Positions 1 through 64,000 of a DNA stretch of 64,000 bases are shown here, in pieces. The first letter of the stretch is position 1, and each line of letters starts with the position of its first letter. The position numbers and the translations under genes were made by a program. A model generated the notes under the pieces. That model was not told where the DNA came from. It searched no databases and saw nothing but the letters and a program-made list of their open reading frames with translations. This DNA is from an uncultured Ilumatobacter sp. (lineage in GTDB: Bacteria > Actinomycetota > Acidimicrobiia > Acidimicrobiales > Ilumatobacteraceae). The stretch covers positions 1 to 64,000 of the forward strand of contig CAJJBX010000017.1 of the NCBI GenBank assembly GCA_905182555.1, written 5' to 3'.

Positions 1-252
1 TAGAGCGAGGTGTCGACGGAGCCGAGGCGCACGCCGCCAGTCTCGGGCTCGATACGGGCGATCTCGGCAGCGAGCAGCTCAGCGACCCAGACGCCTCCGG
101 TTTGAATGCCGACCAGAGCAACACCGGCCAGGCCGCGGTTGCGCTCGATGATCTCGTGTTGCCATCCGAGTGATTGCTCGGCGCACGTCGTCCGGACCCA
201 GGACCTGCTTGCCTGCGGGCTCGGCCGAGCGTTCGTCGGGGGTGTTCGTCAT
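1..252 (-). CDS. pyrR: PyrR bifunctional pyrimidine regulator / uracil phosphoribosyltransferase, N-terminal part, frameshifted
   Basis: PyrR senses uridine nucleotides, binds a hairpin in pyr mRNAs and can also make UMP from uracil and PRPP. Only the N-terminal third is in the window. From the ATG at 252 the frame gives LGPDDVRRAITRMA, and the next frame continues HEIIERNRGLAGVALVGIQ and then TGGVWVAELLAAEIARIEP, the usual start of PyrR. Joining them needs one base removed at about 159-160 (the T run in gtgttgcc), so the gene as written is frameshifted. An AAAGGA ribosome site precedes the ATG. It lies downstream of pepQ, efp, nusB and a DUF2079 gene. The frameshift is probably a sequencing error, because the family match resumes immediately. 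Confidence 0.85.
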
Positions 253-266
253 GTTGTCCTTTCCGT

Positions 267-286
267 GTGAGCCTCACTGGACTCAC
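267..286 (-). promoter_or_regulatory. PyrR-binding RNA hairpin in the pyrR leader
   Basis: Read on the minus strand the site is GTGAGTCCAGTGAGGCTCAC. It folds into a 7-bp stem (one G-U pair) closed by the hexaloop CAGUGA. It fits the PyrR anti-antiterminator consensus ARUCCNGNGAGGYU with loop CNGNGA. It ends only a few bases before the AAAGGA ribosome site and ATG of pyrR. Binding would therefore most simply block ribosome access, as proposed for actinobacterial pyrR leaders, rather than act through a terminator, and no terminator hairpin is visible. The sequence match is direct; the mechanism is inferred. Confidence 0.8.
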
Positions 287-369
287 TTCACGGTTCAAAC
301 TGCGAAGGTATCACCGACCTCCACCGGCTGGAAACACAGCAGTGAAATTCTCTGTCGCAAACACCAATT

Positions 370-2050
370 TCAGCCCGGAAGGGCGACTGATTTATCACGT
401 TGATACAGGATCCAGATGTCGTTGCGTTCGACCTCATCGAACGCGTCCGACACGAGCGCCCAGTCATCGGCCAGATTTTCGTCTTCGCTCGTCGGGAGCA
501 CCACAAAGTCAATCCGATCGGCTCGATCAGCAAGCCGGGTGCCGACAATGGCCTCGTCGGCACCATACAGGTCGACCCGGAACGGGTTCGGAAACTGGTA
601 AACGTCGGTGCGGTAGGCCAGGTGCGGGGTCACTCGGTAGTGGGCTGCAACGGCTGCGTCGTCGGGGATGTCCGAGATGATTTCGCGCATCGTTGTCGCA
701 TAGACGTTGTCGGGATTCCCGTAGTAAAGCTGTGTCCGGCTCCACGGCACCGGCGCCCACATCATCGACGTCACCGCAGCAGTCACAGCGAGTACGCCCA
801 TCGCCATCAATCGCTTCGGCACGAACAGTTGCTGTACGGGCCAGTCAGCATCGTCAGCATCGTCAGCATCGTCAGCATCGTCAGCATCGTGTATCGCCAG
901 AACGTCGTGCCGATCGCGGATCGCGCCGACCGCATGGACCGTGCCCATCGCCAACGCAGGCACCGCAATGAGGCTGTAGTGGTACTCAACTTGAAACTGG
1001 TACCAGAAGGTGCTGAGGATGTTGGTGAACAGCACGAGACCACTGATCAGCGCCACGCTCGGCAACCGCAGGAACAGCATCGCGAACGGTGTGGTCATCT
1101 GCCAGAGGTACCACGGGCGATTCTCGGCACGCAGATGATCGGCCAGCTCTTTCGGGCTCGTGACGGCAGTCTCGACGAGCCGGGTCGCCCCCCTGACCGT
1201 GCTGTCGCCGTCCTGGCTAAATGGCAGCCGCCAAGCGTTTCGTGTCGGCACGCCAATCAGCCCACGTATCACGACGTACATGGCCGTAAACATGAACAAG
1301 ATCGACCCGAAGATCGTGATCAGGCCAATTCGACGGTCACGGCGTAGCGCCACCCAAATTCCGAGCGGAACGATCACGAGCGACACGTCCTCTTTCACCA
1401 TGAGCGAAAGCACAACGAAAACGCCGTACACGCGCCATTTGCGTTCGAGCGCGCCATAGATCGCACAGCCGACGAGTACCCCGAGGAATGCGTCGGGGTG
1501 GAAGTTCTCGAGGTTCGTCCAGCCGACCGCAGGATGGACCAGGTAGACGAGACCGCCGACGAGCGCCATCCACTCCGACCCGAGGCGGTTGCGGCCATAC
1601 AAGAAGATCGGGATCGCCCCGGCGCCGATTGCCGCTGACTGGGCAAAGAACATGATCCACGCACCCGGAGCAACCCAGTACAGCGGAACGAGGAACAGCA
1701 GGATGAATGACGTGTGATCGCCGAACATGTTGCGGCCCATCAGCGTGACGAACGGGGCTTCGCCACGCGACAGCAGCCACATGCCCTGGTCGTAGAGCGC
1801 TGAGTCGTACGACGCGGTACCGAGCCCGTGATGGATGTCGAGACTGCGTTTGCGTGAAGTACGCGCTGTACAGCACAACAGCGAGAGCAATCAGCACCTG
1901 CGGCATCGTCCGGTCGCTGAGCCATTCATTGAGCGATCGCCGATACGCCTCGGCAGGATCGACCGGCCGGTTATCCGCTCCAGCCTCGACCGCACCGTCC
2001 GCGTCGATGGGCGCGACCGCCTGCTCATCGACGGGCAACTGATTGGTCAC
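370..2050 (-). CDS. DUF2079 family polytopic membrane protein, frameshifted near the N-terminus
   Basis: The N-terminus reads from the ATG at 2050 (MTNQLPVDEQ, first membrane helix PQVLIALAVVLYSAYF). From about 1845 the homologous sequence is in another frame (HHGLGTASYDSALYDQGMWL and onward). A single-base shift at about 1835-1850 therefore splits the gene. Joined, it is about 560 residues with many hydrophobic segments. The xYDQGxWLL...G and NxxNFHPD stretches are typical of DUF2079, a family resembling GT-C membrane glycosyltransferases; its substrate is unknown. A 9-bp repeat inserts an Asp-Asp-Ala tract at 844-897. The gene follows nusB by about 65 bp. The function is not known and no transferase activity is claimed. 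Confidence 0.8.
844..897. repeat. Six tandem copies of a 9-bp repeat inside the DUF2079 gene
   Basis: Six uninterrupted copies of GTCAGCATC on the plus strand. In the coding frame each copy adds three residues (Asp, Asp, Ala), so changes in copy number would keep the frame. It lies in a predicted non-membrane loop. Confidence 0.9.
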
Positions 2051-2116
2051 AAGGTCATTCTCGCAAAAATGCGCTGTTGCAATCCGTCATCGGACCATCG
2101 GACGGGACGCAGCGGG

Positions 2117-2536
2117 TCAAACCTGCTCGGTACGCAACGACGGAACGAGGGCCGACAGCACGCCGTTGACAAACTTGCCGCTGTCGTCGGTGGAGAATCG
2201 CTTGGCCAGCGTGACAGCCTCGTCGAGCACGACGGCCACGGGGACTTCAGGGCGCTCGCTGAGCTCGAATGCCCCGAGCCGCAGCACGTTGAGGTCGAGC
2301 ACCGGCATACGCGCCAGTGTCCAGCCCTTGGCCTTGGCGGCAATCGCCGCGTCGAGCTGGTCGGATTTGGCTTCGACGCCTTTCACAAGGTCGATCGTCA
2401 TCTCGTCAGGTTCGAGCACCTGCAGGCTGAGCGCGTCACTCGGGGTGATGCCCTTGGAGTGTGCTTCGTAAAGGAGGTACAGAGCCCGCTCGCGAGAATC
2501 TGAACGCTCGTCCGGGCGTGACATGTTTTCAGGCAT
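2117..2536 (-). CDS. nusB: Transcription antitermination factor NusB
   Basis: NusB binds boxA RNA together with NusE (S10) and supports antitermination during rRNA transcription. The 139-residue product has the usual length and all-helical layout: RERALYLLYEAH near the N-terminus, VLDLNVLRLGAFEL in the middle, and the signature VVLDEAVTLAKRFSTDDSGK with FVNGVLSAL at the C-terminus. The start could be the ATG at 2536 or a second one at 2524 (MSRPDERSDSRERA); the second matches family starts better. It sits 9 bp after efp, the common efp-nusB arrangement of Gram-positive bacteria. Confidence 0.95.
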   Translation of the reverse strand: MPENMSRPDERSDSRERALYLLYEAHSKGITPSDALSLQVLEPDEMTIDLVKGVEAKSDQLDAAIAAKAKGWTLARMPVLDLNVLRLGAFELSERPEVPVAVVLDEAVTLAKRFSTDDSGKFVNGVLSALVPSLRTEQV

Positions 2537-2545
2537 ATGTGTCGA

Positions 2546-3109
2546 TCAGGCGCGAGCCATGTACTCGCCGGTGCGAGTGTCGACCTTGATGCGGTCATCG
2601 ATGTTCACGAAAAGCGGCACCTTGACTTCCTTGCCCGTTTCGAGCGTCGCCGGCTTGGTGCCGCCGCTCGACCGGTCGCCCTGCAGGCCTGGCTCGGTCA
2701 TTGTCACGGTCAGCTCGACCGATGCAGCGATCTCGACGCCAATGATCTCGCCCTGGTACATCGCGACTTGCGCGATCATCTGCTCAACCAGGTAGTCGGC
2801 GGCATCGCCGAGTGCTGTGCGCTCCACGTTCATCTGGTCGTACGTGGTCGTGTTCATGAACACGTAGTCGTCGCCGTCGGCGTACAGGTACTGCATGTCC
2901 TGACGGTCCACGATTGCCTGCTCGACCTTGATGCCGGCATTGAAAGTCTTTTCGATGACGGCACCCGTGCGCGCGTTGCGGATCTTGGTGCGAACGAACG
3001 CTCCACCCTTGCCGGGCTTGACGTGCTGGAACTCGATGACTTGGAACAGCCCGTTCTCGAGTTCGAGGGTCACACCGTTCTTGAGGTCGTTCACGGAAAT
3101 CTGCGGCAT
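2546..3109 (-). CDS. efp: Elongation factor P
   Basis: EF-P enters the ribosomal E site and relieves stalling at polyproline. The protein is 187 residues, the normal length, with the KOW-like N domain and two OB domains. The loop that reaches the peptidyl transferase centre reads HVKPGKGGAFVR, placing the tip lysine at residue 34. The C-terminal signature VELTVTMTEPGLQGDRSSGG and the FVNIDDRIKVDTRTGEY ending are intact. It lies 24 bp after pepQ and 9 bp before nusB, so the three are probably cotranscribed. No enzyme for modifying the tip lysine is visible nearby. Confidence 0.97.
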   Translation of the reverse strand: MPQISVNDLKNGVTLELENGLFQVIEFQHVKPGKGGAFVRTKIRNARTGAVIEKTFNAGIKVEQAIVDRQDMQYLYADGDDYVFMNTTTYDQMNVERTALGDAADYLVEQMIAQVAMYQGEIIGVEIAASVELTVTMTEPGLQGDRSSGGTKPATLETGKEVKVPLFVNIDDRIKVDTRTGEYMARA

Positions 3110-3133
3110 GGGAGTCTCGGTTTCGATTCTGGT

Positions 3134-4237
3134 TCAGGTGGCGAACGGTTGCTTCGGATGATGCGTCAGCACACGATGCCCGTCGCTCGTGACGACGACG
3201 AGATCTTCGATGCGAATGCCTCCGAATCCTCCACGATAGAGGCCCGGCTCGATTGTGACCACGTTTCCGGTCTGGATGACTTCATTGGAGACTTGAGAAT
3301 GGAACGGTGGTTCGTGGATCTGAAGGCCAACACCGTGGCCTGTCCCGTGCAAGTACCAGTCGCCATAGCCGGCTGCGGTGAACACATCGCGACACGCGCT
3401 GTCGACTGCGTGCGCTGTAACGCCGTTCTGCAATGTCTCCAGGCCGGCGGTCTGGGATACCTGCACCAGGTCGTAGATCTCTCGCTGCTGTGCAGTTGGT
3501 TCGCCGATGATGTACGACCTGGTCATGTCTGAGTGGTAACCATCGACGAGTGCACCCACGTCGATGACGACGGTGTCGCCGGCAACGATCGTGCGATCTT
3601 GGACCTCGTGGTGCGGACGAGCTGCATGCTCTGGCCCCGAAGCGACGATCGTGTTGTAGCTCCGGTCGTCTGCCCCATGCCGACGCATCCGGTATTCGAG
3701 TTCGTTGCGGACATCAGCTTCGGTGACCGGTTCGTCAATCGTGCTGAAAGCATCGGTTCGACCTCGGCACCCTTGGACACCTGCTTCGGCTGCGGCCTCA
3801 ATGCGTTCGATCTCCGCTTCATCCTTGGTTTCGCGGGCAGTCGCAACCAGAGAGTCGACCGACGCAAGTTCGAGTTTGCCTGCCAACTGCGACCAAACAG
3901 CTTGGCTGACAGATCGTCCGTCGAGACCGACCTCGCCCGATCCTGCAGCGTCGATCATAGAGTCCTGCAGGGCTGCACGATTCTGCAGGGCCACGATCTC
4001 GACGCCGCTTGCCTGTGTTTCGGCCTCAGCCCGGTCGCCGTAGCGCGTGTCAGTCCCCAGCGTTGTCATGCCTGACCGGACGACAACCCAACCGTTCGAC
4101 CCAGTGAAGCCCGTGAGCCATCTCATGTCGGTCAGATCGGTGAAAAGCAGCGCATCGAGCCCGATTTCTCCGGATGCGAGCAATGCCTGCATCGTTGAGA
4201 CTCGACGGTGATGGTCGATCGGTGTGAAGTCGCGCAC
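3134..4237 (-). CDS. pepQ: M24 family Xaa-Pro aminopeptidase/dipeptidase
   Basis: The enzyme is a cytoplasmic metallopeptidase of the pita-bread fold that cleaves peptides next to proline. The 367 residues contain a creatinase-like N domain (LTGFTGSNGWVVV) and the M24 catalytic domain. Five metal ligands are visible in order: Asp in VVIDVGAL, Asp in YHSDMTRSY, His in HGTGHGVG, Glu in TIEPGLY and Glu in IRIEDLV. It starts at a GTG at 4237, 50 bp from the divergent hydrolase gene. It leads the pepQ-efp-nusB group, as in many Gram-positive bacteria. The symbol is a best guess; pepP-like specificity cannot be excluded. Confidence 0.88.
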   Translation of the reverse strand: MRDFTPIDHHRRVSTMQALLASGEIGLDALLFTDLTDMRWLTGFTGSNGWVVVRSGMTTLGTDTRYGDRAEAETQASGVEIVALQNRAALQDSMIDAAGSGEVGLDGRSVSQAVWSQLAGKLELASVDSLVATARETKDEAEIERIEAAAEAGVQGCRGRTDAFSTIDEPVTEADVRNELEYRMRRHGADDRSYNTIVASGPEHAARPHHEVQDRTIVAGDTVVIDVGALVDGYHSDMTRSYIIGEPTAQQREIYDLVQVSQTAGLETLQNGVTAHAVDSACRDVFTAAGYGDWYLHGTGHGVGLQIHEPPFHSQVSNEVIQTGNVVTIEPGLYRGGFGGIRIEDLVVVTSDGHRVLTHHPKQPFAT

Positions 4238-4287
4238 ATACCGAAGCTAGCGCCGCACTCGGCTTCCAACTGCGCGAGTGTTGCCAG

Positions 4288-5268
4288 ATGACTTTGCAGA
4301 TGCAGACCGTGTCACGACCATCTGACTTCGGTCAGATCGACATCAACGTCGCAGTCACCGGCGATGCCGAGGCACCACTCATCGTGTGCGTCCACGGGTG
4401 GCCCGAGAGTTGGCACTCCTGGAACTCCCAAATCGAGCATTTTGTCGCGCTCGACTATCGGGTAGCAGCAATCGATGTGCGCGGCTACGGCGAGAGTTCG
4501 CGGCCCGACGCAATCGAGGCGTACCGGCTCGTCGAGTTGTGCGGTGATGCAGCCGCTGTGATCGAGGCGCTGTCGCCTGATGCTCCTGCCATCGTGTTCG
4601 GCCACGACTGGGGGTCGCCAATCGCCTACAACACGGCACGACTGCACCCTCATCTTGTTCAAGCAGTTGCCGGGCTCAGCGTTCCGTACATCCCAGCGAC
4701 GGCTGGCAATCCAATGGACCTCTGGAATCTGTTGTACGCCGATCGGTTCTTTTACATGAAGTATTTTCAAGAGGTCGGAATCGCCGAAGCCGCATTTGAA
4801 GCCGACTTGCCAGCAGCACTGCGCAAGGTCTACTTCGGCGCATCAGGCGACGCACCCAGCGATCTGTGGTTCACCGATCGGCCTGACGGCACGGCACTGC
4901 TCGACTTCCTCACCGACCCTGACCCCACCCCCGCGTGGATGCAGTCGGAGCGGTTCGCTCCCGTGCTCAAATCCAACGCCGGTCGATCGACCCACGGCTG
5001 GTTCAATCGGTACCGAGCGCAGCATCTCGACGGCGCCGACATCGAGGGGGTCGGCCAACCCGTAATTGCCCAGCCCGCCTGTTTCATCGGCGGCGCAAAG
5101 GACATCGTCCGAAAGTTCGTCGACGGGGTTGACCTGTTCGAAGGCGCAGGTGCCTCACTCCGCGACAATCGCGGCGTGACCATCATCGACGACGCCGGCC
5201 ACTGGGTACACCAGGAGCAGCCTGCAGCGACGAATCAAGCCCTTGAGTCGTTCGTCGTCGGCCTCTGA
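4288..5268 (+). CDS. Alpha/beta-fold hydrolase, epoxide hydrolase-like
   Basis: A 326-residue cytoplasmic alpha/beta hydrolase. The oxyanion motif HGWPESWHSW lies near residue 35. The nucleophile elbow GHDWGS near residue 107 carries Asp, not Ser, as in epoxide hydrolases and dehalogenases. The catalytic His is in AGHWVHQE near the C-terminus. Tyrosines in the lid region (YGESSR, YRAQHL) could activate an epoxide. HGWPE and GHDWG together point to soluble epoxide hydrolase. The substrate is unknown. It is transcribed away from pepQ and towards aspS, ending at a repeat-rich spacer. It is the only plus-strand gene in the first 22 kb. Confidence 0.88.
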   Translation: MTLQMQTVSRPSDFGQIDINVAVTGDAEAPLIVCVHGWPESWHSWNSQIEHFVALDYRVAAIDVRGYGESSRPDAIEAYRLVELCGDAAAVIEALSPDAPAIVFGHDWGSPIAYNTARLHPHLVQAVAGLSVPYIPATAGNPMDLWNLLYADRFFYMKYFQEVGIAEAAFEADLPAALRKVYFGASGDAPSDLWFTDRPDGTALLDFLTDPDPTPAWMQSERFAPVLKSNAGRSTHGWFNRYRAQHLDGADIEGVGQPVIAQPACFIGGAKDIVRKFVDGVDLFEGAGASLRDNRGVTIIDDAGHWVHQEQPAATNQALESFVVGL

Positions 5269-5297
5269 CACCGCTCATGCTCACCTTCGATCACCCG

Positions 5298-5324
5298 TGA
5301 TCACCGTGATCACCGTGATCACCG
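5298..5324. repeat. Three tandem copies of TGATCACCG between convergent genes
   Basis: Three perfect 9-bp copies, with degenerate relatives on both sides. Each contains the inverted pair GATCAC/GTGATC with one base between, so the tract could fold into small hairpins. It lies between the hydrolase stop at 5268 and aspS. It overlaps the 3' end of a weak short ORF. A role as a bidirectional terminator is possible but has no T tract to support it. Confidence 0.7.
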
Positions 5325-5444
5325 CTGAGTCACCGTGAGCACCGTGATCTCCGCGACGACCGAGATCATTGCCAGCATGAACGCCAGCAGCGAGATGGCG
5401 AACGCAACCCCTCGCCGATTGTTGAATTGGCCGTTTGGCTCCAC
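5319..5444 (-). CDS. Possible 41-residue single-pass membrane protein
   Basis: A GTG-started reading frame just downstream of the aspS stop encodes VEPNGQFNNRRGV followed by a hydrophobic stretch AFAISLLAFMLAMISVV and a short tail ending at a TGA. The layout (short polar N-terminus, paired arginines, one helix) fits a small membrane protein. There is no clear ribosome site, although it begins 21 bp after the aspS stop and could be reached by readthrough ribosomes. It overlaps the 9-bp repeat tract. Family unknown; it may be chance. Confidence 0.3.
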   Translation of the reverse strand: MEPNGQFNNRRGVAFAISLLAFMLAMISVVAEITVLTVTQR

Positions 5445-5464
5445 TTGATCGGGGTCCGGACGGC

Positions 5465-7224
5465 TCAGTCAGTCGGTGGCAGGACCTTCAGGCCCAATTC
5501 AGTCATTGCCTTCGGGTCACCAGGGATCGGGCTGTTGGTCATCGGGTCCGAACCGCTCTGCGTCTTCGGGAAGGCAATGACCTCGCGAATGTTCTCTTCG
5601 CCAGCAAGAATCGCGACGAGGCGGTCGAGGCCGAAAGCGAACCCGCCGTGCGGCGGCGCGCCGTACTCGAACGGGTTAAGGAAAAAGCCGAACTTCTTTT
5701 CGGCTTCTTCGTCAGAGATACCGAGCGCGGTGAACACCTTGCGCTGCAGTTCAGGCTCGTGGATTCTGATCGAACCGGAGCCGAGCTCCCAGCCGTTGAG
5801 CACGAGGTCGTACGCAATGGAACGCACTGACATCGGGTCGGTTTCGAACTTGTCGAGGTCGTCCGGGTGCGGCATCGTGAACGGGTGGTGACCGGACTTC
5901 GGCTGCCCCGTTTCTTTGTTGCGGCCCACGAACAGCGGAAATTCAATGACCCACACGTAGCGGTACGGGCCCTCGTGCACCGGTGGACGAGCAATCTCAT
6001 TACGGAGCATGCCCAGCACTTCGCAGGTCGTGTCCCACTGGTCGGCGATGATCAGGATGAGGTCACCTGTTTCGGCGCTCATGGCGGCCTTAACGGCTGG
6101 GGGTGCGGCCGGACTTGCCCTTGGCCTCGTCGCCTGCCGCGTCGCCCGCGGCCGAGGCCTCTCCACCCCCGTCGCCGTCGGCCGACTTGGCCTTGTCGGC
6201 GCCCGCGCCCGCCTTGGACTCGACCCACCTGCAGTGCGAGGAGATGCAGATGCAGTGCGCCGGCAAATGCCTTGAACTCGGTGTTGGCAAATACTGGCGT
6301 GAGTTCTTGGAGCTCCATCGCGAAGCGAAGGTCGGGCTTGTCGCTGCCGAAACGGTTCATTGCGTCGTGCCAGGTGATCCGCTCAATCGGTGCCGGGCGT
6401 TCGCCCGTGGCAGCTTCGGCGGCGGCGAGGACGGCTTCGGACACGGCATCGAGCACGTCGTCCTGATTGACAAAGCTCATCTCCATGTCCATTTGCATGA
6501 ACTCGTACTGACGGTCGGCGCGGAGGTCTTCGTCGCGCAGGCAGCGTGCCATCTGGTAATAACGATCGACGCCGGCCACCATCAGTAGCTGCTTGAAGAG
6601 CTGCGGGCTCTGGGGTAACGCGTAGAACGAGCCAGGCTCTTTGCGCGAAGGTACGAGGAACTCGCGTGCGCCCTCCGGCGTCGACGGGACGAGCATCGGC
6701 GTCTCGACCTCGACGAATTGCTGAAGGTCCATGGCGTTGCGGACCGCAGCGTTGATCTTCGAGCGAAGGCGCAGGTTTTTTTGCATGCGCTCCCGACGAA
6801 GGTCGAGGTAGCGGTGCTTCAGGCGAATGTTCTCGTCGACGTCGTCAGCGCGAGCGTCGATCGGGAACGGAGGTGGCGTGGCCGTACGCAGGATCTCGAC
6901 TTCGCAGTCACCGATTTCGACCTTGCCGGTTGGCAGGTTGTCATTGACCGTTCCCTCAGGGCGCACACGGACGGTGCCCGTGATCTTGAGGACGTATTCG
7001 CTGCGGACGTCGACATCGTCGTTGATGACGCACTGGACGATGCCCGAGTGGTCGCGCAGATCAACAAATGCGAGGTGTTCGCCATGCTCACGTCGACGAC
7101 CAACCCAGCCACACACACTGACGGTGCTACCAATATCGGCTTCGCGGAGCTCTCCGCAAAGGTGGGTACGCATCGATGTTGCTTGCCTCGAGCTGGCCTG
7201 AGTCGAAAGAGTTGGTTCAGTCAT
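5465..7224 (-). CDS. aspS: Aspartyl-tRNA synthetase, internally disrupted
   Basis: AspRS charges tRNA-Asp (or tRNA-Asp/Asn). The N-terminal OB domain begins MRTHLCGELR. Motif 2 reads RCLRDEDLRADRQYEF and motif 3 is in GFAFGLDRLVAILAG. Between PVFANTEFKAFAG (about 6260) and ETGDLILIIADQWD (about 6085) the family carries about 75 residues of the GAD insertion domain. Here that stretch is absent and replaced by about 155 bp of very G+C-rich, unrelated DNA that also changes frame. The chosen ATG at 7224 overlaps the hisS stop (ATGACTGA), giving translational coupling. AspRS is essential, so the lesion is probably an assembly fault. Confidence 0.9.
6098..6252. other. Unrelated very G+C-rich segment replacing part of aspS
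   Basis: Where the GAD domain of AspRS should be encoded, the sequence switches to DNA much richer in G+C than its surroundings. On the minus strand one frame stays open through it and then stops: CICISSHCRWVESK, followed by an Ala/Gly/Asp/Lys-rich tail ending SGRTPSR. That looks like the end of an unrelated low-complexity protein. Boundaries are approximate, placed where AspRS similarity stops and resumes. Confidence 0.7.
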
Positions 7225-8488
7225 GAGTTCCGGTTTTCTGAGAGAGATTTCCTGAAAGATGTTCAATGAGTTCGGATCGGGGGATCGTCTGCTGGTCACC
7301 GCCGCGCATCGGCTTGACGACTACGGCGTTGTTGGCGACTTCGTCTTCGCCGATAATCAGCGCCACGGCGGCGTTGCTGCGGTTGGCCAGCTTCATCTGC
7401 GCCTTCATGCTGCGGTTGTCATAGCCGCGATCTACCGCAAAACCTGCCTGGCGCAGTTCTGCAGTGAGCTTGACCGCTTCGATCCCACCGACGACATCGA
7501 CGACGAATGCGTCAAGATCGCGCGGCTCTGCGGCAAACACTCCCTCGTCGTCGCATGCCAACAATGTCCGGTCGACGCCGAGTGCGAAACCGATACCCGA
7601 CGTGGCGGGGCCACCGAGGGCTTCGACGAGTCCGTCGTAGCGCCCGCCGCCGCCGAGGGCGTTCTGCGCGGAGTCGAGTGTGCCGCCCTGGAACTCGAAG
7701 ATGGTGCGGCGGTAGTAGTCAAGCCCGCGCACCAGTTTCGGTTCCAATGTGAACGGGATGTCGAGGGCTCGCAGGCCCGCCTGCACTGCGTCGAAGTGGG
7801 CTGCTGCTTCATCACTGTAGAAGTCGGATATCTGAGGTGCCGACTCGATGAACGGTGCGTCGGGTTCACGCTTGGAGTCAAGGACGCGCAGCGGGTTCTT
7901 CCCCAACGTGGTGCGGCTCTGCTCGGTCAACGAATCGCCCGCCGCCGCGAAGTGCGTCCGCAGTGCTTCGACGTAACGGGACCGATCATCGGGCTCACCA
8001 AGGCTGTTGACAATCAGACTGACCTGCTGCAGACCGAGCTGTTGGTAGAACTCCCAGGCGAGCGCAATGACTTCGACGTCGAGCATCGGGTCATCGACAC
8101 CCAGCACTTCAATGCCGACCTGGTCGAACTGCCGATAGCGGCCTCGCTGTGGCCGCTCGTAGCGGAAGTTCGGCCCCGAGTAAAAGACCTTCCACGGGGT
8201 AACGGGCCGGTGCTGGGCAAACGAGCGACACACGCTCGCCGTCTGTTCTGGCCGCAACGCCACGCGACGATCGCCTTTGTCGACAAAGTCGTACATCTCT
8301 TTGGTGACAACATCGGTCGCGTCACCAATCCGGGTGAAGACGCCAAGGTCTTCGAGCAAAGGCGGGATCAGCTGCTGATATCCGGCAGCTTCCACAACAT
8401 CTGCGAAGACCTGAGTGAAGGCACGCCAACGACTGCTCTCGGGCGGAAGAATGTCCCGCATACCGGGGCTGGTCTGGAACGATGACAC
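7217..8488 (-). CDS. hisS: Histidyl-tRNA synthetase
   Basis: HisRS is a class II synthetase of 423 residues, normal for the family. It starts at a GTG (MSSFQTSPGMRDILP). Class II motif 1 is near the N-terminus. Motif 2 is in FYSGPNFRYERPQRGRYRQF. The histidine-specific loops are LVRGLDYYRRTIFEF and ALGGGGRYDGL, and motif 3 is SGIGFALGVDR. The C-terminal anticodon-binding domain is intact (AVALIIGEDEVANNAV). Its stop overlaps the aspS start, the hisS-aspS pair common in bacteria. A hairpin separates it from relA upstream. Confidence 0.96.
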   Translation of the reverse strand: MSSFQTSPGMRDILPPESSRWRAFTQVFADVVEAAGYQQLIPPLLEDLGVFTRIGDATDVVTKEMYDFVDKGDRRVALRPEQTASVCRSFAQHRPVTPWKVFYSGPNFRYERPQRGRYRQFDQVGIEVLGVDDPMLDVEVIALAWEFYQQLGLQQVSLIVNSLGEPDDRSRYVEALRTHFAAAGDSLTEQSRTTLGKNPLRVLDSKREPDAPFIESAPQISDFYSDEAAAHFDAVQAGLRALDIPFTLEPKLVRGLDYYRRTIFEFQGGTLDSAQNALGGGGRYDGLVEALGGPATSGIGFALGVDRTLLACDDEGVFAAEPRDLDAFVVDVVGGIEAVKLTAELRQAGFAVDRGYDNRSMKAQMKLANRSNAAVALIIGEDEVANNAVVVKPMRGGDQQTIPRSELIEHLSGNLSQKTGTHD

Positions 8489-8534
8489 AGCATCCCAGGC
8501 TATCGGTGCGCTCGGGCCAGGTGCGGAAGCGTTT

Positions 8535-8573
8535 CAGAGTTACGGATGGGGTCAGGCCCCTTTCGCAACTCTG
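8535..8573 (-). terminator. Hairpin between relA and hisS
   Basis: On the minus strand CAGAGTT at one end pairs with AACTCTG at the other, 7 bp. Inside it GGGG pairs with CCCC around the loop CCTGA. It follows the relA stop by about 20 bp and precedes the hisS start by about 46 bp. There is no T run, so it may be a weak or Rho-assisted terminator, a processing site, or a REP-like repeat. Its apical GGCCTGACC also occurs at the tip of the hairpin at 36391-36421. Confidence 0.5.
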
Positions 8574-8593
8574 TCGTACTCACCCCATGCGTC

Positions 8594-10840
8594 CTAACCG
8601 GTGGCGGCAGCGGATGCGCTGCCAGGGTTGAGCCGGTAGGCGTCGTAGACCGAGTCGATGTTCTTGATCGTGCGCAACACCGAGTCAAGGTGCGCGGCGT
8701 CGACGAGTTCGAACTCGAAGCGCATTTTCGCCACTCGGTCGGTGCCCGTGATCGTCTGCGACGAGACGATGTTGATCTTGTGCTCTGACAGCGCGATCGC
8801 GACATCAACGAGTAGACGCGACCGGTCGAACGCGGCGACCTCGACAGCAGCGATGAAGGTGGCCCCCGACCGCTCTTCGCCATCCCATTCGACGTCGATG
8901 AGGCGTGTTGCCTGCTCAGCCATCAGAGATACGGCATTGGCACAGTCGCTGCGATGCACGCTCACACCGCGGCCACGGGTGACGAATCCAATAATCGAAT
9001 CGCCCGGCACCGGGGTGCAGCAGTTGGCGAGCCGCACCATCACATCGTCGAGCCCCTCAACGTGAATGCCGAAGCGAGTTTCGCCGTCGGCAGGCTGCTC
9101 GCGGCGAGGAGCGGCAACCGTGAACGGCAGTTGCTCAGCGTCGTCGCCCGACCCGAAGAGACGAGCAATGCGCTGCGCAACGCTCTGCGCAGACACATGA
9201 TGCTCTGCGATGGCCTGCAGGAGTGCGTCGAGATCGACGTAACTCAGCTCTTCGACAACCGCAGCTAATTGCTCGGACTTCCAGATGCGTTGGGCCGACA
9301 AGCCTTCTCGACGGAACTGAGCGGTCAGGTCGTCGCGCCCTGCCTCAATGGTGTCAAGACGTCGTTCACGGCTGAACCACTGACGAATCTTGTTGCGCGC
9401 CCGAGGGGACTCGACGAAGGCCATCCAATCTTGCGACGGGCCAGCGGTTTCAACCTTCGAGGTGAAGATCTCAATGTTGTCGCCGCTCTGCACGACGTGG
9501 TCGAGCGACACCAATCGCCCGTTGACCTTCGACCCGATACAGGCGTGGCCGACTTCGGTGTGTACCGCATAGGCGAAGTCGACAGTGGTCGAACCGACCG
9601 GCAGCGTGATCACTCGGCCCTTGGGTGTGAAGACATAGACCTCGTCTTGTTCGAGGTCTGTTTTCAGACTCTCCATGAATTGGGCGGGGTCTGAAACCTC
9701 TTCCTGCCAATCGATAATGTGGTTGAGCCAGTCGACGTCTTCGGGCAGACCACCGCCGTCTTTGTACGCCCAGTGCGCAGCGACGCCCCATTCGGCTCGC
9801 TGATGCATTTCCTGGGTGCGGATTTGGACCTCGATTGGCTTGCCGGAGGGGCCAATAACGGTGGTGTGCAAACTCTGGTAGAGGTTGAACTTCGGCATCG
9901 CGATGTAGTCCTTGAACCGACCGACAATCGGCCGCCATCGACCGTGAATGCAACCGAGTGCCGCGTAGCAGTCCTTCATCGACGGGACGATCACGCGGAT
10001 GGCAACAAGGTCAAAGATTTCGTCGAACTCCCGGTTCTTTACGACCATCTTTTCGTAGATGCTCCAGAGGTGTTTGCCACGCCCCGTGACTTCAGCATGA
10101 ATGCCCAATTCAACGAGACGGGTACGTACCTCAGCCACGGCCTTGGCCAAGTACATGTCGCGCTCGGGCGTCCGGTTGCTGACAAGATAATCGAGTTCGG
10201 CAAACCGCTTTGGATGCAGCGCAGCAAAGGCCAGGTCTTCGAGTTGCTGCTTCATCTCCTGCATGCCGAGGCGATGGGCCAGCGGTGCGTAAATGTCGAT
10301 GGTCTCCTGGGCCACGCGGTGCTGCTTCTCGAGCGGCATACCGGCCAACGTGCGCATGTTGTGGAGACGGTCAGCGAGCTTGATGACGAGAACTCGGAGA
10401 TCTTTGGCCATCGCCACGAGCATCTTGCGCATCGTGGCGGCCTGCTGCTCTTCGCGGCTGTCAAAACGGATGCGTTCGAGCTTGGTGACACCGTCAACGA
10501 TCGCTGCGACGTCGGCGCCAAAATCCCGCTCCACATCAGCAACCGTGATCTCGGTGTCTTCAACGGCGTCGTGGAGCAGCGCTGCGACAATCGAGATTTC
10601 GTCGAGACCGATGTCGGCAGCAATCTGGGCAACGGCCAGCGGATGGTTGATGTAGCTCTCGCCGCTCCCCCGCCGTTGCGAACCGTGCGCCGCCGAAGCA
10701 ACCCGGAACGCACGGTTGATCGTGGTGATCGGCGCCCGAGGGTGACGGCGGCGATAGGCGGCGAGGAGCGGTGCGAGTTCGATCGCAGTCGCTGCGGTCT
10801 GCGAGCGACGCCAGGGCAGAACTCGATCGGCCGTCCCCAT
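8594..10840 (-). CDS. relA: RelA/SpoT bifunctional (p)ppGpp synthetase/hydrolase
   Basis: Makes and degrades the alarmone (p)ppGpp in amino-acid starvation. The 748-residue product has, in order, the HD hydrolase domain (INHPLAVAQIAADIGLDE, ALLHDAVEDTEIT), the synthetase domain (DLVAIRVIV, GRFKDYIAMPKFNLYQSLHT, EVQIRTQEMHQRAEWGVAAH), a TGS domain (VYVFTPKGRVITLP) and a C-terminal ACT domain. The hydrolase residues HD and ED are present, so it should be a bifunctional Rel like the mycobacterial enzyme. The apt-relA order matches mycobacteria. The apt stop is 2 bp before the relA ATG. Confidence 0.96.
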   Translation of the reverse strand: MGTADRVLPWRRSQTAATAIELAPLLAAYRRRHPRAPITTINRAFRVASAAHGSQRRGSGESYINHPLAVAQIAADIGLDEISIVAALLHDAVEDTEITVADVERDFGADVAAIVDGVTKLERIRFDSREEQQAATMRKMLVAMAKDLRVLVIKLADRLHNMRTLAGMPLEKQHRVAQETIDIYAPLAHRLGMQEMKQQLEDLAFAALHPKRFAELDYLVSNRTPERDMYLAKAVAEVRTRLVELGIHAEVTGRGKHLWSIYEKMVVKNREFDEIFDLVAIRVIVPSMKDCYAALGCIHGRWRPIVGRFKDYIAMPKFNLYQSLHTTVIGPSGKPIEVQIRTQEMHQRAEWGVAAHWAYKDGGGLPEDVDWLNHIIDWQEEVSDPAQFMESLKTDLEQDEVYVFTPKGRVITLPVGSTTVDFAYAVHTEVGHACIGSKVNGRLVSLDHVVQSGDNIEIFTSKVETAGPSQDWMAFVESPRARNKIRQWFSRERRLDTIEAGRDDLTAQFRREGLSAQRIWKSEQLAAVVEELSYVDLDALLQAIAEHHVSAQSVAQRIARLFGSGDDAEQLPFTVAAPRREQPADGETRFGIHVEGLDDVMVRLANCCTPVPGDSIIGFVTRGRGVSVHRSDCANAVSLMAEQATRLIDVEWDGEERSGATFIAAVEVAAFDRSRLLVDVAIALSEHKINIVSSQTITGTDRVAKMRFEFELVDAAHLDSVLRTIKNIDSVYDAYRLNPGSASAAATG

Positions 10841-10842
10841 GA

Positions 10843-11370
10843 TCAGTAGTGCAGCAATGCCTTCGCGGGTCGATCGCCGAGTTTCACTCGGCCACCAAGT
10901 TCGTCGATCTCGATGAGGAACGCCAGGCCGGCAACAACGCCACCGAGCGCCTCAACGAGCTTCGCCGTGGCTGCCGCCGTGCCACCTGTGGCAAGTACGT
11001 CGTCGACAATCAGAATCCGCTCGCCAGGATGGATGGCGTCACGGTGGATCTCAAGCTTGTCGCTGCCGTATTCGAGGCTGTACTCCTCGCGGACAACGGC
11101 CCACGGAAGTTTGCCCGCCTTGCGCACCGGCACGAAGCCTGCACCGGCTCGATACGCAACCGCTGCACCAAATATGAACCCACGTGCTTCGACCCCGACC
11201 ACATGGTCGATCGCAACGCCCTCGAACTGTTCGACCATGCCATCGACAGCCTGAGCCAAGGCAGCAGCGTTGCCGAGGAGCGGCGTGATGTCTCGAAACG
11301 TCACCCCGTCGATCGGGTAGTCAGCGATATCGCGTACATAACTCCGAAGGGAGCTCTGATCGGCTGTCAT
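10843..11370 (-). CDS. apt: Adenine phosphoribosyltransferase
   Basis: Salvages adenine to AMP with PRPP in the cytoplasm. The 175 residues contain the type I PRTase PRPP loop ILIVDDVLATGGTAAAT, the N-terminal FRDITPLLGN and the GFVPVRKAGKLP segment. Length is normal. It lies between secF and relA, as in mycobacteria, and ends 2 bp before the relA start, so the two are very likely cotranscribed. The ATG at 11370 is the chosen start (MTADQSSLRSYVRDIADYP). Confidence 0.96.
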   Translation of the reverse strand: MTADQSSLRSYVRDIADYPIDGVTFRDITPLLGNAAALAQAVDGMVEQFEGVAIDHVVGVEARGFIFGAAVAYRAGAGFVPVRKAGKLPWAVVREEYSLEYGSDKLEIHRDAIHPGERILIVDDVLATGGTAAATAKLVEALGGVVAGLAFLIEIDELGGRVKLGDRPAKALLHY

Positions 11371-11400
11371 ACGGTGAGGTTATCCGCCGTCACGATGAGC

Positions 11401-12567
11401 TCAGCGACGCTTCTTCTTGCGCGGCCTCGGCGGATGCGTCAGCAGCCGTCCCGCAGGCTCAAGCACTGCCGCCGTCTTCACATCGTCATCATGACTTGCA
11501 CCCTTGGCATTGCTCTCACCGTCAGCGCTTCCGACTGTTGCTCCAACACGTCCAGTCACACCGCTGCCAATCACGGCGGCGCGCAGGTTGTCACCCGTGA
11601 GCCGCTCACGGCGGGCCTTGCGACCGACATTCGACTTGAGCCCTGCAAGCAGCGGCGTAGCAACGAAGATCGAGGAGTAAATGCCCGAGATCATGCCGAT
11701 AAGCAGTGCCAGCCCGAACTCACGCAGCGTGACGGCGCCGAGCAGACCCGACCCGATAAGCAACAGCGAAATGACGGGGATGATCGACGAGATACTCGTG
11801 TTGATCGACCGCATCAGAACCTGGTTCATCGAGATGTTGACGATGTCCTCGTACGGCATGCGCACGCCGGCATACTTGCCCTCGTTCTCGCGCACGCGGT
11901 CAAAGACAACAATCGTGTCGTACAACGAGTAGCCGAGGATGGTCAGGAAGGCAATCACCGTTCCCGGTGTGACCTCAAAGCCGAACAGCGAATATGCACC
12001 GACCACGACGAGGACGTCGTGTGCCATCGCAGCTAGCGCTGCGAGCGCCATTCGCCATTCGAAGCGGATCGAGATGAAGATCGACACGACGATCAAGAAG
12101 ATGATGAGTGCACGGACGGCCTTGTCTGTGATCTCACCACCCCAGGTCGAACTGGTGAATGAGAAGTTGACATCGTCGGTCTCAACGCCGGCAGCCTCAG
12201 CAAAAGCATTGGTGATCTGCACGGCGTTGTCCTGCGGCACCTCTTCGATCTGCACGGTGATGAGGTCGGTCGTATCGGATGAACGGCGCTGAATGCGAGC
12301 ACCGTTGGTCGATACGCCGTTGTCCTCAAGCACGGCCTTGGCTTCGTCGACGCCGAAAATTTCACTCGCCGGGATGTCCCAGGCGTCGCCGCCTTCAAAG
12401 TCGAGGCCGAGGTCAAGCCCGCGTGTAAACAGCGAGCCGACGGTCGCGAGGAGAACGACGATGGCAATGACGAAGCCAATGCGTCGGCGTCCGTAGAAAT
12501 CGACGGCTGTCTGGCCACGGAAGAGTCGGCCGAGGCCCGATGATGCAATCTGGTTACCACGGCTCAT
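11401..12567 (-). CDS. secF: Preprotein translocase subunit SecF
   Basis: Membrane partner of SecD that uses the proton gradient to help pull proteins through SecYEG. The start is the ATG at 12567 (MSRGNQIASSGL), whose ATGA overlaps the secD stop; a longer frame upstream is ignored. It has a first helix (RRIGFVIAIVVLLATVGSLF), the family motif GLDLGLDFEGGDAWD, a periplasmic domain, and five C-terminal helices with ALRALIIFL-type and TILGYSLYDTIVVFDRVREN signatures. The tail is long and basic, ending in PRPRKKKRR. Length is about 388 residues. The yajC-secD-secF-apt-relA order is actinobacterial. Confidence 0.96.
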   Translation of the reverse strand: MSRGNQIASSGLGRLFRGQTAVDFYGRRRIGFVIAIVVLLATVGSLFTRGLDLGLDFEGGDAWDIPASEIFGVDEAKAVLEDNGVSTNGARIQRRSSDTTDLITVQIEEVPQDNAVQITNAFAEAAGVETDDVNFSFTSSTWGGEITDKAVRALIIFLIVVSIFISIRFEWRMALAALAAMAHDVLVVVGAYSLFGFEVTPGTVIAFLTILGYSLYDTIVVFDRVRENEGKYAGVRMPYEDIVNISMNQVLMRSINTSISSIIPVISLLLIGSGLLGAVTLREFGLALLIGMISGIYSSIFVATPLLAGLKSNVGRKARRERLTGDNLRAAVIGSGVTGRVGATVGSADGESNAKGASHDDDVKTAAVLEPAGRLLTHPPRPRKKKRR

Positions 12568-14171
12568 GACGACGCCACCTCCAGCCCGAACGCCCGTTTG
12601 CCAACCATGAACTTGCTCCTCGCAATCAGCAACACCGCAGGTCGGGTGAAGAAGAAGCACACGAAGAGGTCACACATCGTCGTAATGCCGAGATACAGCG
12701 CGAAGCCACGCACCGAGCCGACACTCAGCGAGAACAGGATCAGCGCACCAATGATCGACACGAGGTCGGCCGACCAGATCGTGCGCCACGTGCTGTTGAA
12801 GCTCCGCGGGGCTGCGTTGCGCAGCGTACGGCCGTTGCGAATCTCGTCTTTCATGCGCTCGAAGAAGACGACGTAACTGTCGACGGTGACGCCGATCGCC
12901 ACGATGATGCCGGTCACGCCCGCCAAACTGAGCGCGTAGTTCGTTGCACCCGACACGAAGGCTGCAGCGCTGTACACCGCCATTGCCCAGACGGTGAGCC
13001 CACCAATGATCACGAGAGCGAGCCAGCGGTAGTAGGCAACGAGGAAGGCGAGCACCAATGCCAAGCCAATAAGGCCAGCGATGATGGCGGCCCGGAGCGA
13101 ATCGCCACCAGCCGATGCAGAAACTGTGCGGGTTTCTTGCGGCGTTACTTGCACGGGGAAGGCACCGCGGTTGAGTACGTCGCTCAACTGATCGGCTTCC
13201 TCCTGGGTGAAGCTGCCGGTGATCGAGACAGAGCCGTCGAAGACGGGAACGTTGACAACCGGAGCTGACTGGACGATGCCATCGAGAACAATGGCGATCT
13301 GGCCGGGCCGGCCGGAGCCGTCGGTGTCAACGCCCGTGGACGGGCAGCTCGCTAGACGGTTGAAGCATTGGGTGGCGAGGCCGTTCCACGCATCTTCGCC
13401 GTCGGCACGAAGGTCGACCGAGACGCTGAACTGACCGAACTGGCCAAGCTGCACCGAGGCGCTGTCGCGTTCGAAGACTTCGCCGCTGGCCTGCGACGGT
13501 CCGGCACAGAGCGCGCCGCCGTCGAGAGTCGGGAGGAACTCGGCGCCTGCGATGGTCGGTGTCGGCGTGGGAGCCAAATCAATCGGTGCCTCGCCAACTG
13601 GATCTGAGTCAGCAGGGGCATCGGGATCGGCATCGGGATCGGGCGCCGACCGCCGGAAGCTGGTTTTGGCTTCATCGTTGAGGAAGCCGATGCTCTCTTC
13701 TTCTACGGGAGGCGTCACTTCGTCCGCCGGGTCACCGTCGACGGTGATTGTTCCGTCGCTGCCGAGGACTCGTCCGTCGGCGATGGTCTCATCGGTCGAG
13801 ACCGCCGGAATCGAGGCGGAGCACTCGGTGAAGTTGACAACGGCTCGCAACTCGACGATGCCAGACACGCTGACGCTGCGCAGTGCCTCTTCCTTGTCTT
13901 TCACGCCCGGGAGGTCGACAACGATGTTCGAACCCTGGACGCGGACGTCGGGTTCAGCGACACCGCTGCGCTCCAGTGACGACCGCACGAGGTCACGGAC
14001 GACGAGCAGATCGTCACCGGTCGCACCCTCTTCAGGGGCGAGGATGACCGACAGGCCACCCTGCAGGTCGAGACCGAGAATCGGCGCATTACTCGTTGCA
14101 ATGTTGCCAGCGAGCGCTGCAATGACGGCCACCACGGTGGCAATGAGTGAGAACCAGAGACGGCGTTTCAT
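12564..14171 (-). CDS. secD: Preprotein translocase subunit SecD
   Basis: Partner of SecF in the Sec machinery. The ATG at 14171 (MKRRLWFSLIATVVAV) puts the first membrane helix at the N-terminus; a TTG at 14183 overlapping the yajC stop is possible. It shows GLDLQGGLSVIL after helix 1, the large periplasmic region, and the helix bundle with GVTVDSYVVFFERMKDEIRNG. An acidic, Pro-rich insert around residues 180-215 (PDPDADPDAPADSDPVG) lies in the periplasmic region and is probably a disordered linker. It overlaps secF by 4 bp. Confidence 0.96.
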   Translation of the reverse strand: MKRRLWFSLIATVVAVIAALAGNIATSNAPILGLDLQGGLSVILAPEEGATGDDLLVVRDLVRSSLERSGVAEPDVRVQGSNIVVDLPGVKDKEEALRSVSVSGIVELRAVVNFTECSASIPAVSTDETIADGRVLGSDGTITVDGDPADEVTPPVEEESIGFLNDEAKTSFRRSAPDPDADPDAPADSDPVGEAPIDLAPTPTPTIAGAEFLPTLDGGALCAGPSQASGEVFERDSASVQLGQFGQFSVSVDLRADGEDAWNGLATQCFNRLASCPSTGVDTDGSGRPGQIAIVLDGIVQSAPVVNVPVFDGSVSITGSFTQEEADQLSDVLNRGAFPVQVTPQETRTVSASAGGDSLRAAIIAGLIGLALVLAFLVAYYRWLALVIIGGLTVWAMAVYSAAAFVSGATNYALSLAGVTGIIVAIGVTVDSYVVFFERMKDEIRNGRTLRNAAPRSFNSTWRTIWSADLVSIIGALILFSLSVGSVRGFALYLGITTMCDLFVCFFFTRPAVLLIARSKFMVGKRAFGLEVASS

Positions 14172-14179
14172 CGAAAGGT

Positions 14180-14587
14180 TCAATCCTCGGTTGACGCCGG
14201 AGCGTCTGCTGAGCCGTTGTCGTCGGCATCGACGACTTCTTCGGCTACGGCTTCTTCGGCCACGGCGTCGTCGGCCTCGAGGTCGGTGACGCTCTGGATC
14301 GCGGCACGAGCGATGCGGATTTGCACATCGTCATCGATCTCGAGCCAGAAACGATTCGGCCCGTCCTCGCCGGTAATCGTGCCGAAGACGCCAGAAGTAG
14401 TTACCACGTCCTGGCCGACCTCGACGGATTTCTGGAGATCCTGCTGATCACGCATCCGCTTCCGCTGCGGGCGGATCATCAGGAAGTACATGGCAACGAG
14501 AATCAGCGGCAGAAACAGGAACGAAAGAATCGAACTACCGCCGGAGTCGGCATTGGCAAAAATGGTTGTCGCGAGAGTTGATGGCAT
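14180..14587 (-). CDS. yajC: Preprotein translocase subunit YajC
   Basis: Small single-helix membrane protein associated with SecDF. Of 135 residues, the N-terminal helix is ILSFLFLPLILVAMYFLMI, followed by the typical RPQRKRMRDQQDLQKSVEVG and DVVTTSGVFGTI of the family. The C-terminus is a long acidic, Ala-rich tail (DADDNGSADAPASTED) that is longer than in many homologues. It is the first gene of yajC-secD-secF, and its stop lies 9 bp before the secD ATG. Confidence 0.93.
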   Translation of the reverse strand: MPSTLATTIFANADSGGSSILSFLFLPLILVAMYFLMIRPQRKRMRDQQDLQKSVEVGQDVVTTSGVFGTITGEDGPNRFWLEIDDDVQIRIARAAIQSVTDLEADDAVAEEAVAEEVVDADDNGSADAPASTED

Positions 14588-14666
14588 ATCGGCATGCGAT
14601 CCTACCGCCGCTACCGGGTTGACATGGCGATGTCGTCACTTGACTGCCCAGTTGTTGTCGAAGTTG

Positions 14667-15764
14667 TCAGCCCCAGACGTCGAGTACGTCGCTGCGGAGC
14701 GCATCGAACGTGCTGTCTGCGATGGCAACTCGCATGCGCTGCATCAGGTCAATCGTCCACGCCACGTTGTGAATCGTTAACAGCCGCGACGCTGTTGGTT
14801 CACCGACCTGCAGAAGGTGGCGGATGTAGCCGCGGCTATGTCGAGCGCAGATTTCACAGGGGCAAGTCGTGTCGAGCGGCTCGTCAAGTTCGGCGTTACG
14901 GGCCGCTTTCGCTTGGAAGCGACCCGTCGAGGTGAGGGCTGTGCCGTGGCGGCCGAGGCGCGTCTGCATCACGCAGTCAAACTGATCGACGCCGAGCGCT
15001 ACAGCTTCGACCAGCGAGGCCGGGTCGCCGACCCCCATCAAATAGCGAGGCTGATCAGCCGGAAGGTGCTCAATAGCGGCAGCCAGTGCTGGCAACATCT
15101 GCTCGCGAGACTCGCCAACTGACAGGCCGCCAATTCCGTAGCCGTCGAAGCCGATCTCGACAGTTCGCTGCGCACTCTCGGCACGCAGGGTCTCACTGAT
15201 GCCACCCTGCACGATGCCAAAGAGCGACTGGTCGGTACGAGAATGAGCAGCCTTGGCCCGACGGGCCCAATCGTTCGTGCGCTCGAGGGCCAAGCGGATC
15301 ACTTCTGGCGGGCTCGGCAATGGTGGGCAGACGTCGAGCACCATCTGGATGTCAGCACCGAGTTGCTGCTGGACATCGACAGCGATCTCGGGCGTGAACC
15401 GATGAGTTGAGCCGTCGTACGTGCTCTTGAAGGTGACTCCTTCGTCGTCGACCTTCGGGTCGAGCGAAAACACCTGGAACCCACCCGAGTCGGTGAGCGT
15501 GAGGCCATCCCAGCCGGAAAACTTGCCCAGGCCACCAAACTTGGCAATGAGTTCTGCACCCGGCCGCAGCATCAGGTGGTAGGTGTTGCCGAGCACGATT
15601 TCGGCGCCGAGGCGTTCGTAGTCTGCAGCGCTGAGGTGCTTGATCGCTCCTCTGGTGCCGACCGGCATGAACAGCGGCGTTTGATACGTGCCGCTGGCCG
15701 TGCTTGCGGTGCCCACGCGGGCAGCACCGTGTGTGGCTTCGACGTCAAGTTGCACCCGGTACAT
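14667..15764 (-). CDS. tgt: tRNA-guanine transglycosylase
   Basis: Exchanges guanine 34 of tRNAs with GUN anticodons for a queuosine precursor. The 365-residue product has DSGGFQVFSL with the active-site Asp, the FGIVQGG segment, MGVGDP, the second Asp in GVDQFDCVMQTRLGRHG, and the zinc site CPCEIC with a His in LTIHN. The RLGRHG variant replaces the RNARNG of proteobacterial enzymes and may be lineage-typical. It follows queA by 12 bp, so the last two steps of tRNA queuosine assembly are encoded together. No preQ1 synthesis genes are in the window. Confidence 0.95.
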   Translation of the reverse strand: MYRVQLDVEATHGAARVGTASTASGTYQTPLFMPVGTRGAIKHLSAADYERLGAEIVLGNTYHLMLRPGAELIAKFGGLGKFSGWDGLTLTDSGGFQVFSLDPKVDDEGVTFKSTYDGSTHRFTPEIAVDVQQQLGADIQMVLDVCPPLPSPPEVIRLALERTNDWARRAKAAHSRTDQSLFGIVQGGISETLRAESAQRTVEIGFDGYGIGGLSVGESREQMLPALAAAIEHLPADQPRYLMGVGDPASLVEAVALGVDQFDCVMQTRLGRHGTALTSTGRFQAKAARNAELDEPLDTTCPCEICARHSRGYIRHLLQVGEPTASRLLTIHNVAWTIDLMQRMRVAIADSTFDALRSDVLDVWG

Positions 15765-15776
15765 AGGGCAACGACG

Positions 15777-16781
15777 CTACCGACTGGAGCGTTCGAGCAG
15801 CATGGCGTCACCAAAGCTCAGAAATCGGTACTCACGCTGGATTGCTTCTGCATACAGCTCGCGCCAGCCCGGGCCGGCGAACGCATCGATCATCATGAGC
15901 AGCGTGGTCTTTGGAAGGTGGAAGTTCGTCAGCAGCACGTCGACGACCTGCCAGTCGAAGCCTTCGTGGATGAAGATGTTCGTTCGGCCGGAGAGCTCGC
16001 CAAGCTTGGCGGCTGACTCAAGCGCCCGCACCGCAGTAGTCCCCACGGCAACAACACGGCTACCTGCCGCGTGCGTGTCGATGCACTGCTGCATCGTTTC
16101 CGGCGGCACGCGATAGCGCTCGGTGTGCATTGGATGGTCGAGCGGATTGTCTGTGCTGATCGGCTGAAACGTGTCGAGCCCAACAACGAGTTCAACGGTC
16201 GCACGATTCACGCCCCGGGCATCGAGCCGGTCGAAGAGTTCGGGGGTGAAGTGGAGGCCGGCGGTGGGGGCGGCGATGGCACCATCCTCTTTTGCGTAGA
16301 CCGTTTGGTAGCGTTCGCGGTCGGCTTTCTCGGGCTCGCGCTCCATGTAGTGTGGGAGGGCGAGTTGGCCGACTTTGTCGAGATCGGGTGGGTTGTCCCA
16401 GCGGATGAGCCGCTCACCTTTGTCATTCGTCTCGATGACGGTGCCGGTGCTGGAGCCGACTTTGATGGTGCGGCCCGGCTTCAGCTTCTTACCCGGTCGA
16501 ACGAGCGCTTCCCATTCGGTGCGCGCCCCGTTGGTTGCCTCGAGCAGCAAGACTTCAGCCGCTCCCCCGGTGGCCCGACGAAGCTTGAGGCGAGCAGGGA
16601 TCACACGCGTTTCGTTGACGACCAGTAGATCGCCGGGCAGCAACAGGTCGGCCAGGTCAGAGACATGCAGATGTCGGACCGGATTGCCCGCAACCAACAA
16701 CCGGGCCGAATCACGTGGTTCGATTGGAGTCTGCGCTATCCGCTCGCCAGGCAACACGTAGTCAAAATCAGACAGCTGCAC
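15777..16781 (-). CDS. queA: S-adenosylmethionine:tRNA ribosyltransferase-isomerase
   Basis: Adds the cyclopentene ring precursor (epoxyqueuosine) to preQ1-modified tRNA using S-adenosylmethionine. The 334 residues begin at a GTG (MQLSDFDYVLPGERIAQ) and include PRDSARLLV, LLVVNETRVIPARL, GAIAAPTAGLHFTPEL and ALESAAKLGEL, ending with FLSFGDAMLLER. This is the full normal length for the family. It lies between ruvB and tgt, a conserved order (ruvCAB-queA-tgt-yajC-secDF). Confidence 0.96.
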   Translation of the reverse strand: MQLSDFDYVLPGERIAQTPIEPRDSARLLVAGNPVRHLHVSDLADLLLPGDLLVVNETRVIPARLKLRRATGGAAEVLLLEATNGARTEWEALVRPGKKLKPGRTIKVGSSTGTVIETNDKGERLIRWDNPPDLDKVGQLALPHYMEREPEKADRERYQTVYAKEDGAIAAPTAGLHFTPELFDRLDARGVNRATVELVVGLDTFQPISTDNPLDHPMHTERYRVPPETMQQCIDTHAAGSRVVAVGTTAVRALESAAKLGELSGRTNIFIHEGFDWQVVDVLLTNFHLPKTTLLMMIDAFAGPGWRELYAEAIQREYRFLSFGDAMLLERSSR

Positions 16782-16878
16782 ACAACGATGCTACGGACGA
16801 CAGCACAACCGGCACCCCCCACCAGTTCCTTCATCACTTTCGAGTCGTTGACGCAGCAATCGGACGCTCTGACCCCAA

Positions 16879-17917
16879 TCAATCGAAAAGAGAGCCGTTG
16901 GTAACTTTCAGGGGTGCGGTGATGCCGATGTGTTCGTAGGCCGCAGCGAGCGCCACTCGGCCACGAGGAGTGCGCGCAATCATCCCCTGGGTGATCAAGA
17001 ACGGCTCGTACACATCTTCAACTGTCTCCGGCTGCTCGCCGATACTGATTGCCAGGGTGGACAGGCCGACAGGCCCGCCGGTGAACTGGCCACAGAGCGC
17101 TGTGAGGAGCGCCCTATCGACTTTGTCGAGGCCGCGGTTGTCGACGCCGAAAAGCTACCCTCCAGCCTCGGCCACGTCGGCGGATAGTTGGTAGATGATC
17201 AGATCGAGTACAGATCGGGTTAACACGGCGCAGGAGCCGATTGGCGATACGCGGTGTGCCGCGGGACCGGCGAGCGATCTCGAACGCTCCCTTCGAATCG
17301 ATTTCGATCTCGAAGATGCCAGCCGCACGTTCGACAATTGCCTGTAGTTCGACGTGGTCGTAGTAGTCGAGCCGGGCAACAAGGCCAAACCGGTCGCGCA
17401 ACGGGCCAGTGATCATGCCGGTCCGAGTGGTGGCCCCCACGAGCGTGAACGGCGGCATTGTGAGCCGAATACTCGATGCTGCCGGGCCCTTCCCGACAAC
17501 GATGTCGAGCTGAAAGTCTTCCATCGCCGGATAGAGGATCTCCTCGACGGCACGGTTGAGTCGATGGATCTCGTCGATGAATAGCACGTCACCGTCTTCG
17601 AGTTTCGTCAAGATCGCTGCGAGATCACCAGCTCGTTCGAGCGCAGGGCCCGACGTGACGTGGATCCGGGTGCCCATCTCGGTGGCCACGATGCTGGCCA
17701 GCGTGGTCTTGCCAAGGCCGGGCGGGCCAGCGAACAACAGATGATCAACCGCTTGCTCGCGAAGACGAGCAGCCTCCATGACAATCTTCAGGTGTTCTTT
17801 GAGTTCGCTCTGCCCAACGAACTCCTCGAGCGCTCGCGGCCGAATACCAACTTCAAGTTCTTCCTCGTCGACATTTTCCGAGTGCCCGACGCCGGGGTCG
17901 AGAAATTCGTCACGCAT
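16879..17917 (-). CDS. ruvB: Holliday junction branch migration ATPase RuvB, internally disrupted
   Basis: RuvB forms hexameric rings that drive branch migration with RuvA. The N-terminal part is intact: GPPGLGKTT (Walker A), DEIHRLN (Walker B), [18 protein letters not shown] (sensor region) and [14 protein letters not shown]. The C-terminal winged helix resumes in another frame as [39 protein letters not shown] and GSLFD before the stop. Between them about 25 residues of conserved sequence are missing and about 70 bp of unrelated DNA is present with stops in the expected frame. It lies after ruvA by 19 bp. The break is likely an assembly fault. Confidence 0.9.
17152..17224. other. Unrelated short segment inside ruvB
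   Basis: Between LLRRV and FGVDNRGL of RuvB the expected RDFA-type residues cannot be found in any frame. One minus-strand frame reads [22 protein letters not shown]-stop. The stretch near 17185-17225 is A+T-richer than its neighbours. The ADVAEAG part may still be native RuvB, so the foreign piece could be as short as about 45 bp. Boundaries are uncertain. Confidence 0.5.
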
Positions 17918-17936
17918 GAGAGCCCACCTTGGTTCG

Positions 17937-18524
17937 TCAGTTCTTGGACAGCGTCTTCAACGCGTCACGCAACAGGGTCGCAGAGTCGGCGCCACTCGGC
18001 AGTTCGCGGAGCACCTCACGAATCTCTTCGGTGCCGTAGCCCAGGCCGGCCAACGCTTCGCGCACATCAGCGACACTCGACCCTCCGCCGCTGGCAACTG
18101 TGGAGCCACCGTCCAGGATGTCGAGCGACAGTCGATTCTTGAGTTCGACAATGAGTCGTTCGGCAGTCTTCTTACCGACCTTGGGGACAAGTTGCAGCGC
18201 GGCAATGTCGTTGGTTGCCACGATGTCGATCAGCGACGCAGCCGGGTGCGTTGCCAAGACTGACATCGCCATGGCCGGGCCAACGCCGTGCGTGGCAAGC
18301 AGAACCTGGAAGGTTGCCTTGTCTTCTTTCGATGTGAATCCGAAAAGCGTCTGCGCATCTTCGCGAATATGGTGATGGATCCTCAGAAACGTGGTGCTTC
18401 CGGGCTCGAGTTCGGGGATCGCCCGTTGTGAGACGGTCACGATGTACCCGATCCCCGCGACCTCAAGCAGCACCGTGCCGTCGAGGTTGCGTTCGAGTAC
18501 TTCGCCGCGCAATGACCCGATCAT
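17937..18524 (-). CDS. ruvA: Holliday junction DNA helicase subunit RuvA
   Basis: RuvA binds Holliday junctions and loads RuvB. The 195 residues show the N-terminal OB domain ([27 protein letters not shown]), the double helix-hairpin-helix region ([37 protein letters not shown]) and the small C-terminal domain that contacts RuvB ([18 protein letters not shown]). Its ATG overlaps the ruvC stop (ATGA). It is part of ruvC-ruvA-ruvB, under the LexA box in front of ruvC. Confidence 0.96.
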
Positions 18525-19111
18525 CGGACACCTCCGACCGGCGGCAGGTTCTTCCTACTGCGGACGCTGTCACCGTTCAGGTGACGAACTTGACGCCCGA
18601 TTGGCGACATTGCCAGGTGGCACAGCGCAATGGCTGCAGCATCCGCAGCGTCTGCCGGCGTGGGTAACGACGACAACCTGAGCCGCTGTTGCACCATCTT
18701 CTGCACCTGCTCTTTCCCGGCGCCGCCCCATCCGGCAACGGCATCTTTGACCTGGTTGGGCGTGTACTGCAGAACCTCGCAGCCTGCGAGCGCTGCTTCG
18801 GCCAGGGCGAGACCGCTGGCCTGGCCAACACTCATTGCGGTGCGCACGTTGTTCTGGAAGAACACCTGCTCGACAGCGACAACATCGGGTTTGAACTCGG
18901 CGATTAATGCCGTGAATTCGGTGCGTAGCTCGCCAAGCCGCTGCGGAAGCGGGTCGGAAGCCGACGTTCGAATGACCCCCATGGACACGGCGGTCGCAGC
19001 GTTCGGGCCGCGACCATCGATCACGGCGAAGCCGCATCGGGTCAGGCCCGGGTCAATTCCAAGAACTCGTGAGGTAACGCCACGAACGGCGTCGACGCTA
19101 TTGGCGAACAC
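18521..19111 (-). CDS. ruvC: Holliday junction resolvase RuvC
   Basis: Endonuclease that cuts Holliday junctions. The product is 196 residues. The acidic catalytic residues appear in VLGIDPGLTRCGFAV, in VAVEQVFFQNN and in the C-terminal DAADAAAIALCH. The GTG at 19111 is the only start after the upstream in-frame stop. It lies inside the LexA box and 9 bp from a candidate -10, so the transcript may be leaderless or nearly so. The start adds about 15 residues ahead of the usual N-terminus. It overlaps ruvA by 4 bp. Confidence 0.95.
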   Translation of the reverse strand: MFANSVDAVRGVTSRVLGIDPGLTRCGFAVIDGRGPNAATAVSMGVIRTSASDPLPQRLGELRTEFTALIAEFKPDVVAVEQVFFQNNVRTAMSVGQASGLALAEAALAGCEVLQYTPNQVKDAVAGWGGAGKEQVQKMVQQRLRLSSLPTPADAADAAAIALCHLAMSPIGRQVRHLNGDSVRSRKNLPPVGGVR

Positions 19112-19118
19112 AGGTTCG
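19105..19118 (-). promoter_or_regulatory. LexA (SOS) box at the ruvC start codon
   Basis: The minus strand reads CGAACCTGTGTTCG, which fits the Gram-positive/actinobacterial SOS box CGAAC-N4-GTTCG with a perfect palindromic core. It contains the GTG start of ruvC and directly follows the candidate -10 at 19120-19125. LexA bound here would block transcription of ruvCAB, as known for mycobacterial ruvC. I found no second GAAC-N4-GTTC site in the window by eye. Confidence 0.75.
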
Positions 19119-19119
19119 T

Positions 19120-19147
19120 ACTCTAGTCCGTTGACCGATCAGATCAA
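19120..19147 (-). promoter_or_regulatory. Candidate promoter of ruvCAB
   Basis: On the minus strand TTGATC (19147-19142) and TAGAGT (19125-19120) are separated by 16 bp. They match sigma-70-type -35 and -10 hexamers in four positions each. The start point would fall at or within a few bases of the ruvC GTG. Placement beside the LexA box strengthens the call; the hexamers alone would be weak evidence. Confidence 0.4.
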
Positions 19148-19220
19148 GTGATCCCCGAAGCCCTGCGACACCACCCTGTTTCTGCGGGGCAGTTTGTGCA
19201 GGCATGCGTGTTGGCAGAGG

Positions 19221-19676
19221 TCAGCGAGAAAGCTTTTCGAGTTCTGCGACGAGTTCTTTGACCGGTCGGAACGTAAGCCCAGCCATTGCTCGGTGGGCGT
19301 AGCGGACAATGCCGTTGCTGTCGATGATGAACACGCTGCGCCGCGGAAATCCGATCGGCCCAAGCGTCCCATAGAGACCGGCAACGTCCTTGTCAACATC
19401 GGCTAACAGCGGGAACGTGAAGCCGTGCTTGTTGGCGAAGCCTTCGTGACTCGACACGTCTTGTGCCGAGATACCAATGACTTGCGCGTTCATCTCAGTG
19501 AACTGCTCGATGTCTCGGTTGTAGCTGTTGAGCTGCTTCGTACACACCGGCGTGTCGTCACCCGGGTAAAAGACGAGGACCACCGGCTGGCCGGCAAAGT
19601 CGTTGAGCGAATAGTCCTGACCACCGGTACCAGCCAGGGTGAAATTGGGTGCTTTGTCGCCAAGAGAGATACTCAC
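19221..19676 (-). CDS. bcp: Peroxiredoxin of the BCP/PrxQ type
   Basis: Thiol peroxidase that reduces hydroperoxides using thioredoxin or a similar donor. From the GTG at 19676 (VSISLGDKAPNFTL) the product is 151 residues. The peroxidatic cysteine lies in VLVFYPGDDTPVCTKQLNSY, with the arginine of the active site further on (RRSVFIIDSNGIVRY). There is no nearby resolving cysteine five residues on, so it may be a 1-Cys type. A longer frame begins at 19727 but overlaps yebC and looks unlike the family. It lies between yebC and ruvC, 22 bp after yebC. Confidence 0.92.
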   Translation of the reverse strand: MSISLGDKAPNFTLAGTGGQDYSLNDFAGQPVVLVFYPGDDTPVCTKQLNSYNRDIEQFTEMNAQVIGISAQDVSSHEGFANKHGFTFPLLADVDKDVAGLYGTLGPIGFPRRSVFIIDSNGIVRYAHRAMAGLTFRPVKELVAELEKLSR

Positions 19677-19698
19677 GATGACACGTCCAGCAGCCAGA

Positions 19699-20448
19699 TC
19701 ATTCCGAGGCCTGCTCCATGAGTTCATCGCTCATGTCGAAGTTCGAAAAGACGTCTTGCACATCGTCGTTGTCTTCGAGCGCCTCCATCACCGAGAGGAT
19801 GCCCTTGGCATCTTTCACGTCAAAGACCTCGACGAGGTTCTCGGCCAGCATCGGTGAGTCGGCCGACTGCACGGTGAAACCAGCTGCTTCAAGGTTCGCC
19901 TTGATATCGAACACCGGCGACGGATCTGAGACGACCTGGAAGTCATCGCCCGAACGTGCCATATCTTCGGCACCGGCTTCGAGCGCCGCCATCATCAGTT
20001 CATCTTCGTCAACGCCTGCACCTTCAACGATGATCACGCCCTTACGGGCGAACTGCCAACCAACTGCGCCTGGTTCGGCCATCGAGCCGCCGAGCTTGCT
20101 GAAGATCTGGCGAATATCGGCGCCCGACCGGTTGCGGTTGTCGGTCAGTACGTCGATCATCAGCGCAACGCCACCAGGCGCGTAGCCCTCGTACATGATG
20201 CTCTCGTATGCGGCGCCGTCAGCATCGCCCGTGCCACGCTTGATCGCACGCTCGATCGCGTCGTTCGTCATCTGCGCGCCCTTGGCCTTTTGGACCGCGG
20301 TACGCAGCGTGGGGTTCATATCAACGTCACCGCCGCCCTTGGCTGCGACTTCGATCTGCCGGGCAAGTTTGTTGAAGAGCTTGCCGCGCTTCGCGTCGGT
20401 TGCGCCCTTCTTGTGCTTGATCGTTGCCCATTTGGAATGGCCGGACAT
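19699..20448 (-). CDS. yebC: YebC/PmpR family protein
   Basis: Widespread family first described as transcription regulators, with recent evidence for a role in translation of proline stretches. The 249-residue product has the signature MSGHSKWATIKHKKGATDAKRGKLF and MTNDAIERAIKRGTG, YEGYAPGGVALMIDVLTDN and the C-terminal DDNDDVQDVFSNFD. This is the normal length. The pdxS-pdxT-yebC-ruvC order matches mycobacteria. It starts about 70 bp after the pdxT stop. Confidence 0.95.
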   Translation of the reverse strand: MSGHSKWATIKHKKGATDAKRGKLFNKLARQIEVAAKGGGDVDMNPTLRTAVQKAKGAQMTNDAIERAIKRGTGDADGAAYESIMYEGYAPGGVALMIDVLTDNRNRSGADIRQIFSKLGGSMAEPGAVGWQFARKGVIIVEGAGVDEDELMMAALEAGAEDMARSGDDFQVVSDPSPVFDIKANLEAAGFTVQSADSPMLAENLVEVFDVKDAKGILSVMEALEDNDDVQDVFSNFDMSDELMEQASE

Positions 20449-20519
20449 GTCGGTTCTCTCTCTGCCAGAGCGATGGACTCGGCGGGTTGATCGTCAGGTG
20501 TCGTTCGGTTGTTCCCTCG

Positions 20520-21098
20520 TCATAACGTCGCGATGAACGCTTCGTGCAGGCGAGTGTCTTCGGTGAGTTCGGGGTGGAACGATGCCACCGTACAACGTCC
20601 ACTGCGAGCGAGAACGGGAATGCCGTCGTGAACGGCGATCACTTCGACATCAGGACCCACCCGCTCGACGTACGGAGCGCGGATAAAAACGGCATGGAAG
20701 TCGTCTGCCAGCCCGTCGACCGAGAGGTCGGTTTCGAAGCTGTCGAGTTGGCGGCCGTAGCCGTTGCGTCGAACCGTCATGTCGATCAGCGAGAAACCCC
20801 GCTGATCTGGTCTCCCGTCAAGCACATCGGTCGCGCACAGAATCATCCCAGCGCAGGTGCCAAAGACCCCCATCCCGTCAGCCAACCGCTCGCCGATCGA
20901 ATCGCGCAGACCGCTGGTATCGAGCAGCATCGACATGGTCGTGCTTTCTCCCCCCGGCAAAATAAGCGCGTCAACACCTACGAGCTGCTCGGGGGTTTTG
21001 ACGAGTGGCGCATTGATACCGAGTGCCACCAGCCGCTGCTGGTGTGTTGTGAAGGCGCCCTGCAATGCGAGGACGCCGACGACAGGCCTTGCTACCAA
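20520..21098 (-). CDS. pdxT: Pyridoxal 5'-phosphate synthase glutaminase subunit PdxT
   Basis: Class I glutaminase that feeds ammonia to PdxS for pyridoxal phosphate synthesis. It shows [18 protein letters not shown], the [15 protein letters not shown] loop, the nucleophile in [11 protein letters not shown] and the His-Glu pair in [11 protein letters not shown]. The best start is a TTG at 21098, overlapping the pdxS stop (giving 192 residues); no ATG or GTG lies close to the family start. The overlap implies coupled translation, matching the 1:1 complex with PdxS. Confidence 0.93.
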
Positions 21099-21976
21099 CC
21101 GCGTTCGGCGTACTTGACGCTGATCTCGTCCATGCCGATACCCGTCATCGGGGCACCGATGCCACGACTGACCTTCGCCAAAACGTCGGCATCCATGTAG
21201 TGCGTCGTCGCTTCGACAATGGCCTTGGCACGTGGCGACGGGTTGTCGGCTTTGAAGATGCCTGAACCAACAAACACAGCGTCGGCACCCAGCTGCATAG
21301 CGAGTGCAGCGTCGGCGGGGGTGGCGAGGCCACCGGCACAGAACAGCGGAACGGGGAGCGTGCCGGTCTGGGCGATCTCCTGGATGAGCGAAAGCGGCGC
21401 CTGCAGCTGCTTGGCCCAACCGAAAAGTTCGGCTTCGTCGGCTTGGGTGATGCGCTTCATGTCACCGATGATCGAACGAAGATGACGCACGGCTTCAACG
21501 ACGTTGCCGGTGCCGGCCTCACCCTTCGAGCGGATCATCGCTGCACCTTCGGAGATACGACGGAGCGCCTCGCCGAGGTTGGTGGCGCCACACACGAACG
21601 GCACGTCGAACGCCATTTTGTCGATGTGGTAGGCCTCGTCAGCCGGGGTGAGGACTTCGGATTCGTCGATGAAGTCGACGCCGAGTGACTGGAGAATCTG
21701 CGCTTCGACAAAATGGCCGATGCGCGCCTTGGCCATCACGGGGATCGAGCAGACCTCCTGAATTCCGATGATCATCTCGGGGTCAGACATACGGGCGACG
21801 CCACCGTCGCGGCGAATGTCGGCAGGAACGCGCTCCAGAGCCATTACCGCCACCGCACCAGCATCTTCGGCGATCTTGGCCTGCTCGGGATTGACGACGT
21901 CCATAATGACGCCGCCCTTCATCATTTCTGCCAAGCCCCGCTTGACGGGGAATGTTCCAGTGCTCTCAACGCTCAT
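21092..21976 (-). CDS. pdxS: Pyridoxal 5'-phosphate synthase lyase subunit PdxS
   Basis: Builds pyridoxal phosphate from ribose 5-phosphate, glyceraldehyde 3-phosphate and ammonia in a TIM-barrel dodecamer. From the ATG at 21976 ([19 protein letters not shown]) it is 294 residues. Signatures are [63 protein letters not shown] and [13 protein letters not shown]. The two lysines of the imine relay lie in the conserved segments. The frame extends to 22027 but the extra residues are unlike the family. It overlaps pdxT. Confidence 0.97.
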
Positions 21977-22078
21977 GAACTCATCGTACTTTCGCCGAGC
22001 GGGTTCTAGCCTGATCCACTGTTGCATTCTACGGGGTACCGCTGGTACCCGTTTGAAAACGCCCCAGCAGCGGCCCAG

Positions 22079-22985
22079 CTATTCGATCGTGACGTCAGCC
22101 GGGTCGCCCGGCGAACCCACCTCGACAAGTTCAATCCAGGTCTGCCCAGGCGTCAGCTTGATTGGATTTCCGTCGTCGTCGGTCAGGACGAAGTTGTAGA
22201 CCGCCAGCTCTTTCTGCCAACGCCCAGTGATGACCTCACCGTTACTGAACACCGATGCCTGACCTTCACCCAAGACGACTGCCTCGGGAGCGTTCGAGTC
22301 GATAGAACTCTGGCGATAGTCGACGGCGAGCACAATGACGTTCTGTGCACCGATCTGACCGTAGGTCTTGTCGACGTGCTTCGTGCCCTCTTGCGAACGC
22401 TCGTAGCGCCCTTCGTCAGCGTTCCAGTCCCACCCAATGTCGACGTTGCCGATGGTGAACGACACCTTCTTGGCCACGTCGCCCGCAAAAACCGTGCCAT
22501 CGTCGAGGAACCCGAACTGGAGGCTTGGCGCGCCAGGATTATCTGCCGGCGCCAACGCGTAGAGCGACGCGGTGTCGGAGTACAGGTTGTGCGGGGCGCT
22601 TCCCGGGCCGCGGTAGTAGCTGCCGGAGTTTGAAGGTGCGCCGACGTCGACAAGGAATGAGGCCCTGATCAGACGCGTGACGCCTGGGTTGCCGCCACTC
22701 CAACCGAAGAGCGGTTCGTTCAGCGAACTGAGGAGGTTGACGTCCTGTTCGCGACCCGATCGGATCGGGCCGACCGGATCGGCGTCCTGGCTGTGGAACA
22801 CCACTGCGAAGCGAGTGAGGCCGCCTTCAACTTTTTCTTCGAAGACAACATCGGCAACAGCGATGCCCGAGTGGTTGCGGCGGGCGGCTGGGGCATTATC
22901 AATCTTGACGGCCAGCGCGGGGCGATTGGTGACGCCGCCCTCACTCCCGGCGAACATGCCTGTCGCCGAAAACATTGGCGGTTTG
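22079..22985 (-). CDS. DUF3048 family protein, 5' end lost
   Basis: From TNRPALAVKIDNAPAARRNH through PVGPIRSGREQDVNLLSSL, LFGWSGGNPGV and the C-terminal domain ending LTPGQTWIELVEV, the protein matches DUF3048 (YerB-like), usually a secreted lipoprotein or membrane-anchored protein of unknown function in Gram-positive bacteria. The N-terminal signal peptide or lipobox expected before FAGSEGG is missing. At about 22985 the sequence turns into an unrelated glutathione S-transferase fragment on the other strand. No start can be assigned; an internal ATG at 22975 is not convincing. It lies about 100 bp upstream of pdxS. Confidence 0.8.
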
Positions 22986-22989
22986 AACA

Positions 22990-23287
22990 GTCCAGCGCTG
23001 ATTCCTGAAAATTACGCACTTCGAGTGGAGATGTTTGGTTTATGCGCCGTGGTTTTGGCAGAAGACGGTTTGCTCTGGAATATGCGAATCTTGTCTGATG
23101 GCCCTTTGGGCCGAAAATACGGATACAGCGATGAAGCCAGCGCCGCAGCGCCAGCCAAAATTGCTGAGGTAATCACGTTGATCGACACCCGCCTTAAGCA
23201 GCAAGCCGAACGCGGTTCAAAATACCTTGTAGGCGATTCACTGTCGGCAGCCGACATTTATTGGGCGACGATGGGTATGAGCGTTAT
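22990..23287 (+). pseudogene. Fragment of a glutathione S-transferase-like gene, foreign to its surroundings
   Basis: The plus strand encodes about 98 residues with no start or stop of its own: IPENYALRVEMFGLCAVVLA, LLWNMRILSDGPLGRKYGYS, then KIAEVITLIDTRLKQQ and KYLVGDSLSAADIYWATMG. The last part is the helix-6 region of the C-terminal domain of glutathione S-transferases (GDxLSxADIYW). Base usage is clearly richer in A+T than the flanks. It lies exactly where the 5' end of the DUF3048 gene and the 3' end of htpX should be. It looks proteobacterial rather than actinobacterial (inference). Most likely a chimeric join in the assembly. Confidence 0.8.
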
Positions 23288-23289
23288 GG

Positions 23290-24046
23290 CGACGCTGGTG
23301 TCTTCCTTCAGCTTTTCCAGCGCCGAGATCAGACCCGGCGGATACCGAGTCAGCTGACAAGCCGTGACATCGGCAAGCGTTTCGCGGCTCCTCGAAACCG
23401 CTGCCTGCATGGCTTTGGCAATGATCGGCGACAGGACTAGCAGGGCAAAACCGGCGTAGGCCAGTGGGTTATTGCCATTCGACCGGTCACCGGAACGCGA
23501 CACACGCCCACCGTTCCACCACATCAGGCGGATCGCACCGTCGGCAAGAAGGGCGACTGCGCCAACCATCGTGACTGCGAGCGTCGAAACGAGAATGTCG
23601 TAGTTCTTGATGTGGCCGAGTTCGTGTGCAATGACTCCCTCGAGCTCGACTCGATTGAGCATTTCAAGAAGGCCGCTCGTTACTGCGATCGCAGCGTGTT
23701 CTGGGTTACGGCCAGTGGCAAAGGCATTCGGTGCCGGATCGTCGATGACATACACGCCCGGCTTCGGAAGGCCTGCAGCGATGCAGAGACCCTCGACGAT
23801 GTTGTGGAGTCTCTGGTACTGGATTTCTGAGGCCGGCTCGGCTCGGCTGATCTTCAGCGCGATCTTGTCGGCTCGCCAGTACGAGTAGAAGGCAACGCTG
23901 CCGCTGAAGACCAGTGCAACGAGCGTGAAGGCTATGCCATTGCCGACCAGCGCTCCAATGGCAGCGCCGACAAGCACGATGAAGAGCATGAAGCACGCAA
24001 CGAGCGCGACACTGCGGCGTTTATTCGATCGGATCAGTTCAAACAT
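23290..24046 (-). CDS. htpX: M48 family zinc metalloprotease HtpX, 3' end lost
   Basis: Membrane zinc protease for quality control of membrane proteins. From the ATG at 24046 (MFELIRSNKRRSVAL) it has two N-terminal helices, the zinc motif in GVIAHELGHIKNYD, two more helices, and the third ligand region SRETLADVTACQLTRYP. Similarity stops at LEKLKEDTSVA; about 40 C-terminal residues (usually ending in a THPPxxxRI motif) are missing and the sequence enters the foreign fragment. It follows lemA by 25 bp, a common pair. Confidence 0.88.
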
Positions 24047-24071
24047 GAGGTGATGTGATGCAGTCGGCTGA

Positions 24072-24626
24072 TCAGAACTCGAGGGACGGAACTGTGCGGG
24101 CGGCCTCTTCGGCCTGGAAATACTCACGACGATCGAACTTCATTGCATTGGCAAAAAACATGGTCGGAAACTGCTCGAGCTTGTTGTTGTAGTCGAGCAC
24201 GCTGTCGTTGTAAAACTGGCGTGAGTAGGCAACACGGCCTTCGGTCGCCGTCAGTTCTTCTTGCAGTTGCAGGAAGCTCTGGTTGGCCTTCAGGTCGGGA
24301 TACGCCTCCCCGAGTGCGAAGAGCTTTCCGAGCGCTCCAGTCAGCATGTTGTTGGCGCCGGCCTGGCCATCAGGCGTGTCGGGTGCAGCGATCGATGCGT
24401 TTCGGGCGTTGATCACCGCTTCGAGGGTCTCGCTCTCGTGAGCGGCATAGCCCTTCACCGTTTCGACGAGGTTGGGGATCAAATCGAGGCGGCGCTTGAG
24501 CTGGACGTCGATCTGCGACCAGGCGTTTTCGATCTGATTGCGACGGCGGATCAGCCCGTTGTAGGCACCGATCACCAACGCGAGGACGACGACAGCGATG
24601 ACGATGACGATGACAAGGATAACCAT
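24072..24626 (-). CDS. lemA: LemA family protein
   Basis: The 184-residue product has one N-terminal membrane helix (MVILVIVIVIAVVVLALVIG) and the LemA domain: YNGLIRRRNQIENAWSQIDV, RLDLIPNLVETVKGYAAHE, LTATEGRVAYSRQFYND and FPTMFFANAMKFDRREYF. The function of LemA proteins is not settled; the outside-facing helical domain is probably structural. The frequent lemA-htpX pairing suggests a link with membrane protein quality control. Length is normal. Confidence 0.93.
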   Translation of the reverse strand: MVILVIVIVIAVVVLALVIGAYNGLIRRRNQIENAWSQIDVQLKRRLDLIPNLVETVKGYAAHESETLEAVINARNASIAAPDTPDGQAGANNMLTGALGKLFALGEAYPDLKANQSFLQLQEELTATEGRVAYSRQFYNDSVLDYNNKLEQFPTMFFANAMKFDRREYFQAEEAARTVPSLEF

Positions 24627-24751
24627 GAGCGCAGTGTACGACCGATCGATGCGCGGTCAGTGGGATTCCCCACCGGTCGCACTCCTGGAGCAACCGCTAC
24701 TGAACGGCCGGACGGCCGGGACAGCCGAACAGTCGAACGGTCAGCCTGCGA

Positions 24752-25822
24752 TCAGGCAATGAGCGCTCGGTAGATCCTGATGTAGTGGTCGACCAGCGTC
24801 GACATCGAGAAGTCGAGGGCCCGAAGCGATCCGTTCGCTCGGAGGCGCTCCGTCAAATCGTCGTCGTTGAGCGCTCGCTTAATAGCAGCGGCCAATGCTC
24901 CTGGGTCACCGGGTCCAACCAGCAGCGCGTCTTGCTCGTGGGTCGCAACATTTCGATATCCGTCCAACCCGCTGGCAACCACGGTGGTTTCGGCTGCCAT
25001 CGATTCGATCAGCACGACGCCGAACGATTCGCCACCGAGTGAGGGCGCACAGAAGACGTCAGCGCCACGGAGCCGGGCGATCTTGTCTTCGTCCGTGACA
25101 CGCCCCAGCCAGTGGATGCGTGAATCTCCTTCGGTTCTGGCTTGAAGCGCAGCAGTATCTGGCCCCTCCCCCGCAATCCACAGGTCGACGTCGTCACCAA
25201 GTTGATCGAATGCATCAATCAGAACCCGCAGACCCTTGCGATCTTCGTGACGCCCACAGAAGAACACGCTCGGGCGGTCGTACTCGTGCGGCTCGAACGC
25301 TTGCATCTCTTCGATGTTGACGCCATTGAACAAGACCTCGTATTCGCCGCCGAGGTGCGACTGCACCAGTGCAAGGGCGTCTTTCGACACGACAACTTTG
25401 TGGTCAATCCGCCTGATGATCCGACTCAGCGCACGGTTGAGGAGTCGGTAGCTGGTCGATGAACCCGCCGCGTGGAACGTCGCGACGATCGGCGCAGGAT
25501 GGAACAAAACAGATGTGAGCGTCGGCCCTGGCGCAAGCGGTTCGTGGACGTGGATGACGTCGAAGGCTTCGTCGGTGAGTGCCCGCATCGTGCGAAATGC
25601 TGCTGGCGGATCGGGCGCAAGCGGAGCAATCGACCCGTTGGCTGCGAGCCGCAGCGAGTTGCCGAGAGGAGTGACGAAGCTCTCGGGTGGCGGCCCATCG
25701 CATGGGCCGAGCACTCGTGCCTCGTGTCCGCGGGCCCGCAATTCTCTGGCGAGCGCCAGCACTTGCATCTGCACACCGCCCGGGATAGTCAAGCTGTATG
25801 GGCACACAATCCCGATGCGCAT
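24752..25822 (-). CDS. pimA: Phosphatidyl-myo-inositol alpha-mannosyltransferase PimA
   Basis: GT4 (GT-B fold) enzyme that transfers the first mannose from GDP-mannose to phosphatidylinositol at the cytoplasmic face. From the ATG at 25822 the product (356 residues) starts MRIGIVCPYSLTIPGGVQ, as in PimA. It has DVIHVHEPLAPG, the C-terminal FCGRHEDRKGLRVLIDAF, and the nucleotide-sugar motif SLGGESFGVVLIESMA (E-x7-E). A GTG at 25864 could add 14 residues. It follows patA and pgsA, exactly as in mycobacteria, which supports the assignment over a general glycosyltransferase. Confidence 0.9.
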   Translation of the reverse strand: MRIGIVCPYSLTIPGGVQMQVLALARELRARGHEARVLGPCDGPPPESFVTPLGNSLRLAANGSIAPLAPDPPAAFRTMRALTDEAFDVIHVHEPLAPGPTLTSVLFHPAPIVATFHAAGSSTSYRLLNRALSRIIRRIDHKVVVSKDALALVQSHLGGEYEVLFNGVNIEEMQAFEPHEYDRPSVFFCGRHEDRKGLRVLIDAFDQLGDDVDLWIAGEGPDTAALQARTEGDSRIHWLGRVTDEDKIARLRGADVFCAPSLGGESFGVVLIESMAAETTVVASGLDGYRNVATHEQDALLVGPGDPGALAAAIKRALNDDDLTERLRANGSLRALDFSMSTLVDHYIRIYRALIA

Positions 25823-25956
25823 CGGCGGCCCATTGGCAGCATCGGTGTCGTCGGTGCTGCTCACCGTGGAATGTCTAGCTGACTGAGGCGCGTCATTTCG
25901 ACATCAGTCGAGGCTGCCCGACCAGAACGGACCTGGGTCGACATTTGAAAAGGTGT

Positions 25957-26940
25957 TTACCTGGGGTGGTGCTCGTAGCCCGGGTCGCTCGGCCAGTTGG
26001 GTTGAAACAAGTGCCACTGCGACGGGGCTCGACGGATCAGGACTTCCAGTTCCTGGGCAATGGCCTGAGTGATCCGCTGAACGTCATCACGAAGTCGTTT
26101 GGCCTGCCGTTCGACTGGAATCGGCGGACGGACGTACCCGAGGTGACCATCGAATCGATCCGTGAAGTAAATGCCGGTCGGCAGGATCGGCGCTCCGGTC
26201 CGCAAAGCGACAGTCGCTGCACCGCCGGGCAAGGTGGTGCGCTCGCCAAAAAACTCGACTTCGGGGCCACCGCCCTGGATGTCACGATCAGACAACAGAC
26301 AGACGACGTGGTTGTTATTCAGCGCCCGGATGACGGCCTTGCCCGCCTCGGGTCCCACCGGGACGACGGTCATCCCGAGTTTGGACCGCAGATCGACAAA
26401 CCAGTCGAACAACTCAGGAGGATCGAGTCGCTCCACAATCACGGTGATCGGGTGCCCGCGGTCGGCAATCCAGCGGCCAGCCCATTCCCAACCGCCCAGA
26501 TGGGGGAGCGCGATGATCGCGCCCTTTCCCGCATCGAGCGCCGTGAGGAGGTGCTGGTATCCATCTTCTCGGAACGATCGGGCCACGACACGTTTGGACA
26601 TAGCGGGGAGCCGAAAACTCTCGATCCAGTAGCGGGCATAGGAGTCAAACGACTCCTGCACGGCTCGACGCAGCCGCAGGCCGCGCAACGTTGGGTCAAC
26701 GCGCTGGAGGTGCCGCTCGATCATCGCCCGGCGTTCCGGGCTTGCAAAGTTGGCGCCCAAGCCGGCAGGCGTTGCCAGCCCAGCAGCGACGGCCCCGGGC
26801 AGAAGTCGTGCTGCGAGTGCTCCGGCCTTGTACGAGTTCGTGGTGATGCGGTTCGTAAGTTGGTCAGCGTGCCAGCGCGGATCGGCGAGATTGCCCCAAC
26901 TCGGAGTGCCCGCAGCGTTGAAACCCCGATCGTCGCTCAC
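25957..26940 (-). CDS. patA: Phosphatidylinositol mannoside acyltransferase (PatA-like)
   Basis: LpxL-family acyltransferase, expected to acylate PIM1/PIM2 on the inner face of the membrane. The 327-residue product has the catalytic motif HLGGWEW (H-x4-E pattern) near residue 145, NNHVVCLLSDRDIQGGG near residue 210, and PGGAATVALRTGAPILPTGI. The region around residues 35-60 is hydrophobic and may anchor it. It sits between pgsA and pimA, the mycobacterial order, which is the main reason for the specific name. LpxL-like enzymes with other lipid substrates look similar. Confidence 0.87.
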   Translation of the reverse strand: MSDDRGFNAAGTPSWGNLADPRWHADQLTNRITTNSYKAGALAARLLPGAVAAGLATPAGLGANFASPERRAMIERHLQRVDPTLRGLRLRRAVQESFDSYARYWIESFRLPAMSKRVVARSFREDGYQHLLTALDAGKGAIIALPHLGGWEWAGRWIADRGHPITVIVERLDPPELFDWFVDLRSKLGMTVVPVGPEAGKAVIRALNNNHVVCLLSDRDIQGGGPEVEFFGERTTLPGGAATVALRTGAPILPTGIYFTDRFDGHLGYVRPPIPVERQAKRLRDDVQRITQAIAQELEVLIRRAPSQWHLFQPNWPSDPGYEHHPR

Positions 26941-26980
26941 GCGACGTTACGCAGAGACTCAGGCGCCGCTGCTCGGCCGC

Positions 26981-27667
26981 TCACGGCTTGCGGCGCGGGA
27001 TGCTGGTGCGGCGAAGCGCTGTTCGCGCAACTCGGCGGCTTTGGCGACGTGAGCGACGCATCTCGATCCGGGCGGCCGTGACCGGTGCAACATCGGCCGC
27101 GTTCCAAACCTTCCAGAATCGCTGGAGTGCCGTGATTGAAGTAAGAACCAGCATGATCCAGAGAATCGGAATGAGGAGGACATTGAAGGCGAGACCGACG
27201 AGGATCGCAATAATCCGCTCAGCGCGCTCCATCAGACCACCTTTGGCTTCGATTCCAAGCGACTCTGCCTTTGCCCGCTGGTAGCTGATCACCGATGAAA
27301 TCGACGCCACGGCGAACGGAAGCAGCACGAGGCGGGGATCTTCGGTCAGCGCGAAATGCCAGCCGATACCACCAAGCAGCAGCGAGTCGGTGACGCGGTC
27401 GACCGTCGAGTCAAAAAAGGCACCCCGTTGGCTGGAGGTTCCTGAGGCTTTGGCCAGAGCACCGTCGAGGAGGTCGGGGAGCGCTGCCAGAATCACGAGG
27501 GCAAGTCCGACCCAGAGACGACCGAAACCAATGGCAACTGCCGCTGCGATGCCGACCAGCAGGCCAACGATGGTGAGGTGGTCGGGGGTCAAGCGGGTCT
27601 TACGCAAAAGTGCGCCGATCGGCTTGACCGCTCTGTCGACCGGCTTTCTGAAGGTGCCGTCAAACAT
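26981..27667 (-). CDS. pgsA: CDP-alcohol phosphatidyltransferase, probable phosphatidylinositol phosphate synthase
   Basis: Integral membrane enzyme that would join CDP-diacylglycerol and inositol 1-phosphate. The 228 residues have about six helices and the CDP-OH motif DLLDGALAKASGTSSQRG followed by AFFDSTVDR. All aspartates are present, but the usual Arg after DGxxA is Lys. The C-terminus is very basic (RRSRRQSRRVARTALRR). Its place between HIT and patA/pimA supports phosphatidylinositol phosphate synthase (PgsA1) over phosphatidylglycerol phosphate synthase. Confidence 0.88.
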   Translation of the reverse strand: MFDGTFRKPVDRAVKPIGALLRKTRLTPDHLTIVGLLVGIAAAVAIGFGRLWVGLALVILAALPDLLDGALAKASGTSSQRGAFFDSTVDRVTDSLLLGGIGWHFALTEDPRLVLLPFAVASISSVISYQRAKAESLGIEAKGGLMERAERIIAILVGLAFNVLLIPILWIMLVLTSITALQRFWKVWNAADVAPVTAARIEMRRSRRQSRRVARTALRRTSIPRRKP

Positions 27668-27679
27668 GTTGCAACGACC

Positions 27680-28192
27680 TTACTCGGTCTCGTCGTTCTC
27701 CTCGATGAGGTGCTCCAGGATTCGCCCGTCGACTGCATCGACCAGAACCAGGCCGCGCTGGACGGGGGGTTCTTCGGCCGAGTAGCAGAGCACGCGCCAT
27801 GTCGGGCGGCTCCGAAAGCCACGCCAGACCTGCTGTGCCGAGGCATGTCCGACGGCAAAACCGACTGCACCCTGGGCGGCAACAAGCGCTTGCTTTTCGT
27901 CCACAGTCATCCGCCAGCCACTCGTGATCGAGAAGATTCCAACAGCGCCAAGCACCACAGCTCCGACGAGCCAGCCAGTGTTCACCACGGCTACGTCGGT
28001 GGCAACGAAGTAGACGAGCGCAGCAATTGCTGCAAGGCCCAGGTATATCGCTCCCGGCCAGCGCCGACGGCTGTTGTCGGGAAAGAGATAGGCGCCGACG
28101 AACCCAGCTGGGTTCAAGTCGTCAGGCAGCACGTCGATCTGGTCGTCGGTCATCACCGCAGAGTCTACGAGCGCTACATCGACGTCGGCCAC
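27680..28192 (-). CDS. Uncharacterised two-helix membrane protein in the PIM operon
   Basis: I do not recognise a family. The start may be the GTG at 28192 or the ATG at 28153 (MTDDQIDVLPDDLNPAGF). After a short acidic N-terminus come two adjacent hydrophobic helices (WPGAIYLGLAAIAALVYFVA and WLVGAVVLGAVGIFSI). A soluble C-terminal part of about 80 residues follows, with VLCYSAEEPPVQRGLVLVDA and an acidic end. It lies between the HIT gene and pgsA, 12 bp before pgsA. A role in phosphatidylinositol or PIM synthesis is a guess from position alone. Confidence 0.75.
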   Translation of the reverse strand: MADVDVALVDSAVMTDDQIDVLPDDLNPAGFVGAYLFPDNSRRRWPGAIYLGLAAIAALVYFVATDVAVVNTGWLVGAVVLGAVGIFSITSGWRMTVDEKQALVAAQGAVGFAVGHASAQQVWRGFRSRPTWRVLCYSAEEPPVQRGLVLVDAVDGRILEHLIEENDETE

Positions 28193-28242
28193 CTGAGATT
28201 CCCGGGACCCGGTATCTCAGGAACCGCTATCTCAGTAAATGT

Positions 28243-28764
28243 TCAGGCGGTCTGCGCGTTCCAGGCTGTACGGATGCGACTGGCAGTAACAACGAGAGCC
28301 TCAGGCAGCGTCTGGGCGTTGGCAATCGTTGACATGAAGTTCGAGTCGCCAGTCCACCGCGGAACGACGTGCATGTGGAGATGCGTGGGGATTGAGCCGC
28401 CAGCCGGACGGCCCAGATTGAGCCCGATGTTCATGCCGTGGGGTTTGTACTCCGCACGCACCACCGCAGCCGCCTGCGTCGTGACGGCCCAGAGCTCAGC
28501 GTTCTCCTCGGCCGTCAGCAGCTCGATTTCCGCCACCTCGCGGTACGGCAGCACGAGCACGTGACCGGACGTGTACGGATGAATATTGACGATCGAGAAG
28601 ACGTGCTCGGCACGGTGCACGATGTGCGTCTCCTCGTCTGGCAAGCCCGACTCGAGTAACTGAGTGAACACGCTCGAATCGTTTGCTTCCAGGCCCTTTG
28701 CCTGAGTGGCTCCCGCCCCGACCACGTAGCTCGAACGCCACCCTGACCAGATCTGTTCGAGCAT
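28243..28764 (-). CDS. HIT-domain protein, probable AP4A phosphorylase
   Basis: Histidine-triad nucleotide hydrolase or phosphorylase. The 173 residues contain NIHPYTSGHVLVLPYREVAE, NIGLNLGRPAGGSIPTHLH and the triad HLHMHVVPRW. The mycobacterial protein at the same place in the thrS-HIT-pgsA-patA-pimA cluster is a diadenosine tetraphosphate phosphorylase, so the same activity is likely. Its ATG overlaps the thrS stop by one base (TGATG), implying coupling. Link to threonyl-tRNA synthetase is attractive because synthetases make AP4A, but this is inference. Confidence 0.9.
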   Translation of the reverse strand: MLEQIWSGWRSSYVVGAGATQAKGLEANDSSVFTQLLESGLPDEETHIVHRAEHVFSIVNIHPYTSGHVLVLPYREVAEIELLTAEENAELWAVTTQAAAVVRAEYKPHGMNIGLNLGRPAGGSIPTHLHMHVVPRWTGDSNFMSTIANAQTLPEALVVTASRIRTAWNAQTA

Positions 28765-30782
28765 CAGGCCTGCAGCGCTGCCGTCTGAGCGTCGGCGACT
28801 TCTGCTTGGAAGCGCTCAACAAAACCATCGAGTGGCACATCACGCTCGACGTCAGGCGCGCCTTCGGCCTGCATGTCGGTGCGAACATTGACGCCAACGG
28901 TGCGCGCTGCGACGTCGTCGTCGCCCACGACGAGAACGTATGGGATCTTGTCGATTTTGCCGTTACGGATGCGTTTACCGAGACCATCGTCCGCAACCGC
29001 CATGTCGACGCGTGCGCCTGCTGCCTTGAGTGCCGCAACCACTTCTGCGGCGTACTCCTCGTGCGGTGACGACACAGGCAGGACCCGGACCTGCACAGGC
29101 GCCAGCCATGTCGGGAAGTTGCCGGCGTAGTGCTCAATGAGCACGCCGAAGAATCGTTCGATCGAGCCCATCAGGGCACGGTGCAACATGATCGGCCGGT
29201 GCCGGTTGTTGTCAGCGCCGACGTACTCGAGGTCGAACCGCTCGGGAAGCTGGAAGTCGGCCTGGATAGTCGAGAGCTGCCAGGACCGGCCAATCGCATC
29301 TCGCACATCGATGTCGATCTTGGGGCCGTAAAAGGCTGCATCGCCCTCTTTGACCGCGTACTCGAGGCCGTGGGAGTCGAGCGCCTCACGGAGCGCCGTC
29401 GTTGCGGTCTCCCAGATCTCGTCGGTGCCGACCGACTTGTCAGGGTCACGCGTCGACAGGTTGAACGTGAAGTCTTCGAAACCAAACGCACGAAGGACAG
29501 ACAGCACAAAGTCGAGGAGGCCAGCAACTTCGCCTGCGAGCTGTTCTTCGGTGCAGTAAATATGGCTGTCGTCCTGGGTGAAGCCACGGATCCGCATGAG
29601 GCCGTGCAGCGTGCCGGCGCGCTCGTAGCGGTACACAGTGCCCAGCTCAAAGAGTCGGAGCGGCAGCTCGCGATAGCTGCGCTGACGGCTGTCAAAAATC
29701 AAACAGTGCATCGGGCAGTTCATCGGCTTGGGGTAATACGTGCCGTTGTCCATCTCCATTGGCGGGTACATACCGTCGGCGTAAAAGTCGAGGTGGCCAG
29801 ACGTCTCGAAGAGGTTCGCATTTGCGAGGTGCGGCGAATAGACGAAGTCGTAACCGCCACTCTCGTGACGCTGACGGCTGTAATCCTCCATCAGTTTGCG
29901 GATGATGGCGCCTTTCGGGTGCCACACGGCGAGCCCGCCACCGAGCTTGCTCGGGAAGCTGAGCAGGTCTTGTTCGACAGCGATCTTGCGGTGATCGCGC
30001 TTGAGTGCCTCTTCAAGCTGATGGAGGTGCTCGGCCAGCGCCTGCTTCGACTCCCAGGCCGTGCCGTAGACGCGCTGAAGCTGGGGGCCCTTCTCGTTGC
30101 CGCGCCAGTACGAGCCCGAGACCCGCTGCAGCTTGAAGAAGGCAAGCTTGCCGGTGCTAGGCACGTGCGGCCCGACACACATGTCGACGAACTCGTCGGT
30201 GTTGCGGTACGCGCTGATCACGCCGCCGCCGCTGACTTCGCCAGCGTCTTCTGAGTCGGCTGCGCCGCCCTCTTGCTGAATCGACTCGACGCGCTCGATG
30301 ATCTCGACCTTGTACGGCTGGTCGGCGAACAGTTCCTTCGCCTCAGCCATCGTGTGCTCGGACCGCGTGAATGGCTGGTTCTGCTTGACGATCTCCTTCA
30401 TCTGCTTCTCGATGACTGTCAGATCGTCGTCGTTGAACGTCTTGCCGTCGGGCAGATCGAAGTCGTAATAGAAGCCGTTCTCGATAGCTGGGCCGATCGT
30501 GAACTTTGCACCCGGGTAAAGCTGCGTCACCGCCTGCGCAAGGACGTGCGCCGTCGAGTGGCGCAGGACGTGGCGGCCTTCGTCCGTGTTGTTTGTGATG
30601 ACCGACACCACATCGCCCTCGGCCAGCGTTGTGGTGAGGTCAGTCTCGTGCCCGGCAATCGTTGCGGCCACAGCGGCCTTGCGGAGGCCTGAACCAATCG
30701 ACGCGGCGAGGTCGAGGACTGTTGAGCCTTCGGGCAGTTCGCGCGTCGTTCCGTCAGGAAGCGAGATCGTGATGTTCGACAT
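28764..30782 (-). CDS. thrS: Threonyl-tRNA synthetase
   Basis: Class II synthetase, 672 residues, complete. In order: TGS domain (LPDGTTRELPEGSTVLDLAA), the HxxxH editing domain (LRHSTAHVLAQAV with the C-x3-H half in DMCVGPHV), and the catalytic core with zinc ligands in PMNCPMHCLIF. Motif 2 is in GTVYRYERAGTLHGLMRIRG and motif 3 in LMGSIERFFGVLIEH. The C-terminal anticodon domain ends the protein. It leads the HIT-pgsA-patA-pimA run. About 75 bp upstream show no T-box. Confidence 0.97.
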   Translation of the reverse strand: MSNITISLPDGTTRELPEGSTVLDLAASIGSGLRKAAVAATIAGHETDLTTTLAEGDVVSVITNNTDEGRHVLRHSTAHVLAQAVTQLYPGAKFTIGPAIENGFYYDFDLPDGKTFNDDDLTVIEKQMKEIVKQNQPFTRSEHTMAEAKELFADQPYKVEIIERVESIQQEGGAADSEDAGEVSGGGVISAYRNTDEFVDMCVGPHVPSTGKLAFFKLQRVSGSYWRGNEKGPQLQRVYGTAWESKQALAEHLHQLEEALKRDHRKIAVEQDLLSFPSKLGGGLAVWHPKGAIIRKLMEDYSRQRHESGGYDFVYSPHLANANLFETSGHLDFYADGMYPPMEMDNGTYYPKPMNCPMHCLIFDSRQRSYRELPLRLFELGTVYRYERAGTLHGLMRIRGFTQDDSHIYCTEEQLAGEVAGLLDFVLSVLRAFGFEDFTFNLSTRDPDKSVGTDEIWETATTALREALDSHGLEYAVKEGDAAFYGPKIDIDVRDAIGRSWQLSTIQADFQLPERFDLEYVGADNNRHRPIMLHRALMGSIERFFGVLIEHYAGNFPTWLAPVQVRVLPVSSPHEEYAAEVVAALKAAGARVDMAVADDGLGKRIRNGKIDKIPYVLVVGDDDVAARTVGVNVRTDMQAEGAPDVERDVPLDGFVERFQAEVADAQTAALQA

Positions 30783-30857
30783 GAACCGCCAGGATAGAAG
30801 CGATGGCCCGTTGTCCGGCGAACGGTTTCGGATTGACCGCTGCTCAGGGATCTCTGC

Positions 30858-31640
30858 TCAGCTGTTTGCGGCCAGCGCGATTCTTGCTTCGTCGGCCTGC
30901 CGCTGCTCGAACCGGTTGGCCGCGTCGGTGACATGGCCCACTCGGGCCGCAACAATCGGCTCCGATTCAGCGGTCTGGCCGTGGTACTGGTTGACGTAGG
31001 TCTGGCCGGAGAGCTCGCGAACCTCGAACATGACCTCATCGATCATCGATCGCCAAGCCATGTGCTCAGCGCCGCGGTTCATGTACCGCTCGGGTTTGAT
31101 CGGACGACCGATCTTGATTTCAGCGGCCCTACGCAGCTTGGGGACCTTGGCATCGGGTGGCTGGATTTCGTCGGTTCCAATGATGCCAACCGGATAGATC
31201 GGGCAGCCGACCTTCATGGCCAGGCGCGCTGCACCGGTGCGGCCCTTGCCGAGGGTGCCGTCGCGGCTCCGGGTGCCTTCGGGATAAATCCCGAACAACT
31301 CGCCCCGGTTGAGTACTTTTTCAGCTGCGTCGAGCGCACCGTTGCTCGCAGATCCGCCCGAACGGTCGATCGGGATCATGCCCATCGCCGGGAACAAAAA
31401 TTTGGTCTTCCAGGAGTCCATGTACTCGGCCTTGCCCACAAGCGAAATGTTGCGGGGCACGGTAAAAGCCAAGAACGCAGAATCGAGGAACGAGATGTGG
31501 TTTGGGCACAGAATTGCGGGGCCGTTGGCTGGAAGGCGTTCGTAGCCACTGAGCTTGATGTCCCACAGTTTCGACATCACGGGAGCACCGATTTTGCGCA
31601 CCCGACGTTGCAGGGTGCCAGCTCCTGGGCCATCGCTCAT
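30858..31640 (-). CDS. plsC: 1-acyl-sn-glycerol-3-phosphate acyltransferase (PlsC family)
   Basis: Makes phosphatidic acid from lysophosphatidic acid at the membrane. Motif I is NHISFLD (H-x4-D), motif III is GIYPEGTRSRDG, and motif IV is CPIYPVGIIG. The ATG at 31640 (MSDGPGAGTLQRRVRK) gives about 260 residues. A TTG at 31718 abutting the mshC stop would add 26 residues and would be compatible with coupling. The C-terminal 60 residues are charged and variable. It lies between mshC and thrS, close to the phospholipid genes. Confidence 0.88.
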   Translation of the reverse strand: MSDGPGAGTLQRRVRKIGAPVMSKLWDIKLSGYERLPANGPAILCPNHISFLDSAFLAFTVPRNISLVGKAEYMDSWKTKFLFPAMGMIPIDRSGGSASNGALDAAEKVLNRGELFGIYPEGTRSRDGTLGKGRTGAARLAMKVGCPIYPVGIIGTDEIQPPDAKVPKLRRAAEIKIGRPIKPERYMNRGAEHMAWRSMIDEVMFEVRELSGQTYVNQYHGQTAESEPIVAARVGHVTDAANRFEQRQADEARIALAANS

Positions 31641-31718
31641 GAAAGCCAACAGTAGAGCACCGAGATTACGCAGGGAAGGCGACCGGGTGAACGCGCCGTA
31701 AATCGAGGCGCACGCCAA

Positions 31719-32842
31719 TCACTCGAAGTTGACGCCAAGCAGTTCTGCTGCTTCGCGGACACCGTGGCCTGCTGCAGCAGCAGCATCGATCGCAACGAGC
31801 GCTCCCGGCGTGTCGAGGTCGTCGTCGAGGCGCTCGCGCACCTGGTCGAGCAGTTCGAGATTGGACGCATCGTTGGCGAGCCACGATTCGAGGCGCGCCT
31901 TGTTGCGCGGCATCAGCTCGTCATCCCATTCCCATTCGACCCGGTAATTGTGCTCGATGATTGCGAGGCGAATCGAGCGCGGGTCGTACTCCTCGCGCAG
32001 TGCATCGACGAACACGAGGTTGCCGAGGCTCTTCGACATTTTCTGGCCATCCATCGAGATGAGTGCCGTATGCATCCAGTGCTTGACGAACTGCTCGCCG
32101 GTCGCCGCTTCGGACTGCGCCTTTTCGCACTCGTGGTGCGGGAAGATCAGGTCCGCACCGCCCCCGTGGAGATCAATCGTCGTACCGAGCTCGCGCAGGG
32201 CGAGGGCGGAACACTCGATGTGCCAGCCCGGACGGCCTGCGCCCCACATCGTGTCCCACGCCGGCTCATCAGATGCCGAGGGGTGCCACAAAACGAAGTC
32301 GAGCGGAGACTTCTTGTTCGGGTCGTCGACCTTGCCGCCACGTTCTTTGGCGTAGGCAATCATCTGCTCTTCGGAATAGCCGCTCATTGAACCAAACGAG
32401 TCGACCTTCGATACGTCGAAGTAAACCGAGCCGCCCGCCTCGTAGGCGAAGCCTCGGTCGAGGACCATGCCGATGAAGCCCCGAATGTCAGGGATGGCCG
32501 AGAATAATCCCAGACGCCCGCGACCGGCAGCGCATTGAGTGCTTCCATGTCGCGCTCGAAGCGAGCTTCTTCCGATGCGGCAAGGTCGAGGTAGTGCACG
32601 CCAAGCTCACGAGCTTTGGCGAACAACGGGTCGTCGACGTCGGTGACATTGCGGACACACCTGACGGTGTGGCCCATGTCAATCAGCCGGCGTTGCAGCA
32701 TGTCGTATGCAATAAATGTGGCCGCGTGGCCGAGATGCGTTGCGTCGTAGGGCGTAATACCGCACGTGTACATCAGGACGTTCTCGCCTGGCTCGAAGGG
32801 GACGATTTGGCGGCGCGCTGTGTCGAAAAGTTGCATTGTCAT
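31719..32842 (-). CDS. mshC: Cysteine:1D-myo-inosityl 2-amino-2-deoxy-glucoside ligase MshC, frameshifted
   Basis: ATP-dependent ligase of mycothiol synthesis, related to cysteinyl-tRNA synthetase. Zinc and nucleotide motifs are present: MYTCGITPYDATHLGHAATF, VRNVTDVDDPLFAKAREL, PGWHIECSALALRELG, DLIFPHHECEKAQSE and GQKMSKSLGNLV. GITPYDATHLGHAAT and the short C-terminus (no anticodon domain) separate MshC from CysRS. The N part (to ALNALPVAG) and the rest (SAIPDIRGFIGMVLDRG) are in different frames; the break is at about 32502-32524, where about 23 bp stand for the expected 24. Upstream is divergent fabI. Confidence 0.88.
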
Positions 32843-33074
32843 CGCTCAACGCTCGCAGTGCCCTGTTTCATTCCTATCGATATCACAGGCTCAGGGTGCC
32901 ACATCGCTGCCGCGCCCCCGCAGGTCTTGGGCGCGAGTCACAGCTCCCACCACCGATTCAGCCCCGTTTTATGTACTCAAAAAACACGGCCGAGTTTTGC
33001 GTGAGCGATTCCAGCGACCGACGCTCTCACCGCTCACACAAAAACAGGGCGCTCCAGCGACTACGTTTCGGCGG
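32843..33074. other. Divergent intergenic region between mshC and fabI
   Basis: These 232 bp separate the mshC start (minus) from the fabI start (plus) and must hold both promoters. There is an A+T-rich patch around 32968-32995 (gttttatgtactcaaaaaac) suitable for a -10 region. I cannot assign hexamers with confidence. A plus-strand frame runs through it into fabI, but its codons do not look like FabI. Confidence 0.5.
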
Positions 33075-33857
33075 ATGGGTCTGCTCGACGGAAAAAACAT
33101 CGTGATCACCGGAGTCCTCACCGATGCGTCGCTCGCATTCGGCGTGGCAAAGATTGCGCAGGAACAGGGTGCGAACATTGTCCTTACGGGCGCTGGGCGA
33201 GCGCTGCGCTTGACGCAACGCACCGCGCGCAAGCTCGGTACGAACCCAGACGGTTCCGAAATCGAAGTGTTCGAGCTCGATGTCACCGTGCCCGAGCACG
33301 GTGTCGCTGTACGTGAGGCGCTGGCAACAAAGTGGGGGCGCGTCGATGGCGTGTTGCACGCTGTTGGTTTCGCACCTGCGTCGTGCCTCGGTGACAACTT
33401 TATGGACGCCCCGTGGGACGACGTCGCCATTGCCATGCACGTGTCGACCTACTCGCTCAAAGCCCTTGCCGACGCGTTCGTGCCGCTCATGCAACCGGGC
33501 GGCTCAATTGTCGGCCTCGACTTCGACAACTCGGTCACCTGGCCCGCATACAACTGGATGGGCGTTGCCAAGTCGGCGCTCCAAAGCCTGTCGCGCTACC
33601 TGGCAAAAGAGCTCGGGCCTCAGGGCATTCGTTGCAACCTCGTTGCCGCCGGCCCGATCCGCACGATGGCCGCGAAGTCGATCCCCGGCTTTGCCAAGTT
33701 TGAAGACGTGTGGGACGGCCGCGCTCCCCTGGGCTGGGATGTCAACGACTCCGAGCCCGTCGCCCGCACTGTGTGCGCCATGCTCTCTGACTGGTTCCCA
33801 AAGACAACCGGCGAGATCGTCCACTGCGACGGCGGCTTCCACTCCACTGGCGTCTGA
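33075..33857 (+). CDS. fabI: Enoyl-[acyl-carrier-protein] reductase (NADH), FabI/InhA type
   Basis: Catalyses the last reduction of fatty-acid elongation. From the ATG at 33075 (MGLLDGKNIVITGVLTDAS) it is 260 residues, with the Rossmann segment near the N-terminus, DGVLHAVGFAP, and the active-site pattern AYNWMGVAKSAL (Tyr-x6-Lys). LVAAGPIRTMAAKSIPGF and GEIVHCDGGFHSTG complete the family profile. The GVLTDASLAFG loop resembles actinobacterial InhA. The reading frame is open upstream to 32766, but that part is not FabI. Its neighbours face away or converge, so it is probably a single-gene transcript. Confidence 0.93.
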   Translation: MGLLDGKNIVITGVLTDASLAFGVAKIAQEQGANIVLTGAGRALRLTQRTARKLGTNPDGSEIEVFELDVTVPEHGVAVREALATKWGRVDGVLHAVGFAPASCLGDNFMDAPWDDVAIAMHVSTYSLKALADAFVPLMQPGGSIVGLDFDNSVTWPAYNWMGVAKSALQSLSRYLAKELGPQGIRCNLVAAGPIRTMAAKSIPGFAKFEDVWDGRAPLGWDVNDSEPVARTVCAMLSDWFPKTTGEIVHCDGGFHSTGV

Positions 33858-33891
33858 ACGGGTCGGCTCTTGAGATCGGTCATCAGATCGA

Positions 33892-34191
33892 TCATCGACG
33901 ACGAGTTGCTCCGCGTCCGGCAGAGGCCTGCAGCACGAGCAACAACAGCACCGCGCCGATCGCTGCGACGCCGATACTCCGTAGGGAAAACTCCTTGACT
34001 CGCTCACTGTCGATCGCGGACATCAGCCAGCCGCCGATGAGCGCGTCGCGCACGCCGACGACCATCGTGTAGATGCAGCCGCTCCGGTCGTCCTTGACAA
34101 TCCATCGGGCGATGCCACCAGCAATCAATCCAACGATGATCCAGCCAACGATGCTTGTGGAGGTAACGCTAGCGAGGGGCCCAACACCCAC
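33892..34191 (-). CDS. GlsB/YeaQ/YmgE-like small membrane protein
   Basis: Of 99 residues, the Transgly_assoc-type pattern is visible: [40 protein letters not shown] and a last helix ([20 protein letters not shown]) with a basic tail. Three membrane helices are predicted. Members of this family are often induced by stress but have no known activity. Arg-Asp in [12 protein letters not shown] replaces the usual Leu-Gly of the family, which is odd inside a helix and could be another base error. It converges with fabI and diverges from the next gene. Confidence 0.78.
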
Positions 34192-34263
34192 TTGGTTTCG
34201 GCCTTGTCCGGTGGCGCTTCAGACACCGTCATCGCCGCTTTCTGCGGCGTTACCCTCCCGACG

Positions 34264-36381
34264 ATGAACAGGCTTGCCGACGAGACGTCTCCCTACCTGC
34301 GCCAGCACCGCGACAATCCAGTCGACTGGTTCCCGTGGGGCGCCGATGCGTTTGCTGAGGCAAAGGCGCGCAACGTCCCCGTGCTGCTGTCGGTCGGATA
34401 CTCGTCGTGTCACTGGTGCCACGTAATGGCCCATGAATGCTTCGAAGACGCCGAAGTCGCAGCGCAGATGAACGAGATGTTCGTCAACGTCAAGGTAGAT
34501 CGCGAAGAACGCCCTGACGTCGACCAGCTCTATATGGATGCCGTGCAGGCCATGACCGGGCGCGGCGGCTGGCCAATGACCGTGTTCATGACGCCCGATG
34601 GCGAACCCTTTTACGGCGGCACGTACTTTCCAAAGGAACAGTTCCTCCAACTGCTGACCTCAATCACCGAGGTGTACACAGAGCGGCCCGACGACATTCG
34701 CAAGAACATCGGCCAGTTGATGACTGCCGTCAATCGCACCGCCGAGCTCTCAGCCGGTACTGAAATCCCTAACGTCGAACAACTCAACAACGCGGTGCAA
34801 GGACTCGGCAAGGCATTCGACCCCGAGTGGGGCGGGTTCGGCCAAGCCCCGAAGTTTCCGTCGACGTTCAACCTCGAACTCATGCTCCGCGCCTACATGT
34901 CAAACGGCGCCGACGCAGCCAAGGACATCATCGTCACCACCCTTGACGCCATGTGCTCGGGCGGGATGTACGACCACATCGGTGGCGGTTTCGCCCGCTA
35001 CTCGACCGACCGCGAATGGCTCACGCCGCACTTCGAAAAGATGCTGCCCGATCAGGCGCTGCTCGTGCGGACCTACCTCCACGCGTTCGTCGTGCTCGGC
35101 CAGCCGCAGTGGCGCCAGGTTCTCATCGAGACCATCGGCTACGTGCTCACCACAATGCAGCATCCCGACGGAGGTTGGTACTCCGCCGAAGACGCCGACT
35201 CCCCCGACGCGGAGGGCAAAGGCGTCGAGGGTTTGTTCCACACCTGGACGCCCGACGAGGCCCGTGCTGCGATGCACGACGTGAAGAAGGAGATCGTCGA
35301 GGCCACCATCGACTGGTACGACATTACCGACGAGGGCAACTACGAGATCGTCGATCACGGCGCCAAGGCCACCGACGACAGCAAGCAGGGCAAGAAGAAA
35401 AAGGTCGTCGCACCCGTTCGCCGCTCAATCCCCAACCGGTTGCAGGCCCGTGGCGTGCTCCAGCGACCCCGCGAGCTTGACTACGGCACCTTCCGGTTGG
35501 CCCAGGCCCGCAACGCCCGCACGCGACCCGGGCTCGACGACAAGATCGTCACCGAATGGAACGCCATGTTCCTCGCAACCCTCGCCGAGGCCGCATCGGT
35601 CTTCAACAATCCAACTTGGCTCGAGGCTGCGAAGAAGAACGGCGAGTTCCTACTCCGCGAACTCCGCCGACCCGACGGGCGCTGGAACCGCACCTGGCAT
35701 GCCGACGGGGCACCGCAGGCTCGCCACGAGGCGCTGGCCGCCGACCACGCCCACCTCGTCGACGCTTTCACCCGCCTCGCCGAAGCCACCGGCGAGTCAC
35801 GCTGGATGAGGGCAGCCGTCGAAACTGCCGACACGATGCTCGACTGGTTCTGGGACCCGGTCGAAGGTGGACTGTTCACGACCGCCGAAGATGCAGAGGC
35901 ACTGATTGCTCGCCAGAAGGATCTGACCGATACTGCCCTGCCGTCGGCGAACTCAACCGCAGCCTTGGCGCTGTACCGCCTCGCTGGCCTCACGGGAGAA
36001 ATGCGCTACACCAACCAGGCCGATCGCATCTTGCAGCTGCTCGGCACACAGGTCGACCAGGGCGTTGGCATGTTCTCGAACGCACTCATCGCAGCTGACC
36101 TGCGCCGTCGGGGCACGACCGAGGTCGTCATTGTCGGCGACCGGCCCGACCTCGTCCGCATGGCCCAGTCGGTCTGGCGGCCTGACACCGTGCTGGCCTG
36201 GGGTGAGCCCTACGACTCACCACTCTGGGATGGCCGCGAAGACGGCTACGTCTACGTCTGTCGAGATCACACATGCCAGGCACCCCAAGACACCGTCGAG
36301 GGCTTCAGTGAGCTCCTCACCGGCAAACGCATTTCGCTCCCGGTACGCCCGGAAGAAACGACCGCTGAAACTGGCACCTGA
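34264..36381 (+). CDS. DUF255 / thioredoxin-domain protein (YyaL, SPATA20 family)
   Basis: The ATG at 34264 gives 705 residues starting [20 protein letters not shown]. The N-terminal DUF255 thioredoxin-like domain carries [20 protein letters not shown] (CxxC-like SCHWC) and [28 protein letters not shown]. The C-terminal half is an alpha/alpha six-barrel like N-acylglucosamine 2-epimerases ([18 protein letters not shown]). A Lys-rich insert ([15 protein letters not shown]) sits near residue 375. The biochemical role of the family is unknown. It diverges from the GlsB-like gene by 72 bp and ends at a strong hairpin. Confidence 0.9.
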
Positions 36382-36390
36382 TACAGCCGC

Positions 36391-36421
36391 TGTCACACTC
36401 TGGCCTGACCAGAGTGTGACA
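36391..36421. terminator. Perfect 13-bp hairpin between convergent genes
   Basis: TGTCACACTCTGG pairs perfectly with CCAGAGTGTGACA around the 5-base loop CCTGA. It begins 10 bp after the stop of the DUF255 gene and ends 2 bp before the stop of the nitroreductase gene. It therefore most likely ends transcription from both sides, although neither strand has a long T tract. Confidence 0.8.
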
Positions 36422-36423
36422 GG

Positions 36424-37071
36424 TCAGTGCTGCGGGGTACCCGTCCAACCACCCCGATGGATGATCTCATCCGGTGAGCGGCGAGCGCGGATGGAACTGC
36501 GGCCTGCGCCCGCTCCCTGCTGTGCCTCGTCGTCTGGATTGTCGACCGGGTAACCGAGCGCAATGGCGCCGAGCAACTCCAAGTGCTCAGGGATATCCAG
36601 TTCGGCTCGGATCGCTGATTCATTGTTGAACACCCCGAAGAACAGCGCTCCGAGGCCAATGTCTTGTGCGCCAAGCAGCAACGTCATCACCGCCATCGAC
36701 GTATCGATCGTCCAGTACGGGACTGGCCAAGCCGCTTCATTTTCGCCTAAGCCGGTTCGCGCTTTGTCTGGCTCTGCGTAACGGTCGACGTAGGCGCTCG
36801 CATCAGCCAGCGGCAGTGCGATCACCGGAGCATTAAGCAACTGCTTCCAGCGGAAGCTGGCGCGCTTGTCAGCGGGCAGCGACAGATCCCAGAAACGTGC
36901 GGTGGCTGCGCCTTCAAGCACGACCAGGTGCCACCCCTGCGTTTTGCCAGCACTCGGCGAACGTGAAGCAAGATCGACGAGATCGTCAACAATTGCAGGG
37001 TCGACAGGATCGTTCCCGAACGCCCTCGTCATCCGCCGATTGCGAACGACATCTGAGAACTCGGTCATCAA
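36424..37071 (-). CDS. Nitroreductase family protein
   Basis: FMN-dependent oxidoreductase of the nitroreductase fold. The 215 residues contain the FMN-binding start VVRNRRMTRAFGNDPVDP, SRSPSAGKTQGWHLVVLEG and WTIDTSMAVMTLLLGAQDIG. The C-terminal LLGAIALGYP is family-typical. The substrate cannot be told; quinones, nitroaromatics or a specialised cofactor are possible. It follows the unknown 228-residue gene by 19 bp and ends at a strong hairpin. The first two codons are both ATG. Confidence 0.88.
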   Translation of the reverse strand: MMTEFSDVVRNRRMTRAFGNDPVDPAIVDDLVDLASRSPSAGKTQGWHLVVLEGAATARFWDLSLPADKRASFRWKQLLNAPVIALPLADASAYVDRYAEPDKARTGLGENEAAWPVPYWTIDTSMAVMTLLLGAQDIGLGALFFGVFNNESAIRAELDIPEHLELLGAIALGYPVDNPDDEAQQGAGAGRSSIRARRSPDEIIHRGGWTGTPQH

Positions 37072-37090
37072 CCGGAGCTCAAATGTTCGC

Positions 37091-37777
37091 TCAGCGCTTG
37101 CCGAGCTTGACGAGATCTTCGGCCATGGTCCAGCCGTACACGATCATCGCGCCGCCCTTGGCGACCGGGACGTCTTCGAACATTGCAACGACCTCGGGGT
37201 CGAGCGTTTCGGGCTTTGCCGACTCGAAGTCCATGTAGCCGTCTTGCGCACCGGATTTGGCGATAAACGTTTTGGCGTCATATTTGGAGTCGATGCCGTA
37301 GCGCTTTGCAAGGCGACGGCCCCATGCCCGCTCTTCGCCGACGGCATCGTTGCCAGGTCGGGGTGTCAAATCATCGAGATCCTTGAGCGCAACGACCGAA
37401 TCGGCGTTGACGAAGCGACAGCCGACGACCACGTCCTCATCGGGGAACGCCATCAGCGCACGATGGTACGCCTCGCTCATGAGGCCACGAAGCACCTGAT
37501 CACGCTTGGATGAGCGCTTGACGCTCATCAAGCCAAACAGGACACACGGCGTGCCACCGATCCGCTCCAGCGTGGCAAATGTGAACCCATGCAACGCATC
37601 GCCGAAGCGTGCAGTGGTGATGAGCACCCAGTCTTCTTTTGCCTTGGACAAGGCTTCGGCGCTGAATGCTTCCTCCATCGACGCCAATTCGTCGAGGTCG
37701 GTGTCGGTCAGTGCGGACGCGTCATTGGTCGAAACTTCAAGTGCCATCTCCACCATTCTGCCACCGGATTCACTCAT
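37091..37777 (-). CDS. Conserved-looking protein of unknown function
   Basis: I do not recognise this 228-residue soluble protein. An acidic N-terminus (TDTDLDELASMEEAFSAEAL) is followed by alternating strands and helices (DWVLITTARFGDALHGFTFA, TPCVLFGLMSVKRSSKRDQV, DEDVVVGCRFVNADSVVAL). The ITTAR...GFTF...LFGL pattern and a PDEDVVVGCRF strand are reminiscent of a compact alpha/beta fold such as an acetyltransferase, but no cofactor motif is clear. Start may be the ATG at 37777, 37753 or 37744. It is followed by a nitroreductase gene with 19 bp between, so they are probably cotranscribed. Confidence 0.8.
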   Translation of the reverse strand: MSESGGRMVEMALEVSTNDASALTDTDLDELASMEEAFSAEALSKAKEDWVLITTARFGDALHGFTFATLERIGGTPCVLFGLMSVKRSSKRDQVLRGLMSEAYHRALMAFPDEDVVVGCRFVNADSVVALKDLDDLTPRPGNDAVGEERAWGRRLAKRYGIDSKYDAKTFIAKSGAQDGYMDFESAKPETLDPEVVAMFEDVPVAKGGAMIVYGWTMAEDLVKLGKR

Positions 37778-37897
37778 CGAATCAATTGCAAGTCAGTTCG
37801 TCAAGTTCGGTTCACCTCAGTTGACCGATTAAACGACCCCACTGAGCAGGGACAATATTTCCCGTCGAGTGCCCGCAGGCTCCCATTCCACCCCAAC

Positions 37898-40800
37898 TTA
37901 GAGCAGGACGGCGTCGTGTCCGAATGCCATCCGAAGTTCACCAACGACCCGGTCAAGATCAACCCGAAACTCGTCGGCAAGCTTCACGACCTTGCCCATT
38001 CCGATGTCGATCATGACAATGGACTCACCGGGATGTTCCTTGAGAAGTCGCTTCAAGCGTTGGATCTTGAGCTCGTCGAGAGCGGTTGCCGGGAGCCGCA
38101 GCCTCAGTGGCACGGCAGGTCCGTCGGCGAGACCCTGGAGCACGTTGATCGTCTGGCCAATCAGACCAAAGCGCGACTCGTCACGCTTGTCGAGGCGGCC
38201 CCTGACCGACACGATGAGGTCGTCTTCGAGCTTGTGCCCCTGCTCGGCCAGAGTACGCGGGAAAATCGTCACTTCGATCGAGGCATCGAGGTCCTCGAGC
38301 AGAAAGACGGCCATCTGGTCGCCCTTCTTCGTGAACTTCCGAGCGAGGTTCGTGATCACTCCACCCACCGTGACCGGCGCGCCATCTTCCATGTTTGGCA
38401 GGTCGATGAGTGCGTGCTCGACCTTGCGTTTCAGTGCGCTCTCGACACCGAAGAGAGGGTGGTCAGACACGTACAGACCGAGCATCTCTTTTTCGAAACG
38501 AAGTTTCTCGGTCTTGTCGAACTCGAGTTCAGGGATCGGTGTCCGCTCGCTGAAGCTGTCGCCACCGGCACCGCCAGCAGAGTCGTCGCCCCAGTCCCCG
38601 AACAGCGACATAACGCCCTTTTCGCGCTCACGTCGGCGCTTCACCGTCGTGTCGATGATGTGCTCGAAGACGCTGAGGAGCCCACGGCGCGGGTGCCCGA
38701 GTGAGTCGAACCCGCCGCCCTTGATCAGCGATTCGATCGTTCGCTTGTTGAGCACCGATTCCGGGACTCGTTCGACAAAGTCATAGAAATCAGCGAACTG
38801 GCCATTCTCGGCTCGCTCGGCGAGGAGATCCTCGACGAGTGCCTCGCCGACGTTACGCACAGCCGACAGACCGAACGTGATTGCGCCAGGGCTTCCTACG
38901 TTCAGCGACATGCCCTCAGGAATCTCGGTCGGCGACAGAGCACCAAAGTTAATCAGCGAGCGATTGACATCTGGCGTGAGCACCTTGATGCCCATTGACC
39001 GACAGTCGGCGAGGTACGTGGCGGCCTTGTCGAGGTTGTTCTTAACGCTGGTGAGCAGCGACGCAATGTATTCGACCGGGTAGTGCGCCTTCAGGTAGGC
39101 GGTCTGGTACGTAATGAGGCCATAGCCGAACGTGTGGCTCTTATTGAAGGCATAGTCTGCGAACTTCTCGATGATGTCGAAGAGCTCCACACCCATTTGC
39201 TTGTCGTAGCCGGTCCGGACGACACCCTCTTCGAAGCCGTCGCGGGCTGCTGCCATGACCTCGCGAACCTTCTTACCCATTGCCTTACGCAGGGTATCTG
39301 CTTCGGCGAGTGAGTACCCGGCGAACTTCTGCGCCACACGCATCACGCTCTCCTGATAGATCATCAGGCCGTACGTGTCGCCGAGTACCTCCTTGGCATC
39401 CTCGTGGAAGTAAGAAACTTCCTGGCGACCATTTTTGCGGTCGGCGAAGTCGTAGTGCATGTTGACCGACATCGGGCCAGGTCGATACAGAGCGAGCACA
39501 GCGGCAATGTCTTCGAAGGTCGTGGGCTCCATTGCCTTGAGGAGCTGACGCATCGGCGGAGATTCGAGCTGGAAGATGCCAATCGTGTCACCCCGCGAGA
39601 GCAGCTCGTACGTCTTTTTATCGTCGAGCGGCAACTGCTCGACGACCAGGTCCGGAGTACCTCGCTCGCGAATCATTGCTTCGGCGTCGGAGATCACATC
39701 GAGGTTGCGCAACCCGAGAAAGTCCATCTTGAGGAGCCCGAGATCTTCTACCCCGTGCATCTCGTACTGGGTGACGACTGGAGCATCTTCGGGGGCCGTT
39801 CCCGCCGCAGGTTTGCGCTGAATCGGCACGTAGTCGGTGACCGGGTTTTTCGTGATCACCACAGCAGCGGCGTGAATGCCGTCTGAGCGCTTCAGACCCT
39901 CGAGGCCACGGGCCACGTCAATGATCTTCTTGATATCCGGGTCGGTGTCGTACATCGCACGCAGGTCAGCCGCTGCCTTGTACCCGTCGTGGTACTTGGG
40001 GATGTCTTCGAAGCAGTACTTGAGCGGGGTGTCGCGGCCCATCACCATAGGCGGCATCGCCTTGGCGATCTTGTCGCCGACGCCGTACGGATAGCCGAGC
40101 ACGCGAGCCGCGTCTTTTGCGGCGTTGCGCGCCTTGATCGAGCCGAACGTGATGATTTGCGCGACGTGGTCGCGGCCATAGCGCTCGGCCGCATACTTGA
40201 TCATGTCTTCGCGGTATCGGGTCTCGAAGTCCATGTCGATGTCAGGCATCGACACACGACTCGGGTTCAAGAAGCGTTCGAACAGGAGGTCGTACTTGAT
40301 TGGATCGAGGTCGGTAATCCACAGCGAGTAGGCCACGGCACAGCCAGCGGCCGAGCCACGGCCCGGGCCGACACGAATGTTGTTGTCACGGGCGTATTTG
40401 ATGAGATCCCAAGTGATCAGGAAGTACGACGCGAACCCCATGTCGCAAATGACCTTCAGCTCAAACGCCAGCCGTTCGAGCGCGTCAGCCGGGATGTCTT
40501 GACCCCACCGCTTTTTTGCGCCGGCCATGGTGAGGTGACGGAGGTAGGCCTCGTCGTCGGTGAAACCCTCAGGTAGCGGGAAATCCGGAAGCAACGGTTT
40601 ACCAAACTCAATTTCGATGTTTGACCGCTCAGCAATCCACAGGCTGTTATCGCACGCCGTGGGGATCTCCTTAAAGAGGTAGCGCATTTCAGCAGCCGTC
40701 TTCAGGTAGTGCTCGGTTCCGGAGAACCGCAGGCGCTTTTGATCAGAGATGAGCGAACCGGTCTGCACACACAGCAGCGCGTCGTGGGCATCGTGTTCAT

Positions 40801-41479
40801 CTTGATGCGTGTAGTGGGTGTCGTTCGTGGCGAGCAGCGGCGCCTTGATTTTCTTGGCGATCTCGAGCAGCTTTGGATTGGTCCGATGCTGCTCAGCGAT
40901 GCCGTGATCTTGAATCTCGATGAAGAAGTTGTCGCGGCCGAAGATGTCTTGCAGGCGTGCGGCCTTCTCGAGCGCACCCTGCTCGTCGCCGTTGAGGAGC
41001 GACTGCAGCACGTGGCCACCAAGGCAACCACTTGTAGCAATCAGGCCGTTCGAGTACTTCTCGAGCAGCTCCCAATCCATGCGGGGCTTGTAGTAGTAGC
41101 CCTCCATGAACGCGAGCGACGCAAGTTGGATGAGGTTCTTATAGCCCTCGTTGTTTTCTGCCAGCAGAATCAGGTGGTAGTAGAGCTTTTTTCCACCTTC
41201 GGTCTCGCCGCCCGAATCGTCGACAAGGCCCCGCCGCGATGGACGTTCGCTCCGGTGCTCGTGGGCCATGTAGGCCTCGGTGCCGATGATCGGCTTGATC
41301 CCTTGGTTGTTGCACTCTTTGTAAAAGTCGAGAGTGCCGTACATGTTGCCGTGGTCGGTCATGCCAAGCGCTGGCTGGCCATCCTCAACTGCCTTGGCCA
41401 CTAGCTCGTCAAGTCGCGAGGCACCGTCGAGCATCGAGAATTCGGTGTGAACATGGAGGTGGGTGAAGGAGTCGGCCAT
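37898..41479 (-). CDS. dnaE: DNA polymerase III alpha subunit
   Basis: Replicative polymerase, 1193 residues, complete, DnaE1 type. In order: PHP domain (THLHVHTEFSMLDGASRL, ALGMTDHGNMYG), the palm with catalytic aspartates in SMPDIDMDFETRYREDM, GPGRGSAAGCAVAYSLWI, the fingers (FNKSHTFGYGLITYQTAYLK), and a C-terminal OB domain (PVTVGGVITNLARKFTKKG) with a tau-binding tail. The PHP metal residues look intact, so it may have proofreading activity. The 221 bp upstream to the bpa terminator carry the direct repeat TTTCTGAGCGA twice next to the start but no clear promoter. Confidence 0.97.
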   Translation of the reverse strand: MADSFTHLHVHTEFSMLDGASRLDELVAKAVEDGQPALGMTDHGNMYGTLDFYKECNNQGIKPIIGTEAYMAHEHRSERPSRRGLVDDSGGETEGGKKLYYHLILLAENNEGYKNLIQLASLAFMEGYYYKPRMDWELLEKYSNGLIATSGCLGGHVLQSLLNGDEQGALEKAARLQDIFGRDNFFIEIQDHGIAEQHRTNPKLLEIAKKIKAPLLATNDTHYTHQDEHDAHDALLCVQTGSLISDQKRLRFSGTEHYLKTAAEMRYLFKEIPTACDNSLWIAERSNIEIEFGKPLLPDFPLPEGFTDDEAYLRHLTMAGAKKRWGQDIPADALERLAFELKVICDMGFASYFLITWDLIKYARDNNIRVGPGRGSAAGCAVAYSLWITDLDPIKYDLLFERFLNPSRVSMPDIDMDFETRYREDMIKYAAERYGRDHVAQIITFGSIKARNAAKDAARVLGYPYGVGDKIAKAMPPMVMGRDTPLKYCFEDIPKYHDGYKAAADLRAMYDTDPDIKKIIDVARGLEGLKRSDGIHAAAVVITKNPVTDYVPIQRKPAAGTAPEDAPVVTQYEMHGVEDLGLLKMDFLGLRNLDVISDAEAMIRERGTPDLVVEQLPLDDKKTYELLSRGDTIGIFQLESPPMRQLLKAMEPTTFEDIAAVLALYRPGPMSVNMHYDFADRKNGRQEVSYFHEDAKEVLGDTYGLMIYQESVMRVAQKFAGYSLAEADTLRKAMGKKVREVMAAARDGFEEGVVRTGYDKQMGVELFDIIEKFADYAFNKSHTFGYGLITYQTAYLKAHYPVEYIASLLTSVKNNLDKAATYLADCRSMGIKVLTPDVNRSLINFGALSPTEIPEGMSLNVGSPGAITFGLSAVRNVGEALVEDLLAERAENGQFADFYDFVERVPESVLNKRTIESLIKGGGFDSLGHPRRGLLSVFEHIIDTTVKRRREREKGVMSLFGDWGDDSAGGAGGDSFSERTPIPELEFDKTEKLRFEKEMLGLYVSDHPLFGVESALKRKVEHALIDLPNMEDGAPVTVGGVITNLARKFTKKGDQMAVFLLEDLDASIEVTIFPRTLAEQGHKLEDDLIVSVRGRLDKRDESRFGLIGQTINVLQGLADGPAVPLRLRLPATALDELKIQRLKRLLKEHPGESIVMIDIGMGKVVKLADEFRVDLDRVVGELRMAFGHDAVLL

Positions 41480-41700
41480 CTGGCTTTTCTGAGCGAATTT
41501 CTGAGCGAGTTATCAACGTCAGATACTTACAACGTTGGCATTCTGAACGTAGCAGTGAATCCCTTCGTTTTTCCAACGGTTGCATACGACCGGCTCTCGG
41601 GTCCTGGCTCCGTCGATCGATCGGGCTGCGACGGCTCGTTCCTCGCCGACGGTCCCTCCTCGACCCACGGAGCCACCCGTTCCCTTGCTGGCTGCCGCCC

Positions 41701-41742
41701 GGCCTGACGCTCGCGCCTCTGGCGAGGCGGCAGCGTCAGGCC
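41701..41742 (-). terminator. Hairpin terminator after bpa
   Basis: GGCCTGACGCT (41701-41711) pairs perfectly with AGCGTCAGGCC (41732-41742), with further G+C pairing inside. It starts one base after the TAG that ends the GTYL reading of bpa. No T tract follows. Its position supports that stop as the true end of bpa. Confidence 0.7.
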
Positions 41743-41743
41743 G

Positions 41744-42320
41744 CTACAGGTACGTTCCTGGGCGGTCGCCGTCGGCCGGCGGCGTCGGCTCCGGGATGGC
41801 CTGGCGCGTGCTGTGCTCCGCCTTGGACGACTTCGCCATTCGGAAGCTGACGCATCTGAGCAAGCTGCTGTTGAGCAACGGCCTGCTGGGCCATGAGGCT
41901 GGCCTGAATTCCGTGGAAAAGGCCTTCGAGCCAGCCGACGAGTTGCGCCTTGGCAACGCGTAGTTCGGATTCGCTCGGAACTTCGTCATGGTCGAACGGC
42001 AGCGCAAGCAACCGCAGCTCTTCCTGCAAATCCTCGGACATCGCCCCAGACAGCTCCACAATCGAACGTTCATACACCTCGGCGAGCCGCTCGCGAGAGG
42101 CCTCGTCGAGCGAAGTCATCCGGACCTCTTCGAGCATTTGCTTGATCATCGAGCCGATGCGCATCACCTTGGCTGGCTGCGTGACCGCCTCACGAAGCTC
42201 AGTTGGTTCGCCAGCATCAGCGCTCTTTGGCGATGCCTCGTCGCTCGTTGGTCCGACGCCTCGACGCACCGGCTCGCTCTCAGCAGAGGTTGCGTCGGGA
42301 GGCGGTGGCGTGTCGGACAT
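41744..42320 (-). CDS. bpa: Bacterial proteasome activator Bpa, frameshifted near the C-terminus
   Basis: Bpa (PafE) forms rings that open the 20S proteasome without ATP. The core is clear: QPAKVMRIGSMIKQMLEEVR, LDEASRERLAEVYERSI, LRLLALPFDHDEVPSESELR and VGWLEGLFHGIQASLMAQQA. In this frame the end (VVQGGAQHAPGHPGADAAGR) runs past 41744 without the proteasome-docking tail. One frame over, the DNA reads PEPTPPADGDRPGTYL-stop, matching the C-terminal GQYL-type motif of Bpa. So a one-base shift lies between about 41785 and 41845. The N-terminus is acidic and disordered. The 20S proteasome genes are not in the window. Confidence 0.87.
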
Positions 42321-42357
42321 GGCGATCTTTCTACCGGGATACTGCAGCGCCCGTTCG

Positions 42358-43479
42358 TCAAGCCGTGCCGGCGAGGAGCGGGACGTTCACTTCAGCGGAC
42401 GTCAGAGAACCGTGGCGACAGATCAGCTGATAGCTGCCGGAGTCGGCATCTTCGTGGAACGTGACTGCTTCGCGAGCAACAAGCGCGACGTCGCCGAGCC
42501 GAGCCCTCACCGGTGGCGAAACAGTTGCGCCAAACCAACATTCGTCGATGACCTGCTCGCGTGTGACGACCCAGGCAACCGCTCCAACTTCGGCTTCGGC
42601 GATTTGTGCCACATCAGCCAGCGCCCCGGCCGTGGTGTGTAGCCAGCGGAACCGCCCTTCGCCAGACTGCATCGTGACGCCGCGCAACATCGCATCGGAT
42701 GGCCGGATGATGTTGCCACCAACGTCGACCTGGCCGTGATCGGCAGTGATGAGCAACGACGTCCCACTCGGCAGGGCCACAAGCAGGTCAGCGACTAAGC
42801 GGTCGGCGGCACGCAGTTCGGCCTCGTAGTACGGGCCAAAGCCACGTTCGTGGGCAATCTTGTCGATTCCACCGTAATAGCAGTACACGAACTGTTCCCC
42901 GGCCTCGACGAGTTCGGCAGCGGCCACCGGAATCGACGACGTCGCCCGCCAGCCGGCTCGCCGACATCCACGGAGATGCGCTTCGCTGAATGCCGAGTTC
43001 TCAAGCTCCGCCATCGACACGACCGGTATCTCGTAGCCCATAAACGGGTCGTACGGCTGCACTTCCATCGGCGGCTTCTGGCGACGAACGATCTTGTCGT
43101 CGACACTCCACCGGAGGACGTTCAAGATGTCACCGTTGAGCATCATGCGGTAGCCAATGAGCCCGTGTTCTCCAGGCGTCAACCCCGTGGTGATCGATGT
43201 CAGCGCCGTGGCGGTCGTCGTCGGAGCGACAGTGTGGATCGATCGACCGACGAGCGAGTCGATCGTGGGCATGATGGCTCGGTGATCGTTGAGTTGGTCC
43301 CAGCCGAGGCCGTCGAGCACCAACATCACGCATTGCTCGGAGTCGGCAATTGGTGCCGGCATCCACGAGGGCAGCGTCGACGTTGACCAAGTCCTCGGAC
43401 CGAGGAGTGCGGGAATGATCCCGCGCACGTTAGCTCCCGCATAGTCCGGAATGATGGGCCCGACGCCTGACGATCTCAC
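42358..43479 (-). CDS. Alkaline phosphatase superfamily protein (type I phosphodiesterase/nucleotide pyrophosphatase)
   Basis: A 373-residue metal-dependent hydrolase. The metal site residues appear as Asp in VMLVLDGLGWDQL, the nucleophile Thr in VAPTTTATALTSITTGLTPG, Asp and His in YYGGIDKIAHERG, and the Asp-His pair in LLITADHGQVDVGG. PGEHGLIGYRMML is typical of the family. No signal peptide is visible, so it is likely cytoplasmic. Substrate unknown; nucleotides, phosphodiesters or a glycerophospholipid are possible. It precedes bpa by 37 bp and diverges from the Rrf2 gene. Confidence 0.9.
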   Translation of the reverse strand: MRSSGVGPIIPDYAGANVRGIIPALLGPRTWSTSTLPSWMPAPIADSEQCVMLVLDGLGWDQLNDHRAIMPTIDSLVGRSIHTVAPTTTATALTSITTGLTPGEHGLIGYRMMLNGDILNVLRWSVDDKIVRRQKPPMEVQPYDPFMGYEIPVVSMAELENSAFSEAHLRGCRRAGWRATSSIPVAAAELVEAGEQFVYCYYGGIDKIAHERGFGPYYEAELRAADRLVADLLVALPSGTSLLITADHGQVDVGGNIIRPSDAMLRGVTMQSGEGRFRWLHTTAGALADVAQIAEAEVGAVAWVVTREQVIDECWFGATVSPPVRARLGDVALVAREAVTFHEDADSGSYQLICRHGSLTSAEVNVPLLAGTA

Positions 43480-43613
43480 TATTTACCAGTCCACCATGTT
43501 CGAGGGTCCGACCACAACGTCAGAGCCAGGATTGTTCTTCTCAAGCGTTTGCGCGGGCGAACCGTTCTCTACCGGATCGCTCAGGAACGACGAAAAATCG
43601 TTATGGTGAGGTC

Positions 43614-44063
43614 GTGCGCATCTCAACCCGAGGGGACTACGCCTGCCGGGCGTTGCTGAGTCTCGCTCTTCACATTGAAGAGGGCGGCCCCACATCAGTA
43701 CGTGACATCGCCGAGCGCACCGCGCTCCCTCAGCCCTATCTTGAGCAGATTCTGCTCGCTCTGAAGGGCGCTGGGATCGTGCGGTCAAAGCGCGGCGTGG
43801 GCGGCGGCTATGTACTCGCTCGCGAGCCCGCAGCGATCATGCTCAGTGACATCATCTCGGCTGTCGATGGCCCGATCACGGTCGGCGACTTCGGAGAGCC
43901 CCACCAAGACGGAGCATGTGACCACGAAGGCCAGTGCGTACTCTTGGAGATCTGGAACCAGGCGGGCGCTCACATGCGCGAGCACCTCGACGGCTACTCA
44001 CTCGCCAGCATCACCAGCATCGCCAACGGCGAATCCCCCTGGCCAGTCCTCCACGAACACTGA
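43614..44063 (+). CDS. Rrf2 family transcriptional regulator
   Basis: The 149-residue product from the GTG at 43614 (with GGTGAGG six bases ahead) is a dimeric winged-helix regulator. It has MRISTRGDYACRALLSLA, SVRDIAERTALPQPYLEQIL as the recognition-helix region and GIVRSKRGVGGGYVLAREP as the wing. The sensor loop carries only two cysteines, CDHEGQC, plus one near the N-terminus. The three-Cys iron-sulfur site of IscR/NsrR is therefore incomplete. It diverges from the phosphodiesterase gene by 134 bp. That region may contain its own operator; no palindrome is obvious. Confidence 0.9.
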   Translation: MRISTRGDYACRALLSLALHIEEGGPTSVRDIAERTALPQPYLEQILLALKGAGIVRSKRGVGGGYVLAREPAAIMLSDIISAVDGPITVGDFGEPHQDGACDHEGQCVLLEIWNQAGAHMREHLDGYSLASITSIANGESPWPVLHEH

Positions 44064-44207
44064 AGTAGCAACCAGCCACTGAGCGGATCAGTCGCAGCCA
44101 AGCTTGTGTCCCCGAGCGAAGCGATTCAGACGCACACCGAGCACCGCTGGCAGCGGCGCAGTCGCTGTGGTCCACGCCAGTCGACAGCGCCGCCAGGCGC
44201 ACCAGCG

Positions 44208-45125
44208 TTAGGTGGAGGCGGCGTCGAGCCAGGCCTGCAGGTCTGGCGCAAGCGGGCTGTAGAACGTCACGCGTTCACCAGTATCCGGGTGATTGAAGGC
44301 CAGTTCCGCAGCGTGCAAGAACGGACGCTGCACACCAAGGTTCGGGCGGCGCTGACCGTAGGTCGGATCACCGACGAGCGGATGGTTGATCGACGAGAGG
44401 TGCACACGAATCTGGTGTGTGCGACCGGTTTCCAAGCGGCAGTCGACACGAGAAACTACGGCGGGTTCGCGATAGGTCCCGATCACCCGGTAGTCGGTTC
44501 GCGCATACTTACCGTGCGTCACGATCGCCATCTTCAGGGGATCGGAGCGGCTTCGGCCCAACGGTGCATCGATGATCCCGTGCGGTGCGTCGGGAACACC
44601 CCACACGAGCGCTTCGTAGCGGCGCGTGCATGTGTGATCGGCGAACTGCGCAATGAGGAAGTCAGCAGCGACTTGAGTGCGTGCGACAACCAACAAGCCC
44701 GAGCTGCCCGAGTCGAGGCGATGCACGATTCCGGGTCGGTTCGACTCCCCCACGTCGACGATTTCGGGGAAGCGAGCAAGCAGGCCGTTGGCGAGCGTGC
44801 CTTCCATGTTGCCGGCACCGGGGTGCACGACGAGACCGGCCGGCTTGTCGATAACGATGATGCTCTCGTCTTCGTAAATGACCGAGAACTCCACATCGGC
44901 GTCGGGCTGCGGCAGCTGAATCCGTGGGAACGACGTCGGGTCAACGCCGATGGACTGACCTTCGACGAGTCGGACCTTGCCGCTCGAGGCCGGCTGACCG
45001 TCGACGGAAACCCCACCGTTGGCGATTGCTGCTGCAGCGTCGGATCGACTGATGTCGCCGAGGAGCGCAACGATTCGGTCGAGACGTTGGCCGTCAAGTG
45101 CTGCGGGGACGTCCTCATTGATCAT
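44208..45125 (-). CDS. rluD: 23S rRNA pseudouridine synthase, RluD family
   Basis: RluA/RluD-type pseudouridine synthase, 305 residues. The N-terminal S4 domain (GQRLDRIVALL, SVDGQPASSGKVRLVEG) precedes the catalytic domain with VIDKPAGLVVHPGAGN, the catalytic Asp in GIVHRLDSGSSGLLVVA, and RLETGRTHQIRVHLSSI. RluD modifies helix 69 of 23S rRNA; the target is inferred from the S4 domain and the lspA-rluD order. The ATG overlaps the lspA stop (ATGA). It converges with the Rrf2 gene, leaving 144 bp with no clear terminator. Confidence 0.93.
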   Translation of the reverse strand: MINEDVPAALDGQRLDRIVALLGDISRSDAAAAIANGGVSVDGQPASSGKVRLVEGQSIGVDPTSFPRIQLPQPDADVEFSVIYEDESIIVIDKPAGLVVHPGAGNMEGTLANGLLARFPEIVDVGESNRPGIVHRLDSGSSGLLVVARTQVAADFLIAQFADHTCTRRYEALVWGVPDAPHGIIDAPLGRSRSDPLKMAIVTHGKYARTDYRVIGTYREPAVVSRVDCRLETGRTHQIRVHLSSINHPLVGDPTYGQRRPNLGVQRPFLHAAELAFNHPDTGERVTFYSPLAPDLQAWLDAAST

Positions 45126-45703
45126 GGTTCAGGGATCTCCTCGGCAGTGACGGATTCGGTGGCATTTTTGGCATCAGCGGCTGCTGCTGCGCCGCGGGCT
45201 TCTTCGAACTCGGCCGCTTCGAGCGTTTTCGCGCGACGGGCGCTCAGCACGCTATTCAAGATCAATGAGCCTGCACCGACGTTGATGCAGATGTCAGCGA
45301 TGTTGAAAATCGGGAACCATTGGAAGTCGATGAAGTCGACGACGGAACCACGCAACCAGGCCTCGTTTCGAAAAGCCCGGTCAACCAGGTTGCCGGCTGC
45401 ACCGCCAATGACAAGCCCCATTCCAAAGGTCGACAGCTTGCTTGACTCGGTTCGCAGCGTGACAAGGAGCCAGACAATGACCACTGTGGCCACCACTGCA
45501 ATGACTGGGCCGAAGCCCTGCCCACGGCTGAAGGCCATGCCGCTGTTAAAGGCAAGGTTCCAGCGGAGCGTCCAGAAAACGTCGATGACACGATCTGTGC
45601 CGAGGCCGGTGACTGCCCAGTGCTTAGTGAGCTGGTCGAAAAAGACGACGCAAAGCGCCAGCAGTACCGGGGCCCGCCACACGGCGGCACGGGCATTGGA
45701 CAT
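45122..45703 (-). CDS. lspA: Lipoprotein signal peptidase
   Basis: Aspartyl protease of the membrane that removes signal peptides from prolipoproteins. Of 193 residues, four helices are visible. The catalytic aspartates are in AGNLVDRAFRNEAWLRGSVVDFID and WFPIFNIADICINVG. The C-terminal tail of about 40 residues after the last helix is long, Ala-rich and acidic, more than most homologues have. It overlaps rluD by 4 bp and starts 20 bp after the DksA-like gene. Confidence 0.95.
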   Translation of the reverse strand: MSNARAAVWRAPVLLALCVVFFDQLTKHWAVTGLGTDRVIDVFWTLRWNLAFNSGMAFSRGQGFGPVIAVVATVVIVWLLVTLRTESSKLSTFGMGLVIGGAAGNLVDRAFRNEAWLRGSVVDFIDFQWFPIFNIADICINVGAGSLILNSVLSARRAKTLEAAEFEEARGAAAAADAKNATESVTAEEIPEP

Positions 45704-45723
45704 GGAAGAGTTGCGAGCCAGGC

Positions 45724-46903
45724 TTAACGGAAGCCGGCGCCGCTGACCTTCTCGACCGCAAGGACGGTCGTTTCCGGAATCGCTTCGAGCCGCTCACGCG
45801 GGATCGGCTTGCCCGACACCACTGAGTAGCCGTACGTGCCAACTTCAATCCGGGCCAACGCCTCGTCGATGTCGCCAATGGACTGGCGAGCCTGGCCCGA
45901 CAGCAGCCGATCAAGATCGCGCTGGACGACCATCGTGTCTCCTTCGCCACCCTCGTCGTCGAACTGAACATCGCCCATTTCGCCGTCTTCGATCAGCGAG
46001 ATCGCTTCCTCTTCGAGGCGGGTTGCGCGAAGCAGTTCACCGGCACGTCGTGCGAGCAGTTCGTCCTTTTGCGCTTTGAGGAACTTGACATCGAAGTCCT
46101 TCGTGTACGCAATGCCGTCTTTGCTCGTGCCGCGTGGCTTTGGCACCTCGACGACTTCTGGGACATCATTCGAAAGCAGCGACGGGAACGGTGTCTTCTT
46201 CTCTTTGATCTTCGGTGCGAGCTTCGGCGGCACAGTCTGTATTGGCCGCGGGGTCGCTGGGTCGACAGCTTTCTTTGCCGCCGACTTCTTCGATGCGACC
46301 TTCTTCGATGCGACCTTCTTCGATGCGACCTTCTTCGATGCGGTTTTTTGCACTGCTGCCTTCTTCGATGCGGTCGTATTCACTGCTGCCTTCTTCACTG
46401 CTGCCTCCCTCACTGCTGCCTTTTTGGCAACCGCCTTCTTCGCAGCCGTCTTCTTCACTGCTGCCTTTTTGGCAACCGCCTTCTTCGCAGCCGTCTTCTT
46501 CACTGCTGCCTTTTTGGCAACCGTCTTCTTCGCAACCGTCTTCTTGGCAGCCGTCTTCTTGCAGCCGGTCTTCTTCACTGCTGCCTTTTTGGCAACCGCC
46601 TTCTTCGCAGCCGTCTTTTTCACCACGGGCTTCTTCGCTGCCGTCTTCTTGGCAACAGGCCTTTTTGGCAACCGCCTTCTTCGCAGCCGTCTTTTTCACC
46701 ACGGGCTTCTTCGCTGCCGTCTTGTTCGCAGCGGTCTTCTTCGCAACCGTCTTCTTGGCAGCCGTCTTTGAGACGGTCGGCTTCCGCGCTGCCTTTTTCG
46801 CTACTGCCTGCTTGATGACAGGCCTCTTCGCGACCGCCTTCTTCGCTGCCGTCTTCTTGGCAACAGACTTCTTTGCGGATTTCGACGATTTCGGTGCGGC
46901 CAT
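45724..46903 (-). CDS. TraR/DksA-like protein with histone-H1-like tail, frameshifted
   Basis: From the ATG at 46903 the N-terminal 230 residues are repeats of AAKK/VAKK/PVVKK, like histone H1 tails of some actinobacteria, and should bind nucleic acid. The C-terminal 120 residues match the DksA/TraR domain: a coiled coil (LKAQKDELLARRAGELLRAT) then IDEALARIEVGTYGYSVVSG and GKPIPRERLEAIPE. The four cysteines of the DksA zinc finger are absent (YSVVS where CxxC is expected). One base is extra or missing near 46657-46667, where the Lys-rich frame changes to a Cys/Glu/Gly-rich one and another frame resumes the Lys repeats. It lies between ileS and lspA. Confidence 0.83.
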
Positions 46904-46995
46904 GAGCGCTCCTTGTGGCGTTATTGAGCGCCGGACTATACCTGAACAGGTGTGCGATTGCGACGGTCATACCGACGTCACAAGTTCACGAACTT

Positions 46996-49900
46996 TCAGC
47001 CTTCAGGTGCGCGTGCCACCCTGATCGAAGGATCACTCTCTTCGTCGACGCTCAGGTTCGTGGTGACTGATGTGGCCAGCGTCTCGGCGCTGATCAGGGT
47101 TTCGTGTTCTGATACGGCGTCGAGCCACATCTGCGGCGCGACAATTGTGAGGTCAATCCTGTCCGACACCTTAAGCTCTGCGTCGCGACGGGCCTGCTGC
47201 ACCAGGCGCACCAGGTCACGGGCGCGGCCCTCAATTTCGAGTTCGTCGGTCACCTCGATGTCGAGAGCGATCACTCCGACCGACTTACTGAGCCCCGTGC
47301 TCGCCTGCCCTTCACCGAGATCATCACTCGCAACGAGGGCGAGGGTGTACTCCCCCTCCAACAGCTCAACGCCGCCGACGACCACGCGCAGACCATTTGG
47401 CCCGTCCGTGCTCGACCACTCACCCGATTTGTGCGCCTTGATGACGTTCTGAACATTCTTGCCGAGCCGCGGCCCGAGCGCCTTGGGGACAAGTTGCAAC
47501 TGCTCGGTAGCAACAGATGCGACGTCGTCGGTCAACACGACGTTGCGCACATTGACCTCATCAGAGATCAGCGCAGTGAAGTCGGCGAGTCGAGCCGCAT
47601 CAGGAGTCGCCACCGTCAAAGAATTAAGCGGGAGACGGACACGCCGCTTGTTTGCCTTGCGAACCGACAGCGTGGAGGAACAGACGTCACGGACCAGATC
47701 CATCGAGGCAACCAGGTCGTCATTGGCCGGGAGTTCGTCTGCAGACGGCCAGTCGTGCAGGTGAACTGAACGAGCCGCATCGCCTGCTTCCGCGCTCATG
47801 CCTTCGTGGATGGCTTCAGAGATGAACGGCAACAGCGGAGCCGTCACCCGGACGAGGATCGACAACACCGTATGCATTGTGTCGATGGCGTCGTGGTCGC
47901 CATCCCAGAAACGGCTCCGGCTGCGCCGCACGTACCAGTTGGTCAGAACGTCGAGATAGCCCCGAACGTGTTGGCAGGCAGCGAACAGGTCGTAGGCGTC
48001 AAGCGACGCCGTGGTATCAACGACCAAGTCGCGCGTCTTGGCCAGCACGTACTGGTCAAGCACGTTGGTCGAGTCGGTCCGCAATTGGCCCTGATAGCCG
48101 GCGGCGTTGGCATACAAGGTCAGGAAGTACCAGGAATTCCAGAGCGGCAGAAGCACGTGCCGCACGGTTTCGCGCATCCCATTCTCGGTGACCATTCCAT
48201 CGCCCCCGCGCAGGATCGCCGAGCTGAGGAGATGCCAACGCATTGCGTCGGCGCCGTGCGCATCGAACATCTCCCGCGGGTCTGGATAGTTGTTCAGCGA
48301 CTTCGACATTTTCGCTCCGTCGTCGCCGAGCACAATGCCGTGGCTCACGCAGTTCGAGAACGCAGGCCGGTCAAACAGTGCTGTGGCCAGAACGTGCAGC
48401 GTGTAAAACCAGCCGCGGGTCTGGCCGATGTACTCGACAATGAAGTCGCCGGGATAGTGGTTCTCGAACCAGTCCTGGTTCTCGAAGGGGTAATGCACTT
48501 GAGCAAACGGCATCGACCCCGACTCGAACCAGCAATCGAGCACCTCGGGTACCCGGCGCATCATCGACTTTCCAGACGGGTCGTCCGGATTGGGGCGTAC
48601 GAGGTCGTCGACTTTCGGTCGGTGCAGGTCGGTCACGGTCCCTCCCCCAAGACAATCAGCAAAGTCAGCTTCGAGTTGAGCTAGGGACCCGTAGACGTCG
48701 AGTCGTGGGAAATCTGGGTTGTCGGATTTCCACACCGGAATTGGCGAACCCCAGAATCGGTTACGGCTGATCGCCCAATCACGGGCGTTCTCGATCCACT
48801 TGCCGAAGCTGCCTTCCTTGATGTGCGCTGGCTGCCACGTGATGTCCTTGTTCAGTTCGACCATGCGGTCACGGAACGCTGTGACCTCGACAAACCACGA
48901 CGAGATGGCCCGATAAACCAGGGGCTGCGCACAGCGCCAGCAGTGCGGGTACGAGTGGTCGTACGTGGCGTGGCGCACAAGAACACCGCCGTCGGCCAGT
49001 GATCCGCGTGCCTTCAGGTCAACGATGATCTGCTTGTTGGCTTCAAATACATGCGTGCCGACGTAGTCGGTGACCTCGGCGGTATAGCAGCCGTGCTCGT
49101 CCATGGGACACAGCGTGGGGATGTCTGCCTCGATGCAGGCGATCTGGTCGTCTTCGCCAAAGCCGGGCGCCATGTGCACGATGCCCGTGCCGTCTTCGGT
49201 CGAGACGAAGTCGGCACCCAGTACCTGCCAGGCGTTCTGGGTGCCGTGCAGCTCAGTGTCGGTGAAATAGTCGAAGATCGGCGTGTAGCGGCGACCGATG
49301 AGGTCGGTGCCCTTGAGCGTGTCGACACGCTCAGCCGCACCGAATTCAGCCTCGTGGTTGCCGACCAGGGCGTCGGCGATGATGTATCGCTGGCCGTCCT
49401 GTTCGAGCACTGCGTAATCGATGTCGGGGCCAACTGCAAGCGCCAGGTTCGACGGCAACGTCCAAGGTGTGGTGGTCCACGCGACCATCTTTTCACCGCT
49501 GTCGAGCGTGAAGGCAACGGTGACAGAAGGGTCCTGACGGTCCTTGTACGTGTCGTCCATTCGGGTTTCGGTGTTGGACAGCGGCGTCTCGCAGCGCCAG
49601 CAGTAGGCCAGTACTCGAAAGCCCTCATAGATCAGGCCTTTATCGTGCAGCGTTTTGAACGCCCACATGACGCTCTCCATGTATGTGAGGTCAAGAGTCT
49701 TGTAGTCGTTTTCGAAGTCGACCCAGCGGGCCTGGCGACCAACGTAACTGCGCCACTGATCGGTGTACTGCAGGACACTCGAGCGACACGCCTCGTTAAA
49801 CTTGTCAATGCCAAACGCAGCGATTTCAGGGTGCCCAGAGATGCCAAGTTCTTGTTCGGCCTTGACCTCAGCGGGCAGGCCGTGACAGTCCCAGCCGAAG

Positions 49901-50160
49901 CGTCGTTCGACGCGCTTGCCGCGCATCGTCTGATAGCGCGGGATCGCGTCTTTGACGTACCCCGTCAGAAGATGGCCGTAGTGCGGCGTCCCGTTTGCGA
50001 AGGGTGGGCCGTCGTAGAAGACGAACTCGTTGTCACCGCTCGTTCCAGCATCACGCTGATCGATCGACGCCTGGAACGTGTTATCGGCCTCCCAGCCTTG
50101 AAGAATCTTCTCCTCAAGCTGCGGGAAGTTCGGTTGGGGGTCGACTTCTGGGTAGGACAC
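46996..50160 (-). CDS. ileS: Isoleucyl-tRNA synthetase, eukaryote-like type
   Basis: Class I synthetase of 1054 residues, complete. The HIGH motif is HYGH in [20 protein letters not shown], and KMSKS is in [35 protein letters not shown] marks the eukaryote-like (IleS2) form, which is typical of mycobacteria and often less sensitive to mupirocin. The editing domain sequence [20 protein letters not shown] is present. The 61 bp before it, back to the divIVA stop, are too short for a T-box leader. No zinc-finger C-terminus of the bacterial type is visible. Confidence 0.96.
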
Positions 50161-50221
50161 CCCAAAACTCTATCGACCTGCTCTGCCCTGGCAGCGGCCC
50201 GTTTCGGCGCCAGCCGACGGC

Positions 50222-51202
50222 TCAGTCGTTGTCGCGGTCGTTGTCGCGGTCGTTATCGCCGTCGAAGCCGAACTTCATGGGCAGGTCAGCGCCTGCGTCA
50301 TCCTCGTCGTCTGGCAACCAGAGCTCTTCGCTCTCCGTCGGATCATCGAGCGCCATCGCTGAATTGTCAAGCGCAACCGTTGGATCATCGGCGGCGTCCG
50401 CCTGCGGCTCAGAAGCCGTCGCTGTGGCCGAGTCATCGTCAGCGCCTGCAGCCACTACTGGCCCTGCTTCCACGATGCCTTCGGTCGCAGCCGACAGCAG
50501 TGGACGGCGCGACTCGCCGAGGCCGCTGGGGACCCGCTCCGTGAGCTCCACGATTTCGTTCGCAGCATCGCGGAGGCGGCTGCGCTGAGCGACAAGGAAC
50601 TGTTCCATGTGATCGACGTCAGACTCGAGGAAGTCACGGCGCGCCATCAGCGAGTTGACCTCGCCAGCAAGTTCATTCTTTTCGTGTTCGCCAGCCTTGC
50701 GAGCTTCGGCGCGAGCCTCTATCAGTAGCGCCTGCGCAGCAGCACGACTGGACTCGACAGCGCCAGCAACTTCGGATTCGGCTTCGGCGCGGACGCGCTG
50801 GGCTTCGACATGAGCCTCTGCAACGGCGGTGTCAGCGGTGCGCTGCGCGAGCAGCAGGGTGCGGCTGATCATCGCGGACTGGTCAACAGTGACGTCGATC
50901 GATGGCTCCGCTGCAGGAACTGCGAGAGCCTCCGGGGTCGCGGAGATCGCTGGAGTTCCTTCGATGATCGTCGACCGTTCCATCTCGGCACTGGCGTAGG
51001 ACTGCGACGCAGCATCGCTGGAGAGCTCGTGCAGGCGGGCCGCAGCGGCACGCGCCCGCGCTTCCATTGCGGTCGACTGATTTTGCGCCTGTTCGAGTTC
51101 GTCAGCGACTGCACTGAGGAACACCTGCACCTGTTCGGGATCGAGCCCTCGTCTGACAGTTGCGAACTGTGCGGTTCTGACGCGTTGCGGATTCATGTCC
51201 AT
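50222..51202 (-). CDS. divIVA: DivIVA-domain protein (Wag31-like)
   Basis: Coiled-coil protein that marks curved membrane and, in actinobacteria, directs polar growth. The N-terminal DivIVA motif PQRVRTAQFATVRRGLDPEQ with VQVFLSAVADELEQ is followed by a variable stretch and a coiled coil (about residues 110-215) rich in Ala/Glu/Arg. A long acidic tail ends in a repeated Asn-Asp-Arg-Asp unit, made by a 12-bp repeat at 50222-50258. The 326-residue length is close to Wag31. It sits between sepF and ileS, the classic position. A ylmG (yggT) gene, common between sepF and divIVA, is absent. Confidence 0.9.
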   Translation of the reverse strand: MDMNPQRVRTAQFATVRRGLDPEQVQVFLSAVADELEQAQNQSTAMEARARAAAARLHELSSDAASQSYASAEMERSTIIEGTPAISATPEALAVPAAEPSIDVTVDQSAMISRTLLLAQRTADTAVAEAHVEAQRVRAEAESEVAGAVESSRAAAQALLIEARAEARKAGEHEKNELAGEVNSLMARRDFLESDVDHMEQFLVAQRSRLRDAANEIVELTERVPSGLGESRRPLLSAATEGIVEAGPVVAAGADDDSATATASEPQADAADDPTVALDNSAMALDDPTESEELWLPDDEDDAGADLPMKFGFDGDNDRDNDRDND

Positions 51203-51246
51203 GAAACGTCTCCCTCAGACGCTGCGCCCCATTGTGGCAACAGCAC

Positions 51247-51831
51247 TCAATCGTCGTATTCGTCGTACCGCTGCTGCGGCGGCTTCAGCAAATAGACACC
51301 GGTGGCCACCTTTTCCATCGATCCGTCCATGGCATAACAGATGCCGCTGGCGAAGTCGATCAGGCGGCGGGCAACGCCACGATCAGCCCCCTCGAGGTTC
51401 ATGATCACCGGCTGGCCATCTTTGAACTTGTCGGCGACTTCTTGCGCTTGGTCAAAACGACGCGGGCGTACTGTGTGCGGTTCCATGGATCCTCCAGGAA
51501 CACTGCGCAGCGCTGGCTGCTGGGGCGGTTGAGGTTGACTATTCGGGCGGATTTGAACGCCGGAATTGTCGCGATGAGCGGCATTGTCGGCACGCGGCCG
51601 GCGAGCTGCTGCCGATGCGTCGAAATCACGTGATGGGAAGCTCGGTCGTGGCGCCACAGCGTCGACGGTGAACTCGGCTTCTCGGCCGAGTTGACGTTGA
51701 CCACGCGGGTCGGGTTCACGCGCGCCGCGCTGGCGCGGCGGCGCCTCCGGCTCGTCGTAATCGTCGTAATCGTCGTATGTGTCGTCAGGACCAAGACCCA
51801 GGTAGTCCATGGTCCGTTTCCAGATGGGCAT
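51247..51831 (-). CDS. sepF: Cell division protein SepF
   Basis: SepF links FtsZ filaments to the membrane. The start is the ATG at 51831 because AGGAGG lies at ideal spacing before it and the protein then begins MPIWKRTMDYLGLG, an amphipathic membrane-binding helix. A disordered acidic and Gln/Pro-rich linker follows (DDTYDDYDDYDEP). The C-terminal SepF domain is VADKFKDGQPVIMNLEGADR with RRLIDFASGICYAMDGSMEK. Length is 194 residues. FtsA is absent nearby, so SepF is probably the main FtsZ anchor, as in other actinobacteria. Confidence 0.95.
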   Translation of the reverse strand: MPIWKRTMDYLGLGPDDTYDDYDDYDEPEAPPRQRGAREPDPRGQRQLGREAEFTVDAVAPRPSFPSRDFDASAAARRPRADNAAHRDNSGVQIRPNSQPQPPQQPALRSVPGGSMEPHTVRPRRFDQAQEVADKFKDGQPVIMNLEGADRGVARRLIDFASGICYAMDGSMEKVATGVYLLKPPQQRYDEYDD

Positions 51832-51906
51832 GCAATCCTCCTGCTCGGTGTGAGGATAGCTCACGCGCCACGTCGGAACGCGGACACGTCGCAATGGATT
51901 TGAAGA

Positions 51907-52572
51907 TCATTGTGCTGGACGTTGTCCAAAGAGCGCGCTCCCGACGCGCACTTCGGTCGAGCCGCATTCGATCGCAATGTCGAGGTCGCCCGACATCCCC
52001 ATCGAACACACTTCCAGACCGTGGTCATCGACAAGCCCACGAACCGTCTGGAATGCCAGTCGGGTTGCCTCTGATGAGCTTCCGGTCGGCCCAACGGTCA
52101 TCAGCCCTCGAACGTCGAGGCCCATCGCACGGGCGTGCTTGAGCAGCGTCGGCACGTCAGCCGGCAAGCAGCCGCCTTTCTGCTCCTCCCCCGTTGCGTT
52201 CACCTGAAGCAGGATCTTGCCCCCTGGCATTCGCTTGGCAACCTCGTCAACAAGCGATAGCCGGTCGATCGTGGCCAACACGGTGACGAGGTGAGCAAGC
52301 TGGCGAACTTTGTTCGACTGCAAGCGACCAATGAAGTGCACGTCGACACCGGTGGCTTCAATGACAGCTTCCTTGGACAGCAAATCTTGGGCATAGTTCT
52401 CGCCGATTGAGCGGCACCCTGCTGCAGCCGCAGCGGTGACTGCTGCATCGGAAAACCCCTTGGTCACTGCGATGACCTCGACGGGGTGCCGCCATGTCCG
52501 TTCGACCGCGTCGATTTGTGTACGCACCCTTGCGAGTCGGTTCTCGACATCAGCGACAGTGAAGGAGCTCAC
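51907..52572 (-). CDS. yggS: YggS family pyridoxal phosphate homeostasis protein
   Basis: PLP-binding TIM-barrel protein that keeps free PLP balanced. The 221 residues start at a GTG (MSSFTVADVENRLARV). The PLP lysine is in VEVIAVTKGFSD. Other signatures are SIGENYAQDLLSK, WHFIG-like HFIGRLQSNKVRQL, VNATGEEQKGGC, GLMTVGP and CSMGMSGDLDIAIECGSTEVR. Its GTGA overlaps the pgeF stop. It lies in the ftsZ-pgeF-yggS-sepF-divIVA row typical of Gram-positive bacteria. Confidence 0.95.
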   Translation of the reverse strand: MSSFTVADVENRLARVRTQIDAVERTWRHPVEVIAVTKGFSDAAVTAAAAAGCRSIGENYAQDLLSKEAVIEATGVDVHFIGRLQSNKVRQLAHLVTVLATIDRLSLVDEVAKRMPGGKILLQVNATGEEQKGGCLPADVPTLLKHARAMGLDVRGLMTVGPTGSSSEATRLAFQTVRGLVDDHGLEVCSMGMSGDLDIAIECGSTEVRVGSALFGQRPAQ

Positions 52573-53294
52573 GGAGTCACTCTGTCATGCGATTCGACCC
52601 AAGCCACCACTGCGTGACGACCCGGTTCGATCCTGGCTCGATGGGAAAACCAGCGATCGTTGCAGCCGGTGCAGCCACCAAGCACCGCTGCTGCGATTCC
52701 TCGCCCCCTCAATGCTGCTCGGACCGCCGCTGGCGCGTCGAGCGCCAGATGCCCGTCGGTGCTGAGCGCTGTGATCGCTGCTGGAGCACATCGAACGCCA
52801 CTTGCAACCAGACCAATATCGTCAATGCTGAACTCGTAGCAGCAGGGATGGACCATCGGACCAATGACAGCTGTGGCCACCGAGTCGCCCGCATCAATCA
52901 CCGCACCAACAGCCGCGTCGACCACGCCTGCTGCTAATCCTCGCCAGCCTGCGTGGGCCGCAACGACGAGCCCGGTCGCGCCGAACAGTACAATCGGAGC
53001 GCAGTCGGCTGCCCAGATCGCAATGGGTCGCCCCATTGGCTCCGAGACAATCACATCAGCAACGCCACCAAGCGGCCACGCATCAACAGCAACGGCCGAA
53101 TCACTGGCAACATGAATGTCTCGCCCGTGGACTTGATCGGCCATTGTCCACCGAGTACCGGTGACCGCGTGTTGGCGAGCATGCAGCACGTCTGATTGCA
53201 CCCGCGCGGGGTGCATGTCACCGTCGATGCGCTCGGTCGCCACAGCGCGAAGCCGAAACATGCCTTCGACCCGGTCAAGCAGATCGACCGCCAT
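52569..53294 (-). CDS. pgeF: YfiH/YlmD laccase-domain protein (PgeF)
   Basis: Family of purine nucleoside phosphorylases and peptidoglycan editing factors with a zinc site. The 241 residues show MADQVHGRDIHVA, WAADCAPIVLFGATGLVVAA, the HAGWRGLAAGVVDAAV signature and GPMVHPCCYEFSIDD. His and two Cys residues of the zinc site are present (QVHG, ADCAP, HAGWRG). It lies 12 bp after ftsZ. Whether the main role is editing of peptidoglycan precursors or purine salvage is unclear from sequence. Confidence 0.92.
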   Translation of the reverse strand: MAVDLLDRVEGMFRLRAVATERIDGDMHPARVQSDVLHARQHAVTGTRWTMADQVHGRDIHVASDSAVAVDAWPLGGVADVIVSEPMGRPIAIWAADCAPIVLFGATGLVVAAHAGWRGLAAGVVDAAVGAVIDAGDSVATAVIGPMVHPCCYEFSIDDIGLVASGVRCAPAAITALSTDGHLALDAPAAVRAALRGRGIAAAVLGGCTGCNDRWFSHRARIEPGRHAVVAWVESHDRVTP

Positions 53295-53306
53295 GGCGGC
53301 TGCGGA

Positions 53307-54404
53307 CTACTTCAGGAACGAGGGAACGTCGAAGTCGTCGTCGTCAAGCGGATCGGCCTCGGCGTTGTCTGCGAAAAGTTCGGTGATCTGTGTCGACGAG
53401 TTACGCACTCCGAGATCGTCGCTCGCTCTGTTCGACGGCGATGCCGCCGAACCCTCGACACGGTCAAAGCCTGCAGCGATGACGGTAACGCGAACTTCAT
53501 CGCCCATCTCGTCGTCGATGACCGTACCAAAGATGATATTGGCGTCTTGGTGCGCAACGCCATGGATGATTTCGGCGGCCGCGTTCATCTCGAACAGACC
53601 CATGCTTGAAGGGCCGGTGATGTTGAGCAACACGCCACGTGCACCATCGATTGCAGATTCGAGCAATGGGCTCGAGATAGCAGCCTTGGCAGCCGACATG
53701 GCACGTTCGTCACCGCTCGCCTGACCAATACCCATCAGGGCTGACCCGGCGTTGGAGAGAATCATTTTGACGTCCGCGAAGTCAGTGTTGATCAAGCCGG
53801 GAGTCGTGATCAAGCTGGTGATGCCAGACACGCCCTGCAAGAGAACTTCGTCGGCCATCTTGAATGCGTTGAGCACGCTGGTCTTGTCATTCGCAACGGT
53901 GAGCAGGCGATCGTTCGGGATGACAATCAGCGTGTCGACCTTCTCTTTCAGACGACCCACACCATTGTCAGCTTGCACCGCGCGCTTGCGCCCCTCGAAA
54001 GAGAACGGACGGGTGACGACACCAATGGTCAGTGCACCTGCTTCGCGGGCGAGCTCGGCAATCACGGGGGCCGCACCCGTACCGGTGCCGCCACCTTCGC
54101 CGGCAGTAATGAACACCATGTCGGCGCCCTTCACCATTTCTTCGATCTCTTCCTTGTGTGCTTCAGCCGCCTCGCGACCAACTTCCGGGTCGCTGCCGGC
54201 ACCAAGGCCACGAGTCAGATCGCGACCGATATCAAGCTTGACATCAGCGTCGCTCATCAGAAGCGCCTGTGCGTCGGTGTTGACCGCAATGAACTCAACG
54301 CCCTTCAAGCCGGCATCGATCATGCGGTTGACAGCATTCACGCCGCCGCCGCCGACACCGATGACCTTGATCACGGCGAGATAGTTCTGTGGAGCACCAG
54401 CCAT
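53307..54404 (-). CDS. ftsZ: Cell division GTPase FtsZ
   Basis: Tubulin homologue that forms the division ring. The 365 residues have the nucleotide loop [18 protein letters not shown], the tubulin signature GGGTGTG at residues 104-110, and the T7 loop [11 protein letters not shown] with catalytic aspartates. The short acidic linker ends in the conserved C-terminal peptide [10 protein letters not shown], the docking site for SepF. It starts after AAAGGG eight bases ahead. The 154 bp between ftsQ and ftsZ carry a candidate promoter, so ftsZ may be expressed more than the rest of the dcw cluster. Confidence 0.98.
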
Positions 54405-54518
54405 CAGCGGATCCCTTTGAGTTGCTTCGTCAGGAGAGTCATGTCGTTCATCAGTATGTCATTTCCATGTGTCCGGCTCGGTATTCGATCGTGCTGATCG
54501 GGCGCCCAAGCGTCGTGA

Positions 54519-54548
54519 GTTATATCCTGCCAGATTTCGGCTGTTCGA
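54519..54548 (-). promoter_or_regulatory. Candidate ftsZ promoter
   Basis: On the minus strand TCGAAC (54548-54543) and TATAAC (54524-54519) are separated by 18 bp, about 115 bp before the ftsZ ATG. The -10 matches five of six consensus positions; the -35 matches fewer. The remaining spacer shows no other obvious site. Confidence 0.4.
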
Positions 54549-54558
54549 GCGGGGACGG

Positions 54559-56058
54559 TCACAGTACGGTGACCTCGTTGGTCGCCACGTTGATTTCCGT
54601 CACCACTCCTGCTGGCAGGTCATCGAGTTGGTTTTCGAGCCGAACGAGCTTTTCGATCTGATCGCTGTCGCCAACGGCCGATCCGAATCGTACCCGAATA
54701 GGTGTGGTCTGGAGGGACTCCTCGCCAGGCGCAAGAAAGATGACCAAATCGGCCCCGTCGTCGGTGACATCGATTGCCTGGACCTGCGGCCGGATCGTCG
54801 GTGTGAGCTTGGTAACAAGTGAGGCTGCCGACGCCGGTCCGAGCGGAGCGAACTCGCCAGCTGCGAGGTCGAGCGTGTTTGGCCCACCGAGCAGAATAAA
54901 CGCCACCGGTTGGCCTTCGATCACGTCGAGCACACGGCCTTCCTCATCGAGCACTCGGAATCGATCGTCGGCACCCTGCATCGTCGCGACCGGCGTGCGC
55001 TCACGGATCTCAATTGTCGCGCTATCAGGCCACTTCACCCGGACACGGGCAGTTTCCACCCAGGGGATGGCCTCAAGTGCGCGCTCGGCGGCTTCGGTGT
55101 CGGCAAGGAGAACGGGCGTTCCGCTGAGCTCGTCGATCACCGCATCGAGGCGATTCTTATCGGTATAGACGTTGCCACCAACCGACACGTTGTCGATAGC
55201 AAACAAGCCTGATCCGAGGACGGTCAACGCGGCGAGCGCGACGAGCACTGCCGCAACCCCAGCGACAGCCCACTTCAGCCGGCGCAGCCCCATCGCTCGA
55301 TGGACGGTGATCCGACGCTGCCTCAGGCGCGGTTCGATTCCTCGAATCGCTGCGTCTTTGGGGGCGATTGCGTCGCCGGTGCCGTCGTCATCGATGAAAA
55401 TAGTGCCTCCAGATGGGTCGCTGAGATCGCCGCCATCGTGGTAGACGGCATCCGGGGGGCCATCGGCCCCATCGATTGCGATGGTTGAGCGATCACCCGA
55501 GGCCCGTGCTACTGGTCCCCGTGCTACTCGCGGAGCCTGAGTCGGTGCAGACGATGACGAGCTCAACGGGTCGGGATCAAGGTTGACCGGGCGACCGCGA
55601 GCTTCGTCGACCGACAAGGAGTCGAGCTCTGCGCCATCGAAGCCGTCGCCGATCTTGATCGTTCGACGCTCTGGAGGCGGCCTCGTAGACCCTGCATCGG
55701 ACGCAGGCAGCGGGCCGTCCGAGGTAACGATCGACAGTTCGATAACCGCGTCGGGCGGGTCGACCGCAGCAGAAGTCGTGACATCAGTGCCGATGTCGCG
55801 ACTGGGCGAGTCGGACAACGCCGGATGCACTTCGGAGGCCGGAGTCACCGGGGATGATTGCTGGGAACCCGACGACACCTCATCACGGTCATCACGGTCA
55901 TCACGGTCATCACGGTCATCAATCAGTGCGGCGTTGTCATTGTCTGGTTCGACGTCGAATGCTCGCGAAAGTTCGTCGAGCACCGAATCATCAGGCCGCA
56001 CGCGAACACGGGCCCGCTTTGGCTCGCCGGCAGGCTTCTTCCGTTTCAACATCAGCAA
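54559..56058 (-). CDS. ftsQ: Cell division protein FtsQ/DivIB
   Basis: Bitopic membrane protein of the divisome that recruits FtsB/FtsL. Of 499 residues, the first 260 or so are cytoplasmic, acidic and low-complexity, much longer than usual. They include a DDR repeat from a 9-bp DNA repeat. One helix follows (WAVAGVAAVLVALAALTVLG), then the POTRA domain (LFAIDNVSVGGNVYTDKNRL) and the FtsQ beta domain (IPWVETARVRVKWPDSATIE, RVLDEEGRVLDVI). It lies 12 bp after murB. The extra N-terminal region is typical of some actinobacteria. Confidence 0.92.
   Translation of the reverse strand: MLMLKRKKPAGEPKRARVRVRPDDSVLDELSRAFDVEPDNDNAALIDDRDDRDDRDDRDEVSSGSQQSSPVTPASEVHPALSDSPSRDIGTDVTTSAAVDPPDAVIELSIVTSDGPLPASDAGSTRPPPERRTIKIGDGFDGAELDSLSVDEARGRPVNLDPDPLSSSSSAPTQAPRVARGPVARASGDRSTIAIDGADGPPDAVYHDGGDLSDPSGGTIFIDDDGTGDAIAPKDAAIRGIEPRLRQRRITVHRAMGLRRLKWAVAGVAAVLVALAALTVLGSGLFAIDNVSVGGNVYTDKNRLDAVIDELSGTPVLLADTEAAERALEAIPWVETARVRVKWPDSATIEIRERTPVATMQGADDRFRVLDEEGRVLDVIEGQPVAFILLGGPNTLDLAAGEFAPLGPASAASLVTKLTPTIRPQVQAIDVTDDGADLVIFLAPGEESLQTTPIRVRFGSAVGDSDQIEKLVRLENQLDDLPAGVVTEINVATNEVTVL
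55880..55920. repeat. Tandem 9-bp repeat inside ftsQ
   Basis: Four perfect copies of TCATCACGG plus a partial fifth. In frame they encode repeated Asp-Asp-Arg in the cytoplasmic, disordered part of FtsQ. Copy changes would not break the frame. Confidence 0.88.
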
Positions 56059-56070
56059 CGCGTGCCGGAC

Positions 56071-57027
56071 TCAGAAATCATCGTCAAACCCGATCAGACG
56101 GATCTCGCTACGCAGCCGATAGCCCGTGGAACGCTCGACCTCGGCACGAACATGACGCATCATGTTGCGGACATCACCAGCCGAGCCGTTTTCGTCAGCC
56201 TGGATGAAGTTGGCGTGCTTGTCAGACACAGTTGCCGTGCCCCGACGAAGCCCGCGCAGCCCAGCTTTTTCGATCAATGCACCGCAGGTGACTTCGCCCG
56301 GAACCGGGTTGACGAAAACCGACCCTGCGTTCTGCCCCCCGGGCTGGTTGGCCCGACGCCATTGCACGATCTCGCTCAGTTCGGCCTCAGCCATTTCTCG
56401 GTCGCCGTGCGCCAACCGCAGCGTTGCGTCGAGGACAAGTTCGGTGGAAACCAGGCCGCTCCTGCGGAATCGGAGCCCCAAGGCGTCAGCGGTCACAGAC
56501 CGAACGATGCCAGCTTCTGCCCCGCCGGTCAGGTCACGCTGGATATTCGAGATGTCGGCAATCGTCACAGAGACGAGCGCTGCCGCCATGTCAGAGCCAT
56601 GACCGCCCGCGTTCATCCGCACCGCGCCACCGACTGAGCCGGGTACGCCGACTGCCCATTCGAACCCCGTGAGCCCAGCGGCCGCCGTGCGCCGAGCCAA
56701 CACCGGCAGCAAGACGTAACTTCCAGCACTGACCGTGGCTGACGACTCATCAATCTGGATCGAATCGGTGATAGCGGATGCCGACACGGCAATACCACGG
56801 AATCCAGAGTCGGCGACGAGTAGGTTCGAACCGCGCCCGAGAACGAGCACCGGAAGGCCTGAGGCTGCGACAGCTCGGGCGAGCGGAACAAGATCAGCCC
56901 GTGATCCGAGCCTGACAAAGATGTCGGCCGCACCGCCGACGCGGTATGTGGTCAGCGGACCGATCGGAACATCCCGCTCGGCGAGGTCTCCAAGCTCAGT
57001 GAGTGCTCGCTCAACTGCGGCGGACAT
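56071..57027 (-). CDS. murB: UDP-N-acetylenolpyruvoylglucosamine reductase
   Basis: FAD enzyme that makes UDP-MurNAc. From the ATG at 57027 (MSAAVERALTELGDLAERDV) it has 318 residues. The FAD domain shows LTTYRVGGAADIFVRL and VLGRGSNLLVADSGFRGI. The active site is GSVGGAVRMNAGGHG, and NAGSVFVNPVPGEVTCG with GTATVSDKHANFI complete it. The Ser in GSVFVN and the final Glu of the family are present. It overlaps the murC end by 17 bp. This murC-murB-ftsQ order is actinobacterial. Confidence 0.95.
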   Translation of the reverse strand: MSAAVERALTELGDLAERDVPIGPLTTYRVGGAADIFVRLGSRADLVPLARAVAASGLPVLVLGRGSNLLVADSGFRGIAVSASAITDSIQIDESSATVSAGSYVLLPVLARRTAAAGLTGFEWAVGVPGSVGGAVRMNAGGHGSDMAAALVSVTIADISNIQRDLTGGAEAGIVRSVTADALGLRFRRSGLVSTELVLDATLRLAHGDREMAEAELSEIVQWRRANQPGGQNAGSVFVNPVPGEVTCGALIEKAGLRGLRRGTATVSDKHANFIQADENGSAGDVRNMMRHVRAEVERSTGYRLRSEIRLIGFDDDF

Positions 57028-58455
57028 CAAGTACCTCAGACGGGAAGGACGCAATGTCGCCGCACCCCATCGAAATCACTACATCGCCGCTCCTGGCCTC
57101 TCGTGCGACGTAGCCGACCAGATCGCTCCGGTTCGGCAGCCAGACGACGCGTTTGCCCGGGTTCGCCTCGGTGACGGCGTTGACAATCAGCTTGCCAGTG
57201 ATGCCCGGAATCGGTGTTGTCCCAGATGCGTAAATGTCGGTAAGGACCACGAGGTCGGCCTGGCCGAATGCGTCGGCGTAGTCACGCCAGATCTCAGAGA
57301 TGCGGTTGAATCGATTGGGTTGGAACACCGCAATGATGCGATCCCACCCATCGCCGCTGTCGCGTGCCCCGGTCAGTACCGAATCAATCTCGGTCGGCAG
57401 ATGGGCATAGTCATCAACGAAGGTCGCTCCACCGTCGACACCACGAACATCGAATCGCCGAGCGACACCACCGAACTTTGCCAAGGCCTCGGCAATGTCC
57501 GCGAAGCCCACGCCAATTTCGAGTGCCATCGCCGTGGCCGCAAGCGCGTTCCTGACGTTGTACACGCCGCGCATTGGTAGAGCGATCTCGCCGAGGCGGA
57601 CCATGTCGCCGCCTTGGCGCCGCTCGACACCAAACGTGAACGATCCATTGGTCGCCAGCACATCGACGGCACGCACGTCGGCATCTTTGCTGAGGCCGAA
57701 CGTGACACCATCGTGCACGCCCGCGAGTCGGCGGGTGACTGGATCGTCAGCACTGAGGATCTTGGGACCCGCGATCTGTCTGAGGTACGTGTCGAAGCTG
57801 TCGACGATGGCCCCGAAGGTGCCGTAGTGGTCGAGGTGGTCGACTTCGATGTTGGTGATAATTGAACCATGCAAAGGCAGTTCGAGATGGGTGCCGTCGC
57901 TCTCGTCGGCTTCGACGACCAGCCATTCACCGCCCGACCAATGTGCACCGGTACCGACGTCTGTGACGTCACCGCCGACGATGAAGCTCGGTCGGAGTCG
58001 CGCCTGGGCCAAGATCAGCATCAGCATTGACGTCGTTGTGGTCTTGCCGTGCGTACCTGCCACAGCCAACGACTTTGCGCGAGCACAAATCGACGCAAGC
58101 ATCCCGGCACGCCGGAGCACCGTGACGCCAGTTTTTCTCGCCTCATCGTGCCTCAGGTGCTTGGCCAGCCCTGTGAGCAGCGCGCGCACGGCGGCGTCGA
58201 ACGCCTCGCGCCGCACTGCACCGCCGCACGCGCCGCGCGAACTCGTTCCAGCACCGGGTGTTCGCGAAGATCGCTACCTGAAACATCGTGACCCATTTCG
58301 GCCAGCGCAATGCCGATTGCGCTCATCCCGGGGCCACCGATTCCGACGACGTGCAGCCGATGCGGGATCGACAGATCCAGCGGCGCAGCCGGTGCCCGCA
58401 TCGCCGGAGCGGCCGGCGATGGAGCCTGGTCGAACAGATTGTCGGTCGGGTTCAC
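57011..58455 (-). CDS. murC: UDP-N-acetylmuramate--L-alanine ligase, internally disrupted
   Basis: Adds the first residue of the stem peptide. The N-terminal part from the GTG at 58455 reads HRLHVVGIGGPGMSAIGIAL and SGSDLREHPVLERVRA. The rest reads EARKTGVTVLRRAGMLASIC, VAGTHGKTTTTSML (ATP loop), EADESDGTHLEL and FQPNRFNRISEIWRDYADAF to the stop. Between HPVLERVRA and EARKTG about 40 conserved residues (the S-x-AI-P region) are missing. About 90 bp of very G+C-rich DNA stands there and changes the frame. MurC is essential, so this is probably an assembly fault. The start overlaps the murG stop. Confidence 0.9.
58150..58240. other. Unrelated very G+C-rich segment inside murC
   Basis: This stretch, rich in gcg/cgc runs, replaces the expected MurC segment between GSDLREHPVLERVRA and the EARKTGVT strand. 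One minus-strand frame is open through it (VRREAFDAAVRALLTGLAKH) but does not resemble MurC. The ends are placed where family similarity stops and resumes, plus or minus about 10 bp. Confidence 0.65.
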
Positions 58456-59570
58456 GATGCAGCAGATGTTAGGGCCACGCGCTCGATCAACGCTGCCAAT
58501 GCGCCAGATCGATGAACGTCACCACGGGCCAAAGCCGCATCACTCAATTGTTTCCGTGCACCACCATCGCTGCGAAGGCGCTCGATCTCGTCGCCGAGAC
58601 GGCCGAGATTGGATTCCGGCACAAGCACGGCGGCCTCAACGTCAGTCAGCCAACCAACGTTGTCCGTCTGGTGGTCGTCAGCTGCGTTTGACCACGGGAC
58701 GAGAATCGCTGGCGTGCCAGTGACAGCCACCTCGTGCACGGTGCTCGCCCCTCCGCGGCCGATCAACAGATCAGCTGCTTCATACACCGATGGCATGTCA
58801 TCCTCGTACCCAATCAACCGATGCTGGACACCGGTTGCATGAGCATCGCCAGATCCGACCTGATCGATTGTGTCGATAAAGCGTTCTCCGGCGACCTGCC
58901 TGACAGACAATTCGCTGTCGTCCGCGCGGTCGGCAAGGTACTTCGCGACAGCCCCATTGAGGACGCCCGATCCCTGCGAACCGCCCATGACCGCGACCAA
59001 AAAACGGTTGGGTCCCACCCCGAGTCGCTCACGTGCGGCGGCACGTCCCGCCGCGCGATCGACATCCAAGATCGCTTGCCGGACCGGTGCGCCGGTCACT
59101 TCGGCGCGCGGTAGTGAGGAATTCTCGAATGCCACCGCGCACGCCACGGCATGCTTCGCCGACAGTTGACTGGCACGCCCCGGCGTGCGGTCGTAGGACA
59201 CCACAACGACAGGAATCTTGAGCCGTCGAGCAGCGAAAACAGACGGCATGCTGGCGTAGCCCCCGACGGAGACGACCACGGCGGGTCGGTCCTGGCGAAA
59301 CTTTTTGATCGCCTGCCGGGTTGCCGTGATCATCTTCGGGATGAACGCAATGTTTCGACGAGTCAGGCTGCGCTGGAAGCCGACGACATCGTAGAACACT
59401 GCAGGAAACGGCGTACTCGGCAGCAGCCGAACCTCGATCCCTCTTTTGCATCCGGCGTAAAGGATTTCATCAGCTCTGCGCCCACGATCCACGAGCGCTT
59501 CAGCCACAGCGAGAGCCGGCAGCACGTGGCCGGCAGTCCCTCCGCCGGTGACGACGGCAAACGGTCCCAT
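58452..59570 (-). CDS. murG: UDP-N-acetylglucosamine--undecaprenyl-pyrophosphoryl-MurNAc-pentapeptide transferase
   Basis: Peripheral GT28 enzyme that makes lipid II from lipid I. From the ATG at 59570 (MGPFAVVTGGGTAGHVLPAL) it has 372 residues. It shows PAVVVSVGGYASMPSVFAAR, LVAVMGGSQGSGVLNGAVAK, and DLLIGRGGASTVHEVAVTGT with PAILVPWSNAADDHQTDNV for UDP-GlcNAc binding. The Gln and Asn of the sugar site are in DHQTDN. A start at 59600 would overlap ftsW; the one chosen is two bases after the ftsW stop. Confidence 0.95.
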   Translation of the reverse strand: MGPFAVVTGGGTAGHVLPALAVAEALVDRGRRADEILYAGCKRGIEVRLLPSTPFPAVFYDVVGFQRSLTRRNIAFIPKMITATRQAIKKFRQDRPAVVVSVGGYASMPSVFAARRLKIPVVVVSYDRTPGRASQLSAKHAVACAVAFENSSLPRAEVTGAPVRQAILDVDRAAGRAAARERLGVGPNRFLVAVMGGSQGSGVLNGAVAKYLADRADDSELSVRQVAGERFIDTIDQVGSGDAHATGVQHRLIGYEDDMPSVYEAADLLIGRGGASTVHEVAVTGTPAILVPWSNAADDHQTDNVGWLTDVEAAVLVPESNLGRLGDEIERLRSDGGARKQLSDAALARGDVHRSGALAALIERVALTSAAS

Positions 59571-59571
59571 G

Positions 59572-60972
59572 TCAGGATCGGGTCGCTCGTCGAGCGACAC
59601 TCAGCAGCAATCCGGCAGCGAACATGCTGACGAACAGCGAACTGCCGCCAGCCGAAAAGAACGGCAGGGTGAGGCCGGTCACTGGCATCACGCCCGTAAC
59701 GCCGCCCAGATTGATGATCGCCTGAACTCCGAACCACGACGAGATACCGCCAGCCAGAAGCATGCCGAATCGGTCGGGAGCCGCGAGGGCGGCTTGAATG
59801 CCGAAAGCCACAAGGACAATAAAACCACCAATGACTGCAGCGGTACCGATCATTCCGAGTTCATCAGCAATGATCGAGAAGATGAAGTCACTGTGGGCGT
59901 ACGGGAGGTAGCCGAGCTTGGTCCGGCTGCCACCGATGCCGGAGCCGGTAAGGCCACCGTTGGCGATACTGACCAGCCCCTGGTACACCTGGTACGACTC
60001 GAATTCTTTGTGCCCTTCGATGTCCAAGAAGGCGGTGAAACGGCTGAGTCGACGGGAGTCCGACACGACGAACCCGATCGCTGCAATGACGGCCGTCAGT
60101 GTGAGGCCAGCAAGCGGCTTCATCGGCACTCCCGCGATCCAGGCGACGCTCAACACGATCACGCCGAGGACAATCGCGGATCCGAGGTCACCCTGGGCAA
60201 GGCTCATCAACGCGGCTGCTCCAGCGAGTGCAGCAACGGGATAAAGGGTCTTGCGGCGGTCGCCAAGCTCGCCGGCGCGAGCGGTGAGCAGGCTTGCTGC
60301 AGCGATGACGACGACCAGTTTGAGGAACTCGGACGGCTGCACTGAGAGGCCAGCGAACTGGATCCATGAGCGTGCTCCGTTGACCGGCGTGCCGAGACCG
60401 GGGACGAACGGCACTGCCATTGCCGCGGCACCGAGGCCGAGTAACGGAATGGTCAACGGCTTCCAGATCGTGTACGGAACCTGCGTCGCAAAGATCATGC
60501 CGACGAGGCCGATACCCGCCCACATTGCCTGCTTCGAGAACACTGCATAGGGGGAGTTACCAATGTTGGCCTGCGTGACTGCCGATGCCGAGAGCACCAT
60601 GACGAGGCCGAGAACAACGAAAACGAGGACCACGCTGGCAATCACGTAGAAGGTTCCCGGCGGCGGGCCCGGTTTTCGTTTGGGGCCCGCAGCAGTGCGC
60701 ACCGACCGAACGAAGGTGGCGATTGGACCGAGGTCCTTGCCTGGTTGAACCGGGGCACGAACTGGACGGAGCGATCTTGGCCGCTCTCCTGCAACACCGT
60801 GGGCACGGACGCCTCTCGACTTATTCGCGGCGGAGCGGGCAGCAGGCTTGCGAGTCGGGGCCGCTCGTCGAGGCGAACTGCTTGCTCGCGGGCTTTGCGC
60901 AGCTGGCGCGTCGGCCGCACGCCGGTCGAGCGCGGCGCGACGACGGTCAGCAACAGTGAGTGTGGATGTCAT
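59572..60972 (-). CDS. ftsW: SEDS peptidoglycan glycosyltransferase FtsW
   Basis: Polymerises lipid II at the septum together with FtsI. The 466 residues begin with about 105 cytoplasmic residues, basic and Pro/Ala/Arg-rich (ARSAANKSRGVRAHG). Ten predicted helices follow. SEDS motifs are GARSWIQFAGLSVQPSEFLK, LAQGDLGSAIVLG (with the catalytic-region Asp) and GLTLPFFSAGGSSLFVSM. The ATG overlaps the murD stop. The length of the basic N-terminus is unusual but common in actinobacteria. Confidence 0.93.
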   Translation of the reverse strand: MTSTLTVADRRRAALDRRAADAPAAQSPRASSSPRRAAPTRKPAARSAANKSRGVRAHGVAGERPRSLRPVRAPVQPGKDLGPIATFVRSVRTAAGPKRKPGPPPGTFYVIASVVLVFVVLGLVMVLSASAVTQANIGNSPYAVFSKQAMWAGIGLVGMIFATQVPYTIWKPLTIPLLGLGAAAMAVPFVPGLGTPVNGARSWIQFAGLSVQPSEFLKLVVVIAAASLLTARAGELGDRRKTLYPVAALAGAAALMSLAQGDLGSAIVLGVIVLSVAWIAGVPMKPLAGLTLTAVIAAIGFVVSDSRRLSRFTAFLDIEGHKEFESYQVYQGLVSIANGGLTGSGIGGSRTKLGYLPYAHSDFIFSIIADELGMIGTAAVIGGFIVLVAFGIQAALAAPDRFGMLLAGGISSWFGVQAIINLGGVTGVMPVTGLTLPFFSAGGSSLFVSMFAAGLLLSVARRATRS

Positions 60973-62338
60973 GCGGAGACCCCCTGTAGTTGCTGTCCGG
61001 CGAGTTGAGTGAAGAGCGTGCGGAAGGCTTCGCCGCGCACTTGGAAATTCGTGAACTGATCAAGGCTCGCGCACCCCGGTGATAGCAGAACAATGTCGCC
61101 CGGGCTTGCCCAGACGGCAGCCCTTTCGACGGCACGCTCGAGCGTGCCGACTGACTCGACTCTGGTGACACTTGCAAAAATGTTGGCGATCGTAGATGCC
61201 GTTGCGCCAATCGCGAGTACGCCGGTGCAGCGCCATGCTTCGTCCGCCATCGACGACAGATCGACACCCTTGTCGGCGCCGCCAGCGATGAGGACGATGT
61301 TTTCGAACGAGCGGATTGCCGCCGACGCCGCGTGCGGTGTGGTCGCCTTTGAATCATTGAACCAGTCGGCACCATTGTGGCTCCCGAGCCGCTCGAGACG
61401 ATGCGCTGGACCGATGAAGGTCCCGAGCGCTCGTTCGATCGCTGCGACATCTGCGAGGCCGGTTTCAAGTACGAGCGCTGATGCTGCCAGCGCGTTGGTG
61501 ATGTCGTGCCGCAGTGTTCGGCGCAACGACGTGATCGGAGCGATCGTTCCCGACGGCCCAATGAGAAGGCCGCCTTCGGACCGGTACTCGCCTGCCGTCA
61601 ACCCAAAGCTCAAGGTGCGGCCCGGCGCTGTAGCGAGGTGGCCCATCACGGCAGCGTCGTTTGCAAAGCCGATGACAACGTCGTCGGGCCGCTGATTCGC
61701 GAAGACCTGGGCCTTGGCTGCCTCATAGGACGCCATCGACGTGTGCCAGTTGAGATGGTCCGGTTGCACGTTCAGCCATGCCGCGGCGTCGGCGCGGAAC
61801 GTCGGGGTAAATGCGAGGCGGAAGCTCGAGCACTCGACCACGAATGCGTCATACATCTCGGTGCCGTCATCGTTGCGTGCGTCGATGGCATCCACGAGCG
61901 GTGTGTCGGTGTTGCCGGCGTCGACCGAGCGCACGCCTGCCGCTTCGAGGATTGCGACGGTGAGCTTGGTGGTCGAGGTCTTGCCATCGGTACCAGTGAC
62001 GGCGAGCATCGGGCGCGGGCCCGTCGGGGCGTGATTGTTCCCACCGGTAGGCCCAGCTCGATTTCCGAAACGATGTCGAGCCCGAGATGCTGCGCCGCGA
62101 TGATGATCGGGTGGTGTTCAGCGACACCAGGTGCCGGACACAGCAGAGTGCAACCGTCGAGCAACCGTTCGGCCGATGTTTGTGCGGCGTCGACCAGTTC
62201 GACACCGAGTTCGGACGCGAGCGCGAGACGGGCATCGGTGATCGTGTCATCGGCAACCTTGACTGCAACGCCATGTCGCAGGAGTGCGCGAACGGTCGAC
62301 TCGCCGGCGACAGCGAGGCCGTATACGAGCGCTGTCAC
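60969..62338 (-). CDS. murD: UDP-N-acetylmuramoylalanine--D-glutamate ligase, frameshifted
   Basis: Adds D-Glu to UDP-MurNAc-L-Ala. The N domain reads MTALVYGLAVAGESTVRALL to DIVSEIELGLPVG. The ATP loop (MLAVTGTDGKTSTTKLTVAI) and the rest, including FNDSKATTPHAASAAIRSFE and IALIAGG-like IVLIAGGADKGVD, lie in the next frame. The break is at about 62036-62043, at a short G run before ACAATCACGCC; one base added there joins the frames (PVG-NNHAPTG). It is GTDGKTS where most MurD have GTNGKTT. Its stop overlaps ftsW. A sequencing error is most likely. Confidence 0.93.
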
Positions 62339-62355
62339 AAGCCGACCGCCACGTT

Positions 62356-63369
62356 CTAGCGCAGCTTCAGACTCGCCAACCCAGCCATGGCGAAGATGAG
62401 AGAAAGAATCCAGAAACGGATGACGACCTTGTTCTCGTGCCAGCCTTTGAGCTCAAAGTGATGGTGGATCGGTGACATTCTGAAAATACGCTTCTTGCGC
62501 AATTTGAAAGAACCGACTTGCAGGATCACCGAACCCGCCTCCATCACGAAAATACCACCGATCAAGATGATCAAGAGATGCGTGTTCGTCGTCAGGGCAA
62601 GAAACGCAAGTGCAGAACCAATGGCGAGGGCACCGACGTCGCCCATGAAGATCTTGGCCGGGGCGGCATTCCACCACAGGAACCCGAGGCAGCCGCCGGC
62701 AAAGGCCGCTGCGAAGACACCCATATCAAGTGGGTTGACGGCGAGGTCGTAGACGTCCGGGTTACGAAACAGCCAGTAGCCGATTAGGGCGAATGCGCCG
62801 AAGCCCATCAGTGCTGAGCCTGCAGCAAGCCCGTCGAGACCATCGGTAACATTGACGGCATTCGTCGTGGCCCAGATAATAATTCCTGCCCACAGCACCC
62901 AGACGGCGGTGGGAACTTCGATGCCGATTTCCGGTCGTGTCACCGAAATCGTCTCGGAGATACCCGTGCCAACGACAAGGACCCAGGCCATCACAAAGCT
63001 CATCAACATCGTGATGTAGTTCTTTTGCTTCCAGAAAATGCCCCGGTTATGGCCTTTCCGGACCTTGATGTAGTCGTCAAGAAAACCCATCGTCGCGAGG
63101 AGCAGCACACCTGCCCACACGATCATCGTCTGGTTCGAAAAGGCGAGGTCGCGGACGTGGGCTGCGACCCACCCAATGAAAGCTGCACCAACGATGGCAA
63201 TGCCACCCATTGTCGGGGTGCCCTGCTTGTGTTGGTGCTCAGGGCCGCGGTCTTCCTTGCCGAGAATCGGCTGACCCTGGCCGCGGGTCCGGAAGAAGAC
63301 GATGAGGTAACGGGTGCCGAAAAGCGACACCAACGTCGAGACCGCCGTGGCAATCATGAGAGCGATCAT
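62356..63369 (-). CDS. mraY: Phospho-N-acetylmuramoyl-pentapeptide transferase
   Basis: Integral membrane enzyme that makes lipid I on undecaprenyl phosphate. It is 337 residues with ten predicted helices. Aspartate motifs are GFLDDYIKVRKGHN and NAVNVTDGLDGLAAGSALM, with FMGDVGALAIG and the HHHFELKGWHENKVVIRFW loop near the C-terminus. The ATG overlaps the murE stop (ATGA). Length and all catalytic residues are normal. Confidence 0.97.
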   Translation of the reverse strand: MIALMIATAVSTLVSLFGTRYLIVFFRTRGQGQPILGKEDRGPEHQHKQGTPTMGGIAIVGAAFIGWVAAHVRDLAFSNQTMIVWAGVLLLATMGFLDDYIKVRKGHNRGIFWKQKNYITMLMSFVMAWVLVVGTGISETISVTRPEIGIEVPTAVWVLWAGIIIWATTNAVNVTDGLDGLAAGSALMGFGAFALIGYWLFRNPDVYDLAVNPLDMGVFAAAFAGGCLGFLWWNAAPAKIFMGDVGALAIGSALAFLALTTNTHLLIILIGGIFVMEAGSVILQVGSFKLRKKRIFRMSPIHHHFELKGWHENKVVIRFWILSLIFAMAGLASLKLR

Positions 63370-64000
63370 CGAGAACTACTTTCCATGAACGACTGAGCGA
63401 CTGCTCTGTCGTCGAACTCGACCTCCGCCCGCCGCCGCTGGCACTGCACTGCACTGTCCACGAGCGTCACCTCCGCCTCAAGCGCCACGTCCAAGGCCTC
63501 GCCCACCTCGCTGTGCCGAGCGTCAGCTGCGGCGGACGCCTCACGCGCGGCGTCGACACGCCGGCCACGACATCATCGATGATCTGCATCGGCACCTCAA
63601 ACCTTGGGTTGTCTGAGGTCACGATCACCCGATCTGCGCCTGCGGCAGCAGCAGCGCCCATCTCGGCACGCTTTGCCTCATCACGGTCACCGCCGCAGCC
63701 GAACACGACGATGACGGATGCTGATTCGTCGACCACGGCGCGGGCCGCAGCGATCACTTCAGTCAGCCCATCCGGCGTGTGGGCGTAGTCGACAATGACG
63801 GAGAACTCGCCGTCGATGCCTGTGGGCCATGCGACTGTCTCGAATCGCCCCGGGATGGCATCGAGCCGCGCCAGTCCACTGATGACGTCATCTATTGGAA
63901 CACCGAGTTCGGTTGCCGTGACAACGGCGGCAAGCGAGTTGGAGACGTTGAACGCTCCGCCCATTGCGACATGAATCCGATGTCCGTTCCACTCGAAGCT
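63366..64000 (-). CDS. murE: UDP-N-acetylmuramoyl-L-alanyl-D-glutamate--2,6-diaminopimelate ligase, partial and disrupted
   Basis: Only the C-terminal region is in the window. FNVSNSLAAVVTATELG, IPGRFETV, FSVIVDYAHTPDGLTEVIAA, VVFGCGGDRDEAKRAEMG and VIVTSDNPRFEVPMQIIDDV are typical MurE. The substrate motif reads SDNPRFE rather than DNPR-x-E-D. The next 60 or so residues (usually including AGKGHE) are missing and replaced by about 135 bp of G+C-rich unrelated DNA. A tail VEFDDRAVAQSFMESSSR then returns to MurE and ends in a TGA that overlaps the mraY ATG. No murF lies between murE and mraY. Confidence 0.88.
63423..63556. other. Unrelated G+C-rich segment inside murE
   Basis: Between MQIIDDVVAGV and VEFDDRAVAQSF the sequence is richer in G+C than its neighbours and has no MurE similarity. 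A minus-strand frame is open through it (AAREASAADARHSEVGEA, then LDVALEAEVTLVDSAVQ), an Ala/Glu-rich helical sequence. That frame differs from the MurE frame before it, so the join on the right is out of frame. Boundaries are approximate. Confidence 0.65.

Follow-up and report, generated by a model that had tools for sequence, protein, structure and literature searches.

The window analysed here is the stretch of 64,000 nucleotides at positions 1-64,000 of contig CAJJBX010000017.1 (assembly GCA_905182555.1, uncultured Ilumatobacter sp.), on which lie, among other genes, aspS, queA, ruvB, htpX, murC, mraY and murE. A sequence-only reading of this DNA had claimed that at five sites, in aspS, ruvB, murC and murE and at the htpX junction, a native segment has been lost and short unrelated DNA inserted. 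Comparison with the relative G007 (~90% identical), which served as reference for the native sequence, and with NCBIfam profiles found all five close to where they had been placed, the inserted DNA being similar in length to the native piece lost (Table 1). The native flanks of the five sites are ~89-95% identical to G007; the lost native pieces are known from G007 only.

Table 1. Replaced pieces in the window and elsewhere in the assembly, with the genes and shared words belonging to them (positions in the window unless a contig is named; native bases lost are relative to G007).
Feature	Position	Strand	G+C	Bases present for native bases lost	Remarks
aspS gene	5465-7299	-			split in two: ORF 6079-7299 (AspS profile 3-319 of 590) and ORF 5465-6166 (381-586)
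aspS insert	6102-6259		0.75	158 for 177	
aspS shared word	6184-6199			16 bases	arms insert/native: left 82/87, right 60/74
queA gene	15777-16781	-			
queA homologous piece	16276-16478	-		203 for 224	foreign, in frame
ruvB insert, wider limits	17155-17221			67 for 66	adds 10 scrambled bases and a 15-base match
ruvB insert	17180-17221			42 for 41	clearly non-native
htpX junction insert	22965-23295	+	0.52	331 for 372	
htpX shared word	23136-23157			22 bases	arms insert/native: left 171/177, right 138/173
murC insert	58148-58219		0.75	72 for 85	
mraY gene	62356-63369	-			
mraY homologous 3' end	62356-62520	-		about 165 for 174	foreign, in frame; limits placed by eye
murE insert	63423-63552		0.75	130 for 140	
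murE shared word	63484-63503			20 bases	arms insert/native: left 61/70, right 49/50
acyl-CoA dehydrogenase piece	C17 71235-71513			279 for 296	
C17 insert outside window	C17 74218-74498			281 for 336	
C5 insert	C5 about 15123-15235			113 for 129	shared word of 22 bases
C15 gene, foreign middle	C15 near 18327-18443				other frame than both flanks
C6 contig start	C6 1 to about 993		29.5%	~1 kb	A+T-rich, joined directly to native DNA

Between the two ORFs of aspS, positions about 320-380 of the 590 of the AspS profile are absent; the matches to the RuvB and HtpX profiles end at 228 of 330 and at 255 of 298, respectively, and that to MurC begins only at 77 of 449. The description of the inserts as three very G+C-rich, one A+T-richer and one fragment of a glutathione S-transferase (GST) gene was borne out, with aspS, murC and murE being the G+C-rich ones and ruvB lying at 0.48-0.57. 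The comparison with relatives that had been suggested showed the five genes to be intact wherever they were covered: in fetched DNA spanning the lost part, and besides the query genome G001, aspS is intact in 6 relatives, ruvB in 7, murC in 8, murE in 7 and htpX in 7, three of the latter only in part. Intact second copies of aspS, murC and murE had been named, together with spanning long reads, as evidence that would speak for real replacement. A probe of the assembly with the lost aspS, murE, murC and ruvB pieces, made with DNA only and on an assembly 72.74% complete, found no second copy, although one that had diverged strongly would have escaped it; the best E value was 0.007, and one such match was the murE word described below.

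At the htpX junction a single uninterrupted part of a GST-like gene makes up the insert; it is open over 110 codons on the + strand. Among 12 loci compared, the three best are 80.3, 84.8 and 86.7% identical to it in DNA, and the protein identities to these three DNA-closest loci are 85, 87 and 88%; judged by these similarities, the piece appears to derive from a marine gammaproteobacterium. An origin by copying from elsewhere in the assembly was ruled out, the next best match having an E value of 0.195, which is chance level. Donors of the very G+C-rich inserts were not found.

The five sites turned out not to be the only ones. Within the window, parts of queA and mraY are replaced by foreign homologous sequence, and the same kind of site recurs in the assembly at two places on C17 beyond the window, on C5, on C15 and at the start of C6. 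QueA is identical to the G007 protein at 93 of 95 positions before the piece, at 25 of 68 inside it and at 157 of 163 after it; seven relatives cover the segment and the window copy is the odd one, which rules out that the difference is an oddity of G007. In mraY the stop codon is the foreign piece's own. A search of genomes from 24 of the 43 GST loci records yielded no close mraY donor, 10 of these 24 genomes matching part of the piece at 71-85%. The acyl-CoA dehydrogenase piece is readable only across three frames, and the middle of the C15 gene is 66.7% identical. At all four homologous sites (queA, mraY, acyl-CoA dehydrogenase and the C15 gene) the foreign gene keeps the register of the native one.

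Fetched G007 contigs allowed a DNA comparison over about 43.0 kb of the window; the remainder was compared with more distant relatives at the protein level only, in a scan of 61 genes that left ruvB, htpX and murE unflagged and gave two further weak places, which were not counted. In the compared part of the window, sites occur about once every 6 kb. They are unevenly spread, with 9 in 60.0 kb of C17 vs 2 in seven other stretches that together span 45.6 kb; the first 20 kb each of contigs C9 and C3 have hardly any match in G007 and were unusable for comparison. Scanning the window and 20 further stretches for G+C turned up numerous extremes and was too unspecific for counting. Also left uncounted were small insertions or repeats in the window (5278-5356, 24700-24732, 28188-28244 and 32956-32977), a segment present in the window and shorter in G007 (33898-34221), a tandem repeat (stretch L166, 7815-7960), a repeat with insertion (stretch L159, 18252-18470), a G007 contig end (stretch L154, 11832-12167) and a place at a sequence found repeatedly in G007 (stretch L154, 10189-10338). 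Positions 4080-4136 of stretch L166 are at most a candidate site.

The new part of the finding concerns what the inserts share with the sequences they displaced. At four of the seven non-homologous sites (aspS, htpX, murE and C5) insert and lost piece have an exact word of 16-22 bases in common, which lies in register, whereas identity on both sides of the word is at chance level. In tests with up to 400 random G007 segments these word lengths were never attained, and inserts compared with the lost pieces of other sites shared 5-10 bases. In an earlier null test, from which segments overlapping the lost piece had not been removed, 1 of the 300 random segments did as well as the htpX word.

At murC and ruvB the pattern is not clearly present, being absent or ambiguous. 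With narrower limits the longest word shared at murC has 9 bases, which 23 of 300 random segments equal; a 17-base match (58220-58236) runs on into 28/30 identity and is most simply native flank. With narrower limits ruvB shares a word of 6 bases, attained by 82 of 300 random segments. Its 15-base match to the native sequence (17165-17179) may be flank or shared word, and sits only 10 bases from the flank; these 10 bases (17155-17164) are scrambled, with 5/10 identity to native, and introduce an in-frame stop codon. The C17 insert outside the window (74218-74498) shares 9 bases with its lost piece, a length reached by 248 of 400 random segments.

The sites are almost certainly an artefact in the recorded sequence rather than biology. 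Very probably, as far as can be judged from the sequences, the replaced pieces are reconstruction errors in a metagenome-assembled genome that arose when foreign reads were placed on a native draft. The organism's own reads would have been absent or too few at these sites, and reads or small contigs of other community members would have been laid over the draft, anchored at several sites by just one exact match of 16-22 bases and at others by a conserved protein domain; the consensus would then have been overwritten with foreign sequence across about 40 to 331 bases. The responsible step was presumably mapping, polishing or correction, and low native coverage the likely trigger. That the native sequence guided the placement follows, at the sites in question, from the exact words in register and from the homologous pieces in native register. 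The proposal of an artefact involving DNA of other community members is supported by the gammaproteobacterial-like GST piece, the broken essential genes, the failure of the DNA probe to detect the four lost pieces elsewhere and the intact relatives. The more specific proposal of scaffold gaps filled with wrong reads is not borne out in that form: the shared words at aspS, htpX, murE and C5 and the in-register pieces at the four homologous sites speak against blind filling there, whereas it may apply to murC, C17 74218-74498 and perhaps ruvB.

Blind filling would mean that gaps of N in scaffolds were closed with wrong mate-recruited reads, the native sequence never being seen. The insert lengths track the native lengths, as would be expected if gap sizes had been estimated, one insert is plainly foreign, and murC, the C17 insert and perhaps ruvB show no evident word of the lost piece. 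We nevertheless regard this course of events as improbable, because a program that fills a run of N has no access to the lost sequence and cannot yield the shared word: the exact in-register words require a placer that sees the native sequence, and so do the in-register homologous pieces at four sites. Chimeric DNA formed before sequencing, by template switching during amplification that joins foreign and native DNA at short matches, is very improbable. Template switching typically leaves short exact matches and the C6 end is a chimera, but a switch gives the order native, word, foreign, whereas at the four sites with a word foreign sequence stands on both sides of it and native sequence resumes at a nearly matching distance.

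It is scarcely credible that the exchange took place in the living cell, which would have taken up community DNA from distant donors and exchanged pieces of ~40-331 bases, environmental DNA annealing in several cases via a match of 16-22 bases and replacing the native strand. One short in-register match per patch, similar lengths and a distant donor are the trace expected of such a process. Against it stand the simultaneous breakage of aspS, murC and murE in a single haploid genome, in whose assembly the DNA probe detected the lost pieces nowhere else, the two foreign pieces that change frame (acyl-CoA dehydrogenase and C15), the absence of replacement in those relatives that cover the parts, and the density of the sites. 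Taken alone, queA and mraY could be real mosaics, an in-frame homologous segment fitting a mosaic and misplaced reads alike. A mobile element, intron or intein was ruled out by the loss of native sequence, the hardly increased length and the lack of a common insert, and a single common donor by the range of insert G+C (0.45 to 0.76) together with the one gammaproteobacterial insert.

If foreign reads were laid over a native draft, the fingerprint of the error consists of native flanks, a foreign middle of similar length and one exact in-register word of the lost piece; it can be searched for in further public genomes for which a close relative is available. The genes queA and mraY look whole, yet they are mosaics of distant lineages and would mislead phylogenetic trees and claims of horizontal transfer. 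Overwritten genes may also explain part of the low completeness of the assembly (G000; 26 contigs, 2.56 Mb, 72.74% complete); for comparison, G006 has 50 contigs and 3.0 Mb and is listed at 94% complete. Among the genomes compared the species is represented by this one only.

In short-patch double illegitimate recombination and in homology-facilitated illegitimate recombination, short matches let foreign DNA join native DNA or take its place; both are known from living, selected cells, as isolated events. The sites described here resemble the short-patch double type in the short matches within the patch at four of the seven non-homologous sites, and differ from illegitimate recombination in their longer scale, in several essential genes being broken together and in the two frame-changing pieces. 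Local assembly errors of metagenome-assembled genomes, that is consensus without perfect read support, lead to incomplete or incorrect protein-coding genes and spread to public databases (Genome Research 2020, PMC7111523); here the foreign pieces in addition stay in register with what was lost, through one short shared word, a feature not mentioned in the part of that paper drawn on. For short-read polishing of hybrid metagenome assemblies, ambiguous alignment of short reads to conserved regions of different strains has been given as a possible source of error (PeerJ 2024, PMC11552494). The queA, mraY and acyl-CoA dehydrogenase pieces resemble such polishing errors, but between distant organisms; and where that paper, in the part considered, deals with strains and ambiguous alignments, the reads proposed for the present assembly would be non-homologous and anchored by one short word.

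Nine relatives of the same genus served for comparison with the assembly under study (G000; 2,558,616 bases in 26 contigs, 72.74% complete), the closest of them being G007 (about 89-95% identity across aligned stretches of the window). The DNA compared with G007 amounted to 105.6 kb, using 85 of its approximately 450 contigs; 12 of the 20 fetched stretches were without a fetched G007 counterpart. The sequence-only reading had held that aspS, ruvB, the htpX/DUF3048 junction, murC and murE carry unrelated DNA. All five replacements are present: similarity to G007 stays high, breaks off sharply and later comes back, and the missing protein parts are visible in NCBIfam profiles. (The open reading frame beside htpX, named DUF3048 in that reading, had no match in NCBIfam.) The list of five was not complete, however, since queA and mraY are two further sites of the window.

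Replaced or foreign-looking stretches on contigs of G000 (insert/native, length of the foreign piece over that of the native segment lost, judged from G007; word arms, insert/native lengths on the two sides of the shared word; L numbers, fetched stretches with their own coordinates)
Site	Position	Insert/native	Word arms	Remarks
aspS		158/177	82/87 and 60/74	
ruvB		42/41 or 67/66, depending on limits		
htpX junction		331/372	171/177 and 138/173	
murC		72/85		
murE		130/140	61/70 and 49/50	
queA	gene 15777-16781	203/224		G007 DNA match ends 16275, restarts 16479
mraY	gene 62356-63369			last ~55 codons unlike G007, remainder nearly identical
C17	71235-71513 (L166 7235-7513)			acyl-CoA dehydrogenase piece, named by eye; G+C 0.45; replaces native one
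C17	74218-74498 (L166 10218-10498)			piece of G+C 0.76
C5	~15123-15235		35/43 and 56/64	gene end; match of the G007 protein stops at residue 170 of 209
C15 gene	L164 18327-18443			homologous, foreign-looking 39-residue middle; frame differs from both flanks
C6	L155 1 to ~993			~990 bases, ~29.5% G+C; abuts native DNA directly

The QueA protein is identical to that of G007 at 93/95 positions before, 25/68 inside and 157/163 after the segment, which shows 21-25/68 identity to each of the seven relatives covering it (G001-G004, G006-G008) and has an open frame. When the proteins of 61 window genes were scanned against G001, G003, G004 and G007, flags fell on aspS, queA, murC and mraY and on two weak places that were not counted (34078-34150 and 58419-58509); ruvB, htpX and murE went unflagged.

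G001 proteins were compared with the loci fetched from the other relatives, and a locus truncated at a contig end was counted neither way. The lost parts were found wherever the fetched DNA covers them: for aspS in G002, G003, G005, G006, G007 and G008, for ruvB in G002 to G008, for murC in G002 to G009 and for murE in G002, G003, G004, G006, G007, G008 and G009. HtpX is complete to its end in G003, G004, G006 and G009 and reaches residues 370 (G005) and 374 (G007) of 379; in G008 the C-terminal end alone is covered.

In the compared DNA there were nine sites in 60.0 kb of C17, the contig of the window, and two in 45.6 kb of seven other stretches. The acyl-CoA dehydrogenase piece is readable only across three frames; the C15 gene has 66.7% identity in its middle and 90.8% and 95.5% in its flanks; the DNA opening C6 is broken over three frames and looks SAR11-like by eye. 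A possible small extra replacement of about 40-55 bases lies at L166 4080-4136 on C17.

Some other features were seen in passing. The first 20,000 bases of C9 (L158) and C3 (L152), large contigs of 188 and 217 kb, are almost without DNA match in G007, as against about 90% for stretches of other contigs; they could be misbinned contigs, strain-specific regions or parts that G007 lacks. Four short sequences (about 30-45 bases: L154 ~760-806 and 11115-11160, L166 5046-5077, L162 16071-16104) are found again in many contigs of G007, with both strands represented for the L154 and L162 ones; they are probably dispersed palindromic repeats. Window positions 46201-46800, within the reading frame 45724-46671 and past it, have an AT skew of -0.55 to -0.60 and a GC skew to -0.345, perhaps reflecting a low-complexity protein part. 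Positions 41480-41841, flanked by two aligned blocks and outside the fetched G007 contigs, reach a G+C of 0.78 and span 362 bases versus about 231 in G001.

At six of the seven non-homologous sites (aspS, ruvB, htpX, murC, murE, C5 and C17 74218-74498) the insert and its own lost piece had an exact word of 15-22 bases in common, before the sequence around the words was checked. Random segments, up to 400 for each site, never gave a match as long as those six, and inserts shared 5-10 bases with the lost pieces of other sites. In an earlier null of 300 random segments, with the lost piece itself left in, the htpX word was equalled once, and with narrower limits ruvB (82/300) and murC (23/300) were not unusual. 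Around the word, identity is 6-11/30 on either side at aspS, htpX, murE and C5. The murC match continues at 28/30 and is most simply read as native flank; at ruvB a mere 10 bases, 5 of them identical, lie between match and flank. The word is thus clear at four of the seven sites (aspS, htpX, murE, C5) and equivocal at ruvB; at murC and C17 74218-74498 none is evident.

The htpX insert has an open frame over 110 codons and weakly matches GST C-terminal families (best E 1.4e-4). Its relatives are encoded at 43 loci in public genomes, 38 titled Gammaproteobacteria, SAR86 or Luminiphilus and the others labelled Rhodobiaceae (2), PS1 clade, SAR324 and Proteobacteria. The best three of 12 loci compared have 80.3, 84.8 and 86.7% DNA identity to the insert, and the 12 match 14-19 positions of the 22-base word. 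As the reading frame runs unbroken through this word, we infer that it is the donor gene's own. For mraY, 24 genomes yielded partial matches alone (71-85%), and donors of the remaining inserts were not found.

That the foreign DNA is an artefact from community reads, as the sequence-only reading had it, is supported; its version of the process, scaffold gaps filled blindly with wrong reads, does not account for aspS, htpX, murE and C5, given the in-register words. There the word has foreign sequence on both sides and the native sequence returns at a nearly matching distance, and a blind filler would have no reason to pick reads bearing a word of the lost piece. We propose instead that foreign reads or small contigs would have been put on a native draft by way of either a short seed match or a conserved domain, the consensus then being overwritten with foreign sequence. 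Inserts are shorter than the native segment in nine of ten measured cases, which together with the frame changes in two homologous pieces may fit such an alignment-based rewrite.

We conclude that the replacements are almost certainly not a real biological feature. Short-patch illegitimate recombination in the living cell would leave similar traces; we consider it highly improbable, since aspS, murC and murE would all be broken in one haploid genome and two foreign pieces change frame. Probed by DNA with the lost aspS, murE, murC and ruvB pieces, the 72.74%-complete assembly gave the shared words and chance-level matches alone (best E 0.007) and showed no second copy, though a strongly diverged one would have escaped this probe. 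The value of the case lies in a caution over this genome and in the diagnostic fingerprint.
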